From positions 1-64,000 of the forward strand of contig JAFQHO010000031.1 of NCBI GenBank assembly GCA_017397925.1: 64,000 nucleotides of DNA, written 5' to 3'. Made by a program: the position numbers and the translations under genes. The stretch comes from Ruminococcus sp. (GTDB lineage: Bacteria; Bacillota; Clostridia; Oscillospirales; Ruminococcaceae). The notes beneath the pieces were generated by a model, which had not been told where the DNA came from, searched no databases, and worked only from the letters and a program-made list of their open reading frames with translations. Positions within the stretch are counted from its first letter, which is position 1. Every line of letters starts with the position of its first letter. Positions 1-64,000 of this stretch are shown one piece after another.

Positions 1-1
1 G

Positions 2-1291
2 GCAGCCCTTGGCGCGCTTATCGGCGCAGGCTCAGGCGGTCTGATTGGCGGTATTTCCAGCGTTATGGCAGGAGGATCATTCCTTGAAGGATTTGAGGAA
101 GGCGCATTCTCGGGAGCCATTACAGGCGCAATAATGGGCGGATTAGCCGCAGGAGGCAGTCCGCTTGGAAGTACATTGGGAAAATCCTGTGAATTTGTCT
201 CAAAATTCGGCTCGGCAGTTAAATGGACAAGCCGAATATCCGCAGGAGCGTCAGCTGTTATGGATGGTTTTGATACTCTTGCATTCGGACTCGGGATGAT
301 TGATCCCGATAATCCGCTGGTGCAGCTGAATCAGAAGCTTCATCAGAGCAAGCTCTACAACGCTTTCCAGATAGGCGTAAATGCTGTTGCAGTGTTCAGC
401 GGCGGAATGAATCACGGAATGTCACAGGTAACACCTGCTTGCTTTATCGCAGGCACAATGGTGCTTACAGCGGCGGGGCTTGTAGCAATTGAGAATATCC
501 GTGCAGGGGATGCTGTAATATCAACAAATCCCGATACCCTTGACACAGCGGAGAAAACCGTCCTCGAAACATATGTACGCCAAGTAGACAAGCTTGTACA
601 TCTTACCATAAACGGCGAAGAAATCGTTACAACAATTGACCACCCTTTCTACGTCCAAAACAGAGGCTTTATCAACGCAGGAAATCTTCTTGTGGACGAT
701 ACCCTTATAAGCGTTAACGGCAATGATTTGCTCGTTTCTTCCTGCTATATCGAAGAATGCGAATTCGCCACAACAGTATATAACTTCCAGGTTGAGGATT
801 ATCATACTTATTTTGTTGGTGAGTGTGGAGTTTGGGTGCATAACAGAACGTGTACATCACAAGAAATACAGGATATTAAAGATCATCTTGAAGGAAATAA
901 ACCAACAGATGGCGCTAAACCTGACGGTAGAATAAATGGATGTCACGAAGAAAGTCGCTTTTTAAGTGAACTTGATGTTGCGGGTGGCGATCTAACAAAT
1001 AACATCCAAAATGTAAACGGTGTAGATGGTGTAACTTATGTTGAATATACAGCAAACACAAGAACTGGGAAAGCAGCTAAGACAATATATGATTCAAATA
1101 TAATCAGCACCGATGATTATATTAATCGCGGATTGGAAGCATACGCTAATGTTCCTGAATCTGTAAATGGAATTAATCCAACAACTGGACAAAGCAGCGG
1201 TGTATCTGTCACTGCATTAGATAATTCCGGTAAAGAATGGAATTTTTATATCAGAGATAATAAACTTATTACTATGTATCCATCAATTTAA
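2..1291 (+). CDS. Polymorphic toxin: Hint pre-toxin domain plus EndoU-like C-terminal nuclease (5' partial)
   Basis: The frame is open from the first bases of the window, so the N-terminus lies upstream. What remains starts with a Gly/Ala-rich segment with hydrophobic stretches, then a Hint (intein-like autoprocessing) domain from the Cys codon at 440 (ACFIAGT) through TIDHPFYVQ to the closing VWVHN at about 844. After that junction comes a 148-residue tail, the presumed toxin. It has a His at 884 (HLEGN), a GCHEE motif at 941-955 and ends ITMYPSI. A spaced H..G...G.H.E plus a terminal aromatic-Pro strand resembles bacterial EndoU nucleases of the BECR fold; this is a motif-level judgement. 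The tail is more AT-rich than the Hint part, as expected for exchangeable toxin tips. It is probably an effector of the type VII-like system encoded downstream, but no secretion signal is visible in the part seen. Confidence 0.8.
   Translation, partial: AALGALIGAGSGGLIGGISSVMAGGSFLEGFEEGAFSGAITGAIMGGLAAGGSPLGSTLGKSCEFVSKFGSAVKWTSRISAGASAVMDGFDTLAFGLGMIDPDNPLVQLNQKLHQSKLYNAFQIGVNAVAVFSGGMNHGMSQVTPACFIAGTMVLTAAGLVAIENIRAGDAVISTNPDTLDTAEKTVLETYVRQVDKLVHLTINGEEIVTTIDHPFYVQNRGFINAGNLLVDDTLISVNGNDLLVSSCYIEECEFATTVYNFQVEDYHTYFVGECGVWVHNRTCTSQEIQDIKDHLEGNKPTDGAKPDGRINGCHEESRFLSELDVAGGDLTNNIQNVNGVDGVTYVEYTANTRTGKAAKTIYDSNIISTDDYINRGLEAYANVPESVNGINPTTGQSSGVSVTALDNSGKEWNFYIRDNKLITMYPSI
623..844 (+). repeat. 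Hint-domain repeat, copy 1 (inside the full-length toxin)
   Basis: This 222-bp stretch encodes the C-terminal half of the Hint domain. It recurs with few differences at 1707-1928 and, shortened, at 2551-2754. In each copy the similarity stops at the VHN junction, after which the sequence changes completely. Confidence 0.9.
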
Positions 1292-1307
1292 ATAAAAGGA
1301 GCTTTTT

Positions 1308-1694
1308 ATGAATTTACTTACAAATAATGAAGCAAATGAATGTGTTACATTGCTTATTAACACATTACCAGCGTGTCACTTTGAAAATTTCATCAAATGC
1401 ATTAATAATAAGGATAACTGGACAGCTGAGCTTTGCTGGTGTTTCTTTGAAATGTCAAATGATGATAAAGAATACTATCAATTTGAAACTTTTGAGGATA
1501 ATACTTATAAAATGTTATACGATGATTTTTTGGATATTGTAAAACTTGCAATTATTCGATTTTATCTTGGCACTGACGATGTTAAAACCAAGGAATCATT
1601 AAAGAGTTATATAAAAAATACAGCATTCGATTCTATTCTTGATAATATTGATCCATCATCAGCATTAGACATTCCTCTTATTTATGGGCAGTGA
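1308..1694 (+). CDS. Putative immunity protein for the EndoU-like toxin
   Basis: A 128-residue acidic cytosolic protein without signal peptide, starting 16 bases after the toxin stop with a good AAAGGAG site. Position and size fit an immunity protein for the preceding nuclease. I recognise no family: it is rich in Asp, Glu and aromatic residues with helical stretches (for example DDFLDIVKLAIIRFYLG) and has no catalytic motif. Its TGA stop at 1692 is followed without interruption, in the same frame, by a Hint fragment, so the downstream orphan cassette was joined exactly at the end of this gene. Base composition is AT-rich like the toxin tail. Function is inferred from position only. Confidence 0.6.
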   Translation: MNLLTNNEANECVTLLINTLPACHFENFIKCINNKDNWTAELCWCFFEMSNDDKEYYQFETFEDNTYKMLYDDFLDIVKLAIIRFYLGTDDVKTKESLKSYIKNTAFDSILDNIDPSSALDIPLIYGQ

Positions 1695-1706
1695 TGCGGC
1701 GAGAAG

Positions 1707-1928
1707 ATTGTTACAACAATTGACCACCCGTTCTACATTCAAAACAGAGGCTTTATCAACGCAGGAAATCTTCTTGTGGGCGATACCCTAATAAGCGTTA
1801 ACGGCAATGATTTGATTGTTTCTGATTGCATCATCGAAGAATTCGAAAATCCTGAAACAGTATACAACTTCCAGGTTGAGGATTATCATACTTATTTTGT
1901 TGGTGAGTGTGCGGTTTGGGTGCATAAT
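1707..1928 (+). repeat. Hint-domain repeat, copy 2 (orphan cassette 1)
   Basis: Second copy of the 222-bp Hint C-half. The match to copy 1 begins a few codons after the immunity gene's stop and ends at the VHN junction. It gives the orphan tail a recombination arm identical in reading frame to that of the full toxin. Confidence 0.9.
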
Positions 1929-2240
1929 GCTGGAGAAAAATACAAAGTCGCATCCAAGATAAATGAAAATACCAACTTAATTAAAGAAGCTGAAAAAGCA
2001 GGCAAAAATCAACAAGTACAAAACGAAATGAATCATTTAATCAACGAATTCTTAAGTGGAAATAACAACCCTGGAATTGGAAGTAAAAATCTTTTTAAAG
2101 ATATTTGCTATTTACGAGGCAGAAACGGCGGTCGAGTATTTTACCGAATGAAAAATGGGGCTATGGGAATTTTAGCCAAAGCAAATAAAAGTAACGAGCA
2201 AAACGTTATAAACATATTGAAAAAACTTTATAGAGGTTAA
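1776..2240 (+). CDS. Orphan toxin cassette: Hint C-half plus RelE-like toxin tail
   Basis: The frame is open from 1695, directly after the upstream stop. There is no ATG before the toxin part; the first usable start is GTG at 1776, within Hint sequence and without a Shine-Dalgarno site, so the cassette is probably silent alone. Hint sequence runs to VHNAG at about 1930. A 104-residue tail follows, containing GNNNPGIGSKNLFKDICYL, RNGGRVFYRM and a C-terminal helix ending NILKKLYRG. That pattern resembles RelE/BECR-type toxin tips found at the end of other polymorphic toxins; the assignment is tentative. Recombination through the Hint repeat could put this tail on the full-length toxin. It is followed at 2247 by its own immunity candidate. 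Confidence 0.65.
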   Translation: MGDTLISVNGNDLIVSDCIIEEFENPETVYNFQVEDYHTYFVGECAVWVHNAGEKYKVASKINENTNLIKEAEKAGKNQQVQNEMNHLINEFLSGNNNPGIGSKNLFKDICYLRGRNGGRVFYRMKNGAMGILAKANKSNEQNVINILKKLYRG

Positions 2241-2246
2241 ATTGAA

Positions 2247-2543
2247 ATGAAAGTTAGTTCTATTATTTTCCCAACTCCTATTAATGAATGCAACTTATTT
2301 TGCGATAACATAGATGTATTTGTGAAATTAGAAAACGAAAAAAATTTTTGTGTTACAATCGCAACAATTGAATGGATTACTCAAAATATGAAAAAAGGAT
2401 TTCTTGAACCTGGCGCACCCAATATAATTGTTACCAAATTACAAGAAGATATTATCGAAAACGCAATAAAAGAATATGCTTCAGACGATGCATACTGGTT
2501 AAAAGTTTGTAGCCTATCGTATGGAGAAGAAATTCCACAATGA
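2247..2543 (+). CDS. Putative immunity protein for orphan toxin tail 1
   Basis: A 98-residue protein starting 6 bases after the orphan toxin, with a GAGGTT site. No signal peptide, membrane segment or recognised family. It carries two Cys in the N-terminal third and an alpha-helical middle (IVTKLQEDIIENAIKEYA). The role as immunity protein is inferred from its place after a toxin tail. Its last 23 bases overlap, in another frame, the start of the next open frame, which enters Hint copy 3. Confidence 0.55.
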   Translation: MKVSSIIFPTPINECNLFCDNIDVFVKLENEKNFCVTIATIEWITQNMKKGFLEPGAPNIIVTKLQEDIIENAIKEYASDDAYWLKVCSLSYGEEIPQ

Positions 2544-2796
2544 CTTGAAGCACCCATTCTACGTCCAGAACAGAGGCTTTATCAACGCAGGAAATCTTCT
2601 TGTGGGCGATACCCTAATAAGCGTAAACGGCAAAGATTTGCTCGTTTCTTCCTGCTATATCGAAGAATGCGAAAATCCTGAAACAGTATATAACTTCCAG
2701 ATTGAGGATTATCATACTTATTTTGTTGGTGAGTGTGAGGTTTGGGTGCATAATGCAAGCGGTTGTGATAGAGCAAAAAAGCATTCAGAAGGATGA
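2521..2796 (+). pseudogene. Orphan Hint fragment with eroded toxin tail
   Basis: A third Hint C-half (DNA repeat 2551-2754) is preceded by a short out-of-context lead-in overlapping the upstream immunity gene and followed by only 14 codons after VHN (ASGCDRAKKHSEG) before the stop. Any toxin domain has been lost. The recombination arm and the downstream immunity-like gene remain, so this reads as the relic of a third toxin-immunity cassette. Confidence 0.7.
2551..2754 (+). repeat. Hint-domain repeat, copy 3
   Basis: A 204-bp version of the same repeat, equivalent to 641-844 of copy 1, with a few substitutions. The left edge falls at the codons for HPFY. Confidence 0.9.
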
Positions 2797-2812
2797 TATA
2801 AAGGAGGAACCT

Positions 2813-3079
2813 ATGCTCGCTGAAATAAACTGGCTCGACTTGAGAAAATCCATCCCTGAAACAGGTGCGAGGTACTGTCCCATTATCAGATTTTCGGGTG
2901 AAAAAAATAATATGTGGAGTGCTAATATCCGCATAATAGAAAACAACCTTATAAGGCTGAAAAGTATTGCAGATGTAAACTATTTGTTCCCCCACGCTCC
3001 TACAGGTAACATTTACGCAGGAAACACTTTCGAATTGTTTGAGGGAAATAAAAAAGTGGCAGATGGTATATTTCTGTAG
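2813..3079 (+). CDS. Small immunity-like protein after the eroded third cassette
   Basis: The start is set at the ATG at 2813, which has a strong AAAGGAGG site a few bases upstream, rather than further back in the overlapping Hint frame. The product has 88 residues and no signal peptide. It is predicted to be mostly beta, and its end (GNTFELFEGNKKVADGIFL) recalls the small EF-Tu-like beta-barrel proteins of toxin loci; that likeness is weak. It is probably an orphan immunity protein whose toxin has been deleted. Confidence 0.6.
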   Translation: MLAEINWLDLRKSIPETGARYCPIIRFSGEKNNMWSANIRIIENNLIRLKSIADVNYLFPHAPTGNIYAGNTFELFEGNKKVADGIFL

Positions 3080-3199
3080 GATTTCAGCTTATCCCCCTCC
3101 CCTACTATAAATCACCACATTTTGTTACATAAACACTTTTGAAAATGTATATTTTCATCGCTTGTTTGATGAAAATATTTTGTCGAATCCGTAAAACTG

Positions 3200-3228
3200 T
3201 TGACAAAACCCTCTTTTAGGTGTATAAT
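3200..3228 (+). promoter_or_regulatory. SigA promoter of the type VII-like operon
   Basis: TTGACA at 3200-3205 and TATAAT at 3223-3228, separated by exactly 17 bases: a full consensus promoter. It lies 69 bases before the TPR gene and marks the boundary between the toxin cassettes and the secretion operon. The remaining gap from 3080 shows nothing else recognisable. Confidence 0.85.
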
Positions 3229-3296
3229 TTAATGGGGTAAAATAACCAATAATCCCCGCTATTTAAACTGCAAGAATTCAAAAACGAGGTGAAACA

Positions 3297-4772
3297 ATGA
3301 TAAATACAGAACAACTTGCCGAGCTTATATCAAACTCGCAGACTGCTTTTTTAAACGGCAGAATGCAGGAGGCTTTCAGTCTGGCAAAAGAGGCTATATC
3401 TCTTGACCCTGACTGTGCCGACGCTTATCAGTGTGCTGCTAATGTATGTATGTCTCTCAGCCGATACGATGACGCTATTGAGTACTATCAGCAAGCGGTA
3501 AAATGTGAACCTGACAACGGAAATAGATATTTCAATCTCGGCTATGCTCAGGCATCCGTCAACAAAATTACCGAAACTATGCAAAGCTTTGCCAAAGCCG
3601 ATGAACTCGGCCTCAGTGAAGACGCCGCAGGTCAGATGTATCACATCCTCGGCATCGTCAATCAGCAGCTTGGCAGACTTGATGACGCTCTTATCAATCT
3701 AAAAAAATCAGAAATGCTTGTTCCGGGAGATATTGATATTCTCAAACGCAAAGCTGCTATATACGGCATACAGGATGACCTTCCTAACTGCCTTAGCGTT
3801 GCCAATCAGATGAAGCTTCTTGCACCGTCAGATTACTCGGGATATCAGGTAGCTTACATTATGTTAAAGCAGGCAAATCGCCTTGAGGACGCTTTCAAGG
3901 AGCTTGTTTACGCAAGAAAAAATCTTATGAATTTCCCATTCGCCCTTTGCAGTGATATGGTGAACTTTGAATTGACTGCATACGACAAGGATAATAATCC
4001 CGACCGTTTGCAGAGGGCTTTGACATATATCAAACATTATATGAAAAAAGAAAAGCCCTCAGTGGAGGAAGTAACAGAATGCTATCTCATTGCAGCTGAC
4101 CTGTATCTCCACACAGAAGAAGCAGAAAACGTTATTATGTGCCTTAAAGCGGCTGAAAAGCCTGCTTTCTCATACAATAACGGCGTATTCTTCTATGAAT
4201 ATGACCCTGTACAGGCTGATTCCATTGCTATTCTCAACGAAATGAACGCAAACCTCTACCGTTATGAACAGCTCAGCGTGGAACAGCTTGAAGAAATGAA
4301 AAACAGCGGTACATATCTCTCCCCTGCTAAAAACAACAGCGGAAACGATGAATACAAGCTTGATGAATCTGACGAATATACTATCTCTCCCGAAGATACA
4401 GACAGAATAAACCGTATGTACATCGGTGCATACACCCTTGCTGACGATTACAGAAAGGTTATGTACTACGCTCTTGAAATGCAGAAGAGCCAGCAGGAAT
4501 ACTTTGCACAGCTTGGTATGTATACCGAGGCGAATGCTATGAAATCCCTTAATCTCGACGGTTGGCGCGAGAAGTATGACGAGGTACAGAAGAAACTGCG
4601 TAATGCAGCCCTTAAAGACCCATCAAACTTCAATGCACTTATGCTCCGCGTAAAATGTCTTATTGATACGGAGCGATATGACGAGGCAGAGGAAAAATGC
4701 AGCTATCTCAGACAGGAACTGCAGGAGCCTCTCCTTGAAGAAATTAAAAAGGCGAAGAACGGAGGCGCTTGA
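3297..4772 (+). CDS. TPR-repeat protein, first gene of the type VII-like operon
   Basis: 491 residues, cytosolic, with a GAGGTG ribosome site. The first 200 residues contain degenerate tetratricopeptide repeats (for example AFSLAKEAISLDPDCADAY and DDAIEYYQQAVKCEPDNG), with more helical repeats near the C-terminus. TPR arrays are protein-binding scaffolds, so an adaptor or chaperone-like role for the small secreted helical proteins encoded next is plausible, but this is inference. A WXG100-like gene follows with its start 3 bases after this gene's stop, suggesting coupled expression. Confidence 0.8.
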   Translation: MINTEQLAELISNSQTAFLNGRMQEAFSLAKEAISLDPDCADAYQCAANVCMSLSRYDDAIEYYQQAVKCEPDNGNRYFNLGYAQASVNKITETMQSFAKADELGLSEDAAGQMYHILGIVNQQLGRLDDALINLKKSEMLVPGDIDILKRKAAIYGIQDDLPNCLSVANQMKLLAPSDYSGYQVAYIMLKQANRLEDAFKELVYARKNLMNFPFALCSDMVNFELTAYDKDNNPDRLQRALTYIKHYMKKEKPSVEEVTECYLIAADLYLHTEEAENVIMCLKAAEKPAFSYNNGVFFYEYDPVQADSIAILNEMNANLYRYEQLSVEQLEEMKNSGTYLSPAKNNSGNDEYKLDESDEYTISPEDTDRINRMYIGAYTLADDYRKVMYYALEMQKSQQEYFAQLGMYTEANAMKSLNLDGWREKYDEVQKKLRNAALKDPSNFNALMLRVKCLIDTERYDEAEEKCSYLRQELQEPLLEEIKKAKNGGA

Positions 4773-4774
4773 TT

Positions 4775-5083
4775 ATGGCAATTCTGTTTAACGATATAGT
4801 GCTTGACGATAACGCATTTACTACAGCTTCACAGGAAATGAATCAGCTGAAAACGGATGCGGAAACTCTGAAAGCCAAACTGGAAAAAATGTATGACGAC
4901 GTTTCAGGTGCTATGGATACAGCGGCAGGCGATGAAGTAAAAATCGCCGCAAGAGACGTACTGCTGCAGCCTGTAGAGGACCTGAGCGCTGTTATAAAGC
5001 ATATTTCCGAAACTCTGGATACCATTATAGGTACCGAATATTACAAGGATATATTCGTGAAGTATGAAGAACTGAACGGATAA
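4775..5083 (+). CDS. WXG100-like small helical protein A
   Basis: The ATG at 4775 is preferred over the TTG at 4769 because GGAGG at 4761-4765 is correctly spaced only for the ATG. The product has 102 residues and forms a predicted helix-turn-helix hairpin of the ESAT-6/WXG100 size. The turn region reads AAGDEVKIAARD, so the W-x-G motif is absent. No signal peptide or Cys. Location next to two more such genes and an EssC-type ATPase supports a role as substrate or partner in type VII-like secretion. Confidence 0.7.
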   Translation: MAILFNDIVLDDNAFTTASQEMNQLKTDAETLKAKLEKMYDDVSGAMDTAAGDEVKIAARDVLLQPVEDLSAVIKHISETLDTIIGTEYYKDIFVKYEELNG

Positions 5084-5105
5084 TAAAATTTAGGAGGAAT
5101 TAATT

Positions 5106-5432
5106 ATGGCAGGTATGGGACAAAACGGAACAATCAACATCACACCCGAAATGATGGACGAGGCAATCAAGGCTATTGCAACATATCGTACATCAGCTGA
5201 ATCACTTCATTCAAACATTCAGACAGAAGTAGAAACACTTACAGCAAGCGATTTCACAGGCTCCGCTTCCAACGGTTTCAAAAGCTTCTATGAAGAAAAA
5301 ATCCACCCCGTTACAGGCGAGGCTCTTAATCAGCTTCTTCAGGCACTTGAGGACATCTGCAAGAGCATAAAGGCTGCAATTCCCGATACAGAGGGCGTTG
5401 ACGAACAGCTTGGAACAGCAAACAATCAGTAA
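5106..5432 (+). CDS. WXG100-family protein B
   Basis: 108 residues with a strong AGGAGG site. Two predicted helices flank a turn SDFTGSASNGF, where F-T-G occupies the place of W-x-G, followed by a C-terminal helix (LNQLLQALEDICKSIKAAI) typical of WXG100 proteins. These are small dimeric substrates or substrate chaperones of type VII secretion. It lies between two paralogues and upstream of the ATPase genes. The aromatic replacement of Trp is unusual, though such variants occur in the family. Confidence 0.75.
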   Translation: MAGMGQNGTINITPEMMDEAIKAIATYRTSAESLHSNIQTEVETLTASDFTGSASNGFKSFYEEKIHPVTGEALNQLLQALEDICKSIKAAIPDTEGVDEQLGTANNQ

Positions 5433-5452
5433 TTTCAGGAGGTATAATAATT

Positions 5453-5755
5453 ATGGCAGGTTGTAGAATTGTAAAAGCTTCAATGGACAGCAGTGTTGCA
5501 AACCTTAAGGGCTATTCAGAGGAATTTAAAGAGGCAGGTTCAACTTTTGTAACTGCTTTCAATGCAGCTATCGAGGCTATGCAGGGCGACGCAAGAGACG
5601 CTCTTGTTGAGTTCTTTGAGACAAATATTGAGAAATTCGTTTCCACAGATATTCCTGAGGCTGTAAACGGACTTGCTTCACTTCTTGAAGCAAACGCTCA
5701 GAACTTCGACGATATTGACGCTCAGATTGCTGCAAGCATCAGAGGAGAAGGTTAA
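5453..5755 (+). CDS. WXG100-like protein C
   Basis: 100 residues with an AGGAGG site. The helical hairpin has MQGDARD at the turn, again lacking the Trp. The second helix begins LVEFFETNIEKF and the C-terminal part continues helical to the stop. It is the third consecutive small helical protein and may heterodimerise with protein A or B. Two GC-rich hairpins lie directly downstream. Secretion is inferred from context only. Confidence 0.65.
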   Translation: MAGCRIVKASMDSSVANLKGYSEEFKEAGSTFVTAFNAAIEAMQGDARDALVEFFETNIEKFVSTDIPEAVNGLASLLEANAQNFDDIDAQIAASIRGEG

Positions 5756-5767
5756 TAATATTCTTAT

Positions 5768-5829
5768 CAGTGCAGTTTGACGCGCACTGATGCAGCACCG
5801 CACAAAGCGCGCCTGGCGGCTTTGTGCGG
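5768..5829 (+). promoter_or_regulatory. Two tandem hairpins between WXG100-like gene C and the next gene
   Basis: Hairpin 1 pairs CAGTGC (5768-5773) with GCACTG (5784-5789). Hairpin 2 pairs CCGCACAAAGC (5798-5808) perfectly with GCTTTGTGCGG (5819-5829) around a 10-base loop. No T-run follows, so this is not a classical terminator. It could protect the 3' end of an mRNA for the abundant small proteins, or partly attenuate downstream genes. Confidence 0.75.
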
Positions 5830-5875
5830 TATTGCTTAAAAGATGGGTATAAAAACAAAGACAGGAGGTTCAGAA

Positions 5876-6913
5876 ATGGCTTTTAAAGAATTAACCGAAG
5901 AAATAATTTCTCTTATGACCGAGGAAGAAAAGCAGCGATATTACAAGCAATTGAATATTCATCGTCAGAGAGTAATGCTTGCTGAAAAGCTTGAACAGAT
6001 TGACAAGGCGGATTTCAAATATAAAAAGCCTGAATTCAGAAAAATCAAGCCTGTCCGTCGCGTGGATGACATACCGCAGTATAAGATGCCTGCAAAGGGT
6101 AATGCGGTTATTCCCGATAATATATTCAACGGCAGAAATATTGCTGCCGAAAATGAAAAACGCAGTTCAGTCAGCCAAACAATCACAAAAAGACTGAACA
6201 GAAAATATGGGATAAGCAATATTCCCGATTTAAAACATACCACGAAGCCCACAACGGTTTCTTTTAAAAATGCAGAAAAATACAAGGTAAGCGGACTGCC
6301 TGAAAATAAGGGTAAAATCGCTCAGCCGACATTGAAAATAAACTCAGACAGGCTGAATAAATGCGGCGGATATAAGATTAAGCCTGTAAGAGAAAATGCC
6401 GCAGATATAAAGATACCATTAACAAAGAAAATTACAGTACCCGATACTGTCAAGATAAATAACATTCCTGCTGTAACTGTCAAAAAGGCAGCTGTAAAGG
6501 AATTCATAAAACCCGAATTTGACACGCAGAAAATTTCAGATATAAAGAAGATATCTGCTGAAATTAAATCAGCACCTGCAAAGCCTGTATATAAAGCTCC
6601 CGAAAAGGCAGCGGTTTCCGTTCCCACGGTTGCTGTTAAAAAGGCTGAAGAGCTGAAAAAACGCATCTTCCCCGAGGTGAAAGTAAACGTTCCAAAGCTG
6701 AACAATATCACAGCGGCAGCGATAAACAAATATCAGCCTCCAAAAGCGGATATTTCCGTTAAATGCCCCATTGTACAGGATGCACCTGTAAGCAAGGCAA
6801 AGCCCATAGATATCCCCACTGTTAAAAAAACGGATATCCCTGAGGTAAATATCCCCCGCATCAATGAAAATGATTTTAAAAAAATCCTTGAAAGGGCAGT
6901 AAGGGGAATATAA
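5876..6913 (+). CDS. Disordered Lys/Pro/Ile-rich protein of the type VII-like operon
   Basis: The start at 5876 is chosen for its AGGAGG site seven bases upstream; an in-frame ATG at 5843 lacks one. The product has 345 residues. A short helical N-terminus (FKELTEEIISLMTEEEKQRYY) is followed by about 290 residues of low complexity dominated by Lys, Pro, Val and Ile, with recurring short units such as KIKPV, KISDIKK and IPTVKK. No signal peptide or membrane span. I recognise no family. Its place between the WXG100-like genes and the ATPase suggests a cytosolic, highly basic partner of the secretion machine. Confidence 0.6.
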   Translation: MAFKELTEEIISLMTEEEKQRYYKQLNIHRQRVMLAEKLEQIDKADFKYKKPEFRKIKPVRRVDDIPQYKMPAKGNAVIPDNIFNGRNIAAENEKRSSVSQTITKRLNRKYGISNIPDLKHTTKPTTVSFKNAEKYKVSGLPENKGKIAQPTLKINSDRLNKCGGYKIKPVRENAADIKIPLTKKITVPDTVKINNIPAVTVKKAAVKEFIKPEFDTQKISDIKKISAEIKSAPAKPVYKAPEKAAVSVPTVAVKKAEELKKRIFPEVKVNVPKLNNITAAAINKYQPPKADISVKCPIVQDAPVSKAKPIDIPTVKKTDIPEVNIPRINENDFKKILERAVRGI

Positions 6914-6925
6914 GGAGTACAACAT

Positions 6926-9900
6926 ATGAAGAATAACGAAATAATGATTTCGGTACAGTTTGATTTCCCCGTAAGCGATACATACGGTGATTTATCGGGA
7001 ACGGTTGACCGACTTGCTTTTCTCGTTAAAGATGATATTACATTGAAAGCGTTTCTGGAGGGACTATACTACGGACTACGCAACAACTTCCCAAACCACT
7101 TCCACCTCTACAGAAACTATATCAGACAGCGTAATCAGATAGCTGTAAATTATACCCGAAAGGGCAGATTTAAGGTTATCGACTGCGAAAAGGAGCTTGC
7201 AAAGCCCACTGTTACCCTTACAGAGCTTGGTTTTGTTACCTCAAGCGTGCTGATGATTACAATGAAAACAACTCTTACAGAAAAGATACTCTTTGAGGAA
7301 GTTCCTTCCAGTTATATTCTTAACTCTGAGGATAACTCCCTTGAATACAACATAAGCAGCCGTACTCTTGAAACTGTTGACGCTTCTGAATTTGAAATTC
7401 TCCCACCGGGAGATATGCCACAGAACGAGGAGCGTTCCCTTGCCGATATCCTTATTCCTACCGTTATTTCAACAGGCGGTATGATTGGTGTACGCGCCTT
7501 TATGTCAAGCTCCTCCTCGGGAGGTATGGGCGGTGCTATGTGGATGATGACCGCCGCTACAGGTGTTATGACACTTGTTACAACTACTTATAATTACTTC
7601 AAACAGGGAAAAACTAACCGCAAGAAGAAAAATGAGTGGAAAGACAACTACGAAAACTATATAAAGCGAGTTATTGGCAGAATCGGTGAATGGCAGCAGG
7701 CGGACGTTACATACCTTCAGCAGCTTTATCCCGATACAGCTGCACTTTTCAAGGACCTTGCAAGACTTGATTCCGCTATTTTTGCCCGTTCACAGAATGA
7801 CAATGATTTTATGCGTATAACTCTCGGTGTTTCGGAAAATGTCAAGCCTCTCTTTAATATAAAATACGAGAAAAAGGACGAAATATTCTCCGATATCTAT
7901 TACCGTATCTGCTACGAGAATTTCCAGAACGGCAAGGAAAAGCGTATATCAGGAATATACATAGATATCCCAAAGGATAAGCTTACCCGAAAGGAAAAGC
8001 TTGAAAAAGCGGAGCTTATAAAGAACGGCAGTCTTTCACAGGATAAATATCTCCTATCAGAGCTTTCTTACCGCTTTTCAACGGAATATTTCCGCTATCT
8101 TGACGGAAAAACCTGGGGAAGTGCCGATATTAAAGCCCCCTATATGCTCGATGTGAAGAATACAGGCGCTGTAGGTATAATTTCCGACCAGAATATGTAT
8201 GCCCACGATTTCATAAGACATACGGTGCTGGAGCTTACATACTACCACTCCCCTGAGGATATCCAGTTCGTATTCTTCTTTGAAAGCGGTCTGACCGCAG
8301 AGGAGCAGCAAGAAAAGATAAATTCATACAAATTCCTGCCCCATTGCAATGAGCTGCTGGAAAATACATCTCAGTTTGTTTTCAATCAGGAAAGTGCAGG
8401 CGAGGTTTACGGTCAGCTGCTGAATATAATGAATCAGCGCGAAAAGGATAATCACCCCGACGAGGAAAATGACGCTCCTCCTGAGAAGGTAACGCAGATT
8501 GTATGCGTTATATTTGACGATTATAATATAAAATCCACGGGATTTTCAAAATATCTCCCCGAAGCACCTAAGGAGGGCGAGGACTATCAGAACAGCCTCG
8601 GCCTTACGTTCCTGTTCTGCCGCGATAACAAGGATAAACTGCCCCGTTACTGCGGTGATGTGGTATATCTCCAGAACGGTACTAATAACGAGGGATACGG
8701 CTATGTTATTCCCCGTTACAGCGTAATGACCCGTGAAAATATCCTTGCAACTGTTACAGAACCGAAGAAATACCCAAATTTCGCCAATAATTTCATTTTC
8801 AACGGCAATATCTATAATGAACAGTATGAGCTTGCATATAAGCGTCTCAGCGCCATTTATTATACACGTATAGCTGAAAACGGTAAAGTTCCAAGTATGG
8901 TAACTCTCTTTGAGCTTTACAAAATTTCAAATGAAGATACCAAGCCCACTGTAAGTAATTCAAATAATCCGCTTGCTACAACAAATGCGGCAGCTAAAAT
9001 TCTCGGCAATTGGTCAAACTCCGATGAGGAATATGACGTTACGAGAAATCTCCGCGTGGATATAGGCGCAAACGAACACGGAAATATGCACCTTGACCTC
9101 TACGAAAAGGCAGACGGTCCTCATATGCTTGTTGCAGGTACAACAGGTTCAGGTAAATCGGAAACGATTATTACTTATCTTATCGGACTCTGTATGAAAT
9201 TCTCACCTATGGACCTCAATCTTATGCTTGTTGATATGAAGGGCGGAGGCTTCTCTGACCGTCTTGGCGACCTTCCTCACTGTGTAGGTGTTGTTACCGA
9301 TACCGCAGGCGAAAGCGAGGGCATTTCCTCGGCATATATGCTTAAACGCTTCCTTGAAACTCTCAATGCGGAAATCAAGAAAAGAAAACTTCTTCTGCAA
9401 AAATTGGGAGTTGATACAGCCGACGCATATATAAGAGCAAGAAGAACAATGACAGACCTTGACAGTCTTATGAAGTGTGAAAGCAATCTTACCATTTCAA
9501 AAGCAAGAGATATGCTCAAAGAGCTAAAGGTTCAGGAAAAATCTATAAAGGAATCAGGTTATTCCGACAGTGTAAAGAAAATACTTGAAAAAATCGGAAA
9601 GCTCAACGAAAAACAGCTGGAATATCTGGAGGAAAACGGCATAGAAAAAATAAAGTCTCTTTCCCACCTTGTTCTTGTAGTTGATGAATTTACCGAATTG
9701 AAGCGTTTTTCCAGCGAAAGCGATGATGTTGACTTCATTGCTGAAATTACTACAATCGCCCGTGTTGGACGTACTCTCGGATTTCATATCATACTCGTTT
9801 CACAAAACATAGAGGGCGCAATTACTGACGATATACGTGTTAACTCAAAGGCAAGAATATGCCTTAAAGTAGCCACAAAGCAGGCTTCAAAGGAAATGAT

Positions 9901-10270
9901 TGACAGCCCTGTTGCAGCTGCTCCCACAATGCCCTTAAACGGCAGAGCATATCTTCTTGTGGGTACGGGTTCAAGATTTGAATACTTCCAGTCGGCTTAT
10001 ACAGGTGCAAATCAGAATTTAAGCATTGAAAAACCTGTTGATATCACCTATGTACCCAACAGCGGACATTTCAACAGCAAATTCTATCGTTCACAAAAGG
10101 ATAACGAGATACAGATAAACAAGCAGAAAAACGTTGACCCCAACGCCACACAGCTTAAATTTGTAGTTGATACGATAATCGCTGTAAATAAGGACAGACC
10201 AATACCTGAAAAGATATTTATGCCGCCATTGAAAACAAATATTGAATACAAAATGGATTGGGTGAAGTAA
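6926..10270 (+). CDS. EssC-like FtsK/SpoIIIE ATPase, N-terminal half of a split motor
   Basis: 1114 residues. The first about 170 are cytosolic and of unclear fold. Two adjacent membrane segments lie at about 172-225 (LIPTVISTGGMIGVRAFM and the following MTAATGVMTLVTT). The FtsK/SpoIIIE domain has a Walker A motif GTTGSGKSE at 738-746, acidic residues in LMLVDMKGGG near 770, and VVDEF at 919-923. This is the layout of the EssC/EccC motor of type VII secretion up to its first ATPase domain. EssC normally carries further ATPase domains on the same chain; here these are on the next gene, one base downstream. A FHA pair, usual at the EssC N-terminus, is not evident. It is the best anchor for calling this operon type VII-like. 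Confidence 0.9.
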   Translation: MKNNEIMISVQFDFPVSDTYGDLSGTVDRLAFLVKDDITLKAFLEGLYYGLRNNFPNHFHLYRNYIRQRNQIAVNYTRKGRFKVIDCEKELAKPTVTLTELGFVTSSVLMITMKTTLTEKILFEEVPSSYILNSEDNSLEYNISSRTLETVDASEFEILPPGDMPQNEERSLADILIPTVISTGGMIGVRAFMSSSSSGGMGGAMWMMTAATGVMTLVTTTYNYFKQGKTNRKKKNEWKDNYENYIKRVIGRIGEWQQADVTYLQQLYPDTAALFKDLARLDSAIFARSQNDNDFMRITLGVSENVKPLFNIKYEKKDEIFSDIYYRICYENFQNGKEKRISGIYIDIPKDKLTRKEKLEKAELIKNGSLSQDKYLLSELSYRFSTEYFRYLDGKTWGSADIKAPYMLDVKNTGAVGIISDQNMYAHDFIRHTVLELTYYHSPEDIQFVFFFESGLTAEEQQEKINSYKFLPHCNELLENTSQFVFNQESAGEVYGQLLNIMNQREKDNHPDEENDAPPEKVTQIVCVIFDDYNIKSTGFSKYLPEAPKEGEDYQNSLGLTFLFCRDNKDKLPRYCGDVVYLQNGTNNEGYGYVIPRYSVMTRENILATVTEPKKYPNFANNFIFNGNIYNEQYELAYKRLSAIYYTRIAENGKVPSMVTLFELYKISNEDTKPTVSNSNNPLATTNAAAKILGNWSNSDEEYDVTRNLRVDIGANEHGNMHLDLYEKADGPHMLVAGTTGSGKSETIITYLIGLCMKFSPMDLNLMLVDMKGGGFSDRLGDLPHCVGVVTDTAGESEGISSAYMLKRFLETLNAEIKKRKLLLQKLGVDTADAYIRARRTMTDLDSLMKCESNLTISKARDMLKELKVQEKSIKESGYSDSVKKILEKIGKLNEKQLEYLEENGIEKIKSLSHLVLVVDEFTELKRFSSESDDVDFIAEITTIARVGRTLGFHIILVSQNIEGAITDDIRVNSKARICLKVATKQASKEMIDSPVAAAPTMPLNGRAYLLVGTGSRFEYFQSAYTGANQNLSIEKPVDITYVPNSGHFNSKFYRSQKDNEIQINKQKNVDPNATQLKFVVDTIIAVNKDRPIPEKIFMPPLKTNIEYKMDWVK

Positions 10271-10271
10271 T

Positions 10272-12107
10272 ATGGAAAAAACAAGAAAAATGATATGCAC
10301 TCCAGGACAGTATGACATTCCGATTGTACAGAAACAGCCCTTATTTATGGTTGACCTTCTTGACAAGAATATAGCCCTTTTTGGTGCTTCAATGAGCGGA
10401 AAAACAAACTTTCTCAAATTGATAATTCAGCTGCTCCATATGAAATACAACGAAGAAAACGAGCAGATTTTCATACTGGATTTCGGCGGAGCTATGGCTT
10501 CATATAAGGAATTTCCACTTGTTTCAGCCTATTTTGACAACTCCAACGAGGAATATGTTAAACGAGCTTTCAGAATTCTTGAAGATATTGTAAAGAAAAA
10601 CACCAAAGCTCTTAACGGTGATAATTTTTCTTCATATAATGGGGAAAAAAATATAATTCACACTACATTTATCATAGATAATCTCAACGCATTTCAGGAC
10701 GAGCCGCGATATGCAGCATATCAGGAAAAATTCGCCAAGATATGCCGCGATGGCTTATCAAAAGGTGTTACGGTGATATTTACCGCTTCCGATACAAAGG
10801 GACTTAACTCCTACCTCAGCAGTTTCGGACAGAAAATCGCCCTTGAAATGCCTGCTGACAAATATCTCGATATATTCAATTCAAAAGTAACTGAAATAGG
10901 CGCAATTCCCGGACGTGGATTTGCTAATGTTACCATAAAACCTGATGATATTGAGGGAACATTCAGAATGAATTATCCCTATGAATTACAGTGCTTTATT
11001 GCCGATTCCCTTAAAGATGAGGGAGAATATATGCACAATCTCAGGGATAAATTCGGCTATGACAGCGAAAAGGGAGTATACAGCCGCTGTGTGAAGAAAT
11101 ATCCCACGTTTTCGGGAGATCTTACAGTAAACGAATATAAGCGTCTGAAACGCACTCCCGAAGCAATTGAAAAGAAACGTGAGGGCATCCCCTGCCCTAT
11201 TTCCGTAGGACTTGATTATATTGACTTTTACCCTGTTGAGGTTGATTTTTCTGAATCGAGAGTCATCGGTATATACGGAAAAAAAGGCTATGGCAAGACA
11301 AACCTGCTCCGAGTTATACTTGATGAGCTGTTTGAGAAAAAATCAAATTCACGGTTTGTATTTTTCGATGACGGCAGAAAGCAGCTTAAAGAATTCTACG
11401 AAAAATGCGAAAAGCTCGGACTTGAATGCCATAAGTTTATCGAGACAAAAAAGAACTCTCCACTGCCGCCTCTGGAAGAAAAAAACACCGATACTTTTGA
11501 TATGTCAATGGGATTTCTTGACGTCATTGACAAACCGAAAACAGCCGCTGAGGGTTTCACAAAGACTTTATCCCCATATCAGCAGTTCTATCACTTCATC
11601 AACGACTACTATATGGACCTTACTTGGAACGGCTATTCAAACAGTCAGCTTCACTCCCCTGTTTCTACATATATCTACGGTGACGGAAAAGCTGACCTTA
11701 TGCCATCTTATAATGAAAATAAGAACCCTGTAAAACCTACTGTTTTTGTTCTGCAGAGCAAAATGCTGTATCTAAGTGCAAATGGTGAAAAACAGTTCAT
11801 AAACAACATTCTCCCGAAGCTGGCAGCTATTGCCGAAGATGAGGATCTGATATTCATATTTACCGATATTCAGAAAATCACCGACCAGGAAACAAACAAC
11901 TTCCTCAATAATACTATGAGTTCTGTTTTTCTCCTCGATAATATAGCTGAATTTGCAGCTGAAAGAGGACAGAAAACAGTATTCGGAAATATGGATGCCA
12001 AAGGGCTTAAAGAGGAATACGCCCGCTGTGAAACAGGCGATGGCTATTTCTACGACATAGAAGCTGACAGGCTTGTCAAGCTGAAATTCATCAAAAAAGA
12101 CGACTAA
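10272..12107 (+). CDS. Second EssC-like ATPase subunit (C-terminal half of the split motor)
   Basis: 611 residues and no membrane segment. There are two P-loop domains: GASMSGKTN with Lys at 44 and GKKGYGKTN with Lys at 342. The first has a plausible Walker B region (IFILDFGGAM). The architecture matches ATPase domains D2 and D3 of EssC, where the distal domains bind substrate signals. The gene starts immediately after the 1114-residue subunit, so the two chains presumably assemble. A split motor is known from mycobacterial EccCa/EccCb; the arrangement here is analogous. Start ATG at 10272. Confidence 0.85.
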   Translation: MEKTRKMICTPGQYDIPIVQKQPLFMVDLLDKNIALFGASMSGKTNFLKLIIQLLHMKYNEENEQIFILDFGGAMASYKEFPLVSAYFDNSNEEYVKRAFRILEDIVKKNTKALNGDNFSSYNGEKNIIHTTFIIDNLNAFQDEPRYAAYQEKFAKICRDGLSKGVTVIFTASDTKGLNSYLSSFGQKIALEMPADKYLDIFNSKVTEIGAIPGRGFANVTIKPDDIEGTFRMNYPYELQCFIADSLKDEGEYMHNLRDKFGYDSEKGVYSRCVKKYPTFSGDLTVNEYKRLKRTPEAIEKKREGIPCPISVGLDYIDFYPVEVDFSESRVIGIYGKKGYGKTNLLRVILDELFEKKSNSRFVFFDDGRKQLKEFYEKCEKLGLECHKFIETKKNSPLPPLEEKNTDTFDMSMGFLDVIDKPKTAAEGFTKTLSPYQQFYHFINDYYMDLTWNGYSNSQLHSPVSTYIYGDGKADLMPSYNENKNPVKPTVFVLQSKMLYLSANGEKQFINNILPKLAAIAEDEDLIFIFTDIQKITDQETNNFLNNTMSSVFLLDNIAEFAAERGQKTVFGNMDAKGLKEEYARCETGDGYFYDIEADRLVKLKFIKKDD

Positions 12108-12122
12108 TTGGAGGATAACACT

Positions 12123-12446
12123 ATGGCAAGTATCAGATGTGCCGATATTGAAAAGCTTGTACAGTTCGAAAAGGACAGTCAGGATGCAATTACGGAATTT
12201 GAGAGAATTAAAACCCAGTTCAAGACAATTAATGAAAATCTCCTTTCAAAATGGCAGGGGGCTGGTGCAAAGCAGTACAAAAAAGAGACAGACCATATTC
12301 TTGAAGAAATAACGAGTATTGCAGAAGTGCTTGACGCTATAAATAACGGCGTACTCAAGGATATCAAGAACGCATATATCCAGCTTGATGAAGAACTTAA
12401 AACATTCAACGAGAATCCCACTTCTGAGGAGGGTACAACCGCTTGA
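12123..12446 (+). CDS. WXG100-family protein D (canonical W-Q-G)
   Basis: The ATG at 12123 follows GGAGG with good spacing; the in-frame TTG at 12108 overlaps that site and is rejected. The product has 107 residues. Two helices are joined by LLSKWQGAGAKQYKKE, a textbook W-x-G turn followed by the helical C-terminus (DIKNAYIQLDEEL). It is the only one of the four small helical proteins with a true WXG motif, and so the most likely primary secreted dimer. The next small gene starts within its stop codon. Confidence 0.85.
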   Translation: MASIRCADIEKLVQFEKDSQDAITEFERIKTQFKTINENLLSKWQGAGAKQYKKETDHILEEITSIAEVLDAINNGVLKDIKNAYIQLDEELKTFNENPTSEEGTTA

Positions 12447-12613
12447 GCGATAAGAAAAAATCAATGAATCTTGCCGATATTGATATGGATGAAAAATCGG
12501 AAGAAAAAGAAAGCTGTATTAAACTTGATAAGCTTTCCGAGGGCAGCAAAAGTACTATATTCAGTATACTCCAGCTTCCCGAAACAGATGAAAAAGGAAA
12601 AAATAATAAATGA
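12443..12613 (+). CDS. Small acidic/basic protein coupled to the WXG100 and kinase genes
   Basis: A 56-residue gene easily missed because of its size and TTG start. TTG at 12443 overlaps the upstream TGA and is preceded by GGAGGG about 10 bases before. The stop TGA at 12611 overlaps the kinase ATG (ATGA). The product begins MSDKKKSMNLADID and has a charged middle and a short hydrophobic patch (STIFSILQL). No known family. The double overlap argues for real translational coupling. Confidence 0.65.
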   Translation: MSDKKKSMNLADIDMDEKSEEKESCIKLDKLSEGSKSTIFSILQLPETDEKGKNNK

Positions 12614-14538
12614 GCGTACAAATTCAGGGAACAAAGTTTATCTATGAAATTGATAACAAGGATTTCCCCGATGGCTTTATTGCCTCAGGTACGGAAAGCT
12701 TTGTATTCAAAGGCAGAAAAATATCTATCGGCGAGGACAGAAAAACTGACCTTTCTTTCTCCTGCGTTCTGAAATTTAAACCAAAATCAAAAGAACGCCT
12801 TGAACGATTTAAAAATCAAGAGCTTAAAATATTTGAGGAGTTGCAGGAATGCCGAAGTGTTGCACGTATTTACGATGTTATTGAGGATATCGGAGAGGAT
12901 TTTGAGCTTGAAATTCCCGATACCAAAAAATATATCCGCAGCAGTAACCCAAGTGGCTCAAAGAATATCGTCCCCTGCTTCTGCGTAGTCGAGGAGTTTA
13001 TTGACGGTTGGTCACTGGAACAGTTCTGCCGCCGAGAATTCTGGGGACTTGAAAAGAAAAAAGATAACCGCTGGATTAACTTTCACGACTTCACCGACGC
13101 TGAAAAAGAGGAAGTCCTTGAAAGATACAAGGACGAGAAAACCTTTTTCCGCTATCAGGAAAAGCTGCTCCGATTTATGCAGAGCCTTTGCGGTATTCTT
13201 ATGTTTATCAGTACAACCTCAAAGAAAAAGGTTCTCCACCTTGATATAAAACCTGAAAATATAATGGTTACAAGCCAGAGTGAAGAGCTGGTACTGATTG
13301 ACTTCGGACGCTCCGTTTTTCTCCCTGATGACGAAACCTTTGTACGCCATTTTCTCCCTTGTGTCGACTACGACAGCAGAGAAAGCATAAACACTCCATT
13401 TTCCCACGGTACAATAGGATATGCTGCCCCTGAATGTTTTGTAGGAGAGGGATATAATTCGAAATTTCCCTTTGAAAAAAACGGATATGAAACAGGTAAA
13501 ATGTCCATTGAAAGTGATATATTCTCATTTGGCGCAACTTTCTGGGAGTGTATGAACATCGTTGAACTTATGGTAAACAGCAGAGATTTTGCTGAATCTC
13601 CCCACGATTTCTATGAGAAAAACCTTCTTGATGACAAAGCCTATTTCAACAGAGATTTATCCCTTGAATGTACAGGCCCCTTAGGCGGACGTTATCACCT
13701 CTCCTTGCAGAAAATCATAAAGAAATGCACAAAAAGGCGTAAACTGGGATATCTTGAAAGCAACGACTACTATCACTATTACAGCGAGCTTAAAGACGAC
13801 CTTGACGATGCTCGCGACAGCATTCCATCTGTAAAAAAAGGTGAAAATAAGCAGGTAAGAAACGCCGCTACCATATTCGGATTCTGTATTGGCTGTATTA
13901 TCACCCTGCTCCTGTTTTCCGTCGTTTACAAGGCTATCGGATATCAGATTGCCACCAACAACTGGGAAACTCTTATGGAGGAAATCGACAACCACGACGG
14001 AAACAGCATAACTTATCAGGCAACTCAGTTCGGAAAAATCTCTGAAATTGCTCTGGAGAGAATGGAGCTTGCTGATGACGGACAGAAAAAAACTGTCTGC
14101 GATGAGTGTTACGGCTATCTTCTGGAGGATGACAGCATAAGCACTATGGAAGCCTCCCTTATGGTTTCACTGTTGGAATACAACGATAACAACAGCGAAA
14201 AAATGACTTATGTTGACAAGATAATGGAAAAGGCAAATGCAGCGGAGCTTTCAACTATTTCCTCAGCAATAAGCGAAATGGGTATTTCAGAAGGCAGTAC
14301 AGCATATAACCTTGCTGCTGCAATTCACAGCGTTGAAAACATCAGCAATTACAACTACAACGAAGCTTATAATCTGCTGCTTGATAACGAAAATAACCCC
14401 ACCTATGCAAACGCTGTAAGACATCTTGCCATTGCCCTTAACAATAAAGGCGATATGGTTATAAATTCTATATCTGATGCAAATGGTAAGACACGTTCAG
14501 AAATCAAAGATTTCCTTGACAGCCTTGAAAAGAAATAA
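12610..14538 (+). CDS. Membrane-anchored Ser/Thr protein kinase, EssB-like topology
   Basis: 642 residues. The cytosolic kinase domain, about 1-400 with insertions, keeps the phosphotransfer residues: Lys55 in VLKF, HLDIKPEN with Asp212 and Asn217, DFG at 231-233 and a YAAPE motif. One membrane helix lies at about 419-440 (FGFCIGCIITLLLFSVVY). About 200 mostly helical residues follow and would lie outside the cell. Cytosolic kinase fold, one helix and a helical ectodomain is the topology of EssB/YukC, which in known systems is a pseudokinase. Here the same place in the operon is held by an apparently active kinase. Whether it is a true EssB orthologue or a kinase replacing it cannot be decided from sequence reading. 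ATGA overlap with the 56-residue gene. Confidence 0.85.
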   Translation: MSVQIQGTKFIYEIDNKDFPDGFIASGTESFVFKGRKISIGEDRKTDLSFSCVLKFKPKSKERLERFKNQELKIFEELQECRSVARIYDVIEDIGEDFELEIPDTKKYIRSSNPSGSKNIVPCFCVVEEFIDGWSLEQFCRREFWGLEKKKDNRWINFHDFTDAEKEEVLERYKDEKTFFRYQEKLLRFMQSLCGILMFISTTSKKKVLHLDIKPENIMVTSQSEELVLIDFGRSVFLPDDETFVRHFLPCVDYDSRESINTPFSHGTIGYAAPECFVGEGYNSKFPFEKNGYETGKMSIESDIFSFGATFWECMNIVELMVNSRDFAESPHDFYEKNLLDDKAYFNRDLSLECTGPLGGRYHLSLQKIIKKCTKRRKLGYLESNDYYHYYSELKDDLDDARDSIPSVKKGENKQVRNAATIFGFCIGCIITLLLFSVVYKAIGYQIATNNWETLMEEIDNHDGNSITYQATQFGKISEIALERMELADDGQKKTVCDECYGYLLEDDSISTMEASLMVSLLEYNDNNSEKMTYVDKIMEKANAAELSTISSAISEMGISEGSTAYNLAAAIHSVENISNYNYNEAYNLLLDNENNPTYANAVRHLAIALNNKGDMVINSISDANGKTRSEIKDFLDSLEKK

Positions 14539-14549
14539 AGAGGTGGATT

Positions 14550-14921
14550 ATGGATATTATAAAAAGACTTAAATCGTATCTTGACAAACGATTTCAGAAA
14601 CACCCCATAGCAGGCTTTATTGTATACGGCATTCTTACAGGCTTTGCGGTATCTCTATGCCTTGTACTGCTTATACTTGCAGTACTCGCAATAACAGGTA
14701 TGTACGGCAGACTTGATATAGATTATCAGACCTGGAGAATATATATAATAATCGCGGCTATTGTGGCTGTTATTGTATTCGTTATCGGTGCTATGGCATT
14801 TTTTCCATACAAGAGAAAGGGCAACAGTCTTTTTAAACGGGAATATGTCAATGGTACATCATATAAAGCGCTGCACAATATTCTTGTAAATCAGCGTGAA
14901 AAGGAGGATGATAAACAATGA
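14550..14921 (+). CDS. Two-helix membrane protein of the type VII-like operon
   Basis: 123 residues with an AGAGGTGG site. A basic N-terminus (IIKRLKSYLDKRFQKH) precedes a long first membrane segment at about 26-52 and a second at about 66-90, followed by a basic tail. No family recognised. Its size and position suggest a small channel-associated subunit comparable in role to EssA or EsaA-type components, but there is no sequence support for either. Its TGA overlaps the start of the giant gene (ATGA). Confidence 0.65.
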   Translation: MDIIKRLKSYLDKRFQKHPIAGFIVYGILTGFAVSLCLVLLILAVLAITGMYGRLDIDYQTWRIYIIIAAIVAVIVFVIGAMAFFPYKRKGNSLFKREYVNGTSYKALHNILVNQREKEDDKQ

Positions 14922-17900
14922 TGGTTATAAAAAGGGCTTCCGCTGTTTTATCAGCATTGGCAGTTTTGCTCAGCTCAAATATAACTGGATTAACGGCAAT
15001 TGCAGAGGGAAACGACACCGTTACTGATATGGAAAATGAATTTCTTGAATCGGAATACAATTTTATTGATGTGAACGTTCCCGAAGATTGGACAAATACT
15101 ACAGATAACTGGGTTTCAGCTGAAAATGACGTAACCGTTTCTTATAAAATACTTGAAACAATCGATGATGAAGGACTTCTGAATGATTATTTCGGAGCTA
15201 CTGAATGGCACAACAGGGATATTCCCGAAGGCGAGGGATATATACAATTCTTTGCTGTCAAAGATGTCAACGGTAAGAAACTCTACAGTACAGAAGAACC
15301 CGTTCCATATAAATATGACAATACCGATCCCGAAAAGCCTGTTTTGAAAATAATCAAGGAAAACGGCAGACACTATATTCAAAACAAAGAGCCGATTGAT
15401 GACGGTCTTTCGGGAATAAAAGAAATAAAATGCGATGACGCTTGTGAAAGCATCGATTATGAAGAAACTGATACAGGTATATACTTTAAAATTCCCATAA
15501 CTGACGGAAAGGCAAATCAGAACATAAAAGTTGAAATTTATGATAATGCAGGAAACTATGCTGATCCATACATACATGTAAACAACTTTAAATGGAGCGA
15601 TATATCCGGATTTGAGGGGAATACCTGGGTTAACAATCTCAACAGCTGGAATGTACGATGCAACGATGATACTAATATTTATTATAAAACTTCTTCAGAT
15701 CAGAACATAGACTGGGGCAGCTATACAGATGAGGATGCACGTTTGTGGACAAATGTTGAGGATGCTAAAGATATAATCCCTCAGGGGGATATGTACATTC
15801 ATTTCTGGACTGTAAGCAAAGATGAAACAAGTCTTATTCACGCAGAAACCAAGAGTTATAAATATGATAATACCGCTCCGAATGAGTTTAAAGTAAAACT
15901 GGAGGAAAGGTATTACAGACCCTTTTACAAAGAACTTATTTACAGTTCAGAGGGTATTATTACCGATGATTTATCAGGTATCAGGAATATAAGAGTACAA
16001 ATTGGTGGGCAATCAAGCCATATCGGGCTTAATAATGAAAATAAATTCTCCTTCACAATCAACGCTCAAGAAGCTGAAGGAAAAAACGTTGAATTCTATG
16101 CAGTTGATAATGCCGGAAATGAAATAAAATCATCATCTGTTGTAGAGAATTTCTATGCTCCTGAAATTAACTATATGGATGTTTATTCAAAAGATTCTGA
16201 CGGAACATTTAAACAAATAGAAGCTCAGGAATACGGCAGCGAGAAAAACAACACCAATTCCAATCTTATTTATGCTAATTCCTCTGATTATCTGAAAGTT
16301 AATATGAAGGAAGCAAACGTAGACGCTTTTATCGTATCCGTCAATGACTCTGATAACTTTGAATACGAAATAACCAAAGAATTCATAGAAAATAATGTAT
16401 TTGAGAATATGTCTTATGCCACTGGCTCTGGAAATAAAGATGTTACTGACTGTGATTACTACATTCCGCTGAATGATCTCAATTTAACAAACAATAAAGC
16501 TAACACCATAACAATCCAGGCAAAAAGCGAACACGATAAGGTAAGTAATGCCATGGAAATTTCATTAGTATACGATGCTGATGAAAGCACTGTAACATAT
16601 GACTCCTCTTGCACTGATAGCGACGGAAATGATGTGGAAACACTGAATAACCTCAGATACTACGGACAAGCTATGACAGGCGAAATAACAGCTGATATCC
16701 AGGATAACACAGGTATAAAGAATTATCTTATCAATGTTATTGACAAGGATAACAAAATAATCAAAAAGCTTGAAGCAGATTTTTCCGCAGGTATCGAAAC
16801 AAAGGGAACATATACAAAGGTTGCAACAGTTACCGATGAAAACGGAGTTGTAACAGATGAAAATAAAAATACCGTTACAACTGTTGTTACAGATATTGTT
16901 ACATATAAAATGCCTAATAAAAACGCAACTGAAACTATACCTGTAATTGCAGATTCATTCCCTGCTGACGGCGAATACATTGTTCAGGCATTAGTTGAGG
17001 ATATAGCAGGCAACAAATATGATAAACCAAAGCAGTTCAGCTTTTTCATTGATAGAACTGCACCCACTATTGAGAATAACACTTATACAATTTCAGAAGA
17101 TGAGAATTCTCCAATTCTGAATTTCAAACCATTTGGCATATTCACAAATAAGGATTTCACAATTTCTTTCAAGGTTAAGGAGGAAATCAGCGGTATAACT
17201 GCGAATAATATTATCTTATATTTTAACGATGAAGATGAAACAGGATTTGCGGCTACGAAAAAAGGCAATGAATACACAATCACTGTCAAGGCTGATAAAA
17301 TAATTAACCGGAAGGGCATCCCCCGCATTGAACTGACTGACAAAATTGGAAATACTTCCGTTTATTATTTCACCACCGGAAAGGGAATTCTGACTACCGA
17401 TGAAAAGCTCAGCACAAGCCTTATGGTGGAAAGTATAAAGCCTACGGCATCTGTTGTGCTTCCCCCAGATTATATTGAATTAAACGGAGTTAAATGGTAC
17501 AGCGATGATATAAACTACACTGTATACGCTGCTGATGTTGACAGCGAGAAATGTCCCGATATGATTTCTGGTCTCAGCAACGCTACCATAACAGAAAATC
17601 ATCAGCCCACTCCAGATACACCGTATGTTACTACTGATATTTACAAGAGTATATCAGACAGCACACTCCCTGCTGAGCAGAAATATGTTGCTTCAACTAC
17701 ATATACACAGGCTATTACACAGGAGGGCAACTATACAATTGTTGCAGAAGCTGTTGATAATGCAGGTAATATACACATTTCTGAAACAGAAAATTTTTCT
17801 GTTGATAAAACCGATCCTGAAATATTAGGATTTCTGCTTCTAAGCGGTGATGAACGCGAAGATATTACGCCTATATCAATAAAGTCTGATATTTACGGCT

Positions 17901-20464
17901 ATTACTTCCAATCAGAAACAATTGTAAAAGTAAAAGTACGAGATATCGGCAATTCCTCAGGTTTGAATTATACAGCACTGATATGCGGAAAAGTATCAGC
18001 TGATAATCAGCGTGAATACTCACTTTTGAAAGCTACTTCATATGAAATAAACGAAAAAACAAAAGATGCATATGCAGTTTTCACCATTAAAGAAGCCTTC
18101 AAGGGCCATTTGTGGGCAATCACAACAGATAATGTTTCATTATGTGATATTGATAAAATAAATATAGAAGAAGTTCTTAAATTGGATATCGCTGAAAACA
18201 AAAACGCACTCATAAACTATTCTGCACAGTTCAAACATACATCAGGTTTTTCACATTTTGACGGTACAATACTTGAAACCCCCGAAATGCACGCTCAGCA
18301 TTCAGATATTGAAATAACCGTAAATACAGAAATTAACGGCAAGGATGCTGACGGCAATCCTCTCCACAATGACGATATTTCCCTTACTGTACACGTTAAG
18401 GACACTTTCTCGGGTATAGGAAAAATTCACTGCTCAATCGCAAATGATGAAGGAAAAGACGGGGAAATAATCATTAATAATGATAAAACAATCGTTAACA
18501 ACGGTGAACACTTCATTACAATTGATCCGAATTCAATAGTTACAGACAAAAACCTTATTACAGAACTCAGTTTTGATATTACTGTTTCAAGTAATACAAA
18601 TGCTAATAAAGTATCAATATTACTTGTTGACCGTGCAGAAAATTATAACACCAAGGAGAAAGTATACAGCATAGACAAGACTACTCCCACAATTACGGCT
18701 TCTATTGTGAATGATAAGCCGCAGAATTCTATATACTACAAGGATGACCAGACTGTTAAGGTATCAATTACAGAACGAAACTTTAACGGAGAGGATGTAG
18801 TATTTACCGTTAACGGCGAAAGTAAAAGTCTTGGCGGCTGGAAATCCGAAGGCGAGGGTGACAATACTGTTCATACAGCCGAATATACAATAACAGGAGA
18901 CGGCGATTACAGCTATACCGTAGCTTATACAGATATGGCAGGCAACAAAGGAGAGATCTTCTCACAGCCTATGTTTGTAATAGACAAAACTCCCCCTGTG
19001 CTGAAAACGAACTTCAGCACCTTCGGCAAGACAGATAAGGAGAATTTCTTCGGATGCAGCAGTATGGGAAAAACAGCTGAAATAACCATAACAGAACATA
19101 ACTTCTCGGCTGAGGCTGCAAATGTTACCCTTTATAAGAAATCTCCCGGAAGTGACCACAACACGAACGGTATGAGTAAAATACCTGCTTCTGACTGGAC
19201 TCACGAAGGCGATGTACATACACTGAAAATTCCATTTGAGGAAAATGATGACGGTGTATACTATATCAAGGTATCTCCACGTGATCTTGCTTCAAATCCT
19301 ACAGAATCACAGGAAACTGCTGTTTTCGAGATTGACTTCAAAAATCCCGTTATCACCTCACGTAATGGCAATAACGCAGAGAATAAGTATGAAAATCTTG
19401 AAATATACAGCGAAAAAACCGGCATAGAAGAAGGCTTTATTCCGTCTGTGGAATTTGATGATAAAAACTTCGACCACCTTGAATACGAGATTACCGTATA
19501 CACACCTGAATATACAAATGCAAGAGAATTAGGCGAAATCGTCCCTGATACTGACGAAGGAAAGACAGAGGAAAAAGTTTATTCTCTGCCTGAATTTACA
19601 AAGGACGGCGTATACTCCGCTGATGTTGTAGCTGTGGATAAGGCAGGAAATAAAAGCACTCTCTGCAGAAACACATCTGTTCTTATGATGAATACCGATG
19701 TTCTTGCATATATCTCCAACAGTAGCAAATCAGCACAAACAGGCTGGTATTCACTGCAAAAGGACGAGAATACACCTATAAGCAAACGTCCTGACTCTTT
19801 CAGCAACCTTGAAATTACTGTTTTTGCCCGTGAGGATTCTGATACGAGAATTATACTCAGAAATGCCAACGGTGAGTCAAAGGATACAGGCATTACTGCT
19901 GAAAATTCCGATGATATGTACGGAATGGCAGTTTATAACTATGTCCTGCCTAAGGAATACTTCGTTGATAATTATCCTGACGGCACAAATGAGGATATTT
20001 ACCTCTGGGCTGAAAATACAGCTGACGGTGAAACATCTCATACATCTCTCGGCTGGATAAGACTTGATTCTCTTGCACCAGACTGTGATGTTCCTGATAA
20101 TCTGAAAAGCTGGAAATCCTTTGCAGGCAGCACAAAGACCTTTACACTTTCCGGTATAAGTGAATCACTGGATAAATCCAAGTGTATGGTATACGACAAC
20201 GGCAATGCTGTTCCTGCTGAGAAAATTCAGTACTCTGATGAAAATCACAGCCTCTCCTACACCCTTGAAAAGGGCTGGCACGACCTAAGCTTCGTTCTCG
20301 TAGACGAAGCAGGCAACATCTTTACAGTTCAGGAGGTCTCCTCCGTACAGGTAGGCTTATTATACTGCCTGTGGTTCAGAATTCTCCTGGGAGTTATAGG
20401 TGCATCAGGAATTGCAGCACTTGTTATCTTCCTTGTAAAGAAAAAGTCAAAGAGATATTTATAA
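14918..20464 (+). CDS. Giant secreted, C-terminally anchored protein with Ig-like repeats
   Basis: 1848 residues. The N-terminal signal peptide covers about 1-30 (KRASAVLSALAVLLSS...). The ectodomain is a chain of bacterial Ig-like modules, recognisable from recurring linkers such as YDNTDPEKP, FIDRTAPTI, SVDKTDPEI, SIDKTTPTI and VIDKTPPVL, each preceded by DxAGN turns. A single C-terminal helix (LWFRILLGVIGASGIAALVIF) and a KKKSKRYL tail anchor it in the membrane rather than by sortase. The ATG overlaps the previous stop, so it is translated with the secretion genes; two adjacent ATG codons (14918, 14921) are possible starts. It may form an extracellular conduit, stalk or adhesin for the secretion system; that is inference. 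Confidence 0.85.
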   Translation: MMVIKRASAVLSALAVLLSSNITGLTAIAEGNDTVTDMENEFLESEYNFIDVNVPEDWTNTTDNWVSAENDVTVSYKILETIDDEGLLNDYFGATEWHNRDIPEGEGYIQFFAVKDVNGKKLYSTEEPVPYKYDNTDPEKPVLKIIKENGRHYIQNKEPIDDGLSGIKEIKCDDACESIDYEETDTGIYFKIPITDGKANQNIKVEIYDNAGNYADPYIHVNNFKWSDISGFEGNTWVNNLNSWNVRCNDDTNIYYKTSSDQNIDWGSYTDEDARLWTNVEDAKDIIPQGDMYIHFWTVSKDETSLIHAETKSYKYDNTAPNEFKVKLEERYYRPFYKELIYSSEGIITDDLSGIRNIRVQIGGQSSHIGLNNENKFSFTINAQEAEGKNVEFYAVDNAGNEIKSSSVVENFYAPEINYMDVYSKDSDGTFKQIEAQEYGSEKNNTNSNLIYANSSDYLKVNMKEANVDAFIVSVNDSDNFEYEITKEFIENNVFENMSYATGSGNKDVTDCDYYIPLNDLNLTNNKANTITIQAKSEHDKVSNAMEISLVYDADESTVTYDSSCTDSDGNDVETLNNLRYYGQAMTGEITADIQDNTGIKNYLINVIDKDNKIIKKLEADFSAGIETKGTYTKVATVTDENGVVTDENKNTVTTVVTDIVTYKMPNKNATETIPVIADSFPADGEYIVQALVEDIAGNKYDKPKQFSFFIDRTAPTIENNTYTISEDENSPILNFKPFGIFTNKDFTISFKVKEEISGITANNIILYFNDEDETGFAATKKGNEYTITVKADKIINRKGIPRIELTDKIGNTSVYYFTTGKGILTTDEKLSTSLMVESIKPTASVVLPPDYIELNGVKWYSDDINYTVYAADVDSEKCPDMISGLSNATITENHQPTPDTPYVTTDIYKSISDSTLPAEQKYVASTTYTQAITQEGNYTIVAEAVDNAGNIHISETENFSVDKTDPEILGFLLLSGDEREDITPISIKSDIYGYYFQSETIVKVKVRDIGNSSGLNYTALICGKVSADNQREYSLLKATSYEINEKTKDAYAVFTIKEAFKGHLWAITTDNVSLCDIDKINIEEVLKLDIAENKNALINYSAQFKHTSGFSHFDGTILETPEMHAQHSDIEITVNTEINGKDADGNPLHNDDISLTVHVKDTFSGIGKIHCSIANDEGKDGEIIINNDKTIVNNGEHFITIDPNSIVTDKNLITELSFDITVSSNTNANKVSILLVDRAENYNTKEKVYSIDKTTPTITASIVNDKPQNSIYYKDDQTVKVSITERNFNGEDVVFTVNGESKSLGGWKSEGEGDNTVHTAEYTITGDGDYSYTVAYTDMAGNKGEIFSQPMFVIDKTPPVLKTNFSTFGKTDKENFFGCSSMGKTAEITITEHNFSAEAANVTLYKKSPGSDHNTNGMSKIPASDWTHEGDVHTLKIPFEENDDGVYYIKVSPRDLASNPTESQETAVFEIDFKNPVITSRNGNNAENKYENLEIYSEKTGIEEGFIPSVEFDDKNFDHLEYEITVYTPEYTNARELGEIVPDTDEGKTEEKVYSLPEFTKDGVYSADVVAVDKAGNKSTLCRNTSVLMMNTDVLAYISNSSKSAQTGWYSLQKDENTPISKRPDSFSNLEITVFAREDSDTRIILRNANGESKDTGITAENSDDMYGMAVYNYVLPKEYFVDNYPDGTNEDIYLWAENTADGETSHTSLGWIRLDSLAPDCDVPDNLKSWKSFAGSTKTFTLSGISESLDKSKCMVYDNGNAVPAEKIQYSDENHSLSYTLEKGWHDLSFVLVDEAGNIFTVQEVSSVQVGLLYCLWFRILLGVIGASGIAALVIFLVKKKSKRYL

Positions 20465-20477
20465 TCACATAGTATCA

Positions 20478-20505
20478 ATCCCCTGAGCTATAAGTTCAGG
20501 GGATT
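20478..20505. terminator. Terminator between the type VII-like operon and the convergent membrane-protein gene
   Basis: AATCCCCTGA (20478-20487) pairs with TCAGGGGATT (20496-20505) over an 8-base loop. It sits between two convergent genes, so it may stop both transcripts, though the T-run on either side is short. Confidence 0.65.
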
Positions 20506-20509
20506 TGCA

Positions 20510-20902
20510 TTACATAAGCTTCTCAGGGCGCACCGTATTGACCCCTGCAATGCCGCCTATCGCCCCCGATGCCGCAAGGAGCATCAACTTCATTGGTGAA
20601 GTAAACTCTCCGAATCTGAGGGATATAGCAAGAAGAATGAGGTATATTATACCGCCGCAGACTGCCCCCTCTGTCATACCATATCTGCGGCGGTATTTCC
20701 CGCAGATATAACCGCTGAAATATCCGCTGACAATAAGGCAAATGACTGTAAATATTCCTGTAAACATCATCGCGTTGAATACAAAACAGGAAATTGCTGA
20801 GCATACAGCACAGCAGATAAATCCGCATATCAAGCCAAATCCCACAGATACGGCAAACCCTGCTATAGTGCTGTCCCACAGCTTTTTTCTGTAACGTCCC
20901 AT
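20510..20902 (-). CDS. TIGR04086/YrzE-type membrane protein
   Basis: The ATG at 20902 is chosen because GGAGG lies just upstream; the in-frame GTG at 20920 would swallow that site. The product has 130 residues with four hydrophobic segments rich in Gly, Ala, Ile and Cys, including a Gly-rich last pair (LAASGAIGGIAG). Size, hydrophobicity pattern and position directly after yajC fit the TIGR04086 family of uncharacterised Firmicutes membrane proteins. The ribosome binding site lies inside the 3' arm of an intrinsic-terminator-like hairpin after yajC. Confidence 0.7.
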   Translation of the reverse strand: MGRYRKKLWDSTIAGFAVSVGFGLICGFICCAVCSAISCFVFNAMMFTGIFTVICLIVSGYFSGYICGKYRRRYGMTEGAVCGGIIYLILLAISLRFGEFTSPMKLMLLAASGAIGGIAGVNTVRPEKLM

Positions 20903-20905
20903 AAC

Positions 20906-20945
20906 AAAAAACCTCCGCACAGTATCTTTTTAATACTATGCGGAG
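20906..20945 (-). terminator. yajC terminator hairpin that carries the next gene's ribosome site
   Basis: On the minus strand CTCCGCA-x-AGTAT pairs with ATACT-x-TGCGGAG (20939-20945/20913-20919 and 20933-20937/20921-20925), followed by a run of six T. This is a good intrinsic terminator. Its 3' arm ends in GGAGG, the ribosome site of the gene starting at 20902, so read-through and translation of that gene are both tied to this fold. Confidence 0.75.
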
Positions 20946-20955
20946 TATTTGTTTT

Positions 20956-21477
20956 TTATTCCTCGTTATCCTCGGACTTCTTGTTCTTTTTGGACTTTTT
21001 CTTGTCATCATCGTCGCTTACACCAGCTGCTGCAAGCTTTGTTTTAGCCTTCGCCTGAGCTTCTCTTGCGCGCTCTGTTGCAGTCACATTCTCAGCAATC
21101 GCCCACTTCTTAATGCGAAGCTTATGACGCTCTCCACCTGTTTCGATAACAACAGTATCATCGCCAACACGGAAAATCATACCAACAATACCGCCGCTGG
21201 TGATTATCTCATCGCCTACCTGTAAGCTGTTCTGCATATCCTTAGCTTCCTGCTCGCGCTTCTTCTGTGGTCTGATTGCCATAAAATAAAGAAGAACGAA
21301 CATAATAACAAGAGGAATAACAAGCTGCATCATCATACTTCCGCCTGTAGGTGCCTGAGCTGCTGTATCGCTTGCAGCTGCGCCTTCACCCTCCGCAAAG
21401 GCTGTCATCGCCATTGTGCTTGCGGACATAACTGTGATTACAGCTGTCACAAATGCATATGCTAATTTTCTTTTCAT
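20956..21477 (-). CDS. yajC: Preprotein translocase subunit YajC with N-terminal signal-like segment
   Basis: The start at 21477 has an AAAGGAG site; upstream in-frame codons lack one. The product has 173 residues. Residues 1-30 (KRKLAYAFVTAVITVMSAST...AFAEG) look like a cleavable signal peptide, which YajC usually lacks. A Gly/Ser linker and the typical single YajC helix (LVIPLVIMFVLLYFMAIRPQKKREQE) follow, then the conserved core LQVGDEIITSGGIVG. The C-terminus is a long charged tail (DDDDKKKSKKNKKSEDNEE). YajC binds the SecDF-containing Sec holotranslocon. It is larger than the usual 90-110 residues because of both extensions. Confidence 0.93.
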   Translation of the reverse strand: MKRKLAYAFVTAVITVMSASTMAMTAFAEGEGAAASDTAAQAPTGGSMMMQLVIPLVIMFVLLYFMAIRPQKKREQEAKDMQNSLQVGDEIITSGGIVGMIFRVGDDTVVIETGGERHKLRIKKWAIAENVTATERAREAQAKAKTKLAAAGVSDDDDKKKSKKNKKSEDNEE

Positions 21478-21517
21478 AATTTTATACTCCTTTCGCCTGT
21501 ATAGACTAACTTTTATT

Positions 21518-21546
21518 ATTATACCATATATAGCGGAAAATTGCAA
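21518..21546 (-). promoter_or_regulatory. Promoter of yajC
   Basis: Minus-strand TTGCAA (21541-21546) and TATAAT (21518-21523) with a 17-base spacer, 41 bases before the yajC start. It diverges from the promoter at 21603-21631. Confidence 0.7.
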
Positions 21547-21602
21547 TAGTTTTTTAGAAAAATATTGCACATTATACAATGTTATATATTGAAATTTATA
21601 TA

Positions 21603-21631
21603 TTGATTTTTTTAAATGCTTGTGTTATAAT
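21603..21631 (+). promoter_or_regulatory. Promoter of the sortase-type surface protein gene
   Basis: TTGATT (21603-21608), 17-base spacer, TATAAT (21626-21631). The leader to the ATG at 21791 is about 150 bases and contains an open frame without a normal start codon. Confidence 0.6.
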
Positions 21632-21790
21632 ATAAGCATAAACATACAGATTATATTGACGAATGGGGTTGTTCTCTTGCAGACATAATAGAAAAAGAAT
21701 ATAATACCCCCATTGAGCAATATATTTTAAAGAATTACTCAGAATTAAATTCTCTAAACGCAATCACTGACGATTTAAGGAGTGATATTT

Positions 21791-22615
21791 ATGAAGAATA
21801 AAAAAATTATTACAGCCATATCCGTAGTTTTATTTGGTGTTTCTTCAATAATGCCATCCTTTACGGTATCAGCAGAAGAAACAGCACCGAAATACACTTT
21901 TGAAGAACTGCTTACTATGTCAGATGCGGAAATATGTGCTATTTCAGATGAATACGCTGACTCATTTGCTTCCGCAGAAAATGCATATAGTTATTACACC
22001 TCACGACTCGGCACATTTACAACAATGCCTTTCCATATTACCTTTTACGAAGAAAATTATACCGTATCTGATATGGATAAATTAATTGCGGATTTGCCTA
22101 TTCCCTCACAGCTTATAGAAAATGCAAGAAACTCTGGCACAGTTGAGAGTGAGGGTGCAGTATATACGGATTATATTATCAAATATTCATATCAGGATTA
22201 CAACGGATATGATAAATATGATGTATTTACCCGTGCCTATACTGCTTTGAAAACTGATGATAACACCCGTACTATCATGACATCTGCTATTGCAGGAGGC
22301 GGAGGAGCTAATCCTGAATATACAGAACCTGCTGTAACAACAGAAGCAACTTTTCCTTCCGAAACTTCCACAGCCATAGAATTAACTACAGATACCACAA
22401 CTACTACAATCGTATCAACAATGGCTATTGCTGCAGAGGAAGAAACGCAAGCACCTACAACAAAGGTTGAAACTACAAAAAAGCAGCAATCAACCACCAC
22501 TGCAAAGCCTTCCCCTAATGATTCTCCTAAAACGGGAGATAAGGGTGTGCGTACCGCATTGAGCCTTGGTATTCTCGCTCTTGCATCTTTTATAACAGCA
22601 AAAAAACGTAAATAA
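21791..22615 (+). CDS. Secreted cell-wall protein with SPKTG sorting signal
   Basis: The ATG at 21791 is preceded by AAGGAG (21777-21782), preferred over the GTG at 21782 that overlaps this site. The product has 274 residues. A signal peptide covers about 1-29 (KKIITAISVVLFGVSSIMPS). A globular part of about 150 residues begins YTFEELLTMSDAEICAIS. A Thr/Glu/Ala-rich stalk follows (TTTTIVSTM, TTKVETTKKQQSTTTAK). The C-terminal sorting signal is SPKTGDKG, then a hydrophobic segment and KKRK, as used by class-variant sortases in Ruminococcus-like Clostridia. The opening motif resembles that of the dockerin protein at 58140, suggesting related mature domains. Function unknown. Confidence 0.8.
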   Translation: MKNKKIITAISVVLFGVSSIMPSFTVSAEETAPKYTFEELLTMSDAEICAISDEYADSFASAENAYSYYTSRLGTFTTMPFHITFYEENYTVSDMDKLIADLPIPSQLIENARNSGTVESEGAVYTDYIIKYSYQDYNGYDKYDVFTRAYTALKTDDNTRTIMTSAIAGGGGANPEYTEPAVTTEATFPSETSTAIELTTDTTTTTIVSTMAIAAEEETQAPTTKVETTKKQQSTTTAKPSPNDSPKTGDKGVRTALSLGILALASFITAKKRK

Positions 22616-22619
22616 ATTC

Positions 22620-22653
22620 AAAAAGGAACCGTTAATAATGTGGTTCCTTTTTT
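22620..22653 (+). terminator. Intrinsic terminator after the surface protein gene
   Basis: AAAAAGGAACC (22620-22630) pairs with GGTTCCTTTTTT (22642-22653) across an 11-base loop. The run of six T ends the hairpin. Confidence 0.85.
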
Positions 22654-22715
22654 GATTAACTTTTTCTTCATAAACTAAAGCCGCCCATACGGACGGCTTA
22701 GATTATATATATAAA

Positions 22716-23060
22716 TTAGTCAGCAAGCTTGATGATAGCCATCTCAGCAGCGTCGCCGCGGCGGGGACCGATCTTGATGATCTGTGTGTAACCACCGTTC
22801 TTCTCTGCATACTTGGGAGCAATCTCATCGAAAAGCTTCTTAGCAACAGCTTCCTTAGTAACGTAAGCCATTACCTGACGCTTGGAGTGCAGATCGTTGT
22901 TCTTACCGATAGTAATCATCTTCTCTGCAACAGCACGTACTTCCTTAGCTCTTGTAACGGTAGTTTCAATCTGACCGTTCTCGAGAAGGAAAGTTACCAT
23001 GCCTCTGAGCATTGCCTTTCTGTGGTCAGATGTTCTGCCCAGCTTTCTTGTACCCGGCAT
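22716..23060 (-). CDS. rplQ: 50S ribosomal protein L17
   Basis: 114 residues beginning MPGTRKLGR, the invariant L17 start. The ATG at 23060 has AAGGAG eight bases upstream; a GTG three codons earlier overlaps that site. The pattern [19 protein letters not shown] and the C-terminal [13 protein letters not shown] are typical. It is the last gene of the S10-spc-alpha cluster, directly after rpoA. Confidence 0.97.
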
Positions 23061-23120
23061 GTATTTCACTCCTTTTCATTATAAGTGATAGTAATCCTGC
23101 CCTGCGGACAGGTTCGTTTA

Positions 23121-24086
23121 TTATTCTTCCTCTGAGGAGAGGTCAAAGCCCAGTGACTGGAGCTTCTCCTTGACCTCGTCGAAGGACTTCTTTCCAAGGT
23201 TTCTTACCTTCATCATTTCTTCCTCAGACTTGTTGATGAGGTCATCTACTGTATTAATTCCAGCACGCTTGAGACAGTTGAATGAACGAACTGAAAGGTC
23301 GAGATCCTCAATAGTCATCTCAAGGATTTTCTCCTTGCCCTTTTCATCCTTTTCTACGAGGATTTCAGCAAGTCCTGCTTCCTCTGAAAGGTCGATGAAG
23401 AGCTTAAGATGCTCATTGAGCAGATTTGCAGCCTGTGAAAGAGCTTCCTTAGCGGAGATAGTACCATCAGTCCAAACCTCCATAGTAAGCTTGTCATAGT
23501 CCGTTACCTGTCCAAGACGTGTGTCCTCTACTGTGTAGTTCACCTTTAATACAGGGGTGTAGATACTGTCAACAGCGATAACGTCAACAGGAAGATTAAC
23601 CTGCTTCTTGTTTCTCTCTGCGGAAACGTAGCCTCTGCCTCTGTCAATAGTGATCTCCATATAGAGCTTTGCGTCCTTGCCAAGAGTAGCAATATGCATA
23701 CCCGGATCAAGAATATTCACCTCGGAGTCAGCCTTTATATCCCCTGCTGTAATCTCACATTCGCCCTCTGCTTCAACGTAAACAGTCTTTGGACCGTCAC
23801 CGTAAAGCTTAGCAGTAAGACCTTTTATACTGAGGATAATTTCCGTAACGTCTTCCTTAACGCCCGGAATTGTTGACAACTCATGGTGTATGGTGCCATC
23901 TTTGCCCGAAAGCTTAACAGATGTAACCGCAACACCGGGAAGTGAGGAGAGCAGCACACGTCTGAGGCTGTTTCCAAGAGTTATACCATATCCACGCTCA
24001 AGCGGTGCTAAAACGAATTTGCCGTATTTGCCGTCACTTTTAAGCTCGACAATGTCGATATCCGGCTTGTTGATTTTTTCCAGCAT
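23121..24086 (-). CDS. rpoA: DNA-directed RNA polymerase alpha subunit
   Basis: 321 residues, normal length. The start [16 protein letters not shown] at 24086 has an AGGAGGG site. The N-terminal assembly domain contains [21 protein letters not shown] linker leads to the C-terminal domain, with two helix-hairpin-helix elements ([16 protein letters not shown] and [15 protein letters not shown]) that contact UP elements and activators. It lies between rpsD and rplQ, the standard alpha-operon place. Confidence 0.98.
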
Positions 24087-24145
24087 AAAAACCCTCCTGT
24101 TTCGCAATTAAATTTACGAGTCTGTATATCTCAGCAATCAACCGA

Positions 24146-24745
24146 TTACTTAGAATAAAGCTCGACGATGAGGTGTGTAGCAACCTCGTAGTCAATGTCC
24201 TCAGCTGAGGGAAGACGAGTTACAGTTGCACTGAAATCATCCTTCTTAGCGTCAAGCCATGTAGGAACGATTCTGTCCTTAGTTTCTTCAACTGTAGCCT
24301 TGAACTTCTCAGAAGTTCTATCCTTCTCCTTAAGAGCGATAACATCGCCAACCTTAACTCTGTAGGAAGGAATATTTACCTTTTTGCCGTTTACTGTGTA
24401 GTGGCTGTGAACAACGAGCTGTCTTGCTTCACGTCTTGTGAGAGCGAGGCCCATTCTGAACACAACGCTGTCAAGTCTGGATTCAAGAACTGTGATAAGG
24501 TTATCACCAGCCTTACCCTCCATCTTTGAAGCGATCTCGAAATAGTGATAGAACTGCTTTTCGAGTACGCCATAGATAAACTTCAGCTTCTGCTTTTCCT
24601 TAAGCTGAAGACCATATTCGGATATCTTCTTTCTGTTGTTAGCGTTCTTGAAACGGATAGACTCCTTCTTGGAAACACCGAGAACAGCAGGGCTGATGCC
24701 CAGATATCTGCACTTTTTAAGAATTGGTTCCTTCTGTACTGCCAT
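24146..24745 (-). CDS. rpsD: 30S ribosomal protein S4
   Basis: 199 residues, usual length. It carries the S4 RNA-binding domain with RLDSVVFRMGLALTRREARQ and the following VNGKKVNIPSYRVKVGD. S4 binds the 5' domain of 16S rRNA and in many bacteria represses its own operon. The N-terminal Cys zinc site of some S4 proteins is absent, as only one Cys is present (KKCRYLG), so this is the Cys-minus form. It lies between rpsK and rpoA. Confidence 0.97.
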   Translation of the reverse strand: MAVQKEPILKKCRYLGISPAVLGVSKKESIRFKNANNRKKISEYGLQLKEKQKLKFIYGVLEKQFYHYFEIASKMEGKAGDNLITVLESRLDSVVFRMGLALTRREARQLVVHSHYTVNGKKVNIPSYRVKVGDVIALKEKDRTSEKFKATVEETKDRIVPTWLDAKKDDFSATVTRLPSAEDIDYEVATHLIVELYSK

Positions 24746-24764
24746 TTAAAACACCTCCATTTGA

Positions 24765-25169
24765 TTAGACACGTCTTCTTTTGGGAGGACGGCATCCGTT
24801 GTGGGGAATAGGAGTTACGTCCTTAATCATTCTTACTTCAAGACCAACTGTCTGAAGTGCTCTGATTGCTGCCTCACGACCTGCGCCGGGTCCCTTTACG
24901 TATACTTCAACGTACTTAAGACCGTGCTCCATAGCTGCCTTAGCAGCTGTCTCTGCAGCTGTCTGAGCTGCGAAAGGAGTGGACTTCTTGGAGCCTCTGA
25001 AACCGAGTTCTCCTGCGCTTGCCCAAGAAATAGCGTTACCCTGTGTATCAGTGATAGTAACGATTGTATTATTGAAAGTGGACTGAATATGAACTGCGCC
25101 GCTTTCGATATTTTTACGCTCTCTACGTCTTCTGATTGTAGAAACCTTTTTACCCTTCTGCTGTGCCAA
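24765..25169 (-). CDS. rpsK: 30S ribosomal protein S11
   Basis: 134 residues. Diagnostic segments are [35 protein letters not shown] and the C-terminal [18 protein letters not shown]. It forms part of the 30S platform near the E site. It lies 14 bases after rpsM in the alpha operon. Confidence 0.98.
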
Positions 25170-25183
25170 AGCTCATAACCTCC

Positions 25184-25552
25184 TTACTTCTTCTTGTTAG
25201 CGATTGTCTTTACAGGACCCTTACGAGTTCTTGCGTTTGTCTTAGTTCTCTGACCTCTTACGGGGAGACCCTTTCTGTGACGAACGCCTCTGTAGCACTG
25301 AATCTCAACAAGTCTCTTGATGTTAAGAGCAACTTCACGACGAAGATCACCCTCAACAGTGTAATTTGCATCGATATAGTCACGAAGCTTAGCTACGTCC
25401 TCCTCAGCGAGATCCTTTACTCTTACGTCAGGATTTACGCCTGTATTGTTGAGGATATCTGTAGCAGTCTGACGACCGATTCCGTAGATATAAGTGAGAC
25501 CGATTTCGATTCTCTTATTCTTCGGAAGATCAACACCGGCTATTCTTGCCAT
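25184..25552 (-). CDS. rpsM: 30S ribosomal protein S13
   Basis: 122 residues beginning [21 protein letters not shown], then [22 protein letters not shown] and a basic tail. S13 contacts the P-site tRNA and 23S rRNA bridges. It follows rpmJ, the normal order. Confidence 0.98.
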
Positions 25553-25581
25553 ATAATTACCTCCATTACTTAGCCCAGAGA

Positions 25582-25695
25582 TTAACCCTGACGCTGCTTA
25601 TGCTTCGGATTTTCGCAGATAACCATGATTCTGCCTTTACGTTTGATAACCTTGCACTTTTCGCAAATAGGTTTTACTGAAGGTCTGACTTTCAT
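25582..25695 (-). CDS. rpmJ: 50S ribosomal protein L36
   Basis: 37 residues, [17 protein letters not shown] to the end PKHKQRQG, read from the minus strand. It keeps the Cys-Cys-Cys-His zinc site ([12 protein letters not shown]), so it is the zinc-containing form. It sits between infA and rpsM as in nearly all Firmicutes. Easy to miss because of its length. Confidence 0.95.
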
Positions 25696-25714
25696 TGAAA
25701 ATACCTCCTCTTTC

Positions 25715-25933
25715 TTACTTGACACGCCATGTTATACGACCCTTTGACAGATCGTAGGGTGACATTTCAAGTTTTACCTTGTCACCCGGCACTATTCTGA
25801 TATAATTCATTCTGAGTTTGCCTGAAACGTGTGCGAGAACCTCGTGTCCGTTTTCCAGCTGTACCTTGAACATTGCATTAGGGAGTGCGTCTGTGACAAC
25901 GCCTTCAACCTCGATTACATCTTCCTTGGACAT
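25715..25933 (-). CDS. infA: Translation initiation factor IF-1
   Basis: 72 residues beginning [22 protein letters not shown] with the OB-fold core ([19 protein letters not shown]) and a C-terminal [11 protein letters not shown]. The ATG at 25933 is preceded by a strong AGGAGG; upstream in-frame codons are not needed. IF-1 blocks the A site during initiation. Confidence 0.97.
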
Positions 25934-25946
25934 AGGATAACCTCCT

Positions 25947-26189
25947 TTACTCCTCACTGCCGAAGCCTTTCAGCAGTGTTCTGAGTTTTTTATCAGTTAT
26001 ATCTTTAATATCAATCATACTGTTTGTAAGGGATATATGCTTTATATTCTTACGCTTCGGTTTATCAAGCTTTCTGCTCTTTCCGTCTGCCATAAAGCAG
26101 TATTCTTTTTCAATAGCTGTCACAACAAAGAACCCGTCCTTATCGCGCCCTGCTTTAGCCCTTACAACCGAGCCTATTTTAAGCTCCAC
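25947..26189 (-). CDS. KOW-domain RNA-binding protein (L14e-like)
   Basis: 80 residues. The N-terminal KOW-type barrel ([21 protein letters not shown], then [18 protein letters not shown]) matches the small ribosomal L14e/L6e/L27e-like proteins that Clostridia encode between map and infA. Probably an RNA- or ribosome-binding factor; the exact role is unknown. Confidence 0.85.
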
Positions 26190-26207
26190 AATAAATTCCC
26201 CCTATCG

Positions 26208-26960
26208 TCAGGGTGTGGTCAATATTACAGGACCATCAGGAGTTATTGCGATTGTATGCTCAAAATGAGCCGACAGCGAACCATTTTTCGTAACCACGGT
26301 CCATCCGTCATTGAGAGTTTTAACATCGTCGCCTCTGACATTAATCATAGGCTCGATACATATTGTCATTCCCGATACCAGTCTTGGTCCCCTTCCGGGC
26401 TTACCCCAGTTCGGTACTTCGGGTGATTCGTGTACCTCTCTGCCGATGCCGTGGCCGCAGTAATTTCTTACGATCCCGTAGCCGCGTGAAGCACAATACT
26501 CTTCAACAGCATGAGAAATATCTCCAACTCTTGCCCCTGCCCTGGCCTGAGCAATTCCCTCATAGAGAGAAGCCTCAGTAACCTCAAGCAATGCTTTAGC
26601 TTCATCAGAAATTTTACCCACAGGGAAGGTCCAGCAGCTGTCTCCATTGAAGCCCTTGTACGCTGCTCCAGTGTCGATGCTTACGATATCCCCTTCCTTT
26701 AATCTGCGGTTAGCTTTCGGAATTCCATGTATTACCTCATCATTTACAGAGATGCAGGCATTTGCAGGAAAACCGTATAAACCTTTAAAGCAGGATTTGC
26801 AGCCGTGTCGTGCGTAGTACTCGCCGACAAGCTTATCAATGTCAAGTGTTGACATACCCGGCTTTAATCTTTCGCCCGCATACCATATTGCGCCGCAGGT
26901 AATCTTACCTGCTTCACGCATTATGGCTAATTCGGACTGTGATTTTATGGTAATGCTCAT
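26208..26960 (-). CDS. map: Methionine aminopeptidase, type I
   Basis: 250 residues, the short type I form without an SH3-like zinc domain. Metal-site segments are visible: DTGAAYKGFNGDSCWTF with both Asp, CGHGIGREVHESPEVPNWG with the His, and MTICIEPM and HFEHTIAI with the two Glu. It removes the initiator Met from new proteins. Its ATG overlaps the adk stop by one base, so the pair is coupled. Confidence 0.97.
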   Translation of the reverse strand: MSITIKSQSELAIMREAGKITCGAIWYAGERLKPGMSTLDIDKLVGEYYARHGCKSCFKGLYGFPANACISVNDEVIHGIPKANRRLKEGDIVSIDTGAAYKGFNGDSCWTFPVGKISDEAKALLEVTEASLYEGIAQARAGARVGDISHAVEEYCASRGYGIVRNYCGHGIGREVHESPEVPNWGKPGRGPRLVSGMTICIEPMINVRGDDVKTLNDGWTVVTKNGSLSAHFEHTIAITPDGPVILTTP

Positions 26961-27595
26961 TACTCAACTCCTACAGCAGCAAGAGTGAGCTTTGAAGTAT
27001 CAGCAACTTCCTCCTGACCCTCTACAGTAACAAGTTTACCCTGATTAGCGTAGTAGTCCTTGAGAGGAGCTGTCTTTTCGTGATATGTTGCAAGACGGTC
27101 GAGAACAACCTCAGGCTGATCATCCTTACGGATAACAGTAGCATCGCCGCACTTATCACAAACGCCCTCAACCTTTGAAGGCTTATATTCTATGTGGTAT
27201 GAAGCACCGCAGCCCTGACAAACACGTCTGCCTGAAACTCTCTGCTTGATTGTTTCATCAGCTACGTTGATTTCAACCACCTTGTCAATTTTTATGCCCA
27301 TAGCGTCGAGAGCCTCTGCCTGGGGAACTGTTCTTGGGAAACCATCAAGAATGAAGCCTTCCTTGCAGTCGTCCTCAGCAATACGCTCCTTAAGGATACC
27401 GATTACAATGTCATCGGAAACCAGCGCGCCTGCGTCCATAGCAGCCTTTGCCTTGAGTCCGTACTCTGTGCCGTTCTTTGCGGCCTCACGAAGAATATTT
27501 CCTGTAGAGATCTGGGGAATGTTGAGAGCCTCGGAAACAACCTCAGCCTGTGTTCCCTTACCTGCGCCTGGTGCGCCTAAAAAGATAAGATTCAT
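26960..27595 (-). CDS. adk: Adenylate kinase
   Basis: 211 residues. The P-loop GAPGAGKGTQ is at the N-terminus, with DGFPRTVPQAEAL and the lid domain. The lid holds four Cys (CQGCGASYHI and CDKCG), the zinc-binding form common in Gram-positive bacteria. It interconverts AMP, ADP and ATP. It lies between secY and map in the spc-operon extension. Confidence 0.97.
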   Translation of the reverse strand: MNLIFLGAPGAGKGTQAEVVSEALNIPQISTGNILREAAKNGTEYGLKAKAAMDAGALVSDDIVIGILKERIAEDDCKEGFILDGFPRTVPQAEALDAMGIKIDKVVEINVADETIKQRVSGRRVCQGCGASYHIEYKPSKVEGVCDKCGDATVIRKDDQPEVVLDRLATYHEKTAPLKDYYANQGKLVTVEGQEEVADTSKLTLAAVGVE

Positions 27596-27614
27596 TTTAT
27601 ATCCTCCTTAACTC

Positions 27615-28952
27615 TTATGAAAGGAATCCCTTATGGTGTCTCATCATAAGATGTGATTCAAGTGTACGTGTTGTTTCAAGAGCAACGCTTACTGCGATAA
27701 GAAGTGTTGTACCTCCCATTGAGAGAGACTGGAGCTTTTCGTCTGCCATAGCGAAGAAAATCGGGATAACAGCGATAATTCCGAGGAATATAGCTCCAAC
27801 CAGAGCAATCTTGGAAAGAATTCTCTGGATGTAGTCAGAAGTGGGCTTACCAGGTCTGATACCGGGGATACCACCATTTGACTGACGAAGATTGTTTGCA
27901 ATTTCAGTAGGATTGTACTGAAGTGAAACATAGAAATAGTTGAATGCAATAATCAGTATAAAGTAGAGTACTGCATATGTCCAGCTTCTTGTTGAGAAGA
28001 AGTTGCAGAAGTGATAGTAGAAGCCCTCAGCCTTTGTAGGATAACCTGCGAAGAGCTGAATTGTCTGAGGAAGAGACATAAATGACATAGCGAAGATGAT
28101 AGGCATAACACCGCTCATCATAACCTTTATCGGAATATGTGTCTTCTGTCCGCCGTACTGCTTTCTGCCTACTACACGCTTTGCGTACTGGATCGGAATA
28201 CGTCTTTCAGCCTCATTCATCAGAACGATGAATGCGAATTCAAGAATAATGAATACTAAGTAGCCAAGAGCTACAAAGAGATACTTAGCAGGTTCTTCCT
28301 GAACAAGACGAACAAGTGTACCTGCATCTGTGGGGAATCTTGCAGCGATACCTGCGAAAAGTATCATAGATACGCCGTTTCCAAGACCCTTTTCGCTTAT
28401 TCTGTTACCCATCCATACAACGAATGATGCACCAGCAACAAAGCAAGCAATGATTACGATTGCTGCAAACCACATCTCCCAGCCGCTGTCATACTTTACA
28501 GCGTGAAGAGTTCCGCCATTACCATCATCAACATTCATTTTCTTGAGTGTAAGATAGTAAGCATAACCCATAAAGATTGAGAGTGCAAGTGCAACACCTG
28601 CTGTAATCTTATTTATCTTCTTACGTCCTTCTTCACCCTCATCCTTGAGTCTTTCAAGGGGAGGCAGCGCATATGTCAGCAGCTGTATAATAATGGACGC
28701 GTTGATATAAGGTGTGATTGAAAGTGAGAACAGTGTTGCCTGTGATAAAGCACCACCGGTAATTATATTCAGATATTCGAGGAAGTTACCGCCAGTAGCG
28801 TTGTTATCCATCCACAAACCGACAACATCGGTATTGAGATAAGGAACAGCAATAGCGCTTCCGAATCTGAAAATAACAATCATGAGTAATGTATAAAGAA
28901 GCTTCTTACGGATTTCCGGTACGCTCCAAGCACGTTTCAGAGTCTGAAACAC
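27615..28952 (-). CDS. secY: Preprotein translocase subunit SecY
   Basis: 445 residues with ten predicted membrane helices. Typical segments are the N-terminus WSVPEIRKKLLYTLLMIVIFR, the plug and helix 2 region ALSQATLFSLSITPYINASI, and the cytosolic loop RIPIQYAKR. It forms the protein-conducting channel. It starts one base after rplO ends, with its GAGGTG site inside that gene. Confidence 0.98.
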   Translation of the reverse strand: MFQTLKRAWSVPEIRKKLLYTLLMIVIFRFGSAIAVPYLNTDVVGLWMDNNATGGNFLEYLNIITGGALSQATLFSLSITPYINASIIIQLLTYALPPLERLKDEGEEGRKKINKITAGVALALSIFMGYAYYLTLKKMNVDDGNGGTLHAVKYDSGWEMWFAAIVIIACFVAGASFVVWMGNRISEKGLGNGVSMILFAGIAARFPTDAGTLVRLVQEEPAKYLFVALGYLVFIILEFAFIVLMNEAERRIPIQYAKRVVGRKQYGGQKTHIPIKVMMSGVMPIIFAMSFMSLPQTIQLFAGYPTKAEGFYYHFCNFFSTRSWTYAVLYFILIIAFNYFYVSLQYNPTEIANNLRQSNGGIPGIRPGKPTSDYIQRILSKIALVGAIFLGIIAVIPIFFAMADEKLQSLSMGGTTLLIAVSVALETTRTLESHLMMRHHKGFLS

Positions 28953-28953
28953 A

Positions 28954-29394
28954 TTACATCACCTCAGTCTTTCCGCCTGCCTTTTCAATTTTCTCTACAG
29001 CGCTCTGAGAGAATTTTGCAGCTTTAACAGTAAGCTGAGCTGTAAGCTCTCCGTTTCCGAGAACCTTAACGCCATCAAGCTCCTTCTTGATAAGACCTGA
29101 AGCCTTGAGAAGCTCTGCGTCTACAACTGTACCGTTCTCGAACTTGTTAAGATCGGATACATTAATGATAGCGTACTTTGTAGCGAAGATGTTGTTGAAA
29201 CCTCTCTTAGGAATACGTCTTGCGAGAGGCATCTGTCCGCCTTCAAAGCCAATTCTTACGCCGCCGCCTGAACGAGCGTTCTGTCCCTTGTGGCCCTTAC
29301 CTGCAGTCTTGCCGTTACCTGAGCCGTGACCTCTACCTACACGCTTTACAGCCTTGTTGGAATCGGGTGCGGGAGTTAATTCGTGAATTCTCAT
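28954..29394 (-). CDS. rplO: 50S ribosomal protein L15
   Basis: 146 residues from the ATG at 29394 ([22 protein letters not shown]), which has AGGAGG upstream. Next comes the Gly/Lys-rich [17 protein letters not shown] signature. The C-terminal domain includes [18 protein letters not shown] longer in-frame extension upstream is not supported, since it would run into rpmD. Confidence 0.97.
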
Positions 29395-29413
29395 TGTGTT
29401 TGCACCTCCTTGT

Positions 29414-29590
29414 TTACGCTTCAGTAACCTCGATGAGGTGTGAAATCTTCTTGATTTTGCCCTGTGTCTGAGCATTGTCGGGCTGAACTGTCACATCGCC
29501 GATCTTCTTAAGACCAAGTGCCTTAGCAGTAGCGATCTGATCCTTCTTGCAGCTGATGAGGCTCTTAACGAGCTTGATATTCTTAGCCAT
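29414..29590 (-). CDS. rpmD: 50S ribosomal protein L30
   Basis: 58 residues, [22 protein letters not shown] onward. The ATG at 29590 is favoured by GGAGG eight bases upstream. Short ferredoxin-like fold protein of the spc operon between rpsE and rplO. Confidence 0.96.
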
Positions 29591-29603
29591 TGTCAATGCC
29601 TCC

Positions 29604-30104
29604 TTAACCTAAAATTTCCTTAACGGACTTGCCTCTCTTAGCAGCTACTTCCTTAGCAGATGTACAAGCCTTAAGACCGTTAATTGTAGCTCTAACTACA
29701 TTGCAGGGATTGTTGGAACGAAGAGACTTTGTTCTGATATCCTTGATACCTGCAACTTCGATTACTGCACGAACAGGGCCGCCGGCGATAACACCGGTAC
29801 CGGGTGCAGCGGGCTTCATAAGAACTCTGCCTGCGCCGAATGCACCAACGATCTCGTGGGGAATTGTTGTACCCTTAAGAGAAATCTTGCAGAGATTCTT
29901 CTTAGCGTCCTCGATACCCTTACGGATAGCATCTGGAACTTCACCTGACTTACCGAGACCGAAGCCTACAGTACCGTTTCCGTCACCAACAACTACGAGA
30001 GCTGAGAACTTCATGATACGACCGCCCTTAACTGTCTTGGAAACTCTGTTGATAGCAACAACTTTTTCCTGCAGCTCAGGAGCCTGTGTTTCAATATTAG
30101 CCAT
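29604..30104 (-). CDS. rpsE: 30S ribosomal protein S5
   Basis: 166 residues. The double-stranded RNA-binding N-domain contains [16 protein letters not shown] and [21 protein letters not shown]; the C-domain contains [20 protein letters not shown]5 lies near the mRNA entry channel and affects fidelity; no unusual feature. Confidence 0.98.
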
Positions 30105-30119
30105 TGTTTAACCTCCCTC

Positions 30120-30479
30120 TTAGAACTGTAATCCGTTTTCACGGGCACCCTCGGCGAGTTCCTTAACTCTTCCGTGGTAGAGGTAGCCGCCTCTGTCGAA
30201 TACAACTTCAGTGATACCCTTTGCAGCGGCATTCTTTGCGATCATTTCGCCGACCTTGCGAGCACCTTCAATGTTGCCGCCGTTGCCCTCAAAGCCCTTA
30301 TCCATACTGGATGCAGAAGCAAGAGTAACTCCGTTTACGTCGTCAATGATCTGAGCATAAATGTGCTTAGAAGAACGGAATACATTGAGACGGGGACACT
30401 CAGGAGTACCGGAAATCTTATAACGAACTCTGCGGTGTCTCTTTAATCTTGCCTTATTGCTGTCAAATTTCTTTATCAT
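30120..30479 (-). CDS. rplR: 50S ribosomal protein L18
   Basis: 119 residues with [20 protein letters not shown] and the C-terminal [21 protein letters not shown], both typical of L18, which binds 5S rRNA. Start preceded by AAAGGAG. Confidence 0.98.
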
Positions 30480-30498
30480 AGCAATTTGCTCCTTTTAA

Positions 30499-31044
30499 TT
30501 ACTTCTTGCCCTTACCGGCCTTACCTTCCTTGCGGATGATACGCTCGCCGGCATATCTGATTCCCTTGCCCTTGTAAGGCTCAGGTGGACGCTTCTCACG
30601 GATTTCAGCTGCTATCTGACCAACAGCCTGCTTATCGATACCGCTAACAATAATCTTGTTAGGTGCAGGAACATCAAGCTTGATTGTATCTGTTTCCTCA
30701 AATACTACAGGATGTGAGAATCCGAGGTTGAGATTTACCTGCTTGCCTGTCTTAGCGGCACGGTAGCCGACACCCTCGATTTCGAGTGTCTTAGAATATC
30801 CGTTTGTTACACCCTCAACCATATTAGCGATGAGAGTTCTTGTAAGACCGTGAAGTGAACGATTTGTCTTTTCGTCATTAGGTCTTGTTACTGTAATAAC
30901 GCCAGGCTCAACATTGATTGTAAGCACTGTGCTGAACTGTTTTGTAAGCTCGCCCTTAGGTCCCTTAACAGTAATGCAGTTATTGTCGTTCTTAACCTCT
31001 ACACCTGCAGGAACTGTAATAGGCATTTTGCCGATTCTTGACAT
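30499..31044 (-). CDS. rplF: 50S ribosomal protein L6
   Basis: 181 residues beginning MSRIGKMPITVPAGV. It has two repeated alpha/beta domains and the C-terminal signature RPPEPYKGKGIRYAGE, followed by a basic tail. Confidence 0.98.
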   Translation of the reverse strand: MSRIGKMPITVPAGVEVKNDNNCITVKGPKGELTKQFSTVLTINVEPGVITVTRPNDEKTNRSLHGLTRTLIANMVEGVTNGYSKTLEIEGVGYRAAKTGKQVNLNLGFSHPVVFEETDTIKLDVPAPNKIIVSGIDKQAVGQIAAEIREKRPPEPYKGKGIRYAGERIIRKEGKAGKGKK

Positions 31045-31058
31045 AACCTTGTTCCTCC

Positions 31059-31457
31059 TTACCAGATGTATGCGAGTACTTCGCCGCCGACATTAAGCTC
31101 ACGAGCCTTCTTGTCTGTAACGATACCCTTAGATGTTGAAACGATTGCAATACCAAGTCCCTTTCTTACCTTTGGCATATCTGCGCAGCTTGAGTAAATA
31201 CGCAGACCGGGCTTGGAAACTCTTCTGAGTCCTGTGATAACAGGTGATCTGTTGTCACCGTATTTAAGCGTGATTCTGATAACACCCTGCTTACCGTCCT
31301 CAATTACCTGAAAGCCCTTTACATAACCCTCGTCAACGAGAATCTGTGTGATAGCCTTCTTAACATTTGAAGCGGGAACGTCAACTGTGGCGTGCTTTGC
31401 AGTATTCGCATTACGAATTCTTGTTAAAAGATCAGCGATTGTATCTGTGATTTGCAT
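31059..31457 (-). CDS. rpsH: 30S ribosomal protein S8
   Basis: 132 residues, [22 protein letters not shown] to the C-terminal [18 protein letters not shown]8 is the usual repressor of the spc operon in proteobacteria; whether it acts so here cannot be seen. Confidence 0.98.
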
Positions 31458-31480
31458 TCAGATGACCTCCTTTTCGTATT

Positions 31481-31666
31481 TTACCAGCTTGCCTTCTTTA
31501 CGCCGGGAATCTGTCCGTCGTGAGCAAGCTCTCTGAAGCATACACGGCAAATGCCGAATTTTCTGAGATAAGCGTGTGGTCTGCCACAAATCTTACATCT
31601 GTTGTATGCTCTTGTGGAATACTTGGGAGTCTTCTGCTGCTTATTGATCATTGCCTTTTTAGCCAT
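31481..31666 (-). CDS. rpsZ: 30S ribosomal protein S14, zinc type
   Basis: 61 residues with two CxxC pairs ([10 protein letters not shown] and CRVCFRELA). This short zinc-binding form is the one normally encoded between rplE and rpsH in Gram-positive bacteria. A zinc-free S14 is used by some species as a low-zinc replacement, but no second copy is present here. Confidence 0.97.
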
Positions 31667-31682
31667 TTTTCTTCCTCCCTGA

Positions 31683-32222
31683 TTACTTGATGAACGGAGC
31701 TCCGAGGAGTGAGAGAAGCTCTCTACCCTCTTCGTCGGTATTAGCTGTAGTGATAAAGTTGATATCCATACCTCTTACCTTGTCGATCTTGTCATACTCG
31801 ATCTCAGGGAAAATGAGCTGCTCCTTGATACCTGTAGAGTAGTTTCCTCTACCATCGAAGGAGTTGCCGCTGATACCTCTGAAGTCACGTACACGGGGGA
31901 ACGCAACATTGAAGAGCTTATCAACAAACTCATACATCTTCTCGCCTCTGAGAGTTACCTTTACACCGATAGGCATACCCTCACGGAGCTTGAAGTTAGC
32001 TACGGATTTCTTAGCTCTGCATACTACGGGCTTCTGACCTGTAATAGCAGCGATATCTGTCATGATAGCGTCGATAACCTTTGCGTTATCCTTAGCCTCG
32101 CCTGCACCAACGTTGATAACAACCTTGTCAAGCTTTGGAATCTGCATAACGCTCTTGTATCCGAACTTCTTCATAAGTGCGGGAGCAACGTCGCTAACAT
32201 AAAAATCTTTTAATCTTGCCAT
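31683..32222 (-). CDS. rplE: 50S ribosomal protein L5
   Basis: 179 residues with [17 protein letters not shown], the Gly-rich [20 protein letters not shown] and the C-terminal [17 protein letters not shown]. Binds 5S rRNA and the P-site tRNA elbow. Confidence 0.98.
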
Positions 32223-32240
32223 TGTCGTTTCTCCTTTACA

Positions 32241-32585
32241 TTATTCAAAAGACTTGCCACACTTCTTGCAAACACGGAACTTCTTTCCGTTCTCATCAAA
32301 AGTGTGACCAACTCTTGTGGGCTTGCCGCACTTGGGGCATACCAGCTGTACCTTTGAAGCGTACACGGGAGCCTCAGTCTTTACAATGCCGCCCTGCTGA
32401 CCCATTCTTGTGGGTTTTACGTGCTTTGTAATAACGTTGATACCTTCAACGATTACCTTGCCCTCCTTGGGGCTTACTTCTGCAACTTTACCGGTCTTTC
32501 TGTCGCCGTTCTTATCGTACTTATCCTCGTACTTACCTGTAAGCAGGATAACAGTGTCACCGGTTTTTACGTGAACTTTACTCAT
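32241..32585 (-). CDS. rplX: 50S ribosomal protein L24 with C-terminal zinc motif
   Basis: 114 residues from the ATG at 32585 ([19 protein letters not shown]). An in-frame GTG four codons earlier lies inside the ribosome site GGAGGTG and is rejected. The KOW fold is followed by a C-terminal extension with two CxxC pairs ([12 protein letters not shown] and VCKKCGKSF), a likely zinc knuckle present in many Clostridia but not in E. coli. Confidence 0.97.
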
Positions 32586-32603
32586 ATCTTGTGACACCTC
32601 CGA

Positions 32604-32972
32604 TTAAAGAACCTCGGGAGCAAGGCTGAGGATCTTTGTGTATTCCTTTTCACGAAGCTCCTTAGCAACAGGTCCGAAAATACGGGTACCCTTGGGGTTC
32701 TTGTCTTCCTTAATAATAACAGCAGCGTTCTCATCGAAACGGATATATGTTCCGTCCTCACGTCTGAGACCCTTTGCTGAACGAACGATAACTGCCTTAA
32801 CAACGTCGCCCTTCTTTACAACGCCTCCGGGTGTTGCTTTCTTTACGGAAGCAACTACAACGTCACCGATATTTGCATATCTGCGGCGTGTACCACCCAG
32901 AACTCTGATACACATAAGCTCCTTAGCGCCAGTGTTATCAGCGACTTTAAGATAAGTCTGCATCTGAATCAC
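32604..32972 (-). CDS. rplN: 50S ribosomal protein L14
   Basis: 122 residues, [20 protein letters not shown], with [20 protein letters not shown]. The start is the GTG at 32972, which has GGAGG at proper spacing; the ATG three codons later is too far from it. L14 forms inter-subunit bridges. Confidence 0.97.
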
Positions 32973-33010
32973 AGCGAGTTCCTCCTTTCAAGCTTAAAGC
33001 TTATAACAAA

Positions 33011-33271
33011 TTACTTAGCCTTCTCAATGATGTTGGTTACACGCCATCTCTTGTCCTTGGAAAGCGGACGTGTTTCCATAATCTCAACTCTGTCACCAAT
33101 TCTGCACTCGTTGTTCTCGTCGTGTGCCTTGAACTTAACAGTGTTCTTGATGATTTTCTTATAAAGCGGGTGTTTAACGTTATCAACGATAGCAACTACG
33201 ACGGTCTTATCCATCTTATCGCTTACAACCTTACCTACTCTTGTTTTTCTAAGGTTTCTCTCAGTAGACAT
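33011..33271 (-). CDS. rpsQ: 30S ribosomal protein S17
   Basis: 86 residues with [21 protein letters not shown] and the OB-fold end [20 protein letters not shown]. Standard position between rpmC and rplN. Confidence 0.98.
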
Positions 33272-33290
33272 TAGCTAAATCCTCCCTTTC

Positions 33291-33488
33291 TTACTGCTCT
33301 GCAAGCTCTGCAGCACGCAGAGATGTCTTGATACGAGCAATATCCTTCTTTACAGCCTTAATACGAGCTGTGTTTTCGAGCTGATTTACAGCAAGCTGGA
33401 AACGAAGATTGAAGAGCTCTTCCTTAAGGCTTGTAAGCTGCTCGTTCATTTCGTTAACGGACATTTCTCTGATTTCAGATGCCTTCAT
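33291..33488 (-). CDS. rpmC: 50S ribosomal protein L29
   Basis: 65 residues, a helical hairpin ([40 protein letters not shown]). Lies at the tunnel exit. Its ATG shares one base with the rplP stop. Confidence 0.97.
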
Positions 33489-33910
33489 TACTGCTCTCCT
33501 CCTTCTTCCTTAGTTACGAACTTACACTTGATGGGGAGCTTGTGCATAGCAAGACGCATAGCCTCACGTGCAACCTCCTCGGATACTCCCTTGATCTCAA
33601 AGAGAACTCTGCCGGGCTTAACTACTGCAACCCAGTACTCGGGAGAACCCTTACCTGAACCCATTCGTGTTTCAGCGGGCTTTTCTGTGATGGGCTTGTC
33701 AGGGAATATCTTGATCCAAACCTGACCACCTCTCTTGATGTAACGTGTCATAGCGATACGAGCAGCCTCGATCTGGTTGGATGTGATCCAAGAAGGCTCA
33801 AGAGCCTGAAGACCGAAATCACCGTATGTTACCTTGTTACCTCTGTATGCTTTACCCTTCAGACGTCCTCTGTGGACTCTGCGGTACTTAACTCTCTTTG
33901 GAAGCAGCAT
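33488..33910 (-). CDS. rplP: 50S ribosomal protein L16
   Basis: 140 residues, [20 protein letters not shown], with [20 protein letters not shown]. It organises the A-site region. One-base overlaps link it to both rpsC and rpmC, so the three genes are tightly coupled. Confidence 0.98.
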
Positions 33911-34698
33911 TACTGATTACCTCCTTCTCTTTTTGAGTCGCGGTTGAAGTTTCTGCCGCCGCGTCTGTTACCGTCACGCTTGTCATCACGGCGACGACGG
34001 TCATCACGACGATTGCCGTTAACCTTCTTCTCAGCCTTTTCTCTCTGAGCAGCAGCCTTAGCAGCATCGCCCTTGAGAACTTCGCCCTTGTAAATCCATA
34101 CCTTAACACCGAGCTTACCATATGTTGTGTTAGCCTCAGCGAAGCCGTAGTCGATGTCTGCACGGATTGTCTGAAGCGGAATTGTACCCTCGTGGTAGCT
34201 CTCGCTTCTTGCGATTTCAGCACCGGCAAGTCTGCCTGATACCTTAACCTTGATACCCTTAGCACCAAGTCTCATTGTTCTGCCGATGGACTGCTTCATT
34301 GCACGTCTGAAAGATACTCTGTTCTCGAGGTCGAGAGCAATCTTCTCAGCAACGAGCTGTGAGTCCATATCAGGCTGCTTAACTTCGATGATGTTTACAA
34401 ATACCTGCTTGTTCATCATCTTTTCAAGCTGAACTCTGAGCTTCTCTATTTCAGCGCCCTGTCTGCCGATAACGATACCGGGCTTAGCGCAGTGAATGTG
34501 GATTCTTACCTTATCGGCAAAACGCTCGATTTCGATTCTGGGAACACCTGCTGCATACAAGCTCTTCTTAATGAAGTTACGAACGTTGTAGTCCTCAACA
34601 AGAGTGTCGCCGAAATCTGCCTTGTTGGCATACCAGCGTGAATCCCAATCTTTAATAACGCCGACACGAAGACCGTGCGGATTAACCTTCTGTCCCAT
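33910..34698 (-). CDS. rpsC: 30S ribosomal protein S3 with long Arg/Asp-rich tail
   Basis: 262 residues against about 210-235 in most bacteria. The N-terminal KH domain ([35 protein letters not shown]) and C-terminal domain ([20 protein letters not shown]) are normal. The extra C-terminal part after EKKVNG is low-complexity and highly charged ([20 protein letters not shown]). Such a tail is probably disordered and near the mRNA entry site; its role is unknown. Confidence 0.97.
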
Positions 34699-34717
34699 TA
34701 ATCAGACCTCCTTGGGA

Positions 34718-35053
34718 TTATTCTTTTTCTTTAAGAACAACTGTGATGTGTGATGTTCTCTTGAATACTCTAAATGCTCTGCCCTGTGCTCTGGGTCTAA
34801 TTCTCTTCATGATAGGGCCGGGTGTTACGAAGCACTCAGCAATGTAGAGATTATCGCCATCCATGCTGAAGTTGTTAACAGCATTAGCCTGAGCGGACTT
34901 TACAAGCTTTGAAACGATAGGACTTGCAGCCTTAGGAGTAAGATCTAAAGCAGCTAAAGCCAGATCAACAGGCTTGTTTCTGATGAGATCGAGAACGATC
35001 TGCACCTTTCTGGGTGATATACGAGCATTTCTTAAATAAGCTCTCGCTTCCAT
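34718..35053 (-). CDS. rplV: 50S ribosomal protein L22
   Basis: 111 residues with [20 protein letters not shown] and the beta-hairpin end [17 protein letters not shown] that lines the exit tunnel. Usual length. Confidence 0.98.
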
Positions 35054-35072
35054 CTATAGCTCCTCCTTCCGC

Positions 35073-35357
35073 TTATTTCTTACCGTTGTTAGATGTCTTG
35101 GAGCCTGCATGGCCCTTGTATGTTCTTGTAGGTGCGAACTCGCCGAGCTTGTGACCTACCATATCCTCTGTTACATATACCGGAACGTGCTTGCGACCGT
35201 CGTGTACAGCGAATGTGTGACCAACGAAGTCAGGGAAAATTGTGGAAGAACGGCTCCATGTCTTGAGAACCTTCTTCTCGCCTGCCTCATTCATAGCAAC
35301 GACCCTCTTCAGGAGAACTTCCTGGACATAAGGTCCCTTTTTGATACTTCTACTCAT
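35073..35357 (-). CDS. rpsS: 30S ribosomal protein S19
   Basis: 94 residues, [19 protein letters not shown], with [20 protein letters not shown] and [16 protein letters not shown]. Located in the 30S head with S13. Confidence 0.98.
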
Positions 35358-35379
35358 TTATCAAGTTCCTCCTTTCAGA

Positions 35380-36213
35380 TTACTTGCCGTTGCGGCGCTT
35401 AACGATGAACTTATCAGTTCTGTGATTCTTCTTACGTGTCTTGTAACCAAGAGCAGGCTTGCCCCAAGGTGTAACAGGGCCGGGTCTTCCGATAGGTGAC
35501 TTACCTTCACCACCACCGTGTGGGTGATCGCAGGGGTTCATAACAGAACCACGAACAGTAGGTCTCCAACCCATATTTCTTACACGACCAGCCTTACCGT
35601 AGTTAACGTTCTCATGGTCGATGTTTGAAACCTGACCAACTGTAGCCTTACAGTTTACAGGAACCTTTCTCATCTCGCCGGAAGGAAGTCTTACGAGAGC
35701 GTACTTATCTTCCTTACCCATAAGCTGAGCCTGGTTACCAGCACTTCTTACGAGCTGAGCGCCCTTGCCGGGATAAAGCTCGATAGCGTGGATGAATGTA
35801 CCAACGGGGATATCAGCAAGCTTGAGAGCGTTACCGGGCTTGATATCAGCCTCAGCACCGGACTCAATCTTATCGCCAACCTTAAGACCGTTGGGAGCGA
35901 TGATATATCTCTTCTCGCCGTCCTCGTACTGAACGAGAGCGATGAAAGCTGATCTGTTAGGATCGTATTCAAGTGTGAGAACAGTAGCAACCATGTTGTC
36001 CTTGTCACGCTTGAAATCTATGATACGGTACTTTCTTCTGTTACCGCCGCCTCTGTGGCGAACTGTAATACGGCCGTAGCTATTTCTTCCCGACTTCTTC
36101 TTCATGGGTTCGAGAAGGCTCTTTTCCGGCTCAACCTTTGACAGAACAGAGTAATCTGTAACAGTCATCTGACGTCTTGAAGGCGTCGTAGGCTTGTAGG
36201 TTTTAATAGCCAT
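35380..36213 (-). CDS. rplB: 50S ribosomal protein L2
   Basis: 277 residues. Typical N-terminus [18 protein letters not shown], the RNA-binding centre, and the conserved C-terminal block [20 protein letters not shown] near the peptidyl-transferase centre. A 70-base gap with two small hairpins separates it from rplW. Confidence 0.98.
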
Positions 36214-36246
36214 TTATTTCATCTCCTTATTATAATGCGTTTTCGC

Positions 36247-36285
36247 GGGAGCATTACTCCCATACTCTAATCAGCAAATCTGATT
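36247..36285 (-). promoter_or_regulatory. Two small hairpins in the rplW-rplB gap
   Basis: GGGAG (36247-36251) pairs with CTCCC (36257-36261), and AATCAG (36269-36274) with CTGATT (36280-36285), the latter overlapping the rplW stop. Other gaps in this part of the cluster are under 25 bases, so this is the one place where a processing or regulatory element could sit. Confidence 0.45.
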
Positions 36286-36577
36286 AATACATACCCTCGA
36301 AGAATTCAATTGTCTTGGAATCGGGTGTAAGAGTAACGATAGCCTTCTTCCAGGAAGAAGTCATACCCTCATATCTGCCGAGGCGCTTCATCTTACCCTT
36401 AACGTTCATAGTAGTAACCTTGTCTACCTCAACGCCGAAGAGCTTTTCAACAGCCTTCTTGATTTCGGGCTTTGTAGCGTCCTTAGCCACTTTAAAAGTG
36501 TACTTGCCTGCCTGAAGTCCGTCCATAGACTTTTCAGTGATAACGGGCTTGATAATAATATCCTGAGCAGTTTTCAT
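36284..36577 (-). CDS. rplW: 50S ribosomal protein L23
   Basis: 97 residues with [21 protein letters not shown] and [19 protein letters not shown]. It docks trigger factor and SRP at the tunnel exit. Start overlaps the rplD stop by one base. Confidence 0.98.
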
Positions 36578-37200
36578 TATGCGTACACCTCCTCAATTTT
36601 TCCAACGGCATTCTTAACAACGATGAACTTATCGTAGTTGAGAATATCGTATACGTTGAGTGTGTTAACAGCAGCGGTCTTGATTCCGGGGATGTTAGCT
36701 GCACTCTTGATAACCTTTGTATCAGCCTCAGCAGTAACGATGAGAGCCTTACCCTCAACATTGAGAGCCTTGAGCATCTCTACGATTGTCTTTGTCTTGA
36801 AAGCGTCAAGCTCAAGAGCATCAAGAACGATCATGTTATTGTCGAGAACCTTTGTGGAAAGAGCAGACTTCATAGCAAGTCTTCTTACCTTCTTATTGAG
36901 AGCATATCTGTAATCTCTGGGCTTTGGTCCGAGAGCAACACCACCGTGTACCCACTGAGGAGCACGTGTGGATCCCTGTCTTGCGTGACCTGTACCCTTC
37001 TGTCTCCAGGGCTTTCTTCCGCCGCCGCTTACTTCTGTTCTTGTAAGAGTTGACTGTGTACCCTGTCTCTGGTTTGCAAGGTAATTTACTACCATAGCGT
37101 GCATAACGCCTTCGTTGGGAGTAATTCCGAATACAGCGTCGTTAAGCTCTGTTTCGGAAACCTGATTTCCAGCCATATCAAATACTGAAATTGTAGACAT
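36577..37200 (-). CDS. rplD: 50S ribosomal protein L4
   Basis: 207 residues. The extended loop carries [19 protein letters not shown], the tunnel-lining signature. In several bacteria L4 represses the S10 operon through the mRNA leader; the long leader here contains a terminator that could be the target, which is inference. Confidence 0.98.
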
Positions 37201-37217
37201 ATACGTTTCCTCCTTCC

Positions 37218-37850
37218 TTAAGCCTTAACGCTGTCAACGATATAAACGATTCCGCCCTTAGGACCGGGAACCGCGCCCTTGATAGCGATGAGATTGTTTT
37301 CTGCGTCTATCTTAACTACTTCAAGATTCTGAACAGTTACCTGCTCAGCACCCATGTGACCTGCCATGCCCTTACCCTTGTAGATTCTGGAAGGTGAGGA
37401 GCAAGCACCCATGGAACCTGCCTGTCTGTGAACAGGGCCTGTACCGTGAGTTTCCTTAAGTCTGTGCTGATTGTGACGCTTGATAGCACCCTGGAAGCCC
37501 TTACCCTTGCTTGTGCCGATTACATCAATAGAATCGCCAACTGCAAAAGTATCAGCCTTTACGATGTCACCAACATTGAGAGCGTCGCAGTCATCAAGTC
37601 TGAACTCTTTAAGAGTTTTCTTGCAAGCCACGTCAGCCTTGTCGAAGTGACCCTTCATAGGCTTATTAACTCTCTGAACCTTTACGTCGCCGTAGCCGAG
37701 CTGAAGTGCAGCGTAACCGTCGTTTTCAACAGTCTTCTTCTGAACAACAACACAAGGGCCGGCTTCGATTACTGTTACAGGAATAACTTTTCCTGCTTCG
37801 TCGAAGATCTGTGTCATACCGATCTTCTTGCCGATAATGCCTTTCTGCAT
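37218..37850 (-). CDS. rplC: 50S ribosomal protein L3
   Basis: 210 residues from the ATG at 37850 ([20 protein letters not shown]). An ATG two codons earlier is only two bases from AGGAGG, too close, so the second is preferred. The segment [20 protein letters not shown] near the peptidyl-transferase centre is present. Confidence 0.97.
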
Positions 37851-37960
37851 TTTCATTTCCTCCTATTAGGTTATTGGTTGATAAAAGTCTTACCAACTTG
37901 ACCGGCAGATTACTGCCATTCCGCATCCCACGCGGTATTCTTGGGCGTAAATGGTATCAA

Positions 37961-38275
37961 TTACTTGATTTCCATTACAACGTCTACGCCAGCAGGGATT
38001 TCAAGCTTATCAAAAGCAGCAGTTGTCTTCTCTGTAGGACGAAGAACATCAATGAGTCTCTTGTGAGTTCTCATTTCGAACTGCTCACGGCTATCCTTGT
38101 ACTTATGAGTAGCACGGAGGATAGTAACGATCTCCTTGTTTGTAGGGAGCGGAATAGGTCCTGAAACTCTAGCACCACTTCTCTTAGCTGCCTCAACAAT
38201 CTTTGCAGCAGCAATATCTACTGTAGCGTGATCGTAGCCCTTGATCTTGAATCTGATTTTCTCGTTGACTGCCAT
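37961..38275 (-). CDS. rpsJ: 30S ribosomal protein S10
   Basis: 104 residues from the ATG at 38275 ([20 protein letters not shown]), with [20 protein letters not shown] and [16 protein letters not shown] longer in-frame open stretch upstream belongs to the leader and has no start signals. First gene of the cluster; also the antitermination factor NusE. A 110-base gap with a GGCAG/CTGCC hairpin (37903-37916) precedes rplC. Confidence 0.98.
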
Positions 38276-38591
38276 TATTTTCGCCTCCTTGAAAAATTTT
38301 GAGGACGTTTTGAGGGATATCACACGCCGCCGCGTGTTCCACACCCCATCTGATAAAAAAACTCGAAAATTTTCGTATATTTTCGAGCAGACGTGGTTTC
38401 GCGGACACAAAAATAGCCTATAAGTACACTCGCAAGCTGTACTGTAAGCAATCACACAAACTGTGTCCATTATCCCTTTCGCCCGGTTTGAAATCGGACA
38501 TACTCCACGGAAATTACCTGACAAACCGTCAGCAACCTTCCGCTTCGACGCATATCTTCTTGGCAAGGTGTTTTTCACACCATACTCAACG
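38276..38591 (-). promoter_or_regulatory. Structured leader of the S10 operon
   Basis: About 315 bases separate the inferred transcription start from rpsJ. On the minus strand GGACACA (38462-38468) can pair with TGTGTCC (38403-38409), enclosing an inner stem AGTAC/GTACT (38439-38443/38423-38427). A terminator-like hairpin follows at 38355-38387 and a GC-rich stem ACACGC/GCGTGT at 38322-38337. The organisation resembles a ribosomal-protein autoregulatory leader; the ligand is not known. Confidence 0.6.
38355..38387 (-). terminator. Intrinsic terminator/attenuator inside the S10 leader
   Basis: On the minus strand CTCGAAAAT (38379-38387) pairs with ATTTTCGAG (38362-38370) around 8 bases and is followed by seven T. 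It lies between the promoter at 38598-38626 and rpsJ, so it would stop most transcripts before the operon unless prevented. Confidence 0.75.
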
Positions 38592-38597
38592 TAATCT

Positions 38598-38626
38598 ATT
38601 ATACCATATTTATAATAATAATGCAA
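38598..38626 (-). promoter_or_regulatory. Promoter of the S10-spc-alpha cluster
   Basis: Minus-strand TTGCAT (38621-38626), 17-base spacer, TATAAT (38598-38603). No other gene lies between it and rpsJ. Further upstream, to 38807, there is only the repeat pair described separately. Confidence 0.75.
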
Positions 38627-38700
38627 GCATTACCAGAAATTTGATTGTAGAACTTTAACGGCAAACCTCGTAAATTTATGTGCATTTTAACAATAAATCC

Positions 38701-38724
38701 AGCCTTTAGCCGTTAGCTATTAGC
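38701..38724. repeat. TTAGC-type intergenic repeat, copy 1
   Basis: A 24-base sequence built on TTAGC units recurs with one difference at 54591-54614. In both places a GGACACGG-type palindrome follows 42-55 bases later, so the two form a composite element. Confidence 0.7.
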
Positions 38725-38775
38725 CCTTGCCCTTATATTATTTGACAAATCACAGATTTCACCTATATTATGCAA

Positions 38776-38801
38776 AAAGGACACGGCGAACCGTGTCCTT
38801 T
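38776..38801 (-). terminator. Terminator of the sigma/anti-sigma operon, made from a repeat palindrome
   Basis: AAAGGACACGG (38776-38786) pairs with CCGTGTCCTTT (38791-38801) over a 4-base loop, followed on the minus strand by further T residues. The core palindrome recurs at 54656-54675. Confidence 0.8.
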
Positions 38802-38807
38802 CCATCA

Positions 38808-39425
38808 TTATCCAATTGTAAACCCACAAACCCACTGTCCGTTTATAGGAAGCGGCTGGTCAGCCTTGGAACCGCCTGTAAACTGGCTTATATTGAGACT
38901 GTAATCCCCCTTACCAAGATTATCCGCAGGAATTACAAATTCCGCCTTGCCCTCTGAAATGGCTGTCATAGCTGTCTTGCCGTCTTTTACGAGAACATTT
39001 CCATTTGCATCGGAAATTGTATAATCAGTTATGCCAAATTCACTGATAAAGCCATAGGGGGCAGCTTTAGGATTTACAAATTCAGCAGTTAAAGTAATTG
39101 CACCCTCTCCGCTTGCAACGCTCACATTTATTTCGTCCGTTGCCTGCTCATAGGTAGTACCCACAACAGCGCCGTCAAAACGCGTTTTATCCTTGAAAAA
39201 TCCCTGTAAATGACCTGTAGCCGCCAATGCAGTTACACCTGTGATACAGCCGCATACCGCAAGTGACACGGCAATAACCATAGGCTTTCTCATCTTTTTT
39301 CCTGTTGTTTTTTTATTCATTTCACTTTCCTCCATTGCTCTGTAACAATTTCTTATAATACGTTCCTGCATATCATCGGGCATTTCTATATCTTTTATGT
39401 CACGTAAAACATCTTTTATATCCAT
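38808..39425 (-). CDS. Membrane-bound anti-sigma factor candidate
   Basis: 205 residues. A cytosolic N-terminus (MDIKDVLRDIKDIEMPDDMQERI) precedes a single membrane helix at about 47-70 (KPMVIAVSLAVCGCITGVTALAAT) and an extracytoplasmic beta-rich domain of about 130 residues. Its ATG overlaps the sigma-factor stop by one base. Gene pair, topology and size are those of an anti-sigma factor that holds an ECF sigma factor at the membrane. No zinc-binding HxxxCxxC motif is present, so it is not a ZAS-type. Confidence 0.75.
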   Translation of the reverse strand: MDIKDVLRDIKDIEMPDDMQERIIRNCYRAMEESEMNKKTTGKKMRKPMVIAVSLAVCGCITGVTALAATGHLQGFFKDKTRFDGAVVGTTYEQATDEINVSVASGEGAITLTAEFVNPKAAPYGFISEFGITDYTISDANGNVLVKDGKTAMTAISEGKAEFVIPADNLGKGDYSLNISQFTGGSKADQPLPINGQWVCGFTIG

Positions 39426-39913
39426 TACAAATACTCCTTTCGATATACATCTACCAGCATTTTACGCCCCTTCTGGAGCCTCATTTTCACAGCTGACGCG
39501 GTTTTCCCGATTATTTTTGCAATCTCTCCCGTGGTATATTCTTCCACATAATAAAGCAGAAGCACGGTTCTGTATTTATCGGGCAGGGTCATTAAAGCGT
39601 CAAATATATCGCTGTTCTGTGTGTGTTCGGCAATTTCTCCGATTTCGTCGATATCCTCTGCCTGATGTCTTTTCCTGTACCTGACAATATCCCCGCATTT
39701 ATTGGCTGCAACTTTTATAAGCCAGGCTTTTTCGTGTTCAGAATCGGTAAAACGGGGAGCTTTCCGAAGATAGCTAATCATAGTTTCCTGTACCGCGTCC
39801 TCTGCGTCGCATTCATTGCCTATTTTGGCAAGACACAGGCGAAACAGCATATTTCCGTAAGTCTGCATAACCCTCTCAATACTGTCAGTCGGCCGCACTG
39901 AAGTATCTTTCAT
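39425..39913 (-). CDS. ECF-type RNA polymerase sigma factor
   Basis: 162 residues from the ATG at 39913, which is correctly spaced from AAAGGGG; two earlier start codons are too close. Region 2 contains LCLAKIGNECDAEDAVQETMISYLRKAP and AWLIKVAANKCGDIVR. Region 4 contains LMTLPDKYRTVLLLYYVEEY and GKTASAVKMRLQKGRKML. Paired with the downstream membrane protein, it should respond to an envelope signal. Confidence 0.92.
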   Translation of the reverse strand: MKDTSVRPTDSIERVMQTYGNMLFRLCLAKIGNECDAEDAVQETMISYLRKAPRFTDSEHEKAWLIKVAANKCGDIVRYRKRHQAEDIDEIGEIAEHTQNSDIFDALMTLPDKYRTVLLLYYVEEYTTGEIAKIIGKTASAVKMRLQKGRKMLVDVYRKEYL

Positions 39914-39934
39914 CTGCATCAACCCCTTTCACTA

Positions 39935-39964
39935 ATAACACGTTTCAGAACGCCATTTGGTCAA
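39935..39964 (-). promoter_or_regulatory. Promoter of the sigma/anti-sigma operon
   Basis: Minus-strand TTGACC (39959-39964), 18 bases, TGTTAT (39935-39940). The interval contains TGAAACGTG, resembling ECF-type recognition sites, so autoregulation is possible. Confidence 0.5.
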
Positions 39965-40006
39965 TTTTTTCTGAAAAAATTTTTTTGCAAGCCTTTGTTT
40001 CAACGC

Positions 40007-40035
40007 AAAAACCTCCAGAGTTGCAGCTCTGGAGG
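40007..40035 (-). terminator. Terminator of the M23 peptidase gene
   Basis: CCTCCAGAG (40012-40020) pairs with CTCTGGAGG (40027-40035) over 6 bases, with five T following on the minus strand. It lies about 215 bases after the peptidase stop, beyond two repeat palindromes. Confidence 0.75.
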
Positions 40036-40067
40036 TCAGTCTGTAGAAATAGGCATATTTTATTTAA

Positions 40068-40086
40068 GGGCGAGCAATGCTCGCCC
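40068..40086. repeat. GGGCGA-type palindrome 1
   Basis: GGGCGAGCA-A-TGCTCGCCC, a 19-base near-perfect palindrome followed by CCTAC. One of two related units in the gap 39965-40249, which otherwise contains only the terminator. Confidence 0.75.
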
Positions 40087-40120
40087 CTACAATTAGCTAT
40101 ATTACGTTATTTTCATGTAG

Positions 40121-40139
40121 GGGCGACCATTGGTCGCCC
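40121..40139. repeat. GGGCGA-type palindrome 2
   Basis: GGGCGACCA-T-TGGTCGCCC, preceded by GTAG. Same length and outer stem as the unit at 40068, with a different inner stem. The flanks CCCCTAC and GTAGGGG are inverted relative to each other, so the pair can also fold as one element of about 70 bases. Confidence 0.75.
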
Positions 40140-40249
40140 GCAATTTCGGAACGAAATTCAGGTTTTTTCTTTTTTCGTGATAGCTTGCTACTGCAAATAT
40201 TCATAATACATCTAAATCCCATTGTCAAGAGTTTTCAGATAAAATTTGC

Positions 40250-41980
40250 CTACCCCTCAATTTCATCCTCTTTTTTCATATCACGTGTCATATTCATAGT
40301 ATTGAGGAATCCTGCCGGGTCAAGGCATATACCCTGATAGCGCACCTCAAAGTGGAGGTGGTTGCCGAAGGAGTTACCCGTATTACCAACAAAGCCGATA
40401 AGCTGCCCCTTGGTGACATACTGTCCCTCAACAGCGTATACCATAATCATATGAGCGTAAACCGTAGCGTAGCCGTCAGGATGCTCAATCATTACAACGT
40501 TTCCGTAACCGCCGGAATTCCAGCCGGCAGATACAACCTGACCTTCCTCAGCTGCGTAAATCTCCGTACCCTCGGGAGCAGCTATATCAAGTCCCTTGTG
40601 GTTACGGTCACTGATAAAGCTATCGCTTACCCAGCCGCCGTCAAGAGGCCAGCCCATCTGACCTGTTCCTGTCATAGGAGAGCCGAAATACACTGTCTGC
40701 GGGTCATCAGGCATAGCTGAATAAGTTCCTATACCTATGGTTTCAACAACAGGAGATTTTGTTATAGTGGTTTTAATTACCGTTCTGGACTGCTCAATTC
40801 CGTCGATGTAAGTAACCTCATAATTGCTGATCTTTTCTCCTCGCTCACCCTTTGTAAGAACAGCACGCACACCCACATTGAGGGAGCTTGTTTCAACCTC
40901 AACGGTTTCATAGTCAAGAAATGTAACGGTTTCGTGTTCACAGATATACTGTATCGGGAGAAAACGCTCCGTTTCGGTTACATTGAGAATCTGCCCCATA
41001 AAAGTACCTTCAGAAGCATTAGGGTTAAGCTCGTTGAATTCTTCCAGCTTCATACCGAATTTCTTGATTATATCAAGAACCGTTTCATTCTTCTGAACAA
41101 CGTATACTCTCTTGCGCTGCTTTGTAGAAGTCAGCTGTTTTATAGCGTCATTCTCTGTTTTAAGGCTGCTGAGCAGGTATATGCCCTTGGTATACTCAAT
41201 TTTATTGGCATAGGAAACCTCTTTAACCTTGCCGTCAGGCTTATAGTCAAGGAGAGCCTTATCAAGAGCCGACTGAACAGTTTCCTTATTGTTTACAGCA
41301 CCTGCAAATTCACCGTCGATATATATACCATAAGCCTCGATAAGCTCCTCATCGGAGGCTTCAAGCATTTCGTCCGCTAACTCTGTAGCTGTCATAATCT
41401 TATCGCTGTCGGAGATAACACAGACAGAAAACTCAGCAGAAAGGTCAATAGCTTCTTCATCCTCGGAATAGGATATTCTCTGCTGAAAATCCCGTTCAGC
41501 CCTTGCGAAATCCGCCTCTGCGGATATAATACCAAGCTGTCTGCCGTTGTATTCCACTGCAATTCCGTATTTTTGCCCTGAACCATAGCTGATGATACCT
41601 ACAGTGAAGGCTACACATACAATGGGGAGAATATAGTTGAAAGCAGTATAACACACACCGTCCTCACCGAAGAAAAATGAGCCGATAAATTTCAATACCG
41701 CATTAGTGTACACCTTGCCGCCCTCTTTTTTGGCGCGGCGGATTTCTTTTGTAAGCTCATTGGAGTGCTGCACTCTGCTGCGGAAGGACTCCGTAAAGCT
41801 GCGGAAAATCAGCATAAAGCCTCTGCCGAGAGCCTTGATCATACCAAGGATTTCGGAGAAGATAAAGCGTACAGTTACGATTATTCCCAGAAGAACAGCC
41901 GCAATAAATTTAAATGTACAAAGACCGCTTTTCACAAACAGTCCCGTTATAAATCTGCCTGTTTTTCGCAGAAAATTCAA
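40250..41980 (-). CDS. Membrane-anchored M23 peptidase with LysM and G5 domains
   Basis: 576 residues. There is a hydrophobic N-terminal region and a membrane helix near 118-136 (YILPIVCVAFTVGIISYG). A region of about 140 residues follows, then a LysM motif (YVVQKNETVLDIIKKFGMK), a G5 domain (about 330-410, with TKGERGEKISNYEVTYIDG), and a C-terminal M23/LytM domain. The metal site is visible: HKGLD from His461, YAHM, and HLHFE from His541 to His543. It should cut peptidoglycan cross-bridges outside the membrane, possibly in cell division or sporulation. Confidence 0.92.
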   Translation of the reverse strand: MNFLRKTGRFITGLFVKSGLCTFKFIAAVLLGIIVTVRFIFSEILGMIKALGRGFMLIFRSFTESFRSRVQHSNELTKEIRRAKKEGGKVYTNAVLKFIGSFFFGEDGVCYTAFNYILPIVCVAFTVGIISYGSGQKYGIAVEYNGRQLGIISAEADFARAERDFQQRISYSEDEEAIDLSAEFSVCVISDSDKIMTATELADEMLEASDEELIEAYGIYIDGEFAGAVNNKETVQSALDKALLDYKPDGKVKEVSYANKIEYTKGIYLLSSLKTENDAIKQLTSTKQRKRVYVVQKNETVLDIIKKFGMKLEEFNELNPNASEGTFMGQILNVTETERFLPIQYICEHETVTFLDYETVEVETSSLNVGVRAVLTKGERGEKISNYEVTYIDGIEQSRTVIKTTITKSPVVETIGIGTYSAMPDDPQTVYFGSPMTGTGQMGWPLDGGWVSDSFISDRNHKGLDIAAPEGTEIYAAEEGQVVSAGWNSGGYGNVVMIEHPDGYATVYAHMIMVYAVEGQYVTKGQLIGFVGNTGNSFGNHLHFEVRYQGICLDPAGFLNTMNMTRDMKKEDEIEG

Positions 41981-42000
41981 AATAACACACCCTTTATTAA

Positions 42001-42107
42001 AATTAAGAATTAAGAATTATGAATTATGAATGATTTGATTTTTGTAAGAAACTTCGGCAATCCGCAGAATTAAAAAATTCTTAATTCTTCATTCATAATT
42101 CTTAATT
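42001..42107. repeat. AT-rich imperfect inverted repeat (MITE-like)
   Basis: Left arm 42001-42033 and right arm 42073-42107 share AATTAAGAATTATGAAT in opposite orientation. The whole 107-base gap between the peptidase and the RluA-LuxS gene is this element. A related AT-rich stretch lies at 54702-54737. Confidence 0.7.
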
Positions 42108-42109
42108 GA

Positions 42110-43432
42110 TTAAAAATGGTATTCGTAATTCAGCATTTCAGCAGTATAATTTTCAAGCCCTTCAAGAAGGGGCAGAACATCCTTTTTAGCGGACTCAAGG
42201 TCGTGTTCGAGATAGTTGCCGCATTCAACCTCGGAAAGCCCCGGTATAACTCCGTCAAACTCCGCAATAAAGGCATATGCAGCCTTTACAAGTGCAATAG
42301 CCTGCTCCCCCGTCATATCATTTCTTGTCAGCAGATAAAAGCCTGTACGGCATCCCATAGGGCCTACATAAACGATACTGTCGCTGTATTCGCTGTTTCT
42401 CGCATATGTGGCAAAAAGATGCTCTATGGTATGAAGTGAAGGATTTGAAATATATGTTCCTCCGTTAGGCTTGACCATACGCACATCATATGTTACAACA
42501 TCACCGTCAATTCTTGATATGTACATACCAACACCAAATTTTGTGTGGTCAACCTGAAAACTTGCTATCTTTTTCATAGTATTTCCTTTCTTTTGGAGCA
42601 GCTCCGAAATATCCTGCGGAAGGGGAGCTTCAACTGTTATTTCTTCATTTGTCATAGGCAGTACAAAGCTCATTTTTCCGCAGTGGAGAGCTTGTCTTGC
42701 TATTTTTTCGCGGCTTCCTCCATAAAGGTCATCACCTGCAAGAGGATATCCCATATGGCTGAAATGGACGCGTATCTGATGTGTACGCCCCGTTTCAAGT
42801 CGGATTTCAAGGAGAGAACAGCCGCCGCCCTCCCCTATTTTTTTATAGTGGGTGACAGCTTTTCTGCCGTCCTCGCGGACGCAGCGTGTAATGATGCTTT
42901 CAGCCACTCTTGCAATGGGAGCGTCTATTGTTCCTGAGTCATCAGTAATGCCCTCAACCGCTGCATAGTATATCTTATGCGCACTGCCCTGCAAAATATT
43001 CGCACTGTGAGAATTTTTTGCCACAAGACATAATCCCGATGTATCTTTATCAAGGCGATTAACAGGACGGAACACAAGTTCACCGTATTTCGCCGCAAAG
43101 AAGTTTCCAAGGGTATCATACCTGTGCCTTGCCGAAGGGTGAACAGGCATCCCCGCCGGTTTATCGAACACCACTAAATCCTCATTTTCATATATAACAG
43201 GCACATCAAGAGCAGGATTTGCTTCTATTTCGCTGTTTTCGCTTTGTCTGAGCAGGATTGTATCGCCATTTCCAACCATATCAACAGTTCTGGCAGATTT
43301 ACCGTTTACATAGATGCCTTTTTCATTCTTTATCCGCCTGATAAGCCCTGCGGAAACTCCGCAGCTGATACGCAGATAATTTTTAAGCTGCTGTGGACTT
43401 TCTGTAACCACTGTGAATACAAGCTCGCTCAT
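42110..43432 (-). CDS. luxS: RluA-type pseudouridine synthase fused in frame to LuxS
   Basis: 440 residues from the ATG at 43432; AAGGAGG lies upstream, and an ATG four codons earlier abuts that site. Residues 1-285 are an RluA-family synthase: an S4-like N-domain (LKNYLRISCGVSAGLIRR, IYVNGKSART) and the catalytic NRLDKDTSGL. Residues 286-440 form a complete LuxS (S-ribosylhomocysteine lyase) with its HTIEH metal site, Cys76 in GPMGCRTGF and Cys119 (LuxS numbering). No stop codon separates them. The LuxS part starts with its own ATG at 42577, with AAAGGA upstream, so separate LuxS may also be made. LuxS makes the AI-2 precursor and recycles S-ribosylhomocysteine. The first 50 bases overlap the upstream membrane-protein gene. 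Confidence 0.88.
   Translation of the reverse strand: MSELVFTVVTESPQQLKNYLRISCGVSAGLIRRIKNEKGIYVNGKSARTVDMVGNGDTILLRQSENSEIEANPALDVPVIYENEDLVVFDKPAGMPVHPSARHRYDTLGNFFAAKYGELVFRPVNRLDKDTSGLCLVAKNSHSANILQGSAHKIYYAAVEGITDDSGTIDAPIARVAESIITRCVREDGRKAVTHYKKIGEGGGCSLLEIRLETGRTHQIRVHFSHMGYPLAGDDLYGGSREKIARQALHCGKMSFVLPMTNEEITVEAPLPQDISELLQKKGNTMKKIASFQVDHTKFGVGMYISRIDGDVVTYDVRMVKPNGGTYISNPSLHTIEHLFATYARNSEYSDSIVYVGPMGCRTGFYLLTRNDMTGEQAIALVKAAYAFIAEFDGVIPGLSEVECGNYLEHDLESAKKDVLPLLEGLENYTAEMLNYEYHF
42575..42589 (-). promoter_or_regulatory. Internal ribosome site and start for LuxS alone
   Basis: Minus-strand AAAGGA (42584-42589) followed six bases later by ATG (42575-42577). Translation from here gives a 155-residue LuxS of normal length. 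Confidence 0.6.
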
Positions 43433-44195
43433 CGGCTGTTTCATCCTCCTTGAAGAATATGGATATACCAACGGCATAGGATGCCGCCCATTCGGGTATA
43501 AAGTACGGTGCGGCAACTATAGTCAGCACAAGGGGCATATAGGTCAGTATAAGCTTTAAGGGCATATTCCTCCGCTGACGCATAAAACGGAGAGAAAACA
43601 AGACTGTGCCGAAAGCTGAGCGCTCCCTGTTCCGCCACAAAAGAAAGGGAACAGAAGTAAGTCCAAGCCGCACTGACACCCAGAATATCCCCAGTGCAAG
43701 GCTGAGAGCAATGAGATTTACGGCGGCAATAAGCTCGCTGCCCTCTGCTCCGTCGGAAAGAAGATTAATTCCGTAAGCTGCTGATACAACAACGGGAACA
43801 AGAAGCAAAGCCGATATAAGCCTTACAAAGAAAGCCGCTGAAATCGACCGAAGTATAAATTTTCCGCTTAAAAGAAATCGGGAAAATGCAGGGGGTTCAT
43901 CTATGCCATCGGCAAGCATCATAAGCCTTGCCGCAAGGCCGCACCACAGCGGCGGCATAACGAGAAATCTCAGAAGGGAGAAAACCACCGATAAAACAGC
44001 CTGCTCCGCATTTCCGCCAATAAACAGGTCAATTGGGCGGATATTTCCGAAATATAGCATAAGGCAGTATAAAGCAGCTTCAGCGGTACGCAGAAAAAGC
44101 TCTGTACCAATTGGCAGCAGGCATATGAGGAATATCTCACAACGTCTGCCCTTTATCAGTTTTCTCGAATATCCTGTAAGCTCACGGATTTTCAT
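43383..44195 (-). CDS. Multi-helix membrane protein of unknown function
   Basis: 270 residues with about six hydrophobic segments (for example FLICLLPIGTELFLRTAEAALYC near the N-terminus and LKLILTYMPLVLTIVAAPYF near the C-terminus), basic cytosolic loops and no signature I recognise. The architecture resembles DUF975-like clostridial membrane proteins, but this is not secure. The start codon follows a hairpin that holds its ribosome site. Its last 50 bases overlap the RluA-LuxS gene. Confidence 0.7.
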   Translation of the reverse strand: MKIRELTGYSRKLIKGRRCEIFLICLLPIGTELFLRTAEAALYCLMLYFGNIRPIDLFIGGNAEQAVLSVVFSLLRFLVMPPLWCGLAARLMMLADGIDEPPAFSRFLLSGKFILRSISAAFFVRLISALLLVPVVVSAAYGINLLSDGAEGSELIAAVNLIALSLALGIFWVSVRLGLTSVPFLLWRNRERSAFGTVLFSLRFMRQRRNMPLKLILTYMPLVLTIVAAPYFIPEWAASYAVGISIFFKEDETADERACIHSGYRKSTAA

Positions 44196-44221
44196 AATAT
44201 CACCCTTTCTCAGGGGATATT
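44196..44221 (-). promoter_or_regulatory. Hairpin holding the ribosome site of the membrane protein gene
   Basis: On the minus strand AATATC-CCCT pairs with AGGG-t-GATATT (44216-44221/44196-44201 and 44212-44215/44203-44206 approx.). The AAGGG ribosome site is in the 3' arm and the ATG follows at once, so folding would block translation. Confidence 0.55.
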
Positions 44222-44249
44222 ATGAACATTTTTTTGGAAAATATACTTT

Positions 44250-44870
44250 TTACTCTTTATTATAAGGACAATATCCCAATATCTCAAAAGCCTGTGAATT
44301 GAGCCACATATGCGCTGTTACCATAAGGTCGAAGCCCTCGCCGCAGGGGGCGTTGAGATACTTCGGGTCGTATTTGGGCAGTCCGAAACCTGTAAGCAGA
44401 TTGGATATTATACCGCCGTGGGTAATCAATGCACAGTGGGTAAGTCCTGTGTTCATCATATCTATTATGATATTGTGAAGGGCGGAAAAAGTACGTGCTG
44501 TCATTTCTTCAAGGCTTTCGCCCTTGGGAGGTCTTGCATCGCGGCCGCCGCCCAGCCACGCCTTGTAATCCTCTCGATTTACAAGTTCATCAACGGATTT
44601 CCCCTCAAATTCACCGAAATTTATCTCTCGCATACCGTCGGCAAGTAAAATTTCCGTATCGGGGAAAAGTATTTCCGCAGTTTCGGTGCATCTTTTCAGG
44701 GGCGATGAATACACCCTATGCACTCTCGGATAGTCGAATTCATCCATTTTAGCAGCAAGTTCCGCACAACCCTTGTCTGACAGGGACATATCAGTGGAAC
44801 CGATATATATGCCTTTTTCATTGGCATCAGTCATACCGTGACGGATTATGCTTATTCTATAACCTTTCAT
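44250..44870 (-). CDS. Histidine phosphatase family protein (phosphoglycerate mutase-like)
   Basis: 206 residues. The catalytic RHG is at 10-12 (SIIRHGMTDAN), with YIGSTDMSLSDKG, the acid/base region INFGEFEGKSVDEL and a second His near 151 (ALITHGGII). It belongs to the branch that includes cobalamin-type alpha-ribazole and broad-specificity phosphatases. The substrate cannot be read from the sequence; no cobalamin genes are nearby. Confidence 0.88.
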   Translation of the reverse strand: MKGYRISIIRHGMTDANEKGIYIGSTDMSLSDKGCAELAAKMDEFDYPRVHRVYSSPLKRCTETAEILFPDTEILLADGMREINFGEFEGKSVDELVNREDYKAWLGGGRDARPPKGESLEEMTARTFSALHNIIIDMMNTGLTHCALITHGGIISNLLTGFGLPKYDPKYLNAPCGEGFDLMVTAHMWLNSQAFEILGYCPYNKE

Positions 44871-44963
44871 AAATCTGCTTCCTTTCGGTCAAATGATATA
44901 TATTGCTTAAAGGGAAATAAAAAATACACAAAAAAACTCCCGAATTTTTATACATTTTTCCTA

Positions 44964-44992
44964 TTTACTTATTATACGCTTTGTATTATAAT
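44964..44992 (+). promoter_or_regulatory. Promoter of the XRE regulator gene
   Basis: TTTACT (44964-44969), 17 bases, TATAAT (44987-44992). A short inverted repeat ATACAA-g-TTGTAT at 45009-45021 just downstream could be an operator for the regulator itself. Confidence 0.55.
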
Positions 44993-45054
44993 ATAAATAG
45001 CAAATATTATACAAGTTGTATCTTATTATATCAATTATACAGGAGGACTTTCCA

Positions 45055-45783
45055 ATGAATTCTGATTTCGCACGTATTATCACATTACAGAGAAAAGAAC
45101 GTCACATCAGCCAGAAACAGGCTGCCGCAGACCTGGGTATATCGCAGGCACTGCTCTCTCACTACGAAAAGGGCATAAGAGAATGCGGACTTAATTTCCT
45201 TGTAAGAATTGCCGATTACTATAACGTTTCCTGCGACTATCTCCTCGGCAGAACTCCCGAACCGGAGGGAAAAATCATCACTATTGAGGATATTCCCGAT
45301 GATGACGGAAACAATACACTGAAAATGCCTTCCCCTGAGATAATCAACTTTAACAGAAGAATTATCAATAATTCAATCAGTCTGCTTTTCAGCCTTGCGC
45401 AGAAAGCAGGAAGTATTACGCTGATTAAAGAAGTTTCCTCTTATCTTATGCTGTCAGTGTACAAGCTTTTCCGTATCGTATATAACGCAAATCCCAACAA
45501 CGACCAGAAGCTTTTCCGCATACCAAAGGTTATTGCCAACGACAGCTCCAATGCCATTATTTCAATGAGTGAGGCGGATATCAAATCAGCTTCAAGCGGT
45601 ATTGCCCTTGACGGTAACGACTGCGTTGATAACTTTGATACACTGTACATAACAACTTCCACACTGCAGAAGGACTACGCTCAGTATTCCTCATCCCTGC
45701 TTAATCTCATTAAACGAAGCGAAGAAAGCATCGCGAGAACACGTGCGAGATACCACGCAACAGAGGACGACCAGGGTTATTAA
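45055..45783 (+). CDS. XRE-family helix-turn-helix regulator
   Basis: The ATG at 45055 has CAGGAGG upstream; 13 more in-frame codons before it are leader. The product has 242 residues. The N-terminal HTH_3 domain spans about 5-62 (KQAAADLGISQALLSHYEKGIRE, ADYYNVSCDYLLGR). The remaining 170 residues are helical and of no known family (LLFSLAQKAGSITLIKEVSSY), perhaps for ligand binding or dimerisation. Single gene, ended by a terminator and convergent with the ATPase/TOPRIM pair. Confidence 0.9.
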   Translation: MNSDFARIITLQRKERHISQKQAAADLGISQALLSHYEKGIRECGLNFLVRIADYYNVSCDYLLGRTPEPEGKIITIEDIPDDDGNNTLKMPSPEIINFNRRIINNSISLLFSLAQKAGSITLIKEVSSYLMLSVYKLFRIVYNANPNNDQKLFRIPKVIANDSSNAIISMSEADIKSASSGIALDGNDCVDNFDTLYITTSTLQKDYAQYSSSLLNLIKRSEESIARTRARYHATEDDQGY

Positions 45784-45802
45784 TAACTCATACCTCATAC
45801 GT

Positions 45803-45823
45803 ACAGGCGGATTTTCCGCCTGT
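45803..45823 (+). terminator. Terminator of the XRE regulator gene
   Basis: ACAGGCGGA (45803-45811) pairs with TCCGCCTGT (45815-45823) over 3 bases, then TTTTATTT. Confidence 0.88.
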
Positions 45824-45870
45824 TTTTATTTATTAATCGGATTAGGTTAATTGACACTACACCATTATAT

Positions 45871-45899
45871 ATTATATCACATTTATCTGTGGTTGTCAA
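45871..45899 (-). promoter_or_regulatory. Full-consensus promoter reading into the 3' end of the XRE gene
   Basis: Minus-strand TTGACA (45894-45899), 17 bases, TATAAT (45871-45876), with an extended TGA before the -10. Both neighbouring genes end in this gap, so no coding gene is served. On the plus strand TTGACA at 45851-45856 forms a weaker, mirror-image site. Confidence 0.65.
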
Positions 45900-45912
45900 T
45901 TTTAAATAAACA

Positions 45913-45943
45913 AAAGGTGATGAACAGTTAAATCACCACCTTT
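45913..45943 (-). terminator. Terminator of the ATPase/TOPRIM pair
   Basis: AAAGGTG (45913-45919) pairs with CACCTTT (45937-45943); on the minus strand TTTTGTTTATTT follows. Confidence 0.7.
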
Positions 45944-45948
45944 CATTT

Positions 45949-46491
45949 CTATTTAAGCAAATCACAAAGATATAATTCATCTTTTTTATGGGAGCCATTT
46001 ATCTGCTTATATTTTCTCAACAATTCAGCAAGCAACTCGGGACGACCTTCAAAATAATCCTCGTAGAATTTAACGCTTTTACTATACTTCTCGCGCTTAA
46101 ATTTAATTTCCTTCTTTGCAAATTCACTCGCCTTTACATAGGACTTCTCTTTTTCATACTTATCAAGTAAACTGTCTGAAATAATAAACAATATTTCAAG
46201 TTCTGGCTTTGTACAATACTTTTTAATCCTTTCTTTTGACAGTTTGTCTTTAAATTCACGGGGGATTTTCAATTCATCACCTTGTTTATCACCAATACGC
46301 AATATTTCTATATCCTTGTAGGGATACAATCTCAATTCAGTTTGCACAACAACTGATTTATCAATTTGCCTTGCGTGATAAGCCTGTAAACCAAGCAAAT
46401 CATCTCTGCTAATTTTAAGCATATCATTGTCAAGTAGAATATTGATTACTGCCAGTTCATCAGTCCCCTCACACATTATCAGATACTTCAT
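45949..46491 (-). CDS. TOPRIM-like partner of the adjacent ATPase (candidate defence effector)
   Basis: 180 residues. The N-terminus (KYLIMCEGTDELAVINILL) has the strand-Glu-helix pattern that opens TOPRIM domains, followed by EILRIGDKQGDEL and LFIISDSLLDKY as possible acidic metal sites. The C-terminal third is Lys/Glu-rich and helical. ATGA overlap with the ATPase gene shows they form one unit. An OLD-like ATPase with a separate TOPRIM or RloB-like protein is the plan of several anti-phage systems, such as PARIS (AriA/AriB). This protein is shorter than AriB. Markedly AT-rich, suggesting transfer. The fold assignment is by motif only. Confidence 0.6.
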   Translation of the reverse strand: MKYLIMCEGTDELAVINILLDNDMLKISRDDLLGLQAYHARQIDKSVVVQTELRLYPYKDIEILRIGDKQGDELKIPREFKDKLSKERIKKYCTKPELEILFIISDSLLDKYEKEKSYVKASEFAKKEIKFKREKYSKSVKFYEDYFEGRPELLAELLRKYKQINGSHKKDELYLCDLLK

Positions 46492-47615
46492 TTCATCAAT
46501 TCCCTCTTAAGATTCATCAATGCCTCATAATTAACAGCTGTATCAAAGGTATTGTTATAAAACTGCCTGCTTTTAAGCAATTCAGAACGAATATTGTTCT
46601 CTTTATAAACATCATACATATTTTGCAAATATACCTGTTTATCAGATTTAGAAATCCAGATATTATCTTTTCTGCCAAAAAGATCCAGAACTTCACAATA
46701 ATGAGTTGTAAAAATAAGAGTCGCATTGTGCTTGTTTATCGCTGGATCCTTATAGAGAGAAATAATATTCTCAACCAATGTTTTATGAAAATGATTTTCA
46801 ACTTCATCTACAAGTAAATCAATTCCCTCAATTAATGATATAGCTATTAATGTATATAAACACATACCCTTTGTGGTACCACTTGAAAGAAACCACATTA
46901 GCTCACTTGCAGATTTTATCATAATTCTGCCATTGTAATTAATCTTGTAGTTTTTATCTTCTGTTAAAGTAAGTTCTTTGATATTCTCATCAAAAATTGA
47001 TAAAATACTATAAAACAAGCTTATAGAAATCTTATATGATTCTATATAACCGAATAATATCGGATAAGCCAAAACATTTTCATCTTGGCTGTCATAATAA
47101 ATATTATATACTTGCTTTTTCTTTAATATAAAGAAAATTTTTGAAGTACCCTCGGGTAATTCAGTAAAATCATTTATTTCCTCAAAATCAACATCACTAA
47201 AAATCTTATTAACCTTACTTGGGTAATACGCTTTTTTGTATATATGTTCTTCTGTGAATTCAGCTTTTCGAGAATTGATTTCACTATTTTTAAGAATTGT
47301 TGTGTATTTATAAATACTCTCATTATGGTGAAAATATATTTCAAGTTCCACATTATCATAAGAATAACGATTACCGTCAAGCTGAAATTCCTCAAGAATA
47401 CTATAACAACAGTCAAGCAGATCAATAGCTGTGGTCTTTCCGGAAGCATTCTTTCCAACAAAAGCCATTGTATTATACGTGAATAAATTAGGTGCAATCT
47501 CCTGCAGTTCATACAACTTATCCGCTTCCGTTTTATTTGCTTTTGATGTAAGGTCAATCGTATAGTCGTCCTTACAGTTTTTAAAATTTTTTGCGGTTAC
47601 ACGAAGTAATTTCAT
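46488..47615 (-). CDS. OLD/ABC-like AAA ATPase (candidate defence sensor)
   Basis: 375 residues from the ATG at 47615; an ATG two codons earlier is too close to the GGAGG site. Walker A is FVGKNASGKTTAID, an ABC-like signature region reads WFLSSGTTKGM, Walker B is IDLLVDEVENHFH and the His switch is TLIFTTHYCEVLD. It opens LLRVTAKNFKNCKDDYTIDL, the classic first strand of RecF/OLD-like ATPases. There is no nuclease domain on this chain; the TOPRIM-like partner follows with ATGA overlap. Strongly AT-rich compared with the flanking housekeeping genes. Confidence 0.85.
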   Translation of the reverse strand: MKLLRVTAKNFKNCKDDYTIDLTSKANKTEADKLYELQEIAPNLFTYNTMAFVGKNASGKTTAIDLLDCCYSILEEFQLDGNRYSYDNVELEIYFHHNESIYKYTTILKNSEINSRKAEFTEEHIYKKAYYPSKVNKIFSDVDFEEINDFTELPEGTSKIFFILKKKQVYNIYYDSQDENVLAYPILFGYIESYKISISLFYSILSIFDENIKELTLTEDKNYKINYNGRIMIKSASELMWFLSSGTTKGMCLYTLIAISLIEGIDLLVDEVENHFHKTLVENIISLYKDPAINKHNATLIFTTHYCEVLDLFGRKDNIWISKSDKQVYLQNMYDVYKENNIRSELLKSRQFYNNTFDTAVNYEALMNLKRELMK

Positions 47616-47635
47616 TTTCATCGCCTCCTATAGTT

Positions 47636-47664
47636 ATTATATCATATACTCCTTAAAAATACAA
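47636..47664 (-). promoter_or_regulatory. Promoter of the ATPase/TOPRIM pair
   Basis: Minus-strand TTGTAT (47659-47664), 17 bases, TATAAT (47636-47641). The leader before the ATG at 47615 would be only about 14 bases. Confidence 0.65.
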
Positions 47665-47733
47665 GTGATTTGTATAAATTTTATTATTTCTTTGTTTTTT
47701 CACGATTAAACTCCATATTTTTACAAACCTATC

Positions 47734-47764
47734 GTATAACTTTCGTATTATTAACTCTAACTAA
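47734..47764 (+). promoter_or_regulatory. Possible SigG/SigF-type promoter of spoVAD
   Basis: GTATA (47734-47738), 18 bases, CTAACTAA (47757-47764). It partly fits forespore sigma consensus sequences and sits where a spoVA promoter is needed, but the match is weak. Confidence 0.3.
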
Positions 47765-47819
47765 TAATATGAATATTATTCAAACTTCCGCACACAATAC
47801 CCACAAAGGAAGTGATATT

Positions 47820-48830
47820 ATGCCACAACATTTAGAACGCGGGGTATTTCTCTTTGATACTCCCCCGAAAATCGAAAGCTTTGCCGCCGTTGCAGGCGAA
47901 AAAGAGGGTAACGGCCCTCTTGGCGATTTTTTCGATGAAATCATAACCGACAGCCACTTCGGCCAGAAAACCTGGGAACAGGCTGAAAGCCGCTTTCAGC
48001 TTGAAGCCGTATCCCTTGCCGTCCGCAAAGCAAACCTCACAAAAGAGGATATAGACGTTATATGCGCAGGGGATTTAATCAATCAATGTACAGGCTCATC
48101 ATATGGTCTCAGACAGCTTGAAATCCCCTTTATGGGGCTTTATGGAGCCTGCTCCACAATGGCTGAAAGCCTTATTGCAGCATCTCTGCTCACTGACAGC
48201 GGCGCCGCAAAACGCGCTGCGGCTGTAACCTCCTCCCATTTCTCAACGGCTGAAAGACAATTCCGCGCCCCTCTCTCCTACGGTGGACAGCGTACACCAA
48301 CGGCTCAGTGGACCTGTACAGCCTCAGGCTCTGTAATAGTATCTCCCGATAAGGGCGAGATAGAGGTATACGGCTGCTGTGTGGGCAAAATTGCCGATAT
48401 GGATATAACCGACATCGCCAATATGGGCGCAGCTATGGCTCCTGCGGCAATGGGCGTTCTCTGCCGCTATTTTGAGGCAACAGATACAACCCCTGCTGAT
48501 TATGACGCAATTATTACGGGAGATTTAGGAATTCTTGGCAGTAAGCTTCTTATTGAGCTTATGGAAAAGCAAGGTTATGATATATCTGACGTCCACAAGG
48601 ACTGCGGTGAAATGATATTCAATCCCGATGAACAGGATTCTCACTGCGGAGGCTCAGGCTGCGGATGCTCCGCCAGCGTGCTCTGCGGATATTTCCTGCC
48701 AATGCTGCAAAAGGGCAATATAAAAAGGATACTCTTTATTGCAACAGGAGCCCTTATGTCGGCTATGTCCGTACAGCAGGGTGAATCTATCCCCACAATC
48801 GCACATCTGCTTGAACTCAGGAGGAAATAA
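47820..48830 (+). CDS. spoVAD: Stage V sporulation protein AD
   Basis: 336 residues; the ATG at 47820 follows AAAGGAAGTG. A thiolase-like fold with GLYGACSTMAESLIAASLL and the Cys/Gly-rich CGGSGCGCSASVLCGYFLP near the C-terminus, as in SpoVAD. It belongs to the SpoVA channel that moves calcium dipicolinate in spore formation and germination. spoVAE follows in the same operon, but spoVAC, which normally precedes it, is not here. Confidence 0.93.
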   Translation: MPQHLERGVFLFDTPPKIESFAAVAGEKEGNGPLGDFFDEIITDSHFGQKTWEQAESRFQLEAVSLAVRKANLTKEDIDVICAGDLINQCTGSSYGLRQLEIPFMGLYGACSTMAESLIAASLLTDSGAAKRAAAVTSSHFSTAERQFRAPLSYGGQRTPTAQWTCTASGSVIVSPDKGEIEVYGCCVGKIADMDITDIANMGAAMAPAAMGVLCRYFEATDTTPADYDAIITGDLGILGSKLLIELMEKQGYDISDVHKDCGEMIFNPDEQDSHCGGSGCGCSASVLCGYFLPMLQKGNIKRILFIATGALMSAMSVQQGESIPTIAHLLELRRK

Positions 48831-48831
48831 A

Positions 48832-49194
48832 ATGATAACTGAACTTTTAAAAGCCTTTTTAATAGGCGGAATCATCTGCGCAGTGGGACAGCTTCTTATA
48901 GACTATACAAAGCTTACTCCTGCGCGTATACTGACAGGATTTGTTGTTGCAGGAGTTATACTCTCTGCCGTAGGATTATACAAACCCCTTGCTGATTTTG
49001 CAGGTGCAGGTGCCTCCGTCCCCCTCACAGGCTTCGGTCATCTTCTTGCGGAGGGCATCCGAAAAGCCGTTGACCGTGACGGCTTTATAGGCATATTCAC
49101 AGGGGGACTTACCGCCTCCTCAGCAGGAATAACAGCCGCTCTCCTTGCCGGTCTGGGAGCATCACTGATATTCAGACCTAAGGATAAAGTATAA
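48832..49194 (+). CDS. spoVAE: Stage V sporulation protein AE (SpoVAEb type)
   Basis: 120 residues; the ATG at 48832 is two bases after the spoVAD stop and follows AGGAGG. Four hydrophobic segments, with TELLKAFLIGGIICAVGQLL at the start and GGLTASSAGITAALLAGLG near the end, typical of SpoVAE. Membrane part of the dipicolinate channel together with SpoVAC. Confidence 0.92.
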   Translation: MITELLKAFLIGGIICAVGQLLIDYTKLTPARILTGFVVAGVILSAVGLYKPLADFAGAGASVPLTGFGHLLAEGIRKAVDRDGFIGIFTGGLTASSAGITAALLAGLGASLIFRPKDKV

Positions 49195-49207
49195 ATCCAA
49201 GCAAAAA

Positions 49208-49232
49208 CCGCCCTATCACACTGACAGGGCGG
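49208..49232. terminator. Bidirectional terminator between spoVAE and the Wzz-like gene
   Basis: CCGCCCT (49208-49214) pairs with AGGGCGG (49226-49232). A-run upstream and T-run downstream serve both convergent genes. Confidence 0.8.
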
Positions 49233-49254
49233 CATTTTTACTTGTGGAAAACTC

Positions 49255-50805
49255 TTATTTTTTCTTTTTGTCGTTAGATTTCTTTTCTGTCTTTGTTTCT
49301 TCCTTCACTTCATCATCGGATTCATCAGCGATATCGTCATCATCATCGCCATTTGCAAGAGCAAGCTTCTTAACCTTGCGGTTATCAATGATAAGTGCCT
49401 GAACAACTGCAACTGCAAAGTAAACAAAAAGACATCCGATTTCAAGAATTGCAAGAGGCATAATTGCATTTTTAATAAATCTTGCGAATACATCAGATGA
49501 TGTATTTGTTGCAGGAACAAGAACATTATAAGCATTCTTGAATGTTACGTTTCTGTAGTAATCCTCAGACGTATCATAAACAAGCTGTACAAGTCCCTTT
49601 ATTTTAGCATCAAGGGCAGCAAGGTCTTCCTCGACCTTTGTTTTCATATTATTGTTTGCCTTTGTATCGCTCTTAAGTGACTGCTGTCTGTCCTTGTAAT
49701 AGTTAATGCTCTGCTTAACGCTTGCAAGTGATACAGCAACATTATTCTTCTGTGTGAACATCTTGTCATACTGTGCAGATGCAATGCTTGTCTGTGTGTT
49801 TGTCTCCTCTGCACCGCCAAAAACGATTACCTGATCTTTTTCGTAAGCTGCAATAGCTTCTTCATAAGCTTTCAGCTCTTCTTCAAGGCTGTCTCTCTCT
49901 CGTACAAGTGACTTTATACGATACTCGTAGTAAGCGAGGGTTTCCTCTTTGTTCTTTGTAAGGTTGTTAATAACAACATATGAAGAAATCATATCAAGAT
50001 CAATTGACTTTACAGTGTTGAGAGCAGAATAAAGATCATCAAATGTATATCCTGTTACAGTAGAACGGAAACGTGTCTGATCAGTCTGCGCAAGATCCTG
50101 AACATATCTTCTGAGTGTATTGATGCTGTTTGAGAATACATCAATTGCCTCTGCATAGTCATAATCAGTATATGAAATAGCCTCTACAGCACTTCCAAGG
50201 TTTTCATTGTAACCATACTGATCGTAGAAGTAGTCTGTAAAGTTGTTGAGTATCTCATTGAATACAGCTACTGCTTCTTCATCTTCAAGACCAAGTCCGT
50301 TATAATCAAAAAACACCTTGAACTGTGTTGGATGATATGATGTTTCCAGTATCTTTTCTGCTGCTTCTATGTTTCCGTTTTTTGAAAGAACACTGTCATA
50401 AATTGTAAGTCTGTCAATAGCATCCTTTGGTCTCTGACCTTCAAATGTTATTGATCTTCTTATGCCTTCGAGATGTATCGGATCAAGATTAAGTTCTGTA
50501 AGTGCACTTTCAATTACAGAGGGACTCTTGATAATATTTACATCAAATTTCATACCATTGGGATCAAGGCCCCTTTCAATACCGCTATAAGAAAAACTGA
50601 TAAGGGCATTGAGCGGCTCTTTATTAACTCGGGTTGTAAAACCGGAATATCCGAATGCTGCAACTACAGCTACAACAGCTGCAACTACCCATACAAGAAA
50701 ATATCTTTTCAGTCTTTTTGAAAGGGTACTGAAAGAAAGAACTACTCTCTCCTCGTCACGGGGATTGTTTATTGTAATATTCAGGTTCTTATCATTATTT
50801 GCCAT
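49255..50805 (-). CDS. Wzz-like polysaccharide chain-length/co-polymerase protein
   Basis: 516 residues with an AGGAGG site. Cytosolic N-terminus, first membrane helix at about 35-55 (YFLVWVVAAVVAVVAAFGYS), a periplasm-equivalent region of about 390 residues with coiled coil (LVRERDSLEEELKAYEEAI), a second helix near 450-475 (IMPLAILEIGCLFVYFAVAV), and a charged C-terminal tail (DDDDDIADESDDEVKEETK). Two helices flanking a coiled coil is the Wzz/polysaccharide co-polymerase plan. No kinase domain and no other capsule genes are in the window, so the target polymer is unknown. Confidence 0.75.
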   Translation of the reverse strand: MANNDKNLNITINNPRDEERVVLSFSTLSKRLKRYFLVWVVAAVVAVVAAFGYSGFTTRVNKEPLNALISFSYSGIERGLDPNGMKFDVNIIKSPSVIESALTELNLDPIHLEGIRRSITFEGQRPKDAIDRLTIYDSVLSKNGNIEAAEKILETSYHPTQFKVFFDYNGLGLEDEEAVAVFNEILNNFTDYFYDQYGYNENLGSAVEAISYTDYDYAEAIDVFSNSINTLRRYVQDLAQTDQTRFRSTVTGYTFDDLYSALNTVKSIDLDMISSYVVINNLTKNKEETLAYYEYRIKSLVRERDSLEEELKAYEEAIAAYEKDQVIVFGGAEETNTQTSIASAQYDKMFTQKNNVAVSLASVKQSINYYKDRQQSLKSDTKANNNMKTKVEEDLAALDAKIKGLVQLVYDTSEDYYRNVTFKNAYNVLVPATNTSSDVFARFIKNAIMPLAILEIGCLFVYFAVAVVQALIIDNRKVKKLALANGDDDDDIADESDDEVKEETKTEKKSNDKKKK

Positions 50806-50831
50806 TTTTACCTCCTGAAAGTTTCATCTTT

Positions 50832-50855
50832 CCTGCAATCACGACTTTTTGCAGG
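50832..50855 (-). promoter_or_regulatory. Leader hairpin of the Wzz-like gene
   Basis: CCTGCAA (50832-50838) pairs with TTGCAGG (50849-50855) in the short leader between promoter and gene. No T-run follows, so it is not a terminator. Confidence 0.4.
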
Positions 50856-50868
50856 TTTTCCTTGAATA

Positions 50869-50897
50869 ATAATATCATTTTGCCGGAAAAAAGTCAA
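50869..50897 (-). promoter_or_regulatory. Promoter of the Wzz-like gene
   Basis: Minus-strand TTGACT (50892-50897), 17 bases, TATTAT (50869-50874). Confidence 0.7.
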
Positions 50898-50996
50898 TAG
50901 AAATCCTTGTTCCTCAACTTTTTTCAGCATTCTGCTTAATCACAAAATGAAATCATATATTTTTTTGTTTAGGATATTATTCCATCTGAACGAGGA

Positions 50997-52382
50997 TTAA
51001 AGTGCGTATCCCTTTGCCTTTATAACATCAACAACGCTGTCAACGTATTTGCGGCATATCTCCTCATTTTCAGCTTCTGCCATAACACGTACAAGAGGCT
51101 CTGTGCCGCTTTCACGTACAAGCATACGTCCCTTATCGCCAAGCTCCTCAGAAGCCTTTGCTACAGCTGCCTGCACGTCCGGATCTGCCTGTGCAGCTGC
51201 CTTATCTGTAACCTTTACATTTACAAGAACCTGCGGGTACATAGGCATTTCCTCTGCAAGCTCGCTGAGCTTTGCACGCTTTGACATTACAGCCTGCATT
51301 ATCTTGAGGCTGGTGAGAATACCATCGCCTGTTGAAGCGTATTTTGCGAAAATAATATGACCTGACTGCTCTCCGCCAAGACAGCACTCGTGTTCCTTCA
51401 TATACTCATATACATACTTATCGCCTACGGCTGTCTTTGCATAATCAATGCCTGCTGCTTCAAGAGCCTTGAACAGACCGAGGTTTGACATAACTGTAGC
51501 AACTACTGTGTTATTTACAAGCTTTTCACGGTCCTTCATATACTTGCCGTAAATATAGAGGATGTGGTCGCCTGTTACTACGTTGCCCTTTTCGTCAACG
51601 CAAAGACAACGGTCAGCATCGCCGTCGTAGGCAAATCCTGCGTCAAGTCCATTTTCCACAACAAATTTCTGAAGAACGTCAATATGTGTGGAGCCTGCTT
51701 TTTCATTTATATTGATACCGTCGGGCTTATCGTTGATAACATATGTTTCAGCGCCGAGAGCGTCAAATACAGCCTTCGCAATTGACCAGGATGCACCGTT
51801 TGCGCAGTCAAGGCCAATTTTCTTACCTCTGAAAGAATATACTCCCAGGGAAATAAGATAGCCGATATAACGGTTTCTTCCTGATACATAGTCAACAGAG
51901 CGGCCGATTTTCTCATTTACAGCGTAGGGAAGCTCATCCCATTTCTGACCGAATACTTCAAGCTCGCCGTCAAGATAAGCTTCAATAAGGTCGATTACCT
52001 CATCCTCCATTTTCTCACCGTTACCGTTGATAAGCTTTAATCCGTTATCGTGATAGGGGTTGTGGCTTGCAGATATCATAACAGCACAGTCAAAGTTGTC
52101 AACTCTTGATATATACGCAACAGATGGTGTTGTTGTTACGTGAAGAAGATAAGCGTCTGCACCTGATGCAGTAATACCGCCTACGAGGGAATACTCGAAC
52201 ATATAGCTTGAACGTCTTGTATCCTTGCCGATTACTATTCTTGCAGGTGTATCATCACCGTTTCTTCTCTTAAGTTCATTATAGTACCAGCCAATAAATC
52301 TTCCGACTCTGAATGCGTGGTCGGCTGTAAGGTCTTTGTTTGCGGTTCCTCTGAAACCGTCTGTACCGAAATACTTACCCAT
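50997..52382 (-). CDS. glmM: Phosphoglucosamine mutase
   Basis: 461 residues from the ATG at 52382 (MGKYFGTDGFRGTANKDLTADHAF), which has AAGGAG upstream. The phosphoserine loop MISASHNPYHDNGLK, the metal loop DAGFAYDGDADRC and the sugar loop GGEQSGHII are all present. It converts glucosamine-6-phosphate to glucosamine-1-phosphate for peptidoglycan. Single gene with its own promoter. Confidence 0.97.
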   Translation of the reverse strand: MGKYFGTDGFRGTANKDLTADHAFRVGRFIGWYYNELKRRNGDDTPARIVIGKDTRRSSYMFEYSLVGGITASGADAYLLHVTTTPSVAYISRVDNFDCAVMISASHNPYHDNGLKLINGNGEKMEDEVIDLIEAYLDGELEVFGQKWDELPYAVNEKIGRSVDYVSGRNRYIGYLISLGVYSFRGKKIGLDCANGASWSIAKAVFDALGAETYVINDKPDGININEKAGSTHIDVLQKFVVENGLDAGFAYDGDADRCLCVDEKGNVVTGDHILYIYGKYMKDREKLVNNTVVATVMSNLGLFKALEAAGIDYAKTAVGDKYVYEYMKEHECCLGGEQSGHIIFAKYASTGDGILTSLKIMQAVMSKRAKLSELAEEMPMYPQVLVNVKVTDKAAAQADPDVQAAVAKASEELGDKGRMLVRESGTEPLVRVMAEAENEEICRKYVDSVVDVIKAKGYAL

Positions 52383-52408
52383 ATTTTTTCTCCTTGGAAA
52401 TATATATT

Positions 52409-52426
52409 TCACGGAAATATCCGTGA
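52409..52426 (-). promoter_or_regulatory. Leader hairpin of glmM
   Basis: TCACGGA (52409-52415) pairs with TCCGTGA (52420-52426) over 4 bases, just upstream of the ribosome site in the glmM leader. Confidence 0.5.
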
Positions 52427-52439
52427 CACACCAATATAT

Positions 52440-52468
52440 ATTTTATCATATGTTTGTGCAATAGTCAA
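52440..52468 (-). promoter_or_regulatory. Promoter of glmM
   Basis: Minus-strand TTGACT (52463-52468), 17 bases, TAAAAT (52440-52445). Confidence 0.7.
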
Positions 52469-52861
52469 GGTTATTTTGCAGGAAATTTAAAGTATTTTGT
52501 AAGTAACTTATGGGAACCTCTAATCCCTTTATGCACTCCGATTTTATTTTCCCCCTCATATAATACATTCGAGTTCAGACGACAAAAAAGGACACATTTT
52601 TTGATATTTTCGATATATTTTTATTTTTTAACATAATAAAAGCGGTTTTTTGGCTATTTTACGTTACTCAGCACAGAAACGGATATTATCCGCCTCCCGG
52701 ATTATCACTAAACTGAATTCCATTCCAAAATTGCGGACAAGCAATAGCCTATCCTACTATGCCATAATAATTCAAAGGCAATGCGTATAAAGCAAATTGT
52801 ACAATCACACCAGAGCAAACAGTGTCACTTTGTGCAAGTCACCAAACAATGTATAAACCCC
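52469..52861. other. AT-rich divergent intergenic stretch without recognisable feature
   Basis: About 390 bases between the glmM and hrcA promoters. No open frame with a ribosome site, no clear hairpin-plus-T terminator and no match to the small repeats seen elsewhere. Confidence 0.5.
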
Positions 52862-52890
52862 TTGACAAATGAGCATAATAGTGGTAAATT
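52862..52890 (+). promoter_or_regulatory. SigA promoter of the hrcA-grpE-dnaK-dnaJ operon
   Basis: TTGACA (52862-52867), 17 bases, TAAATT (52885-52890), immediately followed by the CIRCE operator. Confidence 0.75.
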
Positions 52891-52894
52891 AATA

Positions 52895-52921
52895 TTAGCA
52901 CTCAACGAGAATGAGTGCTAA
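52895..52921 (+). promoter_or_regulatory. CIRCE operator (HrcA binding site)
   Basis: TTAGCACTC (52895-52903), 9 bases, GAGTGCTAA (52913-52921): a perfect match to the CIRCE consensus. It lies at the expected transcription start, so HrcA binding represses the whole chaperone operon until heat stress. Confidence 0.97.
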
Positions 52922-52964
52922 CAGATGGAACAACACTCTGCTAAGAAAGGAGGCTGCAACTATC

Positions 52965-54026
52965 GTGGACGACAGAAAGCTTAAAGTACTTGCTGCTGTA
53001 GTTGACGAGTATATAAAAACAGGAGAACCTGTAGGTTCAAAGGTTATTTCAAAGCTGGAACATATAAATGTATCTGCCGCTACAATCAGAAACGATATGT
53101 CAATGCTTGAACAGCTTGGATATCTTGAACAGCCTCACACATCGGCCGGCAGAGTTCCCACATATCAGGGTTACAGGCTCTACATTGACGAGCTGATGAC
53201 TCTCCCGGAGCTTTCAGATGACGAAAAACTTCGTCTTGATGAGCTTTTAGGTGACGAAAACACACCCGAGGAACTTCTTATTCAGAATGCTGCAACTGCA
53301 CTTACAGAGCTTACTCAGTGTGCCGCAGTCGTTACAAACTCCGCACCGAGATTTTCCGTTATTTCTAAAGTAGAGGTTATCCCCACAGGGAAACGCCTTT
53401 ACGTTATTCTGCTTATCACCTCAAACGGAAGTATAAAAAATAAGGCTTGCAGGCTTGAATTTGACCTAAGCCACGAGCAGCTTGACTTTTTCACAAAGTA
53501 TATCGATGAAAACCTCAGCGGTATATCCGTTGATGAGCTTTCTGAGGAAATGCTTGATAAAATGATTGCCGCCGTTTCAGCGTATATGATAAGCCTTTCA
53601 CCCCTTGTAAAGGGCATATGCGAGCTTTCAGAGGATTTGAAGCAGCAGCAGCTTACTGTAAGCGGAAGTGAAAAGCTTCTCTCCTGTGATGAACTTGATA
53701 AAATGGAAGTGGTCCGCTTTATACAGCACAAAAATAAGCTTACCGATTTTCTGGAGGACTCATTCAGCGGTATACAGGTTAAATTCGGCGGCGACGGCAA
53801 TTTTGCAATCGGTAATTCAAGTATGATTGTGTCGAAATACCGCAAAAAAGGCAAGGAAGCAGGCTCTCTCGGAGTTATAGGCCCTATGCGTGTGGACTAC
53901 AAGAAAATTATACCTTATATTGATTACCTCACCCATAAGATTACTGCTCTTATGTCGGAGGATGATAATACAGAAGCGGATACCGTTATAGTAGACGGCT
54001 CTGCGGAAAGGAGCAGCAATGACTGA
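52965..54026 (+). CDS. hrcA: Heat-inducible transcription repressor HrcA
   Basis: 353 residues. The start is taken as the GTG at 52965 after AAAGGAGG; an upstream in-frame ATG at 52911 falls within the CIRCE operator and is not credible. N-terminal winged helix (KLKVLAAVVDEYIKTGEPVGSK, VSAATIRNDMSMLEQLGYLEQ, HTSAGRVPT), GAF-like middle and the C-terminal GSLGVIGPMRVDYKKIIPYID. Overlaps grpE by 8 bases. Confidence 0.96.
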   Translation: MDDRKLKVLAAVVDEYIKTGEPVGSKVISKLEHINVSAATIRNDMSMLEQLGYLEQPHTSAGRVPTYQGYRLYIDELMTLPELSDDEKLRLDELLGDENTPEELLIQNAATALTELTQCAAVVTNSAPRFSVISKVEVIPTGKRLYVILLITSNGSIKNKACRLEFDLSHEQLDFFTKYIDENLSGISVDELSEEMLDKMIAAVSAYMISLSPLVKGICELSEDLKQQQLTVSGSEKLLSCDELDKMEVVRFIQHKNKLTDFLEDSFSGIQVKFGGDGNFAIGNSSMIVSKYRKKGKEAGSLGVIGPMRVDYKKIIPYIDYLTHKITALMSEDDNTEADTVIVDGSAERSSND

Positions 54027-54591
54027 ACAGATTAATATAGAAGAAGAAATTCTCGAAAATACCGAAGCTGACGAGGAAACAGCAGCTCAGGAAATACCTG
54101 AGGAAACTACTGACGAGGACGACGCTGTAAGCGAATACAACGATGTAGCCGCACAGATCGCCGACCTTGAAGAAAAGCTTGAGGAGGCAAATGAGAAGTA
54201 TGTCCGCCTTTTTGCTGAGTACGACAACTACCGTAAGCGTACCGCCCGCGAAAAGTCCGATACATACGCTAATGCTTCCGCTAAATGTATCGAAAATCTC
54301 CTGCCCGTTGTTGACAGCTATGAGCGTTCACTGGAATTTGAATGTTCCGATGAAAATTTCAAGAACGGTATGGTGATGATATTCAATCAGTTAAAGGAAT
54401 TTATGGCTAAGATGAACGTTACCGAGATTGAAGCTCTCGGAGCTGAATTCGACCCTAATTTCCACAACGCAATACAGCAGCTGCCTGATACCGACTACGC
54501 CGACAATCACGTATGTGCAGTATTCCAGAAAGGCTATATGATGGGCGATAAGCTTATCCGTCCTGCTATGGTTGCAGTTGCGAAGGATTGA
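54019..54591 (+). CDS. grpE: Nucleotide exchange factor GrpE
   Basis: 190 residues. Acidic disordered N-terminus, a long coiled coil (DLEEKLEEANEKYVRLFAEYDNYRKRT) and the C-terminal beta domain (MNVTEIEALGAEFDPNFHNA, YMMGDKLIRPAMVAVAK). It releases ADP from DnaK. The TTAGC-type repeat begins at its stop codon. Confidence 0.96.
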   Translation: MTEQINIEEEILENTEADEETAAQEIPEETTDEDDAVSEYNDVAAQIADLEEKLEEANEKYVRLFAEYDNYRKRTAREKSDTYANASAKCIENLLPVVDSYERSLEFECSDENFKNGMVMIFNQLKEFMAKMNVTEIEALGAEFDPNFHNAIQQLPDTDYADNHVCAVFQKGYMMGDKLIRPAMVAVAKD

Positions 54592-54614
54592 GCCTTTAGC
54601 CATTAGCTATTAGC
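54591..54614. repeat. TTAGC-type intergenic repeat, copy 2
   Basis: Second copy of the 24-base TTAGC sequence (first at 38701-38724), overlapping the last base of grpE. Confidence 0.7.
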
Positions 54615-54655
54615 TTTTTGTAAACTGAAATTATATTGCTAACGATAATTTGTAG

Positions 54656-54675
54656 GGACACGGCGTGCCGTGTCC
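54656..54675. repeat. GGACACGGC palindrome in the grpE-dnaK gap
   Basis: GGACACGGC-GT-GCCGTGTCC. Its 8-base outer arms match the palindrome at 38779-38798. It has no T-run on the plus strand, so it should not stop the operon. Confidence 0.75.
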
Positions 54676-54701
54676 GCAAAAAAATCTTTAAAGACGAGTA
54701 A

Positions 54702-54737
54702 GAATTAATTCTTAATTCTTAATTCACAATTTTTAAT
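54702..54737. repeat. AT-rich TTAATTC repeat stretch in the grpE-dnaK gap
   Basis: Repeated AATTCTTAATTC-type units, related to the inverted repeat at 42001-42107, ending a few bases before the dnaK ribosome site. Confidence 0.6.
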
Positions 54738-54758
54738 TATTATTCGGAGGTTATTATT

Positions 54759-56603
54759 ATGGGAAAAATTATTGGTATTGATCTTGGTACAACTAACTCT
54801 TGCGTAGCTGTTGTTGAGGGTGGTAACGCTGTAGTTATCCCCAACAGCGAGGGTGCAAGAACTACTCCTTCTGTTGTTGCTTTCACAAACAACGGCGAGC
54901 GTCTTGTTGGTCAGGTGGCTAAAAGACAGGCTATCACCAACCACGACAGAACAGTTTCTTCTATCAAGAGACATATGGGTACAAATTATAAAGTTACTAT
55001 CGACGGTAAGAGCTATACTCCTCAGGAAATCTCAGCTATGACTCTCCAGAAGCTCAAGGCTGACGCAGAGGCTTACCTGGGCGAAACAGTTACAGAGGCT
55101 GTTATTACTGTTCCTGCTTACTTTACAGACGCTCAGAGACAGGCTACAAAGGACGCAGGTCAGATCGCAGGTCTTACAGTTAAGCGTATCATCAACGAGC
55201 CTACAGCTGCTGCTCTTTCCTACGGTATCGACAAGGAAGAAGAACAGACAGTTATGGTATACGACCTTGGCGGCGGTACATTCGACGTTTCCATTATCGA
55301 AATGGGCGAAGATGTTCAGCAGGTACTTGCTACAGCAGGTAACAATCGTCTTGGCGGTGACGACTTCGACCAGCGCATAATCAACTGGATCGTTGACGAG
55401 TTCAAGAAGTCCGACGGAGTTGACCTCTCACAGGACAAAATGGCTTATCAGCGTCTTAAGGACGCAGCTGAGAAGGCTAAGATTGAGCTTTCTTCAACAA
55501 CTACTACAAATATTAACATTCCTTTCATCACTGTTGACGCTACAGGCGTTCCTAAGCACCTTGACCTTACTCTCACACAGGCTAAGTTCAACGAGCTTAC
55601 AGCTGACCTCGTAGAGGCTACAATGGGACCTGTTCGCCAGGCTCTCTCCGACAGCGGACTTTCAATCTCTGAAATCAACAAGGTTCTTATGGTCGGCGGT
55701 TCTTCAAGAATTCCTGCTGTTCAGGAAGCTGTTAAGAAGCTTATCGGCAAGGAGCCCTTCAAGGGAATCAACCCCGATGAGTGCGTAGCTCTCGGTGCTG
55801 CATATCAGGGCGGCGTTCTCGGCGGCGACGTTAAGAACGGACTCCTTCTCCTTGACGTTACTCCCCTTTCTCTCGGTATCGAGACAGCAGGCGGCGTATG
55901 CACAAGAATGATTGAGAGAAACACAACAATTCCTACAAAGAAATCACAGGTATTCTCCACATATGCTGACAATCAGCCCGCAGTTGATATCAACGTACTC
56001 CAGGGTGAGCGTGAATTCGCTAAGGATAACAAGCAGCTCGGCACATTCCGTCTTGACGGTATTGCTCCTGCTCCAAGAGGAATCCCCCAGATTGAGGTAA
56101 CATTTGATATCGACCAGAACGGTATCGTTCACGTATCCGCTAAGGATCTCGGCACAGGCAAGGAGCAGAATATCACAATTACTTCTTCCACAAATATGTC
56201 CAAGGACGATATCGACCGCGCTGTTAAGGAAGCTGAGCAGTATGCTGCTGAGGACAAGAAGCGCCGTGAAGAAGTTGATACAAAGAATGAGGCTGAAAAC
56301 CTCGTATTCCAGTGCGAAAAGGCTCTTGCTGATTTCGGCGATAAGGTATCTGCTGACGAAAAGGCAAATATCGAGCAGAAGGCAGCATCCCTCAAGGCAG
56401 CTTGCGAGGCTAACAACACAGAGGAAATCAAGAGACAGAAGGATGACCTCCAGAAGGCATTCTACGACCTCTCCGCAAAGATTTACCAGCAGGCAAATCC
56501 CGACGGTCAGGGCATTGATCCCTCACAGTTCGCTAATATGGGCGGCGAGGCAGCTTCCCCCAGCGATGACGGCGTAGTTGACGCTGACTTCACAGAGGTT
56601 TAA
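54759..56603 (+). CDS. dnaK: Chaperone protein DnaK (Hsp70)
   Basis: 614 residues with a CGGAGG site. ATPase domain with [32 protein letters not shown] and [14 protein letters not shown]. Substrate-binding domain begins [14 protein letters not shown]. Helical lid and C-terminus [12 protein letters not shown], the co-chaperone-binding end. Third gene of the HrcA operon. Confidence 0.98.
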
Positions 56604-56617
56604 TTAAATAACCGTTT

Positions 56618-56642
56618 CAGGGCGAAATTTCCTTTCGCCCTG
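56618..56642 (+). promoter_or_regulatory. Hairpin between dnaK and dnaJ
   Basis: CAGGGCGAAA (56618-56627) pairs perfectly with TTTCGCCCTG (56633-56642) over 5 bases. No T-run, so it is likelier to be an mRNA-stabilising or processing stem that sets the dnaK to dnaJ ratio than a terminator. Confidence 0.65.
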
Positions 56643-56668
56643 TACGTGCATTATATGGGAGAGAAAAT

Positions 56669-57832
56669 ATGGCTGAAAAAAGAGATTATTATGAAGTCCT
56701 TGGCATCCAGAAAGGTGCTACCGAGGACGAGATAAAAAAAGCTTACAGAAAAAAGGCAAGGGAATGTCACCCCGACCTGCACCCCGACGATCCCTCTTAT
56801 GTTGAAAAATTCCAAGAGGTAAACGAGGCTAACGAGGTACTTTCCGATCCCGAAAAGCGTTCACGCTATGACCAGTTCGGTCACGCAGGAGTTGACCCCA
56901 GCTACGGCGGTGGCGGCGGCTTCGACGGTATGGGCGGAATGGGAGGCTTCGGCGATATCGGCGACATCCTTGAAAGTATGTTCGGCAGCTTTGGCGGTGG
57001 TTTCGGCGGCAATACAAGAGGCGGTTCAAACCCCAATGCCCCACGCCGAGGTGCAGATATACAGGAATCCGTTCATATCAGCTTTATGGATGCCTGCCAC
57101 GGCAAAAAGCAGGAAATCAAAACATTCCGTATGGCTGTCTGCGAGTCTTGTAAGGGTACAGGCGCTGATGCCGGCACATCCGCAGAGGTATGCCCTGATT
57201 GTCACGGCAGAGGCTCTGTAAAGACAACACAGCGCACACCTTTCGGAGCAATTTCCTCTACAAAGGTATGTCCTCACTGTAGCGGCAAGGGTAAAATCGT
57301 CAAGAATCCCTGTACAAAGTGCCGCGGAGTGGGCAGAACTCGTGTACAGAAGATTGTCAACGTGGATATTCCTGCCGGTATCGACAACGGACAGACAATC
57401 CGTCTTAACGGACAGGGCGATTGCGGCATAAACAACGGCCCTTCAGGCGATCTTCTCCTTAACGTATCTGTAAAGAGTCATCCTCTTTTCAACCGCGACG
57501 GCGCAGATATCTCCTGCGAAATTCCTGTTACTTATATGGACGCTGTTCTTGGTGCGGAAATTACCGTTCCCACAATTGACGGCGATGTTAAATTCAATAT
57601 ATCAGCTGGAACGCAGAACGGCACTGTATTCAGCCTTAAAGGCAAGGGCGTAAAACGCATCAACAGACCAGACCGCGGAAATCAGTATGTAAAGATATTT
57701 GTTGAAGTACCGAAAAACCTCAATAAGAAACAGAAAGACCTTCTGAAAGCATTTGAGGAGTCACTTACAGAGAAAAATTATGCAAAACGTCAGAGCTTCT
57801 TTGATAAGCTCAAGGATAAGCTGAATTTTTAA
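56669..57832 (+). CDS. dnaJ: Chaperone protein DnaJ
   Basis: 387 residues. J-domain with HPD in ARECHPDLHPDD, a Gly/Phe-rich linker (GGGGGFDGMGGMGGFGDIGD), four CxxCxGxG zinc repeats (CESCKGTG, CPDCHGRG, CPHCSGKG, CTKCRGVG) and the C-terminal substrate-binding domain. It stimulates DnaK ATPase and delivers substrates. Last gene of the operon. Confidence 0.98.
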   Translation: MAEKRDYYEVLGIQKGATEDEIKKAYRKKARECHPDLHPDDPSYVEKFQEVNEANEVLSDPEKRSRYDQFGHAGVDPSYGGGGGFDGMGGMGGFGDIGDILESMFGSFGGGFGGNTRGGSNPNAPRRGADIQESVHISFMDACHGKKQEIKTFRMAVCESCKGTGADAGTSAEVCPDCHGRGSVKTTQRTPFGAISSTKVCPHCSGKGKIVKNPCTKCRGVGRTRVQKIVNVDIPAGIDNGQTIRLNGQGDCGINNGPSGDLLLNVSVKSHPLFNRDGADISCEIPVTYMDAVLGAEITVPTIDGDVKFNISAGTQNGTVFSLKGKGVKRINRPDRGNQYVKIFVEVPKNLNKKQKDLLKAFEESLTEKNYAKRQSFFDKLKDKLNF

Positions 57833-57846
57833 TAGACATAGCAGAA

Positions 57847-57874
57847 GCGCCGTGGATTATCCGCGGTGCTTTTT
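57847..57874 (+). terminator. Terminator of the heat-shock operon
   Basis: GCGCCGTGG (57847-57855) pairs with CCGCGGTGC (57861-57869), including G-T pairs, followed by TTTTT. Confidence 0.82.
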
Positions 57875-57967
57875 GATTAAAATAAAAAAATATGTATTAT
57901 TGGAAGTTTTTACTGCGAGATTTGAGTGATAAAAGTTGTATAATATATGAAAAGGAAATGATACGTG

Positions 57968-58058
57968 CAACGATAATATTCATAAGTTGATTATTCAGCA
58001 ATATACCGAAAGTCAAGGCAGAATTTAGGGTATTATGCGGATTGACAAATATATATAC
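57968..58058 (+). repeat. Duplicated dockerin-gene promoter module, copy 1
   Basis: 91 bases identical to 60260-60350 apart from one base. It ends in the -35 region of the promoter of each locus. An 18-base match (57900-57917 with 60191-60208) lies further upstream at almost the same distance. The module contains a stem-forming stretch (GCA..ATACC with GGTAT..TGC). Confidence 0.9.
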
Positions 58059-58070
58059 AGGGGGGATAAT
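58042..58070 (+). promoter_or_regulatory. Promoter of dockerin protein 1
   Basis: TTGACA (58042-58047), 17 bases, GATAAT (58065-58070). The -35 box is inside the duplicated module; the -10 box is outside it. Confidence 0.8.
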
Positions 58071-58139
58071 TAGTATAAGAAGTAGTATAATCAATCGTAA
58101 AGAATAAATTTCCAACTTATTTTAAAGGAGGTCGTCACT

Positions 58140-58973
58140 ATGAAAAAAACAATAATATTACTTGCGTGTTGTTCAGTATTTACAGTTAGCAACGCAACCG
58201 TTGCCAATTCAGCTGAACGTAATAATAGCGAGGATATCAGCAAATTTACATTTAATGATTATTTGAATATGACAGATGAAGAAATTTCTGAATATTTCAA
58301 GTTGTCGGAGTATTATTTCGGAGATGAAACAGTTGATGATGCAGTAAAGTTTGAAAAATATCTCAATACACCTCCCTCAAATTATGGAGGAAGCGGTTGG
58401 TCAAGTGTAAAATATGCTTCGTATGAAAAATTCATTTCAGGAGAAGCTAAACCATATCTATGTTTTTCGCCGCAAAAGTATATTGAAACTGTTGATTTTT
58501 CACCAGCGGACTTAGGTTATCCTGCAAACTGGGAATTAGAGGGATATAACGGCAAACGGATAGTTGAGCTGGGAGACGGCTCTATTATTTCCAAAGATAT
58601 AAATGAATACAGATTACACGTTCCAATTGAAGTTATAGCCGATTTTGAGACTTATGTAAGACTTGATTTATCATCTAATCATTTTTCAGAAATTTACGGT
58701 AATAATTTATATGGAATAGAAATCTGTGAAAATTTAGGTTCACAGTTTAAGAGTCGAGGGGCAGGATATGAAGTGGCACAGAACAGAGGTGACGCCAATT
58801 GTGATGATATAGTATCAATGGCAGATGCAGCCTCAATATTCCAGGCAATCGGCAACCCCGATAAATACTCATTATCCTACTTAGGTCAATTCAATGCCGA
58901 TTTCGCAAACGACGGCTTAACCCCCGATGATGCTATTGCAATTCAGAAAAAGCTTGCAGGCATAACAGAATAG
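58140..58973 (+). CDS. Secreted dockerin-bearing protein 1
   Basis: 277 residues with an AAAGGAGG site. Signal peptide about 1-24 (KKTIILLACCSVFTVSNATV). A central domain of about 190 residues begins FTFNDYLNMTDEEISEYFKL, similar in pattern to the start of the sorting-signal protein at 21791. The C-terminal 60 residues are a type I dockerin with two calcium-loop repeats (GDANCDDIVSMADAASIFQA and FNADFANDGLTPDDAIAIQK). Dockerins bind cohesins on scaffoldins, so this is a likely cellulosome-type component. No glycoside hydrolase motif seen. Confidence 0.82.
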   Translation: MKKTIILLACCSVFTVSNATVANSAERNNSEDISKFTFNDYLNMTDEEISEYFKLSEYYFGDETVDDAVKFEKYLNTPPSNYGGSGWSSVKYASYEKFISGEAKPYLCFSPQKYIETVDFSPADLGYPANWELEGYNGKRIVELGDGSIISKDINEYRLHVPIEVIADFETYVRLDLSSNHFSEIYGNNLYGIEICENLGSQFKSRGAGYEVAQNRGDANCDDIVSMADAASIFQAIGNPDKYSLSYLGQFNADFANDGLTPDDAIAIQKKLAGITE

Positions 58974-59015
58974 AAACATAAATATAAACCAAAAGGGAGC
59001 GATTTCGCTCCCTTT
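58815..59015 (+). repeat. Duplicated dockerin-plus-terminator module, copy 1
   Basis: 201 bases covering most of the dockerin coding part, the stop and the terminator are nearly identical to 62510-62710, with a handful of substitutions. Confidence 0.88.
58992..59015. terminator. Bidirectional terminator after dockerin protein 1
   Basis: AAAGGGAGCGA (58992-59002) pairs with TCGCTCCCTTT (59005-59015). It lies between convergent genes. Confidence 0.85.
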
Positions 59016-59019
59016 AAAA

Positions 59020-59994
59020 TTATTCCTGTGCAAGGATTTCCTTGTAAAACTCAGAATAATCAGTTCTTTTCTCCTTTGTGAATTCAATAGCAGTACGAGG
59101 ATGCTGATTGAGCAGACCTGTCATCATATACTGGAAATCATAGCCCCATACAGCCCCTGCCTCACGGATAGCAGGCATATATTTCTCAATGAACTGAATT
59201 GCAGGGTATACGTTATACTTGGGATTTTTCAGGAAGCCCAGAAGAAGCTCCATAGCACAGTTTCCTGCACCTCTGCCCATAGCGGCATAGGTAGCGTCAA
59301 GCCAGTCTACACCGTCGCCTACAGCCTCAATTGTATTGGCAAAAGCAAGCTGCTGATTGTTATGAGCGTGAATACCCAGCTTTTTATTGTATTTTTCAGC
59401 GTATTCCTTGTAAATATTGATAGTACGCACAACCTGCTCAGGGTAAAGCGAGCCGAAACTGTCAACGATATAAAGCACATCAACAGGGGATTTTCCCAGA
59501 ATATCAAGAGCCGCCGCAATATCGGACTCACGGGCATTAGAAATAGCCATAATGTTGCAGCACACCTCATAGCCCTTATTTTTAGCATCCTCAATCATAC
59601 TAACTGCTGTTGGTATCTGGTGGAGGTATGTAGCAACGCGGATAAGGTCAACAGGACTTTCGGAAGCGTCGTGAATATCCTCCTTGTAGTTGCATCTGCC
59701 AACGTCAGCCATAATGCCGATTTTAAGGTCAGTATTATTATCGCCTACAATAGAACGGATGTAGTCATCATCACAGAATTTAAGGGGGCCAAATTTATCC
59801 ACGTCAAACATTGACTTATCGCCCTTATAGCCAAATTCCATATAATCAACGCCTGCGCGGATATTAGCGAGATAAAGAGCTTTTACAAATTCATCGGAGA
59901 AACGGAACTCATTTACAAGACCGCCGTCACGGAGAGTAGCGTCAAGAACCTTGATATCGGCTCTGTAATCCATAAGTTTTGATACATCTTTCAT
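59020..59994 (-). CDS. Aldolase-family (DRE-TIM) enzyme, HMG-CoA lyase/oxovalerate aldolase-like
   Basis: 324 residues from the ATG at 59994 after AAAGGA. A TIM barrel of the DRE-TIM superfamily: LDATLRDGGLVNEFRF gives the metal Asp and catalytic Arg, and GIHAHNNQQLAFANTIEAV supplies the two metal His. MEFGYKGDK replaces the usual core of isopropylmalate synthases. The C-terminal regulatory domain of LeuA is missing, so it resembles 4-hydroxy-2-oxovalerate aldolases or a biosynthetic lyase. The substrate is not evident, and the gene stands alone between dockerin loci. Confidence 0.8.
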   Translation of the reverse strand: MKDVSKLMDYRADIKVLDATLRDGGLVNEFRFSDEFVKALYLANIRAGVDYMEFGYKGDKSMFDVDKFGPLKFCDDDYIRSIVGDNNTDLKIGIMADVGRCNYKEDIHDASESPVDLIRVATYLHQIPTAVSMIEDAKNKGYEVCCNIMAISNARESDIAAALDILGKSPVDVLYIVDSFGSLYPEQVVRTINIYKEYAEKYNKKLGIHAHNNQQLAFANTIEAVGDGVDWLDATYAAMGRGAGNCAMELLLGFLKNPKYNVYPAIQFIEKYMPAIREAGAVWGYDFQYMMTGLLNQHPRTAIEFTKEKRTDYSEFYKEILAQE

Positions 59995-60073
59995 TACAAC
60001 ACACAATCCTTTCACCGCTTTAAAGCTTTTACGCTTTTAAGCTTTTATGTTCTAAAGTGTTTTCTTTAATTAT

Positions 60074-60102
60074 AGTATAACATATTATTTCGCGTTTGTC
60101 AA
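60074..60102 (-). promoter_or_regulatory. Promoter of the aldolase-family gene
   Basis: Minus-strand TTGACA (60097-60102), 17 bases, TATACT (60074-60079). Direct short repeats built on GCTTTTAAGC (60019-60053) occupy the leader. Confidence 0.75.
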
Positions 60103-60259
60103 TACAAAAATTGCGGGATTTCGCGTGAGTATTTTGTTTAAAATAACAAGACAAAGACTTGAATTGGTTGAAATATAAAAATATTTGTTTTTGGAAGTTT
60201 TTACTGCGTTATTTGGTATGCGTCAGTTGTGTTATATATGAAGGGAAAATAAACTCATA

Positions 60260-60350
60260 CAACGATAATATTCATAAGTTGATTATTCAGCAATATACCG
60301 AAAGTTAAGGCAGAATTTAGGGTATTATGCGGATTGACAAATATATATAC
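60260..60350 (+). repeat. Duplicated dockerin-gene promoter module, copy 2
   Basis: Second copy of the 91-base module at 57968-58058. It drives the protease operon. Confidence 0.9.
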
Positions 60351-60362
60351 TTGTGGTACAAT
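60334..60362 (+). promoter_or_regulatory. Promoter of the dockerin-protease operon
   Basis: TTGACA (60334-60339), 17 bases, TACAAT (60357-60362). The leader contains a two-codon open frame ATG-GAT-TGA at 60407-60415 with its own AAAGGTG site. Confidence 0.8.
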
Positions 60363-60462
60363 GAGCATAAGGAAAAGTTTGCCTATTTACTGGAAAGGTG
60401 ATACCAATGGATTGATTATTTTCACAAATAGAAATTACGGTTAATCGAAAGGAGTTTTTAAT

Positions 60463-61602
60463 ATGACTGAATTTAAAAAGATAATCGCTTCTATTGCAGC
60501 GGCACTGGTTTCTTTAACAGTTACAATACCTGTTCTTGCAGCAGCAACACTTCACCCATATGATGTAAATGGTGACGGTAACGTTAGTATGGCAGATTAC
60601 ACAGTTTTGACTATGTTATTAGACGGTTACAAGCCGCTTAGCTATGATAAATACGATGTAACAAATAATGGGGTTGTATCGTTTGCTGATGCTGCTACAA
60701 TATTTGATTATTACCGTTATGGTTCATCTGCATCTTCTGCAAGTGTTGCTAATTTCAATGACTTAACACCGCCTGTAGCTGATATTGCAAGTATCTATAA
60801 CAGTGTAACATACCTGAAAAGAAACTGTTCAACAGGTGCTGTTACTGAATATACACTTAACACTAATGGGGATGATGTAGCTTCAACTGCTTCTGTCGAG
60901 TGGTCTACGCCTATGGTTACCGACCCGAACGAAACAGCTGTTGTTAAAATAACAGATTCACAGGGTTATTTAATAGGTACTGGTACAATTATAGGCAATC
61001 ATATAATAGCAACAGCTGCTCATAATTTATATGATGCATTAGAAGGATATTATGATATAGCTATACAAGTAATAGGTGAACAAAGCCAAGTATTAAACAC
61101 AATTACACCAAGCTATATTCACCTCCCTAAGATGTATACAATTGGTGATGGTAGTAATATTTATGATTACGCTTTGATTTATGTTGATGAGAATTTAAGT
61201 CAATATGGTATGTTTGAAATAGGTTTGGCACTTGATTCTTTTGTAACAGACACAACTGGTGAATATAGCGTTAAAGTATCAGGTTTTCCAGGTAATATGT
61301 CGGAAGATGCCAGATACGTTTCGGAGGGAAGTATTCATGGCACGAACAATATTCTAAATGGTAGTGCAAATCCTAATATAATGTGTCACTATGCAATAAC
61401 ATATAATGGAGATAGTGGCGGACCAGTATACATTGATGAAACATATGAAATTAATGGAGTGAATTATAGCTGTAAAACAATGGTTGGAATACATTTGGAT
61501 GGCTATTATAAATATGACTGGGCAATAGATAAATATGCTGTTGCTCGCCGTATAACCGCAGACCAACTCAGATTTTACTGTGCAAACACTAACTTGAATT
61601 AA
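60463..61602 (+). CDS. Secreted trypsin-like serine protease with N-terminal dockerin-type repeats
   Basis: 379 residues with an AAAGGAG site. Signal peptide about 1-26. Residues about 30-85 hold two dockerin-like calcium loops (YDVNGDGNVSMADYTVLTML and DVTNNGVVSFADAATIFDYY). The rest is an S1-type, V8/glutamyl-endopeptidase-like domain with a complete triad: His187 (ATAAHNLYD), Asp235 (YDYALIYVD) and Ser318 (NGDSGGPVY). A dockerin at the N-terminus of a protease is uncommon. It may process or protect cellulosomal proteins. The next gene follows 13 bases later. Confidence 0.87.
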   Translation: MTEFKKIIASIAAALVSLTVTIPVLAAATLHPYDVNGDGNVSMADYTVLTMLLDGYKPLSYDKYDVTNNGVVSFADAATIFDYYRYGSSASSASVANFNDLTPPVADIASIYNSVTYLKRNCSTGAVTEYTLNTNGDDVASTASVEWSTPMVTDPNETAVVKITDSQGYLIGTGTIIGNHIIATAAHNLYDALEGYYDIAIQVIGEQSQVLNTITPSYIHLPKMYTIGDGSNIYDYALIYVDENLSQYGMFEIGLALDSFVTDTTGEYSVKVSGFPGNMSEDARYVSEGSIHGTNNILNGSANPNIMCHYAITYNGDSGGPVYIDETYEINGVNYSCKTMVGIHLDGYYKYDWAIDKYAVARRITADQLRFYCANTNLN

Positions 61603-61615
61603 GGAGCGATATATT

Positions 61616-62668
61616 ATGAAAAAAAGAATAATATCGACTGTCCTTTCGGCAGTAACTGCAATTTCAGCAGTAACTGCAATGAACACAAACGCTTTATTTG
61701 GGTGGGGAACGCTCGTTGAAGAAGAAATAGAAGAAAAATTCAAGAAATGTATCAAGCTTGACGCTAAGGAATACGAATGTTTTAATCTTGCAAAGTCAGA
61801 ATATCCGAATTTGTATATGTATACATATAATTTAAATTCAACTATTGAACCAAATTCAAGGATTGTAATATATGTGCTTTTGAAAACAGATGATTCCATA
61901 TGGATTGAAGTGGGAAAAGACATAGATACTTCCGAAATAGAAAAACAGATAAAAGCACTTGATGAAGGTTTTGAAGTGGTAAAAACTTATGCAACATCAG
62001 ACACATCTTATATTAAAGTTTTAAGTGAAGAATTTCCTATTGAAACGGTAAAGGAAATTTGTGAAATAGTCGGAGATAAAGCTATAAAAACTGATTATAA
62101 TTTTAATTCATACAGATATGACAATTTACAGTTCGATTATATAACAGGGTATGATGATAACAGAGTAGTAGATATAATAGAAAAAGACGGATATAGAGAA
62201 GTTATACACGAATCTAATGAAGAAATACTTACGGAATATGCTGAAAAACATAGTGATGAGGTGGAATTTGAATACTTCTATCCGTCCAAAGAAGATCATC
62301 GTGGATTTGAGCCTTGGACAGGTACATATTATCTTATACCGAAAAAAGAACTTACCACTATGGAACATCTTGAACTTGCCAAAGATATATATGAAGAAAC
62401 TGGCTTATCTCCCTTCTTTTATAGTCATGAAAGTGCAAGTGCGCCTATCAGCTCAACCCTTGACCTCACCAACTACCTCAACGGCGATGCAAACTGCGAT
62501 AACATTCAATCAATGGCAGATGCAGCCTCAATCTTCCAGGCAATCGGCAACCCCGATAAATACTCATTATCCGACTTAGGTGCGTTCAACGCCGATTTTG
62601 CAAACGACGGCTTGACCCCCGATGATGCTATTGCAATACAGAAAAGGCTTGCAGGCATAACAGAATAG
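61616..62668 (+). CDS. Secreted dockerin-bearing protein 2
   Basis: 350 residues with an AAGGAGCG site. Signal peptide about 1-24, encoded partly by a short direct repeat (SAVTAISAVTAM). A central domain of about 250 residues, acidic and of unknown family (for example VVKTYATSDTSYIKVLSEEFP). C-terminal type I dockerin almost identical to that of dockerin protein 1. Co-transcribed with the protease, so it may be its partner, inhibitor or substrate; that is inference. Confidence 0.8.
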   Translation: MKKRIISTVLSAVTAISAVTAMNTNALFGWGTLVEEEIEEKFKKCIKLDAKEYECFNLAKSEYPNLYMYTYNLNSTIEPNSRIVIYVLLKTDDSIWIEVGKDIDTSEIEKQIKALDEGFEVVKTYATSDTSYIKVLSEEFPIETVKEICEIVGDKAIKTDYNFNSYRYDNLQFDYITGYDDNRVVDIIEKDGYREVIHESNEEILTEYAEKHSDEVEFEYFYPSKEDHRGFEPWTGTYYLIPKKELTTMEHLELAKDIYEETGLSPFFYSHESASAPISSTLDLTNYLNGDANCDNIQSMADAASIFQAIGNPDKYSLSDLGAFNADFANDGLTPDDAIAIQKRLAGITE

Positions 62669-62710
62669 AAACATAAATATAAAACAAAAGGGAGCGAAAT
62701 CGCTCCCTTT
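62510..62710 (+). repeat. Duplicated dockerin-plus-terminator module, copy 2
   Basis: Second copy of the module at 58815-59015, again covering dockerin codons, stop and terminator. Confidence 0.88.
62687..62710. terminator. Bidirectional terminator after dockerin protein 2
   Basis: AAAGGGAGCGA (62687-62697) pairs with TCGCTCCCTTT (62700-62710), between the dockerin gene and the convergent iscU. Confidence 0.85.
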
Positions 62711-62715
62711 AATTA

Positions 62716-63132
62716 TTATTCCTCAGGCATATGAATTTCGCCCACGATAGGCAGGGGATCAATTCCCTGTCTTGTATAGTAATCAGAAAGTGCTGAACGA
62801 ACAGCCTGTTCAGCCAGAACTGAACAATGCACCTTAACAGCAGGAAGTCCGTCAAGAGCCTCTACAACAGCGTCATTTGTAAGCTTTAAAGCCTCGTCAA
62901 TAGTCTTGCCCTTGATAAGCTCAGTTGCCATTGAAGATGTAGCAATTGCCGCACCGCAACCGAAAGTCTTGAACTTTGCGTCTGTAATTGTGCCGTTGTC
63001 GATTTTCAGATACATCTTCATAATATCGCCGCACTTAGCGTTGCCGATTTCGCCGATACCGTCAGCATTCTCAATTTCTCCCACATTTCTGGGATTTGCA
63101 AAATGGTCCATAACCTTTTCACTGTACATCAT
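62716..63132 (-). CDS. iscU: Iron-sulfur cluster scaffold protein IscU/NifU N-terminal type
   Basis: 138 residues. Three cluster-binding Cys in NAKCGDIMKMYLKI, FKTFGCGAAIATSSM and VHCSVLAEQAV. N-terminus YSEKVMDHFANPRNVG is typical. It assembles Fe-S clusters with sulfur from the cysteine desulfurase encoded 30 bases upstream in the same operon. No NFU or ferredoxin domain is attached. Confidence 0.94.
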   Translation of the reverse strand: MMYSEKVMDHFANPRNVGEIENADGIGEIGNAKCGDIMKMYLKIDNGTITDAKFKTFGCGAAIATSSMATELIKGKTIDEALKLTNDAVVEALDGLPAVKVHCSVLAEQAVRSALSDYYTRQGIDPLPIVGEIHMPEE

Positions 63133-63162
63133 AATTTATCTTCTCCTTTTCATTATTGCCTA

Positions 63163-64000
63163 TTATTCGTAGAATTCACCCTTCATCATCTTTTCCCATA
63201 CAGGGGACATTGCACGAAGTCTTTCCGCAACAACGGGTACTGTTTCAAGGATATAATCAACGTCCTCGTCAGTGAGGTTTTCCTCAATGGAAAGACGGAG
63301 TGAACCGTGAGCAATTTCGTGCTTCAAGCCGATTGAAAGAAGTACGTGTGAGGGGTCAAGAGAGCCGGATGTGCAGGCAGAACCTGATGAAGCGCAGATG
63401 CCGAACATATCGAGCATAAGCAGGAGGGATTCACCCTCAATGCCCTCAAAAGATATATTTATATTACCAGGCAAACGCTTTTCTCTGTCACCATTAAGAC
63501 GTGTATAGGGAATTGTGAGCAGTCCGTCGATAATACGGTTTCTCTTTTCGGTGACAATAGCAGCCTTTTCATTGATATTGCTGCAGGCGATTTCCATAGC
63601 AGCACCAAGACCAACAATAGCAGGAACATTCTCCGTACCTGCGCGCTTTCTTCTCTCCTGACCGCCGCCGTGGATAAGATTTGGGAGAACTACGCCCTTT
63701 CTGATATAAAGTGCGCCAATGCCCTTCTGCGCGTGAATTTTATGTCCCGACAGTGAAAGCATATCAATGCCCTGCTTGTGAACGTCAATTTCAACGTGAC
63801 CAACAGCCTGTACCGCATCTGTGTGGAAAAGCACATTATTTTCCTTGCAGATGGCAGCAATTTCATCAATAGGCTGAATTGTGCCTATTTCGTTGTTAGC
63901 GTACATAATTGTAACAAGAGCTGTATCCTCACGGATAGCCTTGCGGATATCCTCAGGATTGATAAGTCCCTTGTCGTCAACAGGGATATATGTTACCTCG
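63163..64000 (-). CDS. iscS: Cysteine desulfurase (IscS/NifS family), 5' partial
   Basis: The frame stays open to the window edge, so the N-terminus is missing; 279 codons remain, starting inside [18 protein letters not shown]. The PLP-binding Lys is in [18 protein letters not shown] and the active-site Cys in [17 protein letters not shown]. It releases sulfur from cysteine for cluster assembly on IscU. Chain features match the NifS/IscS group I type. Confidence 0.94.

What the first reader, a model, noticed from the sequence alone, without database searches (positions are those of the whole stretch)
3200..20505. Divergent type VII-like secretion operon with a split EssC and an active-looking kinase
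One promoter drives TPR, four WXG100-like, disordered, two-part ATPase, kinase, two-helix and giant surface protein genes. Several standard components (EsaA, YukD/EsaB) are not recognisable. The set may define a distinct Clostridia type VII variant.
Basis: partly seen in the sequence, partly recalled or inferred. Interest (0 to 1): 0.85.

Follow-up and report, generated by a model that had tools for sequence, protein, structure and literature searches.

The report
Secretion machine with split motor
This gut/rumen bacterium carries what looks like a toxin-export machine of the type VII kind whose motor protein is cut in two and which has an active-looking kinase; related bacteria keep the same unusual gene set together, so it looks like a distinct branch of a known family.

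Summary
The two ATPases together correspond to one EssC, cut between its first and second motor domains. In two trees (63 and 62 rows) the split ATPases form one clade (SH-aLRT 100) on a very long branch beside unsplit T7SSe-like ones; one relative has the halves fused. Gene order is conserved in Ruminococcus, other Clostridia and Coriobacteriia MAGs. The missing YukD is probably fused to the N-terminus of ATPase-1 (profile match, 0 of 300 shuffles as good; no match to the FHA region of other EssC). Catalytic motifs are intact in 15 of 17 kinases, window included. Cargo toxins share a new N-terminal domain, found in 11 of 11 genomes with the split motor and 0 of 6 without (10 of the 11 supplied the model). 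Kinase/two-TM/Ig resembles TsxD-H-I of T7SSd/e; a sister group has phosphatase, FHA, kinase and PASTA-pseudokinase genes there instead. Filed as a new variant of the type VII family, unlike the published T7SSa-j as far as I could read. Kinase mechanism is inferred; no structure model could be had.

The parts
2..1291 (+). C-terminal part of a cargo toxin gene (glycine-rich stretch, PT-HINT, EndoU-like tip only at E 0.004); open at the left end because the contig begins there
   Evidence: the only cargo N-domain of this genome lies at the edge of contig C27; pieces not joined
1308..1694 (+). candidate immunity gene, 128 aa, no convincing family match
   Evidence: position only
1776..2240 (+). 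orphan toxin cassette: C-terminal part of PT-HINT plus a tip
   Evidence: PF07591 E 5.6e-11
2247..2543 (+). candidate immunity gene, 98 aa (Imm8 only at E 0.013)
2521..2796 (+). orphan PT-HINT fragment
   Evidence: PF07591 E 2.8e-18
3200..3228 (+). TTGACA-17-TATAAT, perfect sigma-70 consensus
3297..4772 (+). TPR protein, 491 aa
   Evidence: upstream of ATPase-1 with three WXG100-like genes in 19 of 21 testable loci, window included
4769..5083 (+). WXG1, 104 aa WXG100-like without WXG
5106..5432 (+). WXG2, 108 aa WXG100
   Evidence: PF06013 E 5.7e-10
5453..5755 (+). WXG3, 100 aa WXG100-like
   Evidence: E 6.7e-4
5876..6913 (+). DIS, 345 aa, Lys/Pro-rich, no convincing domain
   Evidence: before ATPase-1 in 20 of 21 testable loci, window included
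6926..10270 (+). ATPase-1 (EssC first half): YukD-like domain about 1-112, two hydrophobic segments near 175 and 200, motor D1 with GTTGSGKS and LVLVVDEF
   Evidence: the window's hydrophobic segments are weak (best 1.53), those of 25 of the 35 proteins scanned exceed 1.6
10272..12107 (+). ATPase-2 (EssC second half): motors D2 and D3, P-loops GASMSGKT and GKKGYGKT
   Evidence: fused to ATPase-1 in relative L010
12108..12446 (+). WXG4, 112 aa, the only one with a literal WXG (WQG)
12443..12613 (+). missed 12th gene, 56 aa, overlaps WXG4 stop and kinase start; motif T-I-[FY]-[DNSA]-[LIV]
   Evidence: in 14 of 20 loci scanned, window included; also L010
12610..14538 (+). kinase, 642 aa: kinase domain, one TM (421-439), C-terminal part presumably outside
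14550..14921 (+). 123 aa protein with two TM helices (TsxH position)
   Evidence: downstream in 14 of 16 testable loci, window included
14918..20464 (+). 1848 aa protein, signal-peptide-like start, Ig-like (Big) domains, C-terminal TM (TsxI position)
   Evidence: downstream in 13 of 16 testable loci, window included

Best explanation
A type VII (EssC/WXG100) secretion machine of a separate lineage that exports antibacterial polymorphic toxins. Shown by sequence: one EssC cut into a membrane half (ATPase-1: probable YukD-like domain, membrane segments, motor D1) and a second half (ATPase-2: motors D2-D3); WXG100-like hairpins; a TPR and a disordered protein encoded next to the motor; a membrane kinase with intact catalytic residues; a two-TM protein and a giant Ig-like envelope protein; a linked toxin family with its own N-terminal domain, a Lap-like partner gene and putative immunity genes. 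Inferred: toxin N-domain, Lap and a WXG100 hairpin form the export signal; the TPR protein brings it to the motor; ATPase-2 docks on ATPase-1 as EccCb does on EccCa in ESX-1 and feeds the substrate through D1; the Ig-like protein spans the wall as proposed for TsdI and EsaA; and the kinase, in the place and topology of the EssB pseudokinase, couples an outside signal to firing by phosphorylating a core component (the disordered protein or the 56-aa protein with its invariant Thr are my candidates). If ATPase-1 really has no FHA domain, the FHA-to-EssB contact of T7SSb cannot be how kinase and motor meet here.
For: EssC match across the two ORFs; best PDB relatives of the ATPase-1 profile are YukB, an FtsK/SpoIIIE protein and EccC5; split clade with support 100, branch 1.27 and 1.22, fused L010 nested inside; gene order; kinase orthologue in 16 of 18 genomes, 8 of 10 if genomes that supplied the kinase model are left out, also where it lies about 24 kb (G385) and 60 kb (G509) away with toxin genes between; cargo N-domain in 11 of 11 split genomes and 0 of 6 others, but 10 of the 11 supplied the model and only the window's genome is independent; toxin tips Cytotoxic (colicin-E3 type, behind PT-HINT, L036) and colicin-DNase/WHH (L089, no PT-HINT); YukD profile match and no match to the FHA region; 26 of 30 loci with EssC outside the split clade hold a free YukD-like ORF, 0 of the 3 split loci in the same run; 15 of 17 kinases intact.
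Against: No experiment, no structure model. The YukD match rests on sequence profiles: hhalign probability 12-44%, Pfam YukD does not hit, the PDB search with the domain finds nothing significant. No Pfam FHA hit on ATPase-1, but Pfam also finds none on the T7SSe-like ATPase L105. L038 lacks TPR, WXG1-3, DIS and WXG4 at the locus; L024 has a kinase without catalytic motifs and no two-TM or Ig gene; L018 has no TPR or WXG1-3 in its 4.2 kb upstream; kinase and Ig frames are broken in G385, kinase in L017. D2 and D3 show no Walker-B glutamate in the motifs my pattern picked. The kinase shows no sequence kinship with EssB beyond shuffles, tested with only three EssB.
Confidence: 0.75

Rival explanations
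1. It is an ordinary T7SSe or T7SSd member (kinase TsxD, TsxH, giant TsxI, EssC, WXG100) with trivial gene fission.
For: Gene order kinase - short membrane protein - giant Ig protein is the same as in the Coriobacteriia locus L179 (592, 159, 1651 aa); the nearest unsplit ATPases (L100-L106) lie in loci that between them hold PP2C, FHA, YukD, kinase and Ig-like genes.
Against: Split ATPase without an FHA match, no YukD, PPM or FHA gene in the operon, TPR and DIS added, a branch of 1.2-1.3 changes per column to the sister group; cargo domain not found in the three T7SSe-like genomes G344, G474, G545; kinase similar to T7SS kinases only in the kinase core.
Confidence: 0.12
2. Same machine, but the kinase is a structural stand-in for EssB and its activity is incidental; there is no phospho-switch.
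For: Same topology as EssB, which works as a pseudokinase (PMC11217815); L024 has lost the catalytic motifs; the operon has no phosphatase or FHA reader.
Against: Lys, HxDxKPxN, DFG and APE are invariant in 15 of 17 kinases; the sister group pairs the same core with PP2C, FHA, an active-looking kinase and a PASTA protein with a degenerate kinase domain.
Confidence: 0.3
3. A decayed or domesticated locus, or a DNA pump, not a working protein exporter.
For: Orphan HINT cassettes upstream and cargo cut at the contig edge; ATPases are FtsK-like; broken kinase frames in L017 and G385.
Against: Open frames and intact motifs in the window; WXG100 proteins; 16 matches of the cargo domain, two of them fragments, in one genome (G509). 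I noticed no relaxase next to the operon in the loci read, but did not search for one.
Confidence: 0.05

Closest known systems
T7SSe (Bacillota) and T7SSd (Actinomycetota), Garrett et al. 2024, PMC11217815
   Same: membrane kinase, short membrane protein, giant signal-peptide + Ig-like + TM protein; WXG100; EssC-type ATPase. The nearest unsplit ATPases in the trees are from T7SSe-like loci.
   Different: split ATPase without FHA match, YukD-like domain probably fused instead of free (T7SSe) or absent (T7SSd), TPR and disordered genes, two TMs in the H position, no F, J or K gene seen, own cargo domain.
T7SSb (EsxA-EsaA-EssA-EsaB-EssB-EssC)
   Same: EssC homology, WXG100, EssB-like kinase topology, Lap-like + toxin cargo.
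   Different: EsaA and EssB not found; EssC split; kinase looks active. EssA was not searched for.
ESX-1 of mycobacteria (EccCa1/EccCb1)
   Same: ATPase gene split in two; [quoted passage not shown] That the cut lies between D1 and D2-D3 there is recalled.
   Different: EccC rows are the outgroup of the trees; no EccB, D, E or MycP seen among the annotated genes (not searched by model); the ubiquitin-like domain is on EccD in T7SSa (PMC11217815), on the ATPase here.
Sister group of this study (mostly rumen Ruminococcus MAGs: L026-L031, L033, L039, L042, L043; and L035)
   Same: core TPR-WXG1-3-(Pro-rich ORF)-ATPase-1-ATPase-2-WXG4 where the locus is long enough, same cargo and Lap families.
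   Different: instead of kinase/two-TM/Ig: PP2C, FHA + zinc ribbon, active-looking kinase, PASTA protein with degenerate kinase; families checked in L033, others by size, order and kinase model. L035 differs again.

Membership tests
Type VII secretion superfamily (EssC/EccC + WXG100) | membrane FtsK/SpoIIIE ATPase of the EssC/EccC kind | tested here: met
   TIGR03928 over both ORFs, though 406.8 and 122.6 bits against a cut-off of 778.4; trees; membrane segments weak in the window, clear in many relatives
Type VII secretion superfamily (EssC/EccC + WXG100) | WXG100 protein encoded at the locus | tested here: met
   WXG2 over Pfam cut-off, WXG3/4 weaker
Type VII secretion superfamily (EssC/EccC + WXG100) | exports WXG100 proteins and substrates | not testable with these tools
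   needs a secretome
T7SSb | EsaA, EssB, free EsaB at the locus | tested here: not met
   EsaA 0 of 18, EssB 0 of 24 genomes over cut-off; YukD over cut-off in 4 of 19, not in the own genome
T7SSe | kinase, short TM protein, giant Ig protein (D, H, I) | tested here: inconclusive
   same kinds of protein in the same order, but kinase similarity is only that of the kinase core, Ig similarity may come from the repeats, and the H position has two TMs
T7SSe | single-chain ATPase, free TseB, PPM phosphatase TseF, FHA protein TseJ, TseK | tested here: not met
   split ATPase; no YukD in the genome; no PPM or FHA match among the operon's proteins
T7SSe | N-terminal FHA domains on the ATPase | tested here: inconclusive
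   no FHA hit on ATPase-1 and no match of its N-terminus to that region of other EssC; but Pfam misses FHA on L105 too
T7SSd | five components A, C, D, H, I with a single-chain C and no ubiquitin-like protein | tested here: not met
   split C, probable YukD-like domain, extra TPR/DIS
YukD/EsaB family (N-terminus of ATPase-1) | sequence profile match over the domain | tested here: met
   hhalign up to 81 columns, E down to 2.3e-4, 0 of 300 shuffles as good, nine other 120-residue windows of ATPase-1 weaker; FHA-region profile scores like shuffles; Pfam itself does not hit
YukD/EsaB family (N-terminus of ATPase-1) | beta-grasp fold | not tested
   structure prediction failed and was switched off
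EssB/YukC | homologous pseudokinase | tested here: not met
   profile score 24.35 against 25.07 for the best of 60 shuffles, three EssB only; no family hit over cut-off; catalytic motifs present

The most novel reading that the evidence does not exclude
A further T7SS subtype, with a core (TPR, three WXG100-like, disordered linker, YukD-ATPase D1, separate D2-D3 ATPase, fourth WXG100, in one branch a 56-aa peptide) that is kept while a whole phospho-signalling and envelope module is swapped: kinase + two-TM + Ig tower in one branch, PP2C + FHA + kinase + PASTA pseudokinase in the other. The motor would be gated by a transmembrane kinase without FHA domains, and its own cargo domain would mark a private toxin repertoire.
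Probability: 0.7. Interest if true: 0.75.

Novelty: new variant of a known kind. Interest (0 to 1): 0.62.

Why it matters
It gives gut and rumen Ruminococcus and relatives a toxin exporter that I found described nowhere in the papers reached, with toxin genes that can be found by one N-terminal domain. It puts the ubiquitin-like subunit, whose role in T7SS is unclear, on the motor itself, which makes its site of action testable. And the natural swap of kinase modules on one core offers a way to ask how kinases and pseudokinases gate these machines.

Tried and rejected
Standard components by family search: EssB, EsaA, free YukD in carriers' genomes. EssB gave only sub-threshold hits (6 of 24 genomes at E 0.006-0.12); the one EsaA-model hit (G455, E 1.2e-21, below cut-off) looks YhgE/Pip-like to me (name recalled). 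Kinase as an EssB homologue: no signal above shuffles. PDB search with the ATPase-1 N-domain: only E 0.26-0.59, among them the ubiquitin-like end of NEDD8 E1, not counted. YukD model against single ATPase-1 N-termini: L032 (16.6 bits) exceeds the best of 3500 shuffled decoys (11.7), the other 34 do not. N-domain as a relic of FHA: score like shuffles. Conserved promoter: not supported. A WXG100 hit elsewhere in the own genome (C69) is an ABC-transporter-like permease. PADLOC hits (mad6, mad8 etc.) look like generic kinase and FtsK/HerA similarity. What remains is that the D1 P-loop lies at 738, as far in as in long EssC (699 in L101, 670 in Listeria) and farther than in L094 (473).

Counts and dropped rows. 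One search gave 38 loci; L040 and L041 are unsplit, L045 an FtsK-like hit. Of the other 35, L019 (looks like the contig of L004) was not analysed, L025 has broken frames and ends before ATPase-2, L010 is fused, 32 have a separate ATPase-2. Tree 1: 63 rows, without L004, L007, L009, L012, L019, L021, L025, L031, L037, L045, L091, L098, L107, L109. Tree 2: 62 rows, also without L023, L027, L028, L029, L033, L034, L042, L116, L119, with seven unsplit and one split Coriobacteriia rows added. Both are quick searches with SH-aLRT only, with warnings of long branches. Of 391 genomes of the class 38 match the EssC model at 1e-40; by my reading of the table 29 unsplit, 4 split (G509 has both), 6 short FtsK-like matches only. 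In the window's family 3 of 148 genomes have ATPase-1 at 1e-30. Of 120 genomes of a Coriobacteriia order 13 match, 3 of them split by my reading.
Full report
1. What is there. The window is G000 contig C19, bases 1-64000. On the + strand 3297-20464 holds TPR, WXG1, WXG2, WXG3, DIS (345 aa from 5876), ATPase-1, ATPase-2, WXG4, kinase, two-TM protein and giant Ig-like protein. The longest gap, 163 nt between WXG4 and kinase, holds a coupled 56-aa ORF at 12443-12613 whose relatives share T-I-[FY] (14 of 20 loci scanned, window included). In L036 that small gene follows WXG4 directly although cargo genes stand before the kinase, so it goes with the core. A perfect promoter consensus lies 68 nt before the TPR gene; of 26 relatives' TPR starts only L020's has one.

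2. The motor. ATPase-1 aligns with the EssC model at positions 200-568 (best stretch), ATPase-2 at 783-1144. D1 has GTTGSGKS or, in L035, GTTGSGKT and a hydrophobic-VDEF motif in every split-clade ATPase-1 listed; D2 has a P-loop in every ATPase-2 listed, D3 in all but L024 and L032. Two hydrophobic segments lie near residues 175 and 200; the better one exceeds 1.6 (Kyte-Doolittle, 19 residues) in 25 of 35 ATPase-1 proteins and is 1.53 in the window. In L010 the two halves are one 1728-aa frame, with the rest of the operon in place; L010 is nested in the split clade, so this looks like a later fusion, and it supports one functional unit. Split eccC genes are known from ESX-1 (PMC2763215, passages).

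3. YukD. 26 of 30 loci with EssC outside the split clade hold a YukD-like ORF; the three split loci L087-L089 scanned in the same run hold none. The own genome has no PF08817 hit; 4 of 19 carrier genomes have one over the cut-off. Profile comparison of 34 ATPase-1 N-termini with 27 YukD gives E 1.1e-3 over 41 columns; with seven T7SSe-type YukD it runs over 80-81 columns (E 2.5e-3 and, with another alignment, 2.3e-4); 0 of 300 column-shuffled profiles reach the score for either set, and nine other 120-residue windows of ATPase-1 score lower (best 17.1 against 27.8) with at most 20 columns. The same N-termini against the N-terminal 230 residues of 22 long EssC (the FHA region), or of L100-L106 alone, score like shuffles (25 and 35 of 60 as good). 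hhalign's own probabilities stay low (12-44%), and among single sequences L032 alone beats decoys. I rate the fusion at about 0.8. Structure prediction could not be had.

4. Conservation. A scan of one genome for each of 84,980 species gave 38 loci. In the window-like group, of 21 loci (window included) with at least 3.4 kb before ATPase-1, TPR and three WXG100-like genes are present in 19, DIS in 20 (L016's DIS); of 16 with at least 7 kb behind it, kinase follows in 15, two-TM in 14, Ig protein in 13. Exceptions: L038 (kinase and two-TM before ATPase-1; TPR, WXG1-3, DIS, WXG4 not at the locus), L018, L024 (degenerate kinase, no two-TM or Ig), L017 (cargo inserted, locus ends). Whole genomes: kinase orthologue in 16 of 18 (missed: G554, G556); eight of the 18 supplied the model, of the other ten 8 have it. 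In G509 and G385 kinase, two-TM and Ig genes lie about 60 and 24 kb upstream of the core with cargo genes between; in G385 the kinase and Ig frames are broken.

5. Tree. Split ATPases (31 of 63 rows; 25 of 62) are one clade with support 100 and the longest inner branch seen (1.27, 1.22). Their nearest unsplit rows are L100-L106 (joint branch 100 in both trees), from loci that between them hold kinase, PP2C, FHA/DUF6382, YukD and Ig-like genes, i.e. T7SSe-like by the description of PMC11217815. Unsplit Coriobacteriia rows, among them the T7SSd-like L179, lie elsewhere. Split Coriobacteriia rows nest inside the Clostridia ones, which suggests transfer or misbinned contigs.

6. Kinase and envelope part. 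Lys, HxDxKPxN, DFG and APE are intact in 15 of 17 window-like kinases; L024 has neither HRD nor DFG motif and L017's is in two frames. Topology is that of EssB, but no sequence kinship is detectable with three EssB. The order kinase, short membrane protein, giant Ig protein is that of L179 (592, 159, 1651 aa), whose parts fit the description of T7SSd (O. uli TsdI 1654 aa; Sec signal, C-terminal TM, Ig-like domains).

7. The sister group. L026-L031, L033, L035, L039, L042, L043 have ATPase-1, ATPase-2 and WXG4, and TPR and three WXG100-like genes in the nine with enough sequence upstream. In L033 WXG4 is followed by a PP2C gene, a stretch where my gene picker chose a minus-strand ORF over the second gene that other loci show, an FHA + zinc ribbon protein, a kinase with HRDISPDN and DFG and a PASTA protein whose kinase domain has neither; L007/L043, L026, L029, L030 and L042 show ORFs of like size and order, with two of about 240 aa after WXG4, and the kinase motifs agree. 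L035 differs: a 498-aa gene (PP2C-like to my eye, not confirmed) and five cargo genes. The ORF before ATPase-1 there is also rich in Pro, Ala, Glu (268-374 aa) but the DIS model does not hit it.

8. Cargo. Upstream of the core, and between WXG4 and kinase in L017 and L036, lie genes with a conserved ~150-aa N-terminal domain, a hydrophobic stretch, often PT-HINT, and variable tips. Pfam names tips in two of the toxins scanned: Cytotoxic (L036, behind PT-HINT) and colicin-DNase/WHH (L089, without PT-HINT); it names neither the N-domain nor a LXG domain, nor does NCBIfam. The N-domain model hits 52 ORFs in the loci scanned, sister group included, some loci overlapping; a ~187-aa gene, Lap-like by position and coiled-coil look, 20. 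In genomes the N-domain is in 11 of 11 with the split motor and 0 of 6 without (G019, G135, G112, G344, G474, G545); since 10 of the 11 supplied rows to the model, only G000 is an independent find. In G000 the single N-domain lies at the edge of contig C27 with a Lap-like gene, and a toxin's C-terminal part at the edge of C19; whether they are one gene is not decided here.

9. Mechanism and verdict. The parts list supports a type VII exporter of antibacterial toxins; loading, docking and kinase gating are inferred. It fails defining features of T7SSb, d and e that I could test and so is filed as a new variant within the superfamily. Literature: full-text searches were seen as listings only, except PMC11217815 (sections named above) and PMC2763215 (passages); no listing seen names a split-motor T7SS in Clostridia, but listings were capped, most subscription papers are not held, and the supplement of PMC11217815 was out of reach.

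Noticed in passing
   Followed up: partly
window 2-2796: Run of PT-HINT remnants and small ORFs: a store of orphan toxin tips and possible immunity genes before the operon.
   Followed up: partly
L010 10001-15187: Both ATPase halves fused into one 1728-aa frame in a close relative.
   Followed up: yes
L024 5619-7547: Kinase homologue without catalytic motifs and with a longer C-terminal part: a natural pseudokinase in the same clade.
   Followed up: no
L017 20646-22528; G385 C1 958283-960144: Kinase in two frames in two genomes, cut near the catalytic loop: sequencing error, decay or real fission is undecided.
   Followed up: no
G509 C1: One genome on a single contig with both an unsplit T7SS ATPase and the split one, and 16 matches of the cargo domain (two fragments) in several places.
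   Followed up: partly
L100 8521-10477: An unsplit locus with a TPR protein next to WXG100-like genes; its TPR matches Pfam EccA1 N-terminal domain (E 2.8e-8), a possible hint to the origin of the TPR component.
   Followed up: no
window 6926-10270, residues about 845-910: Charged insert between Walker A and B of D1, longer in the window and L004 than in L005 (alignment).
   Followed up: no
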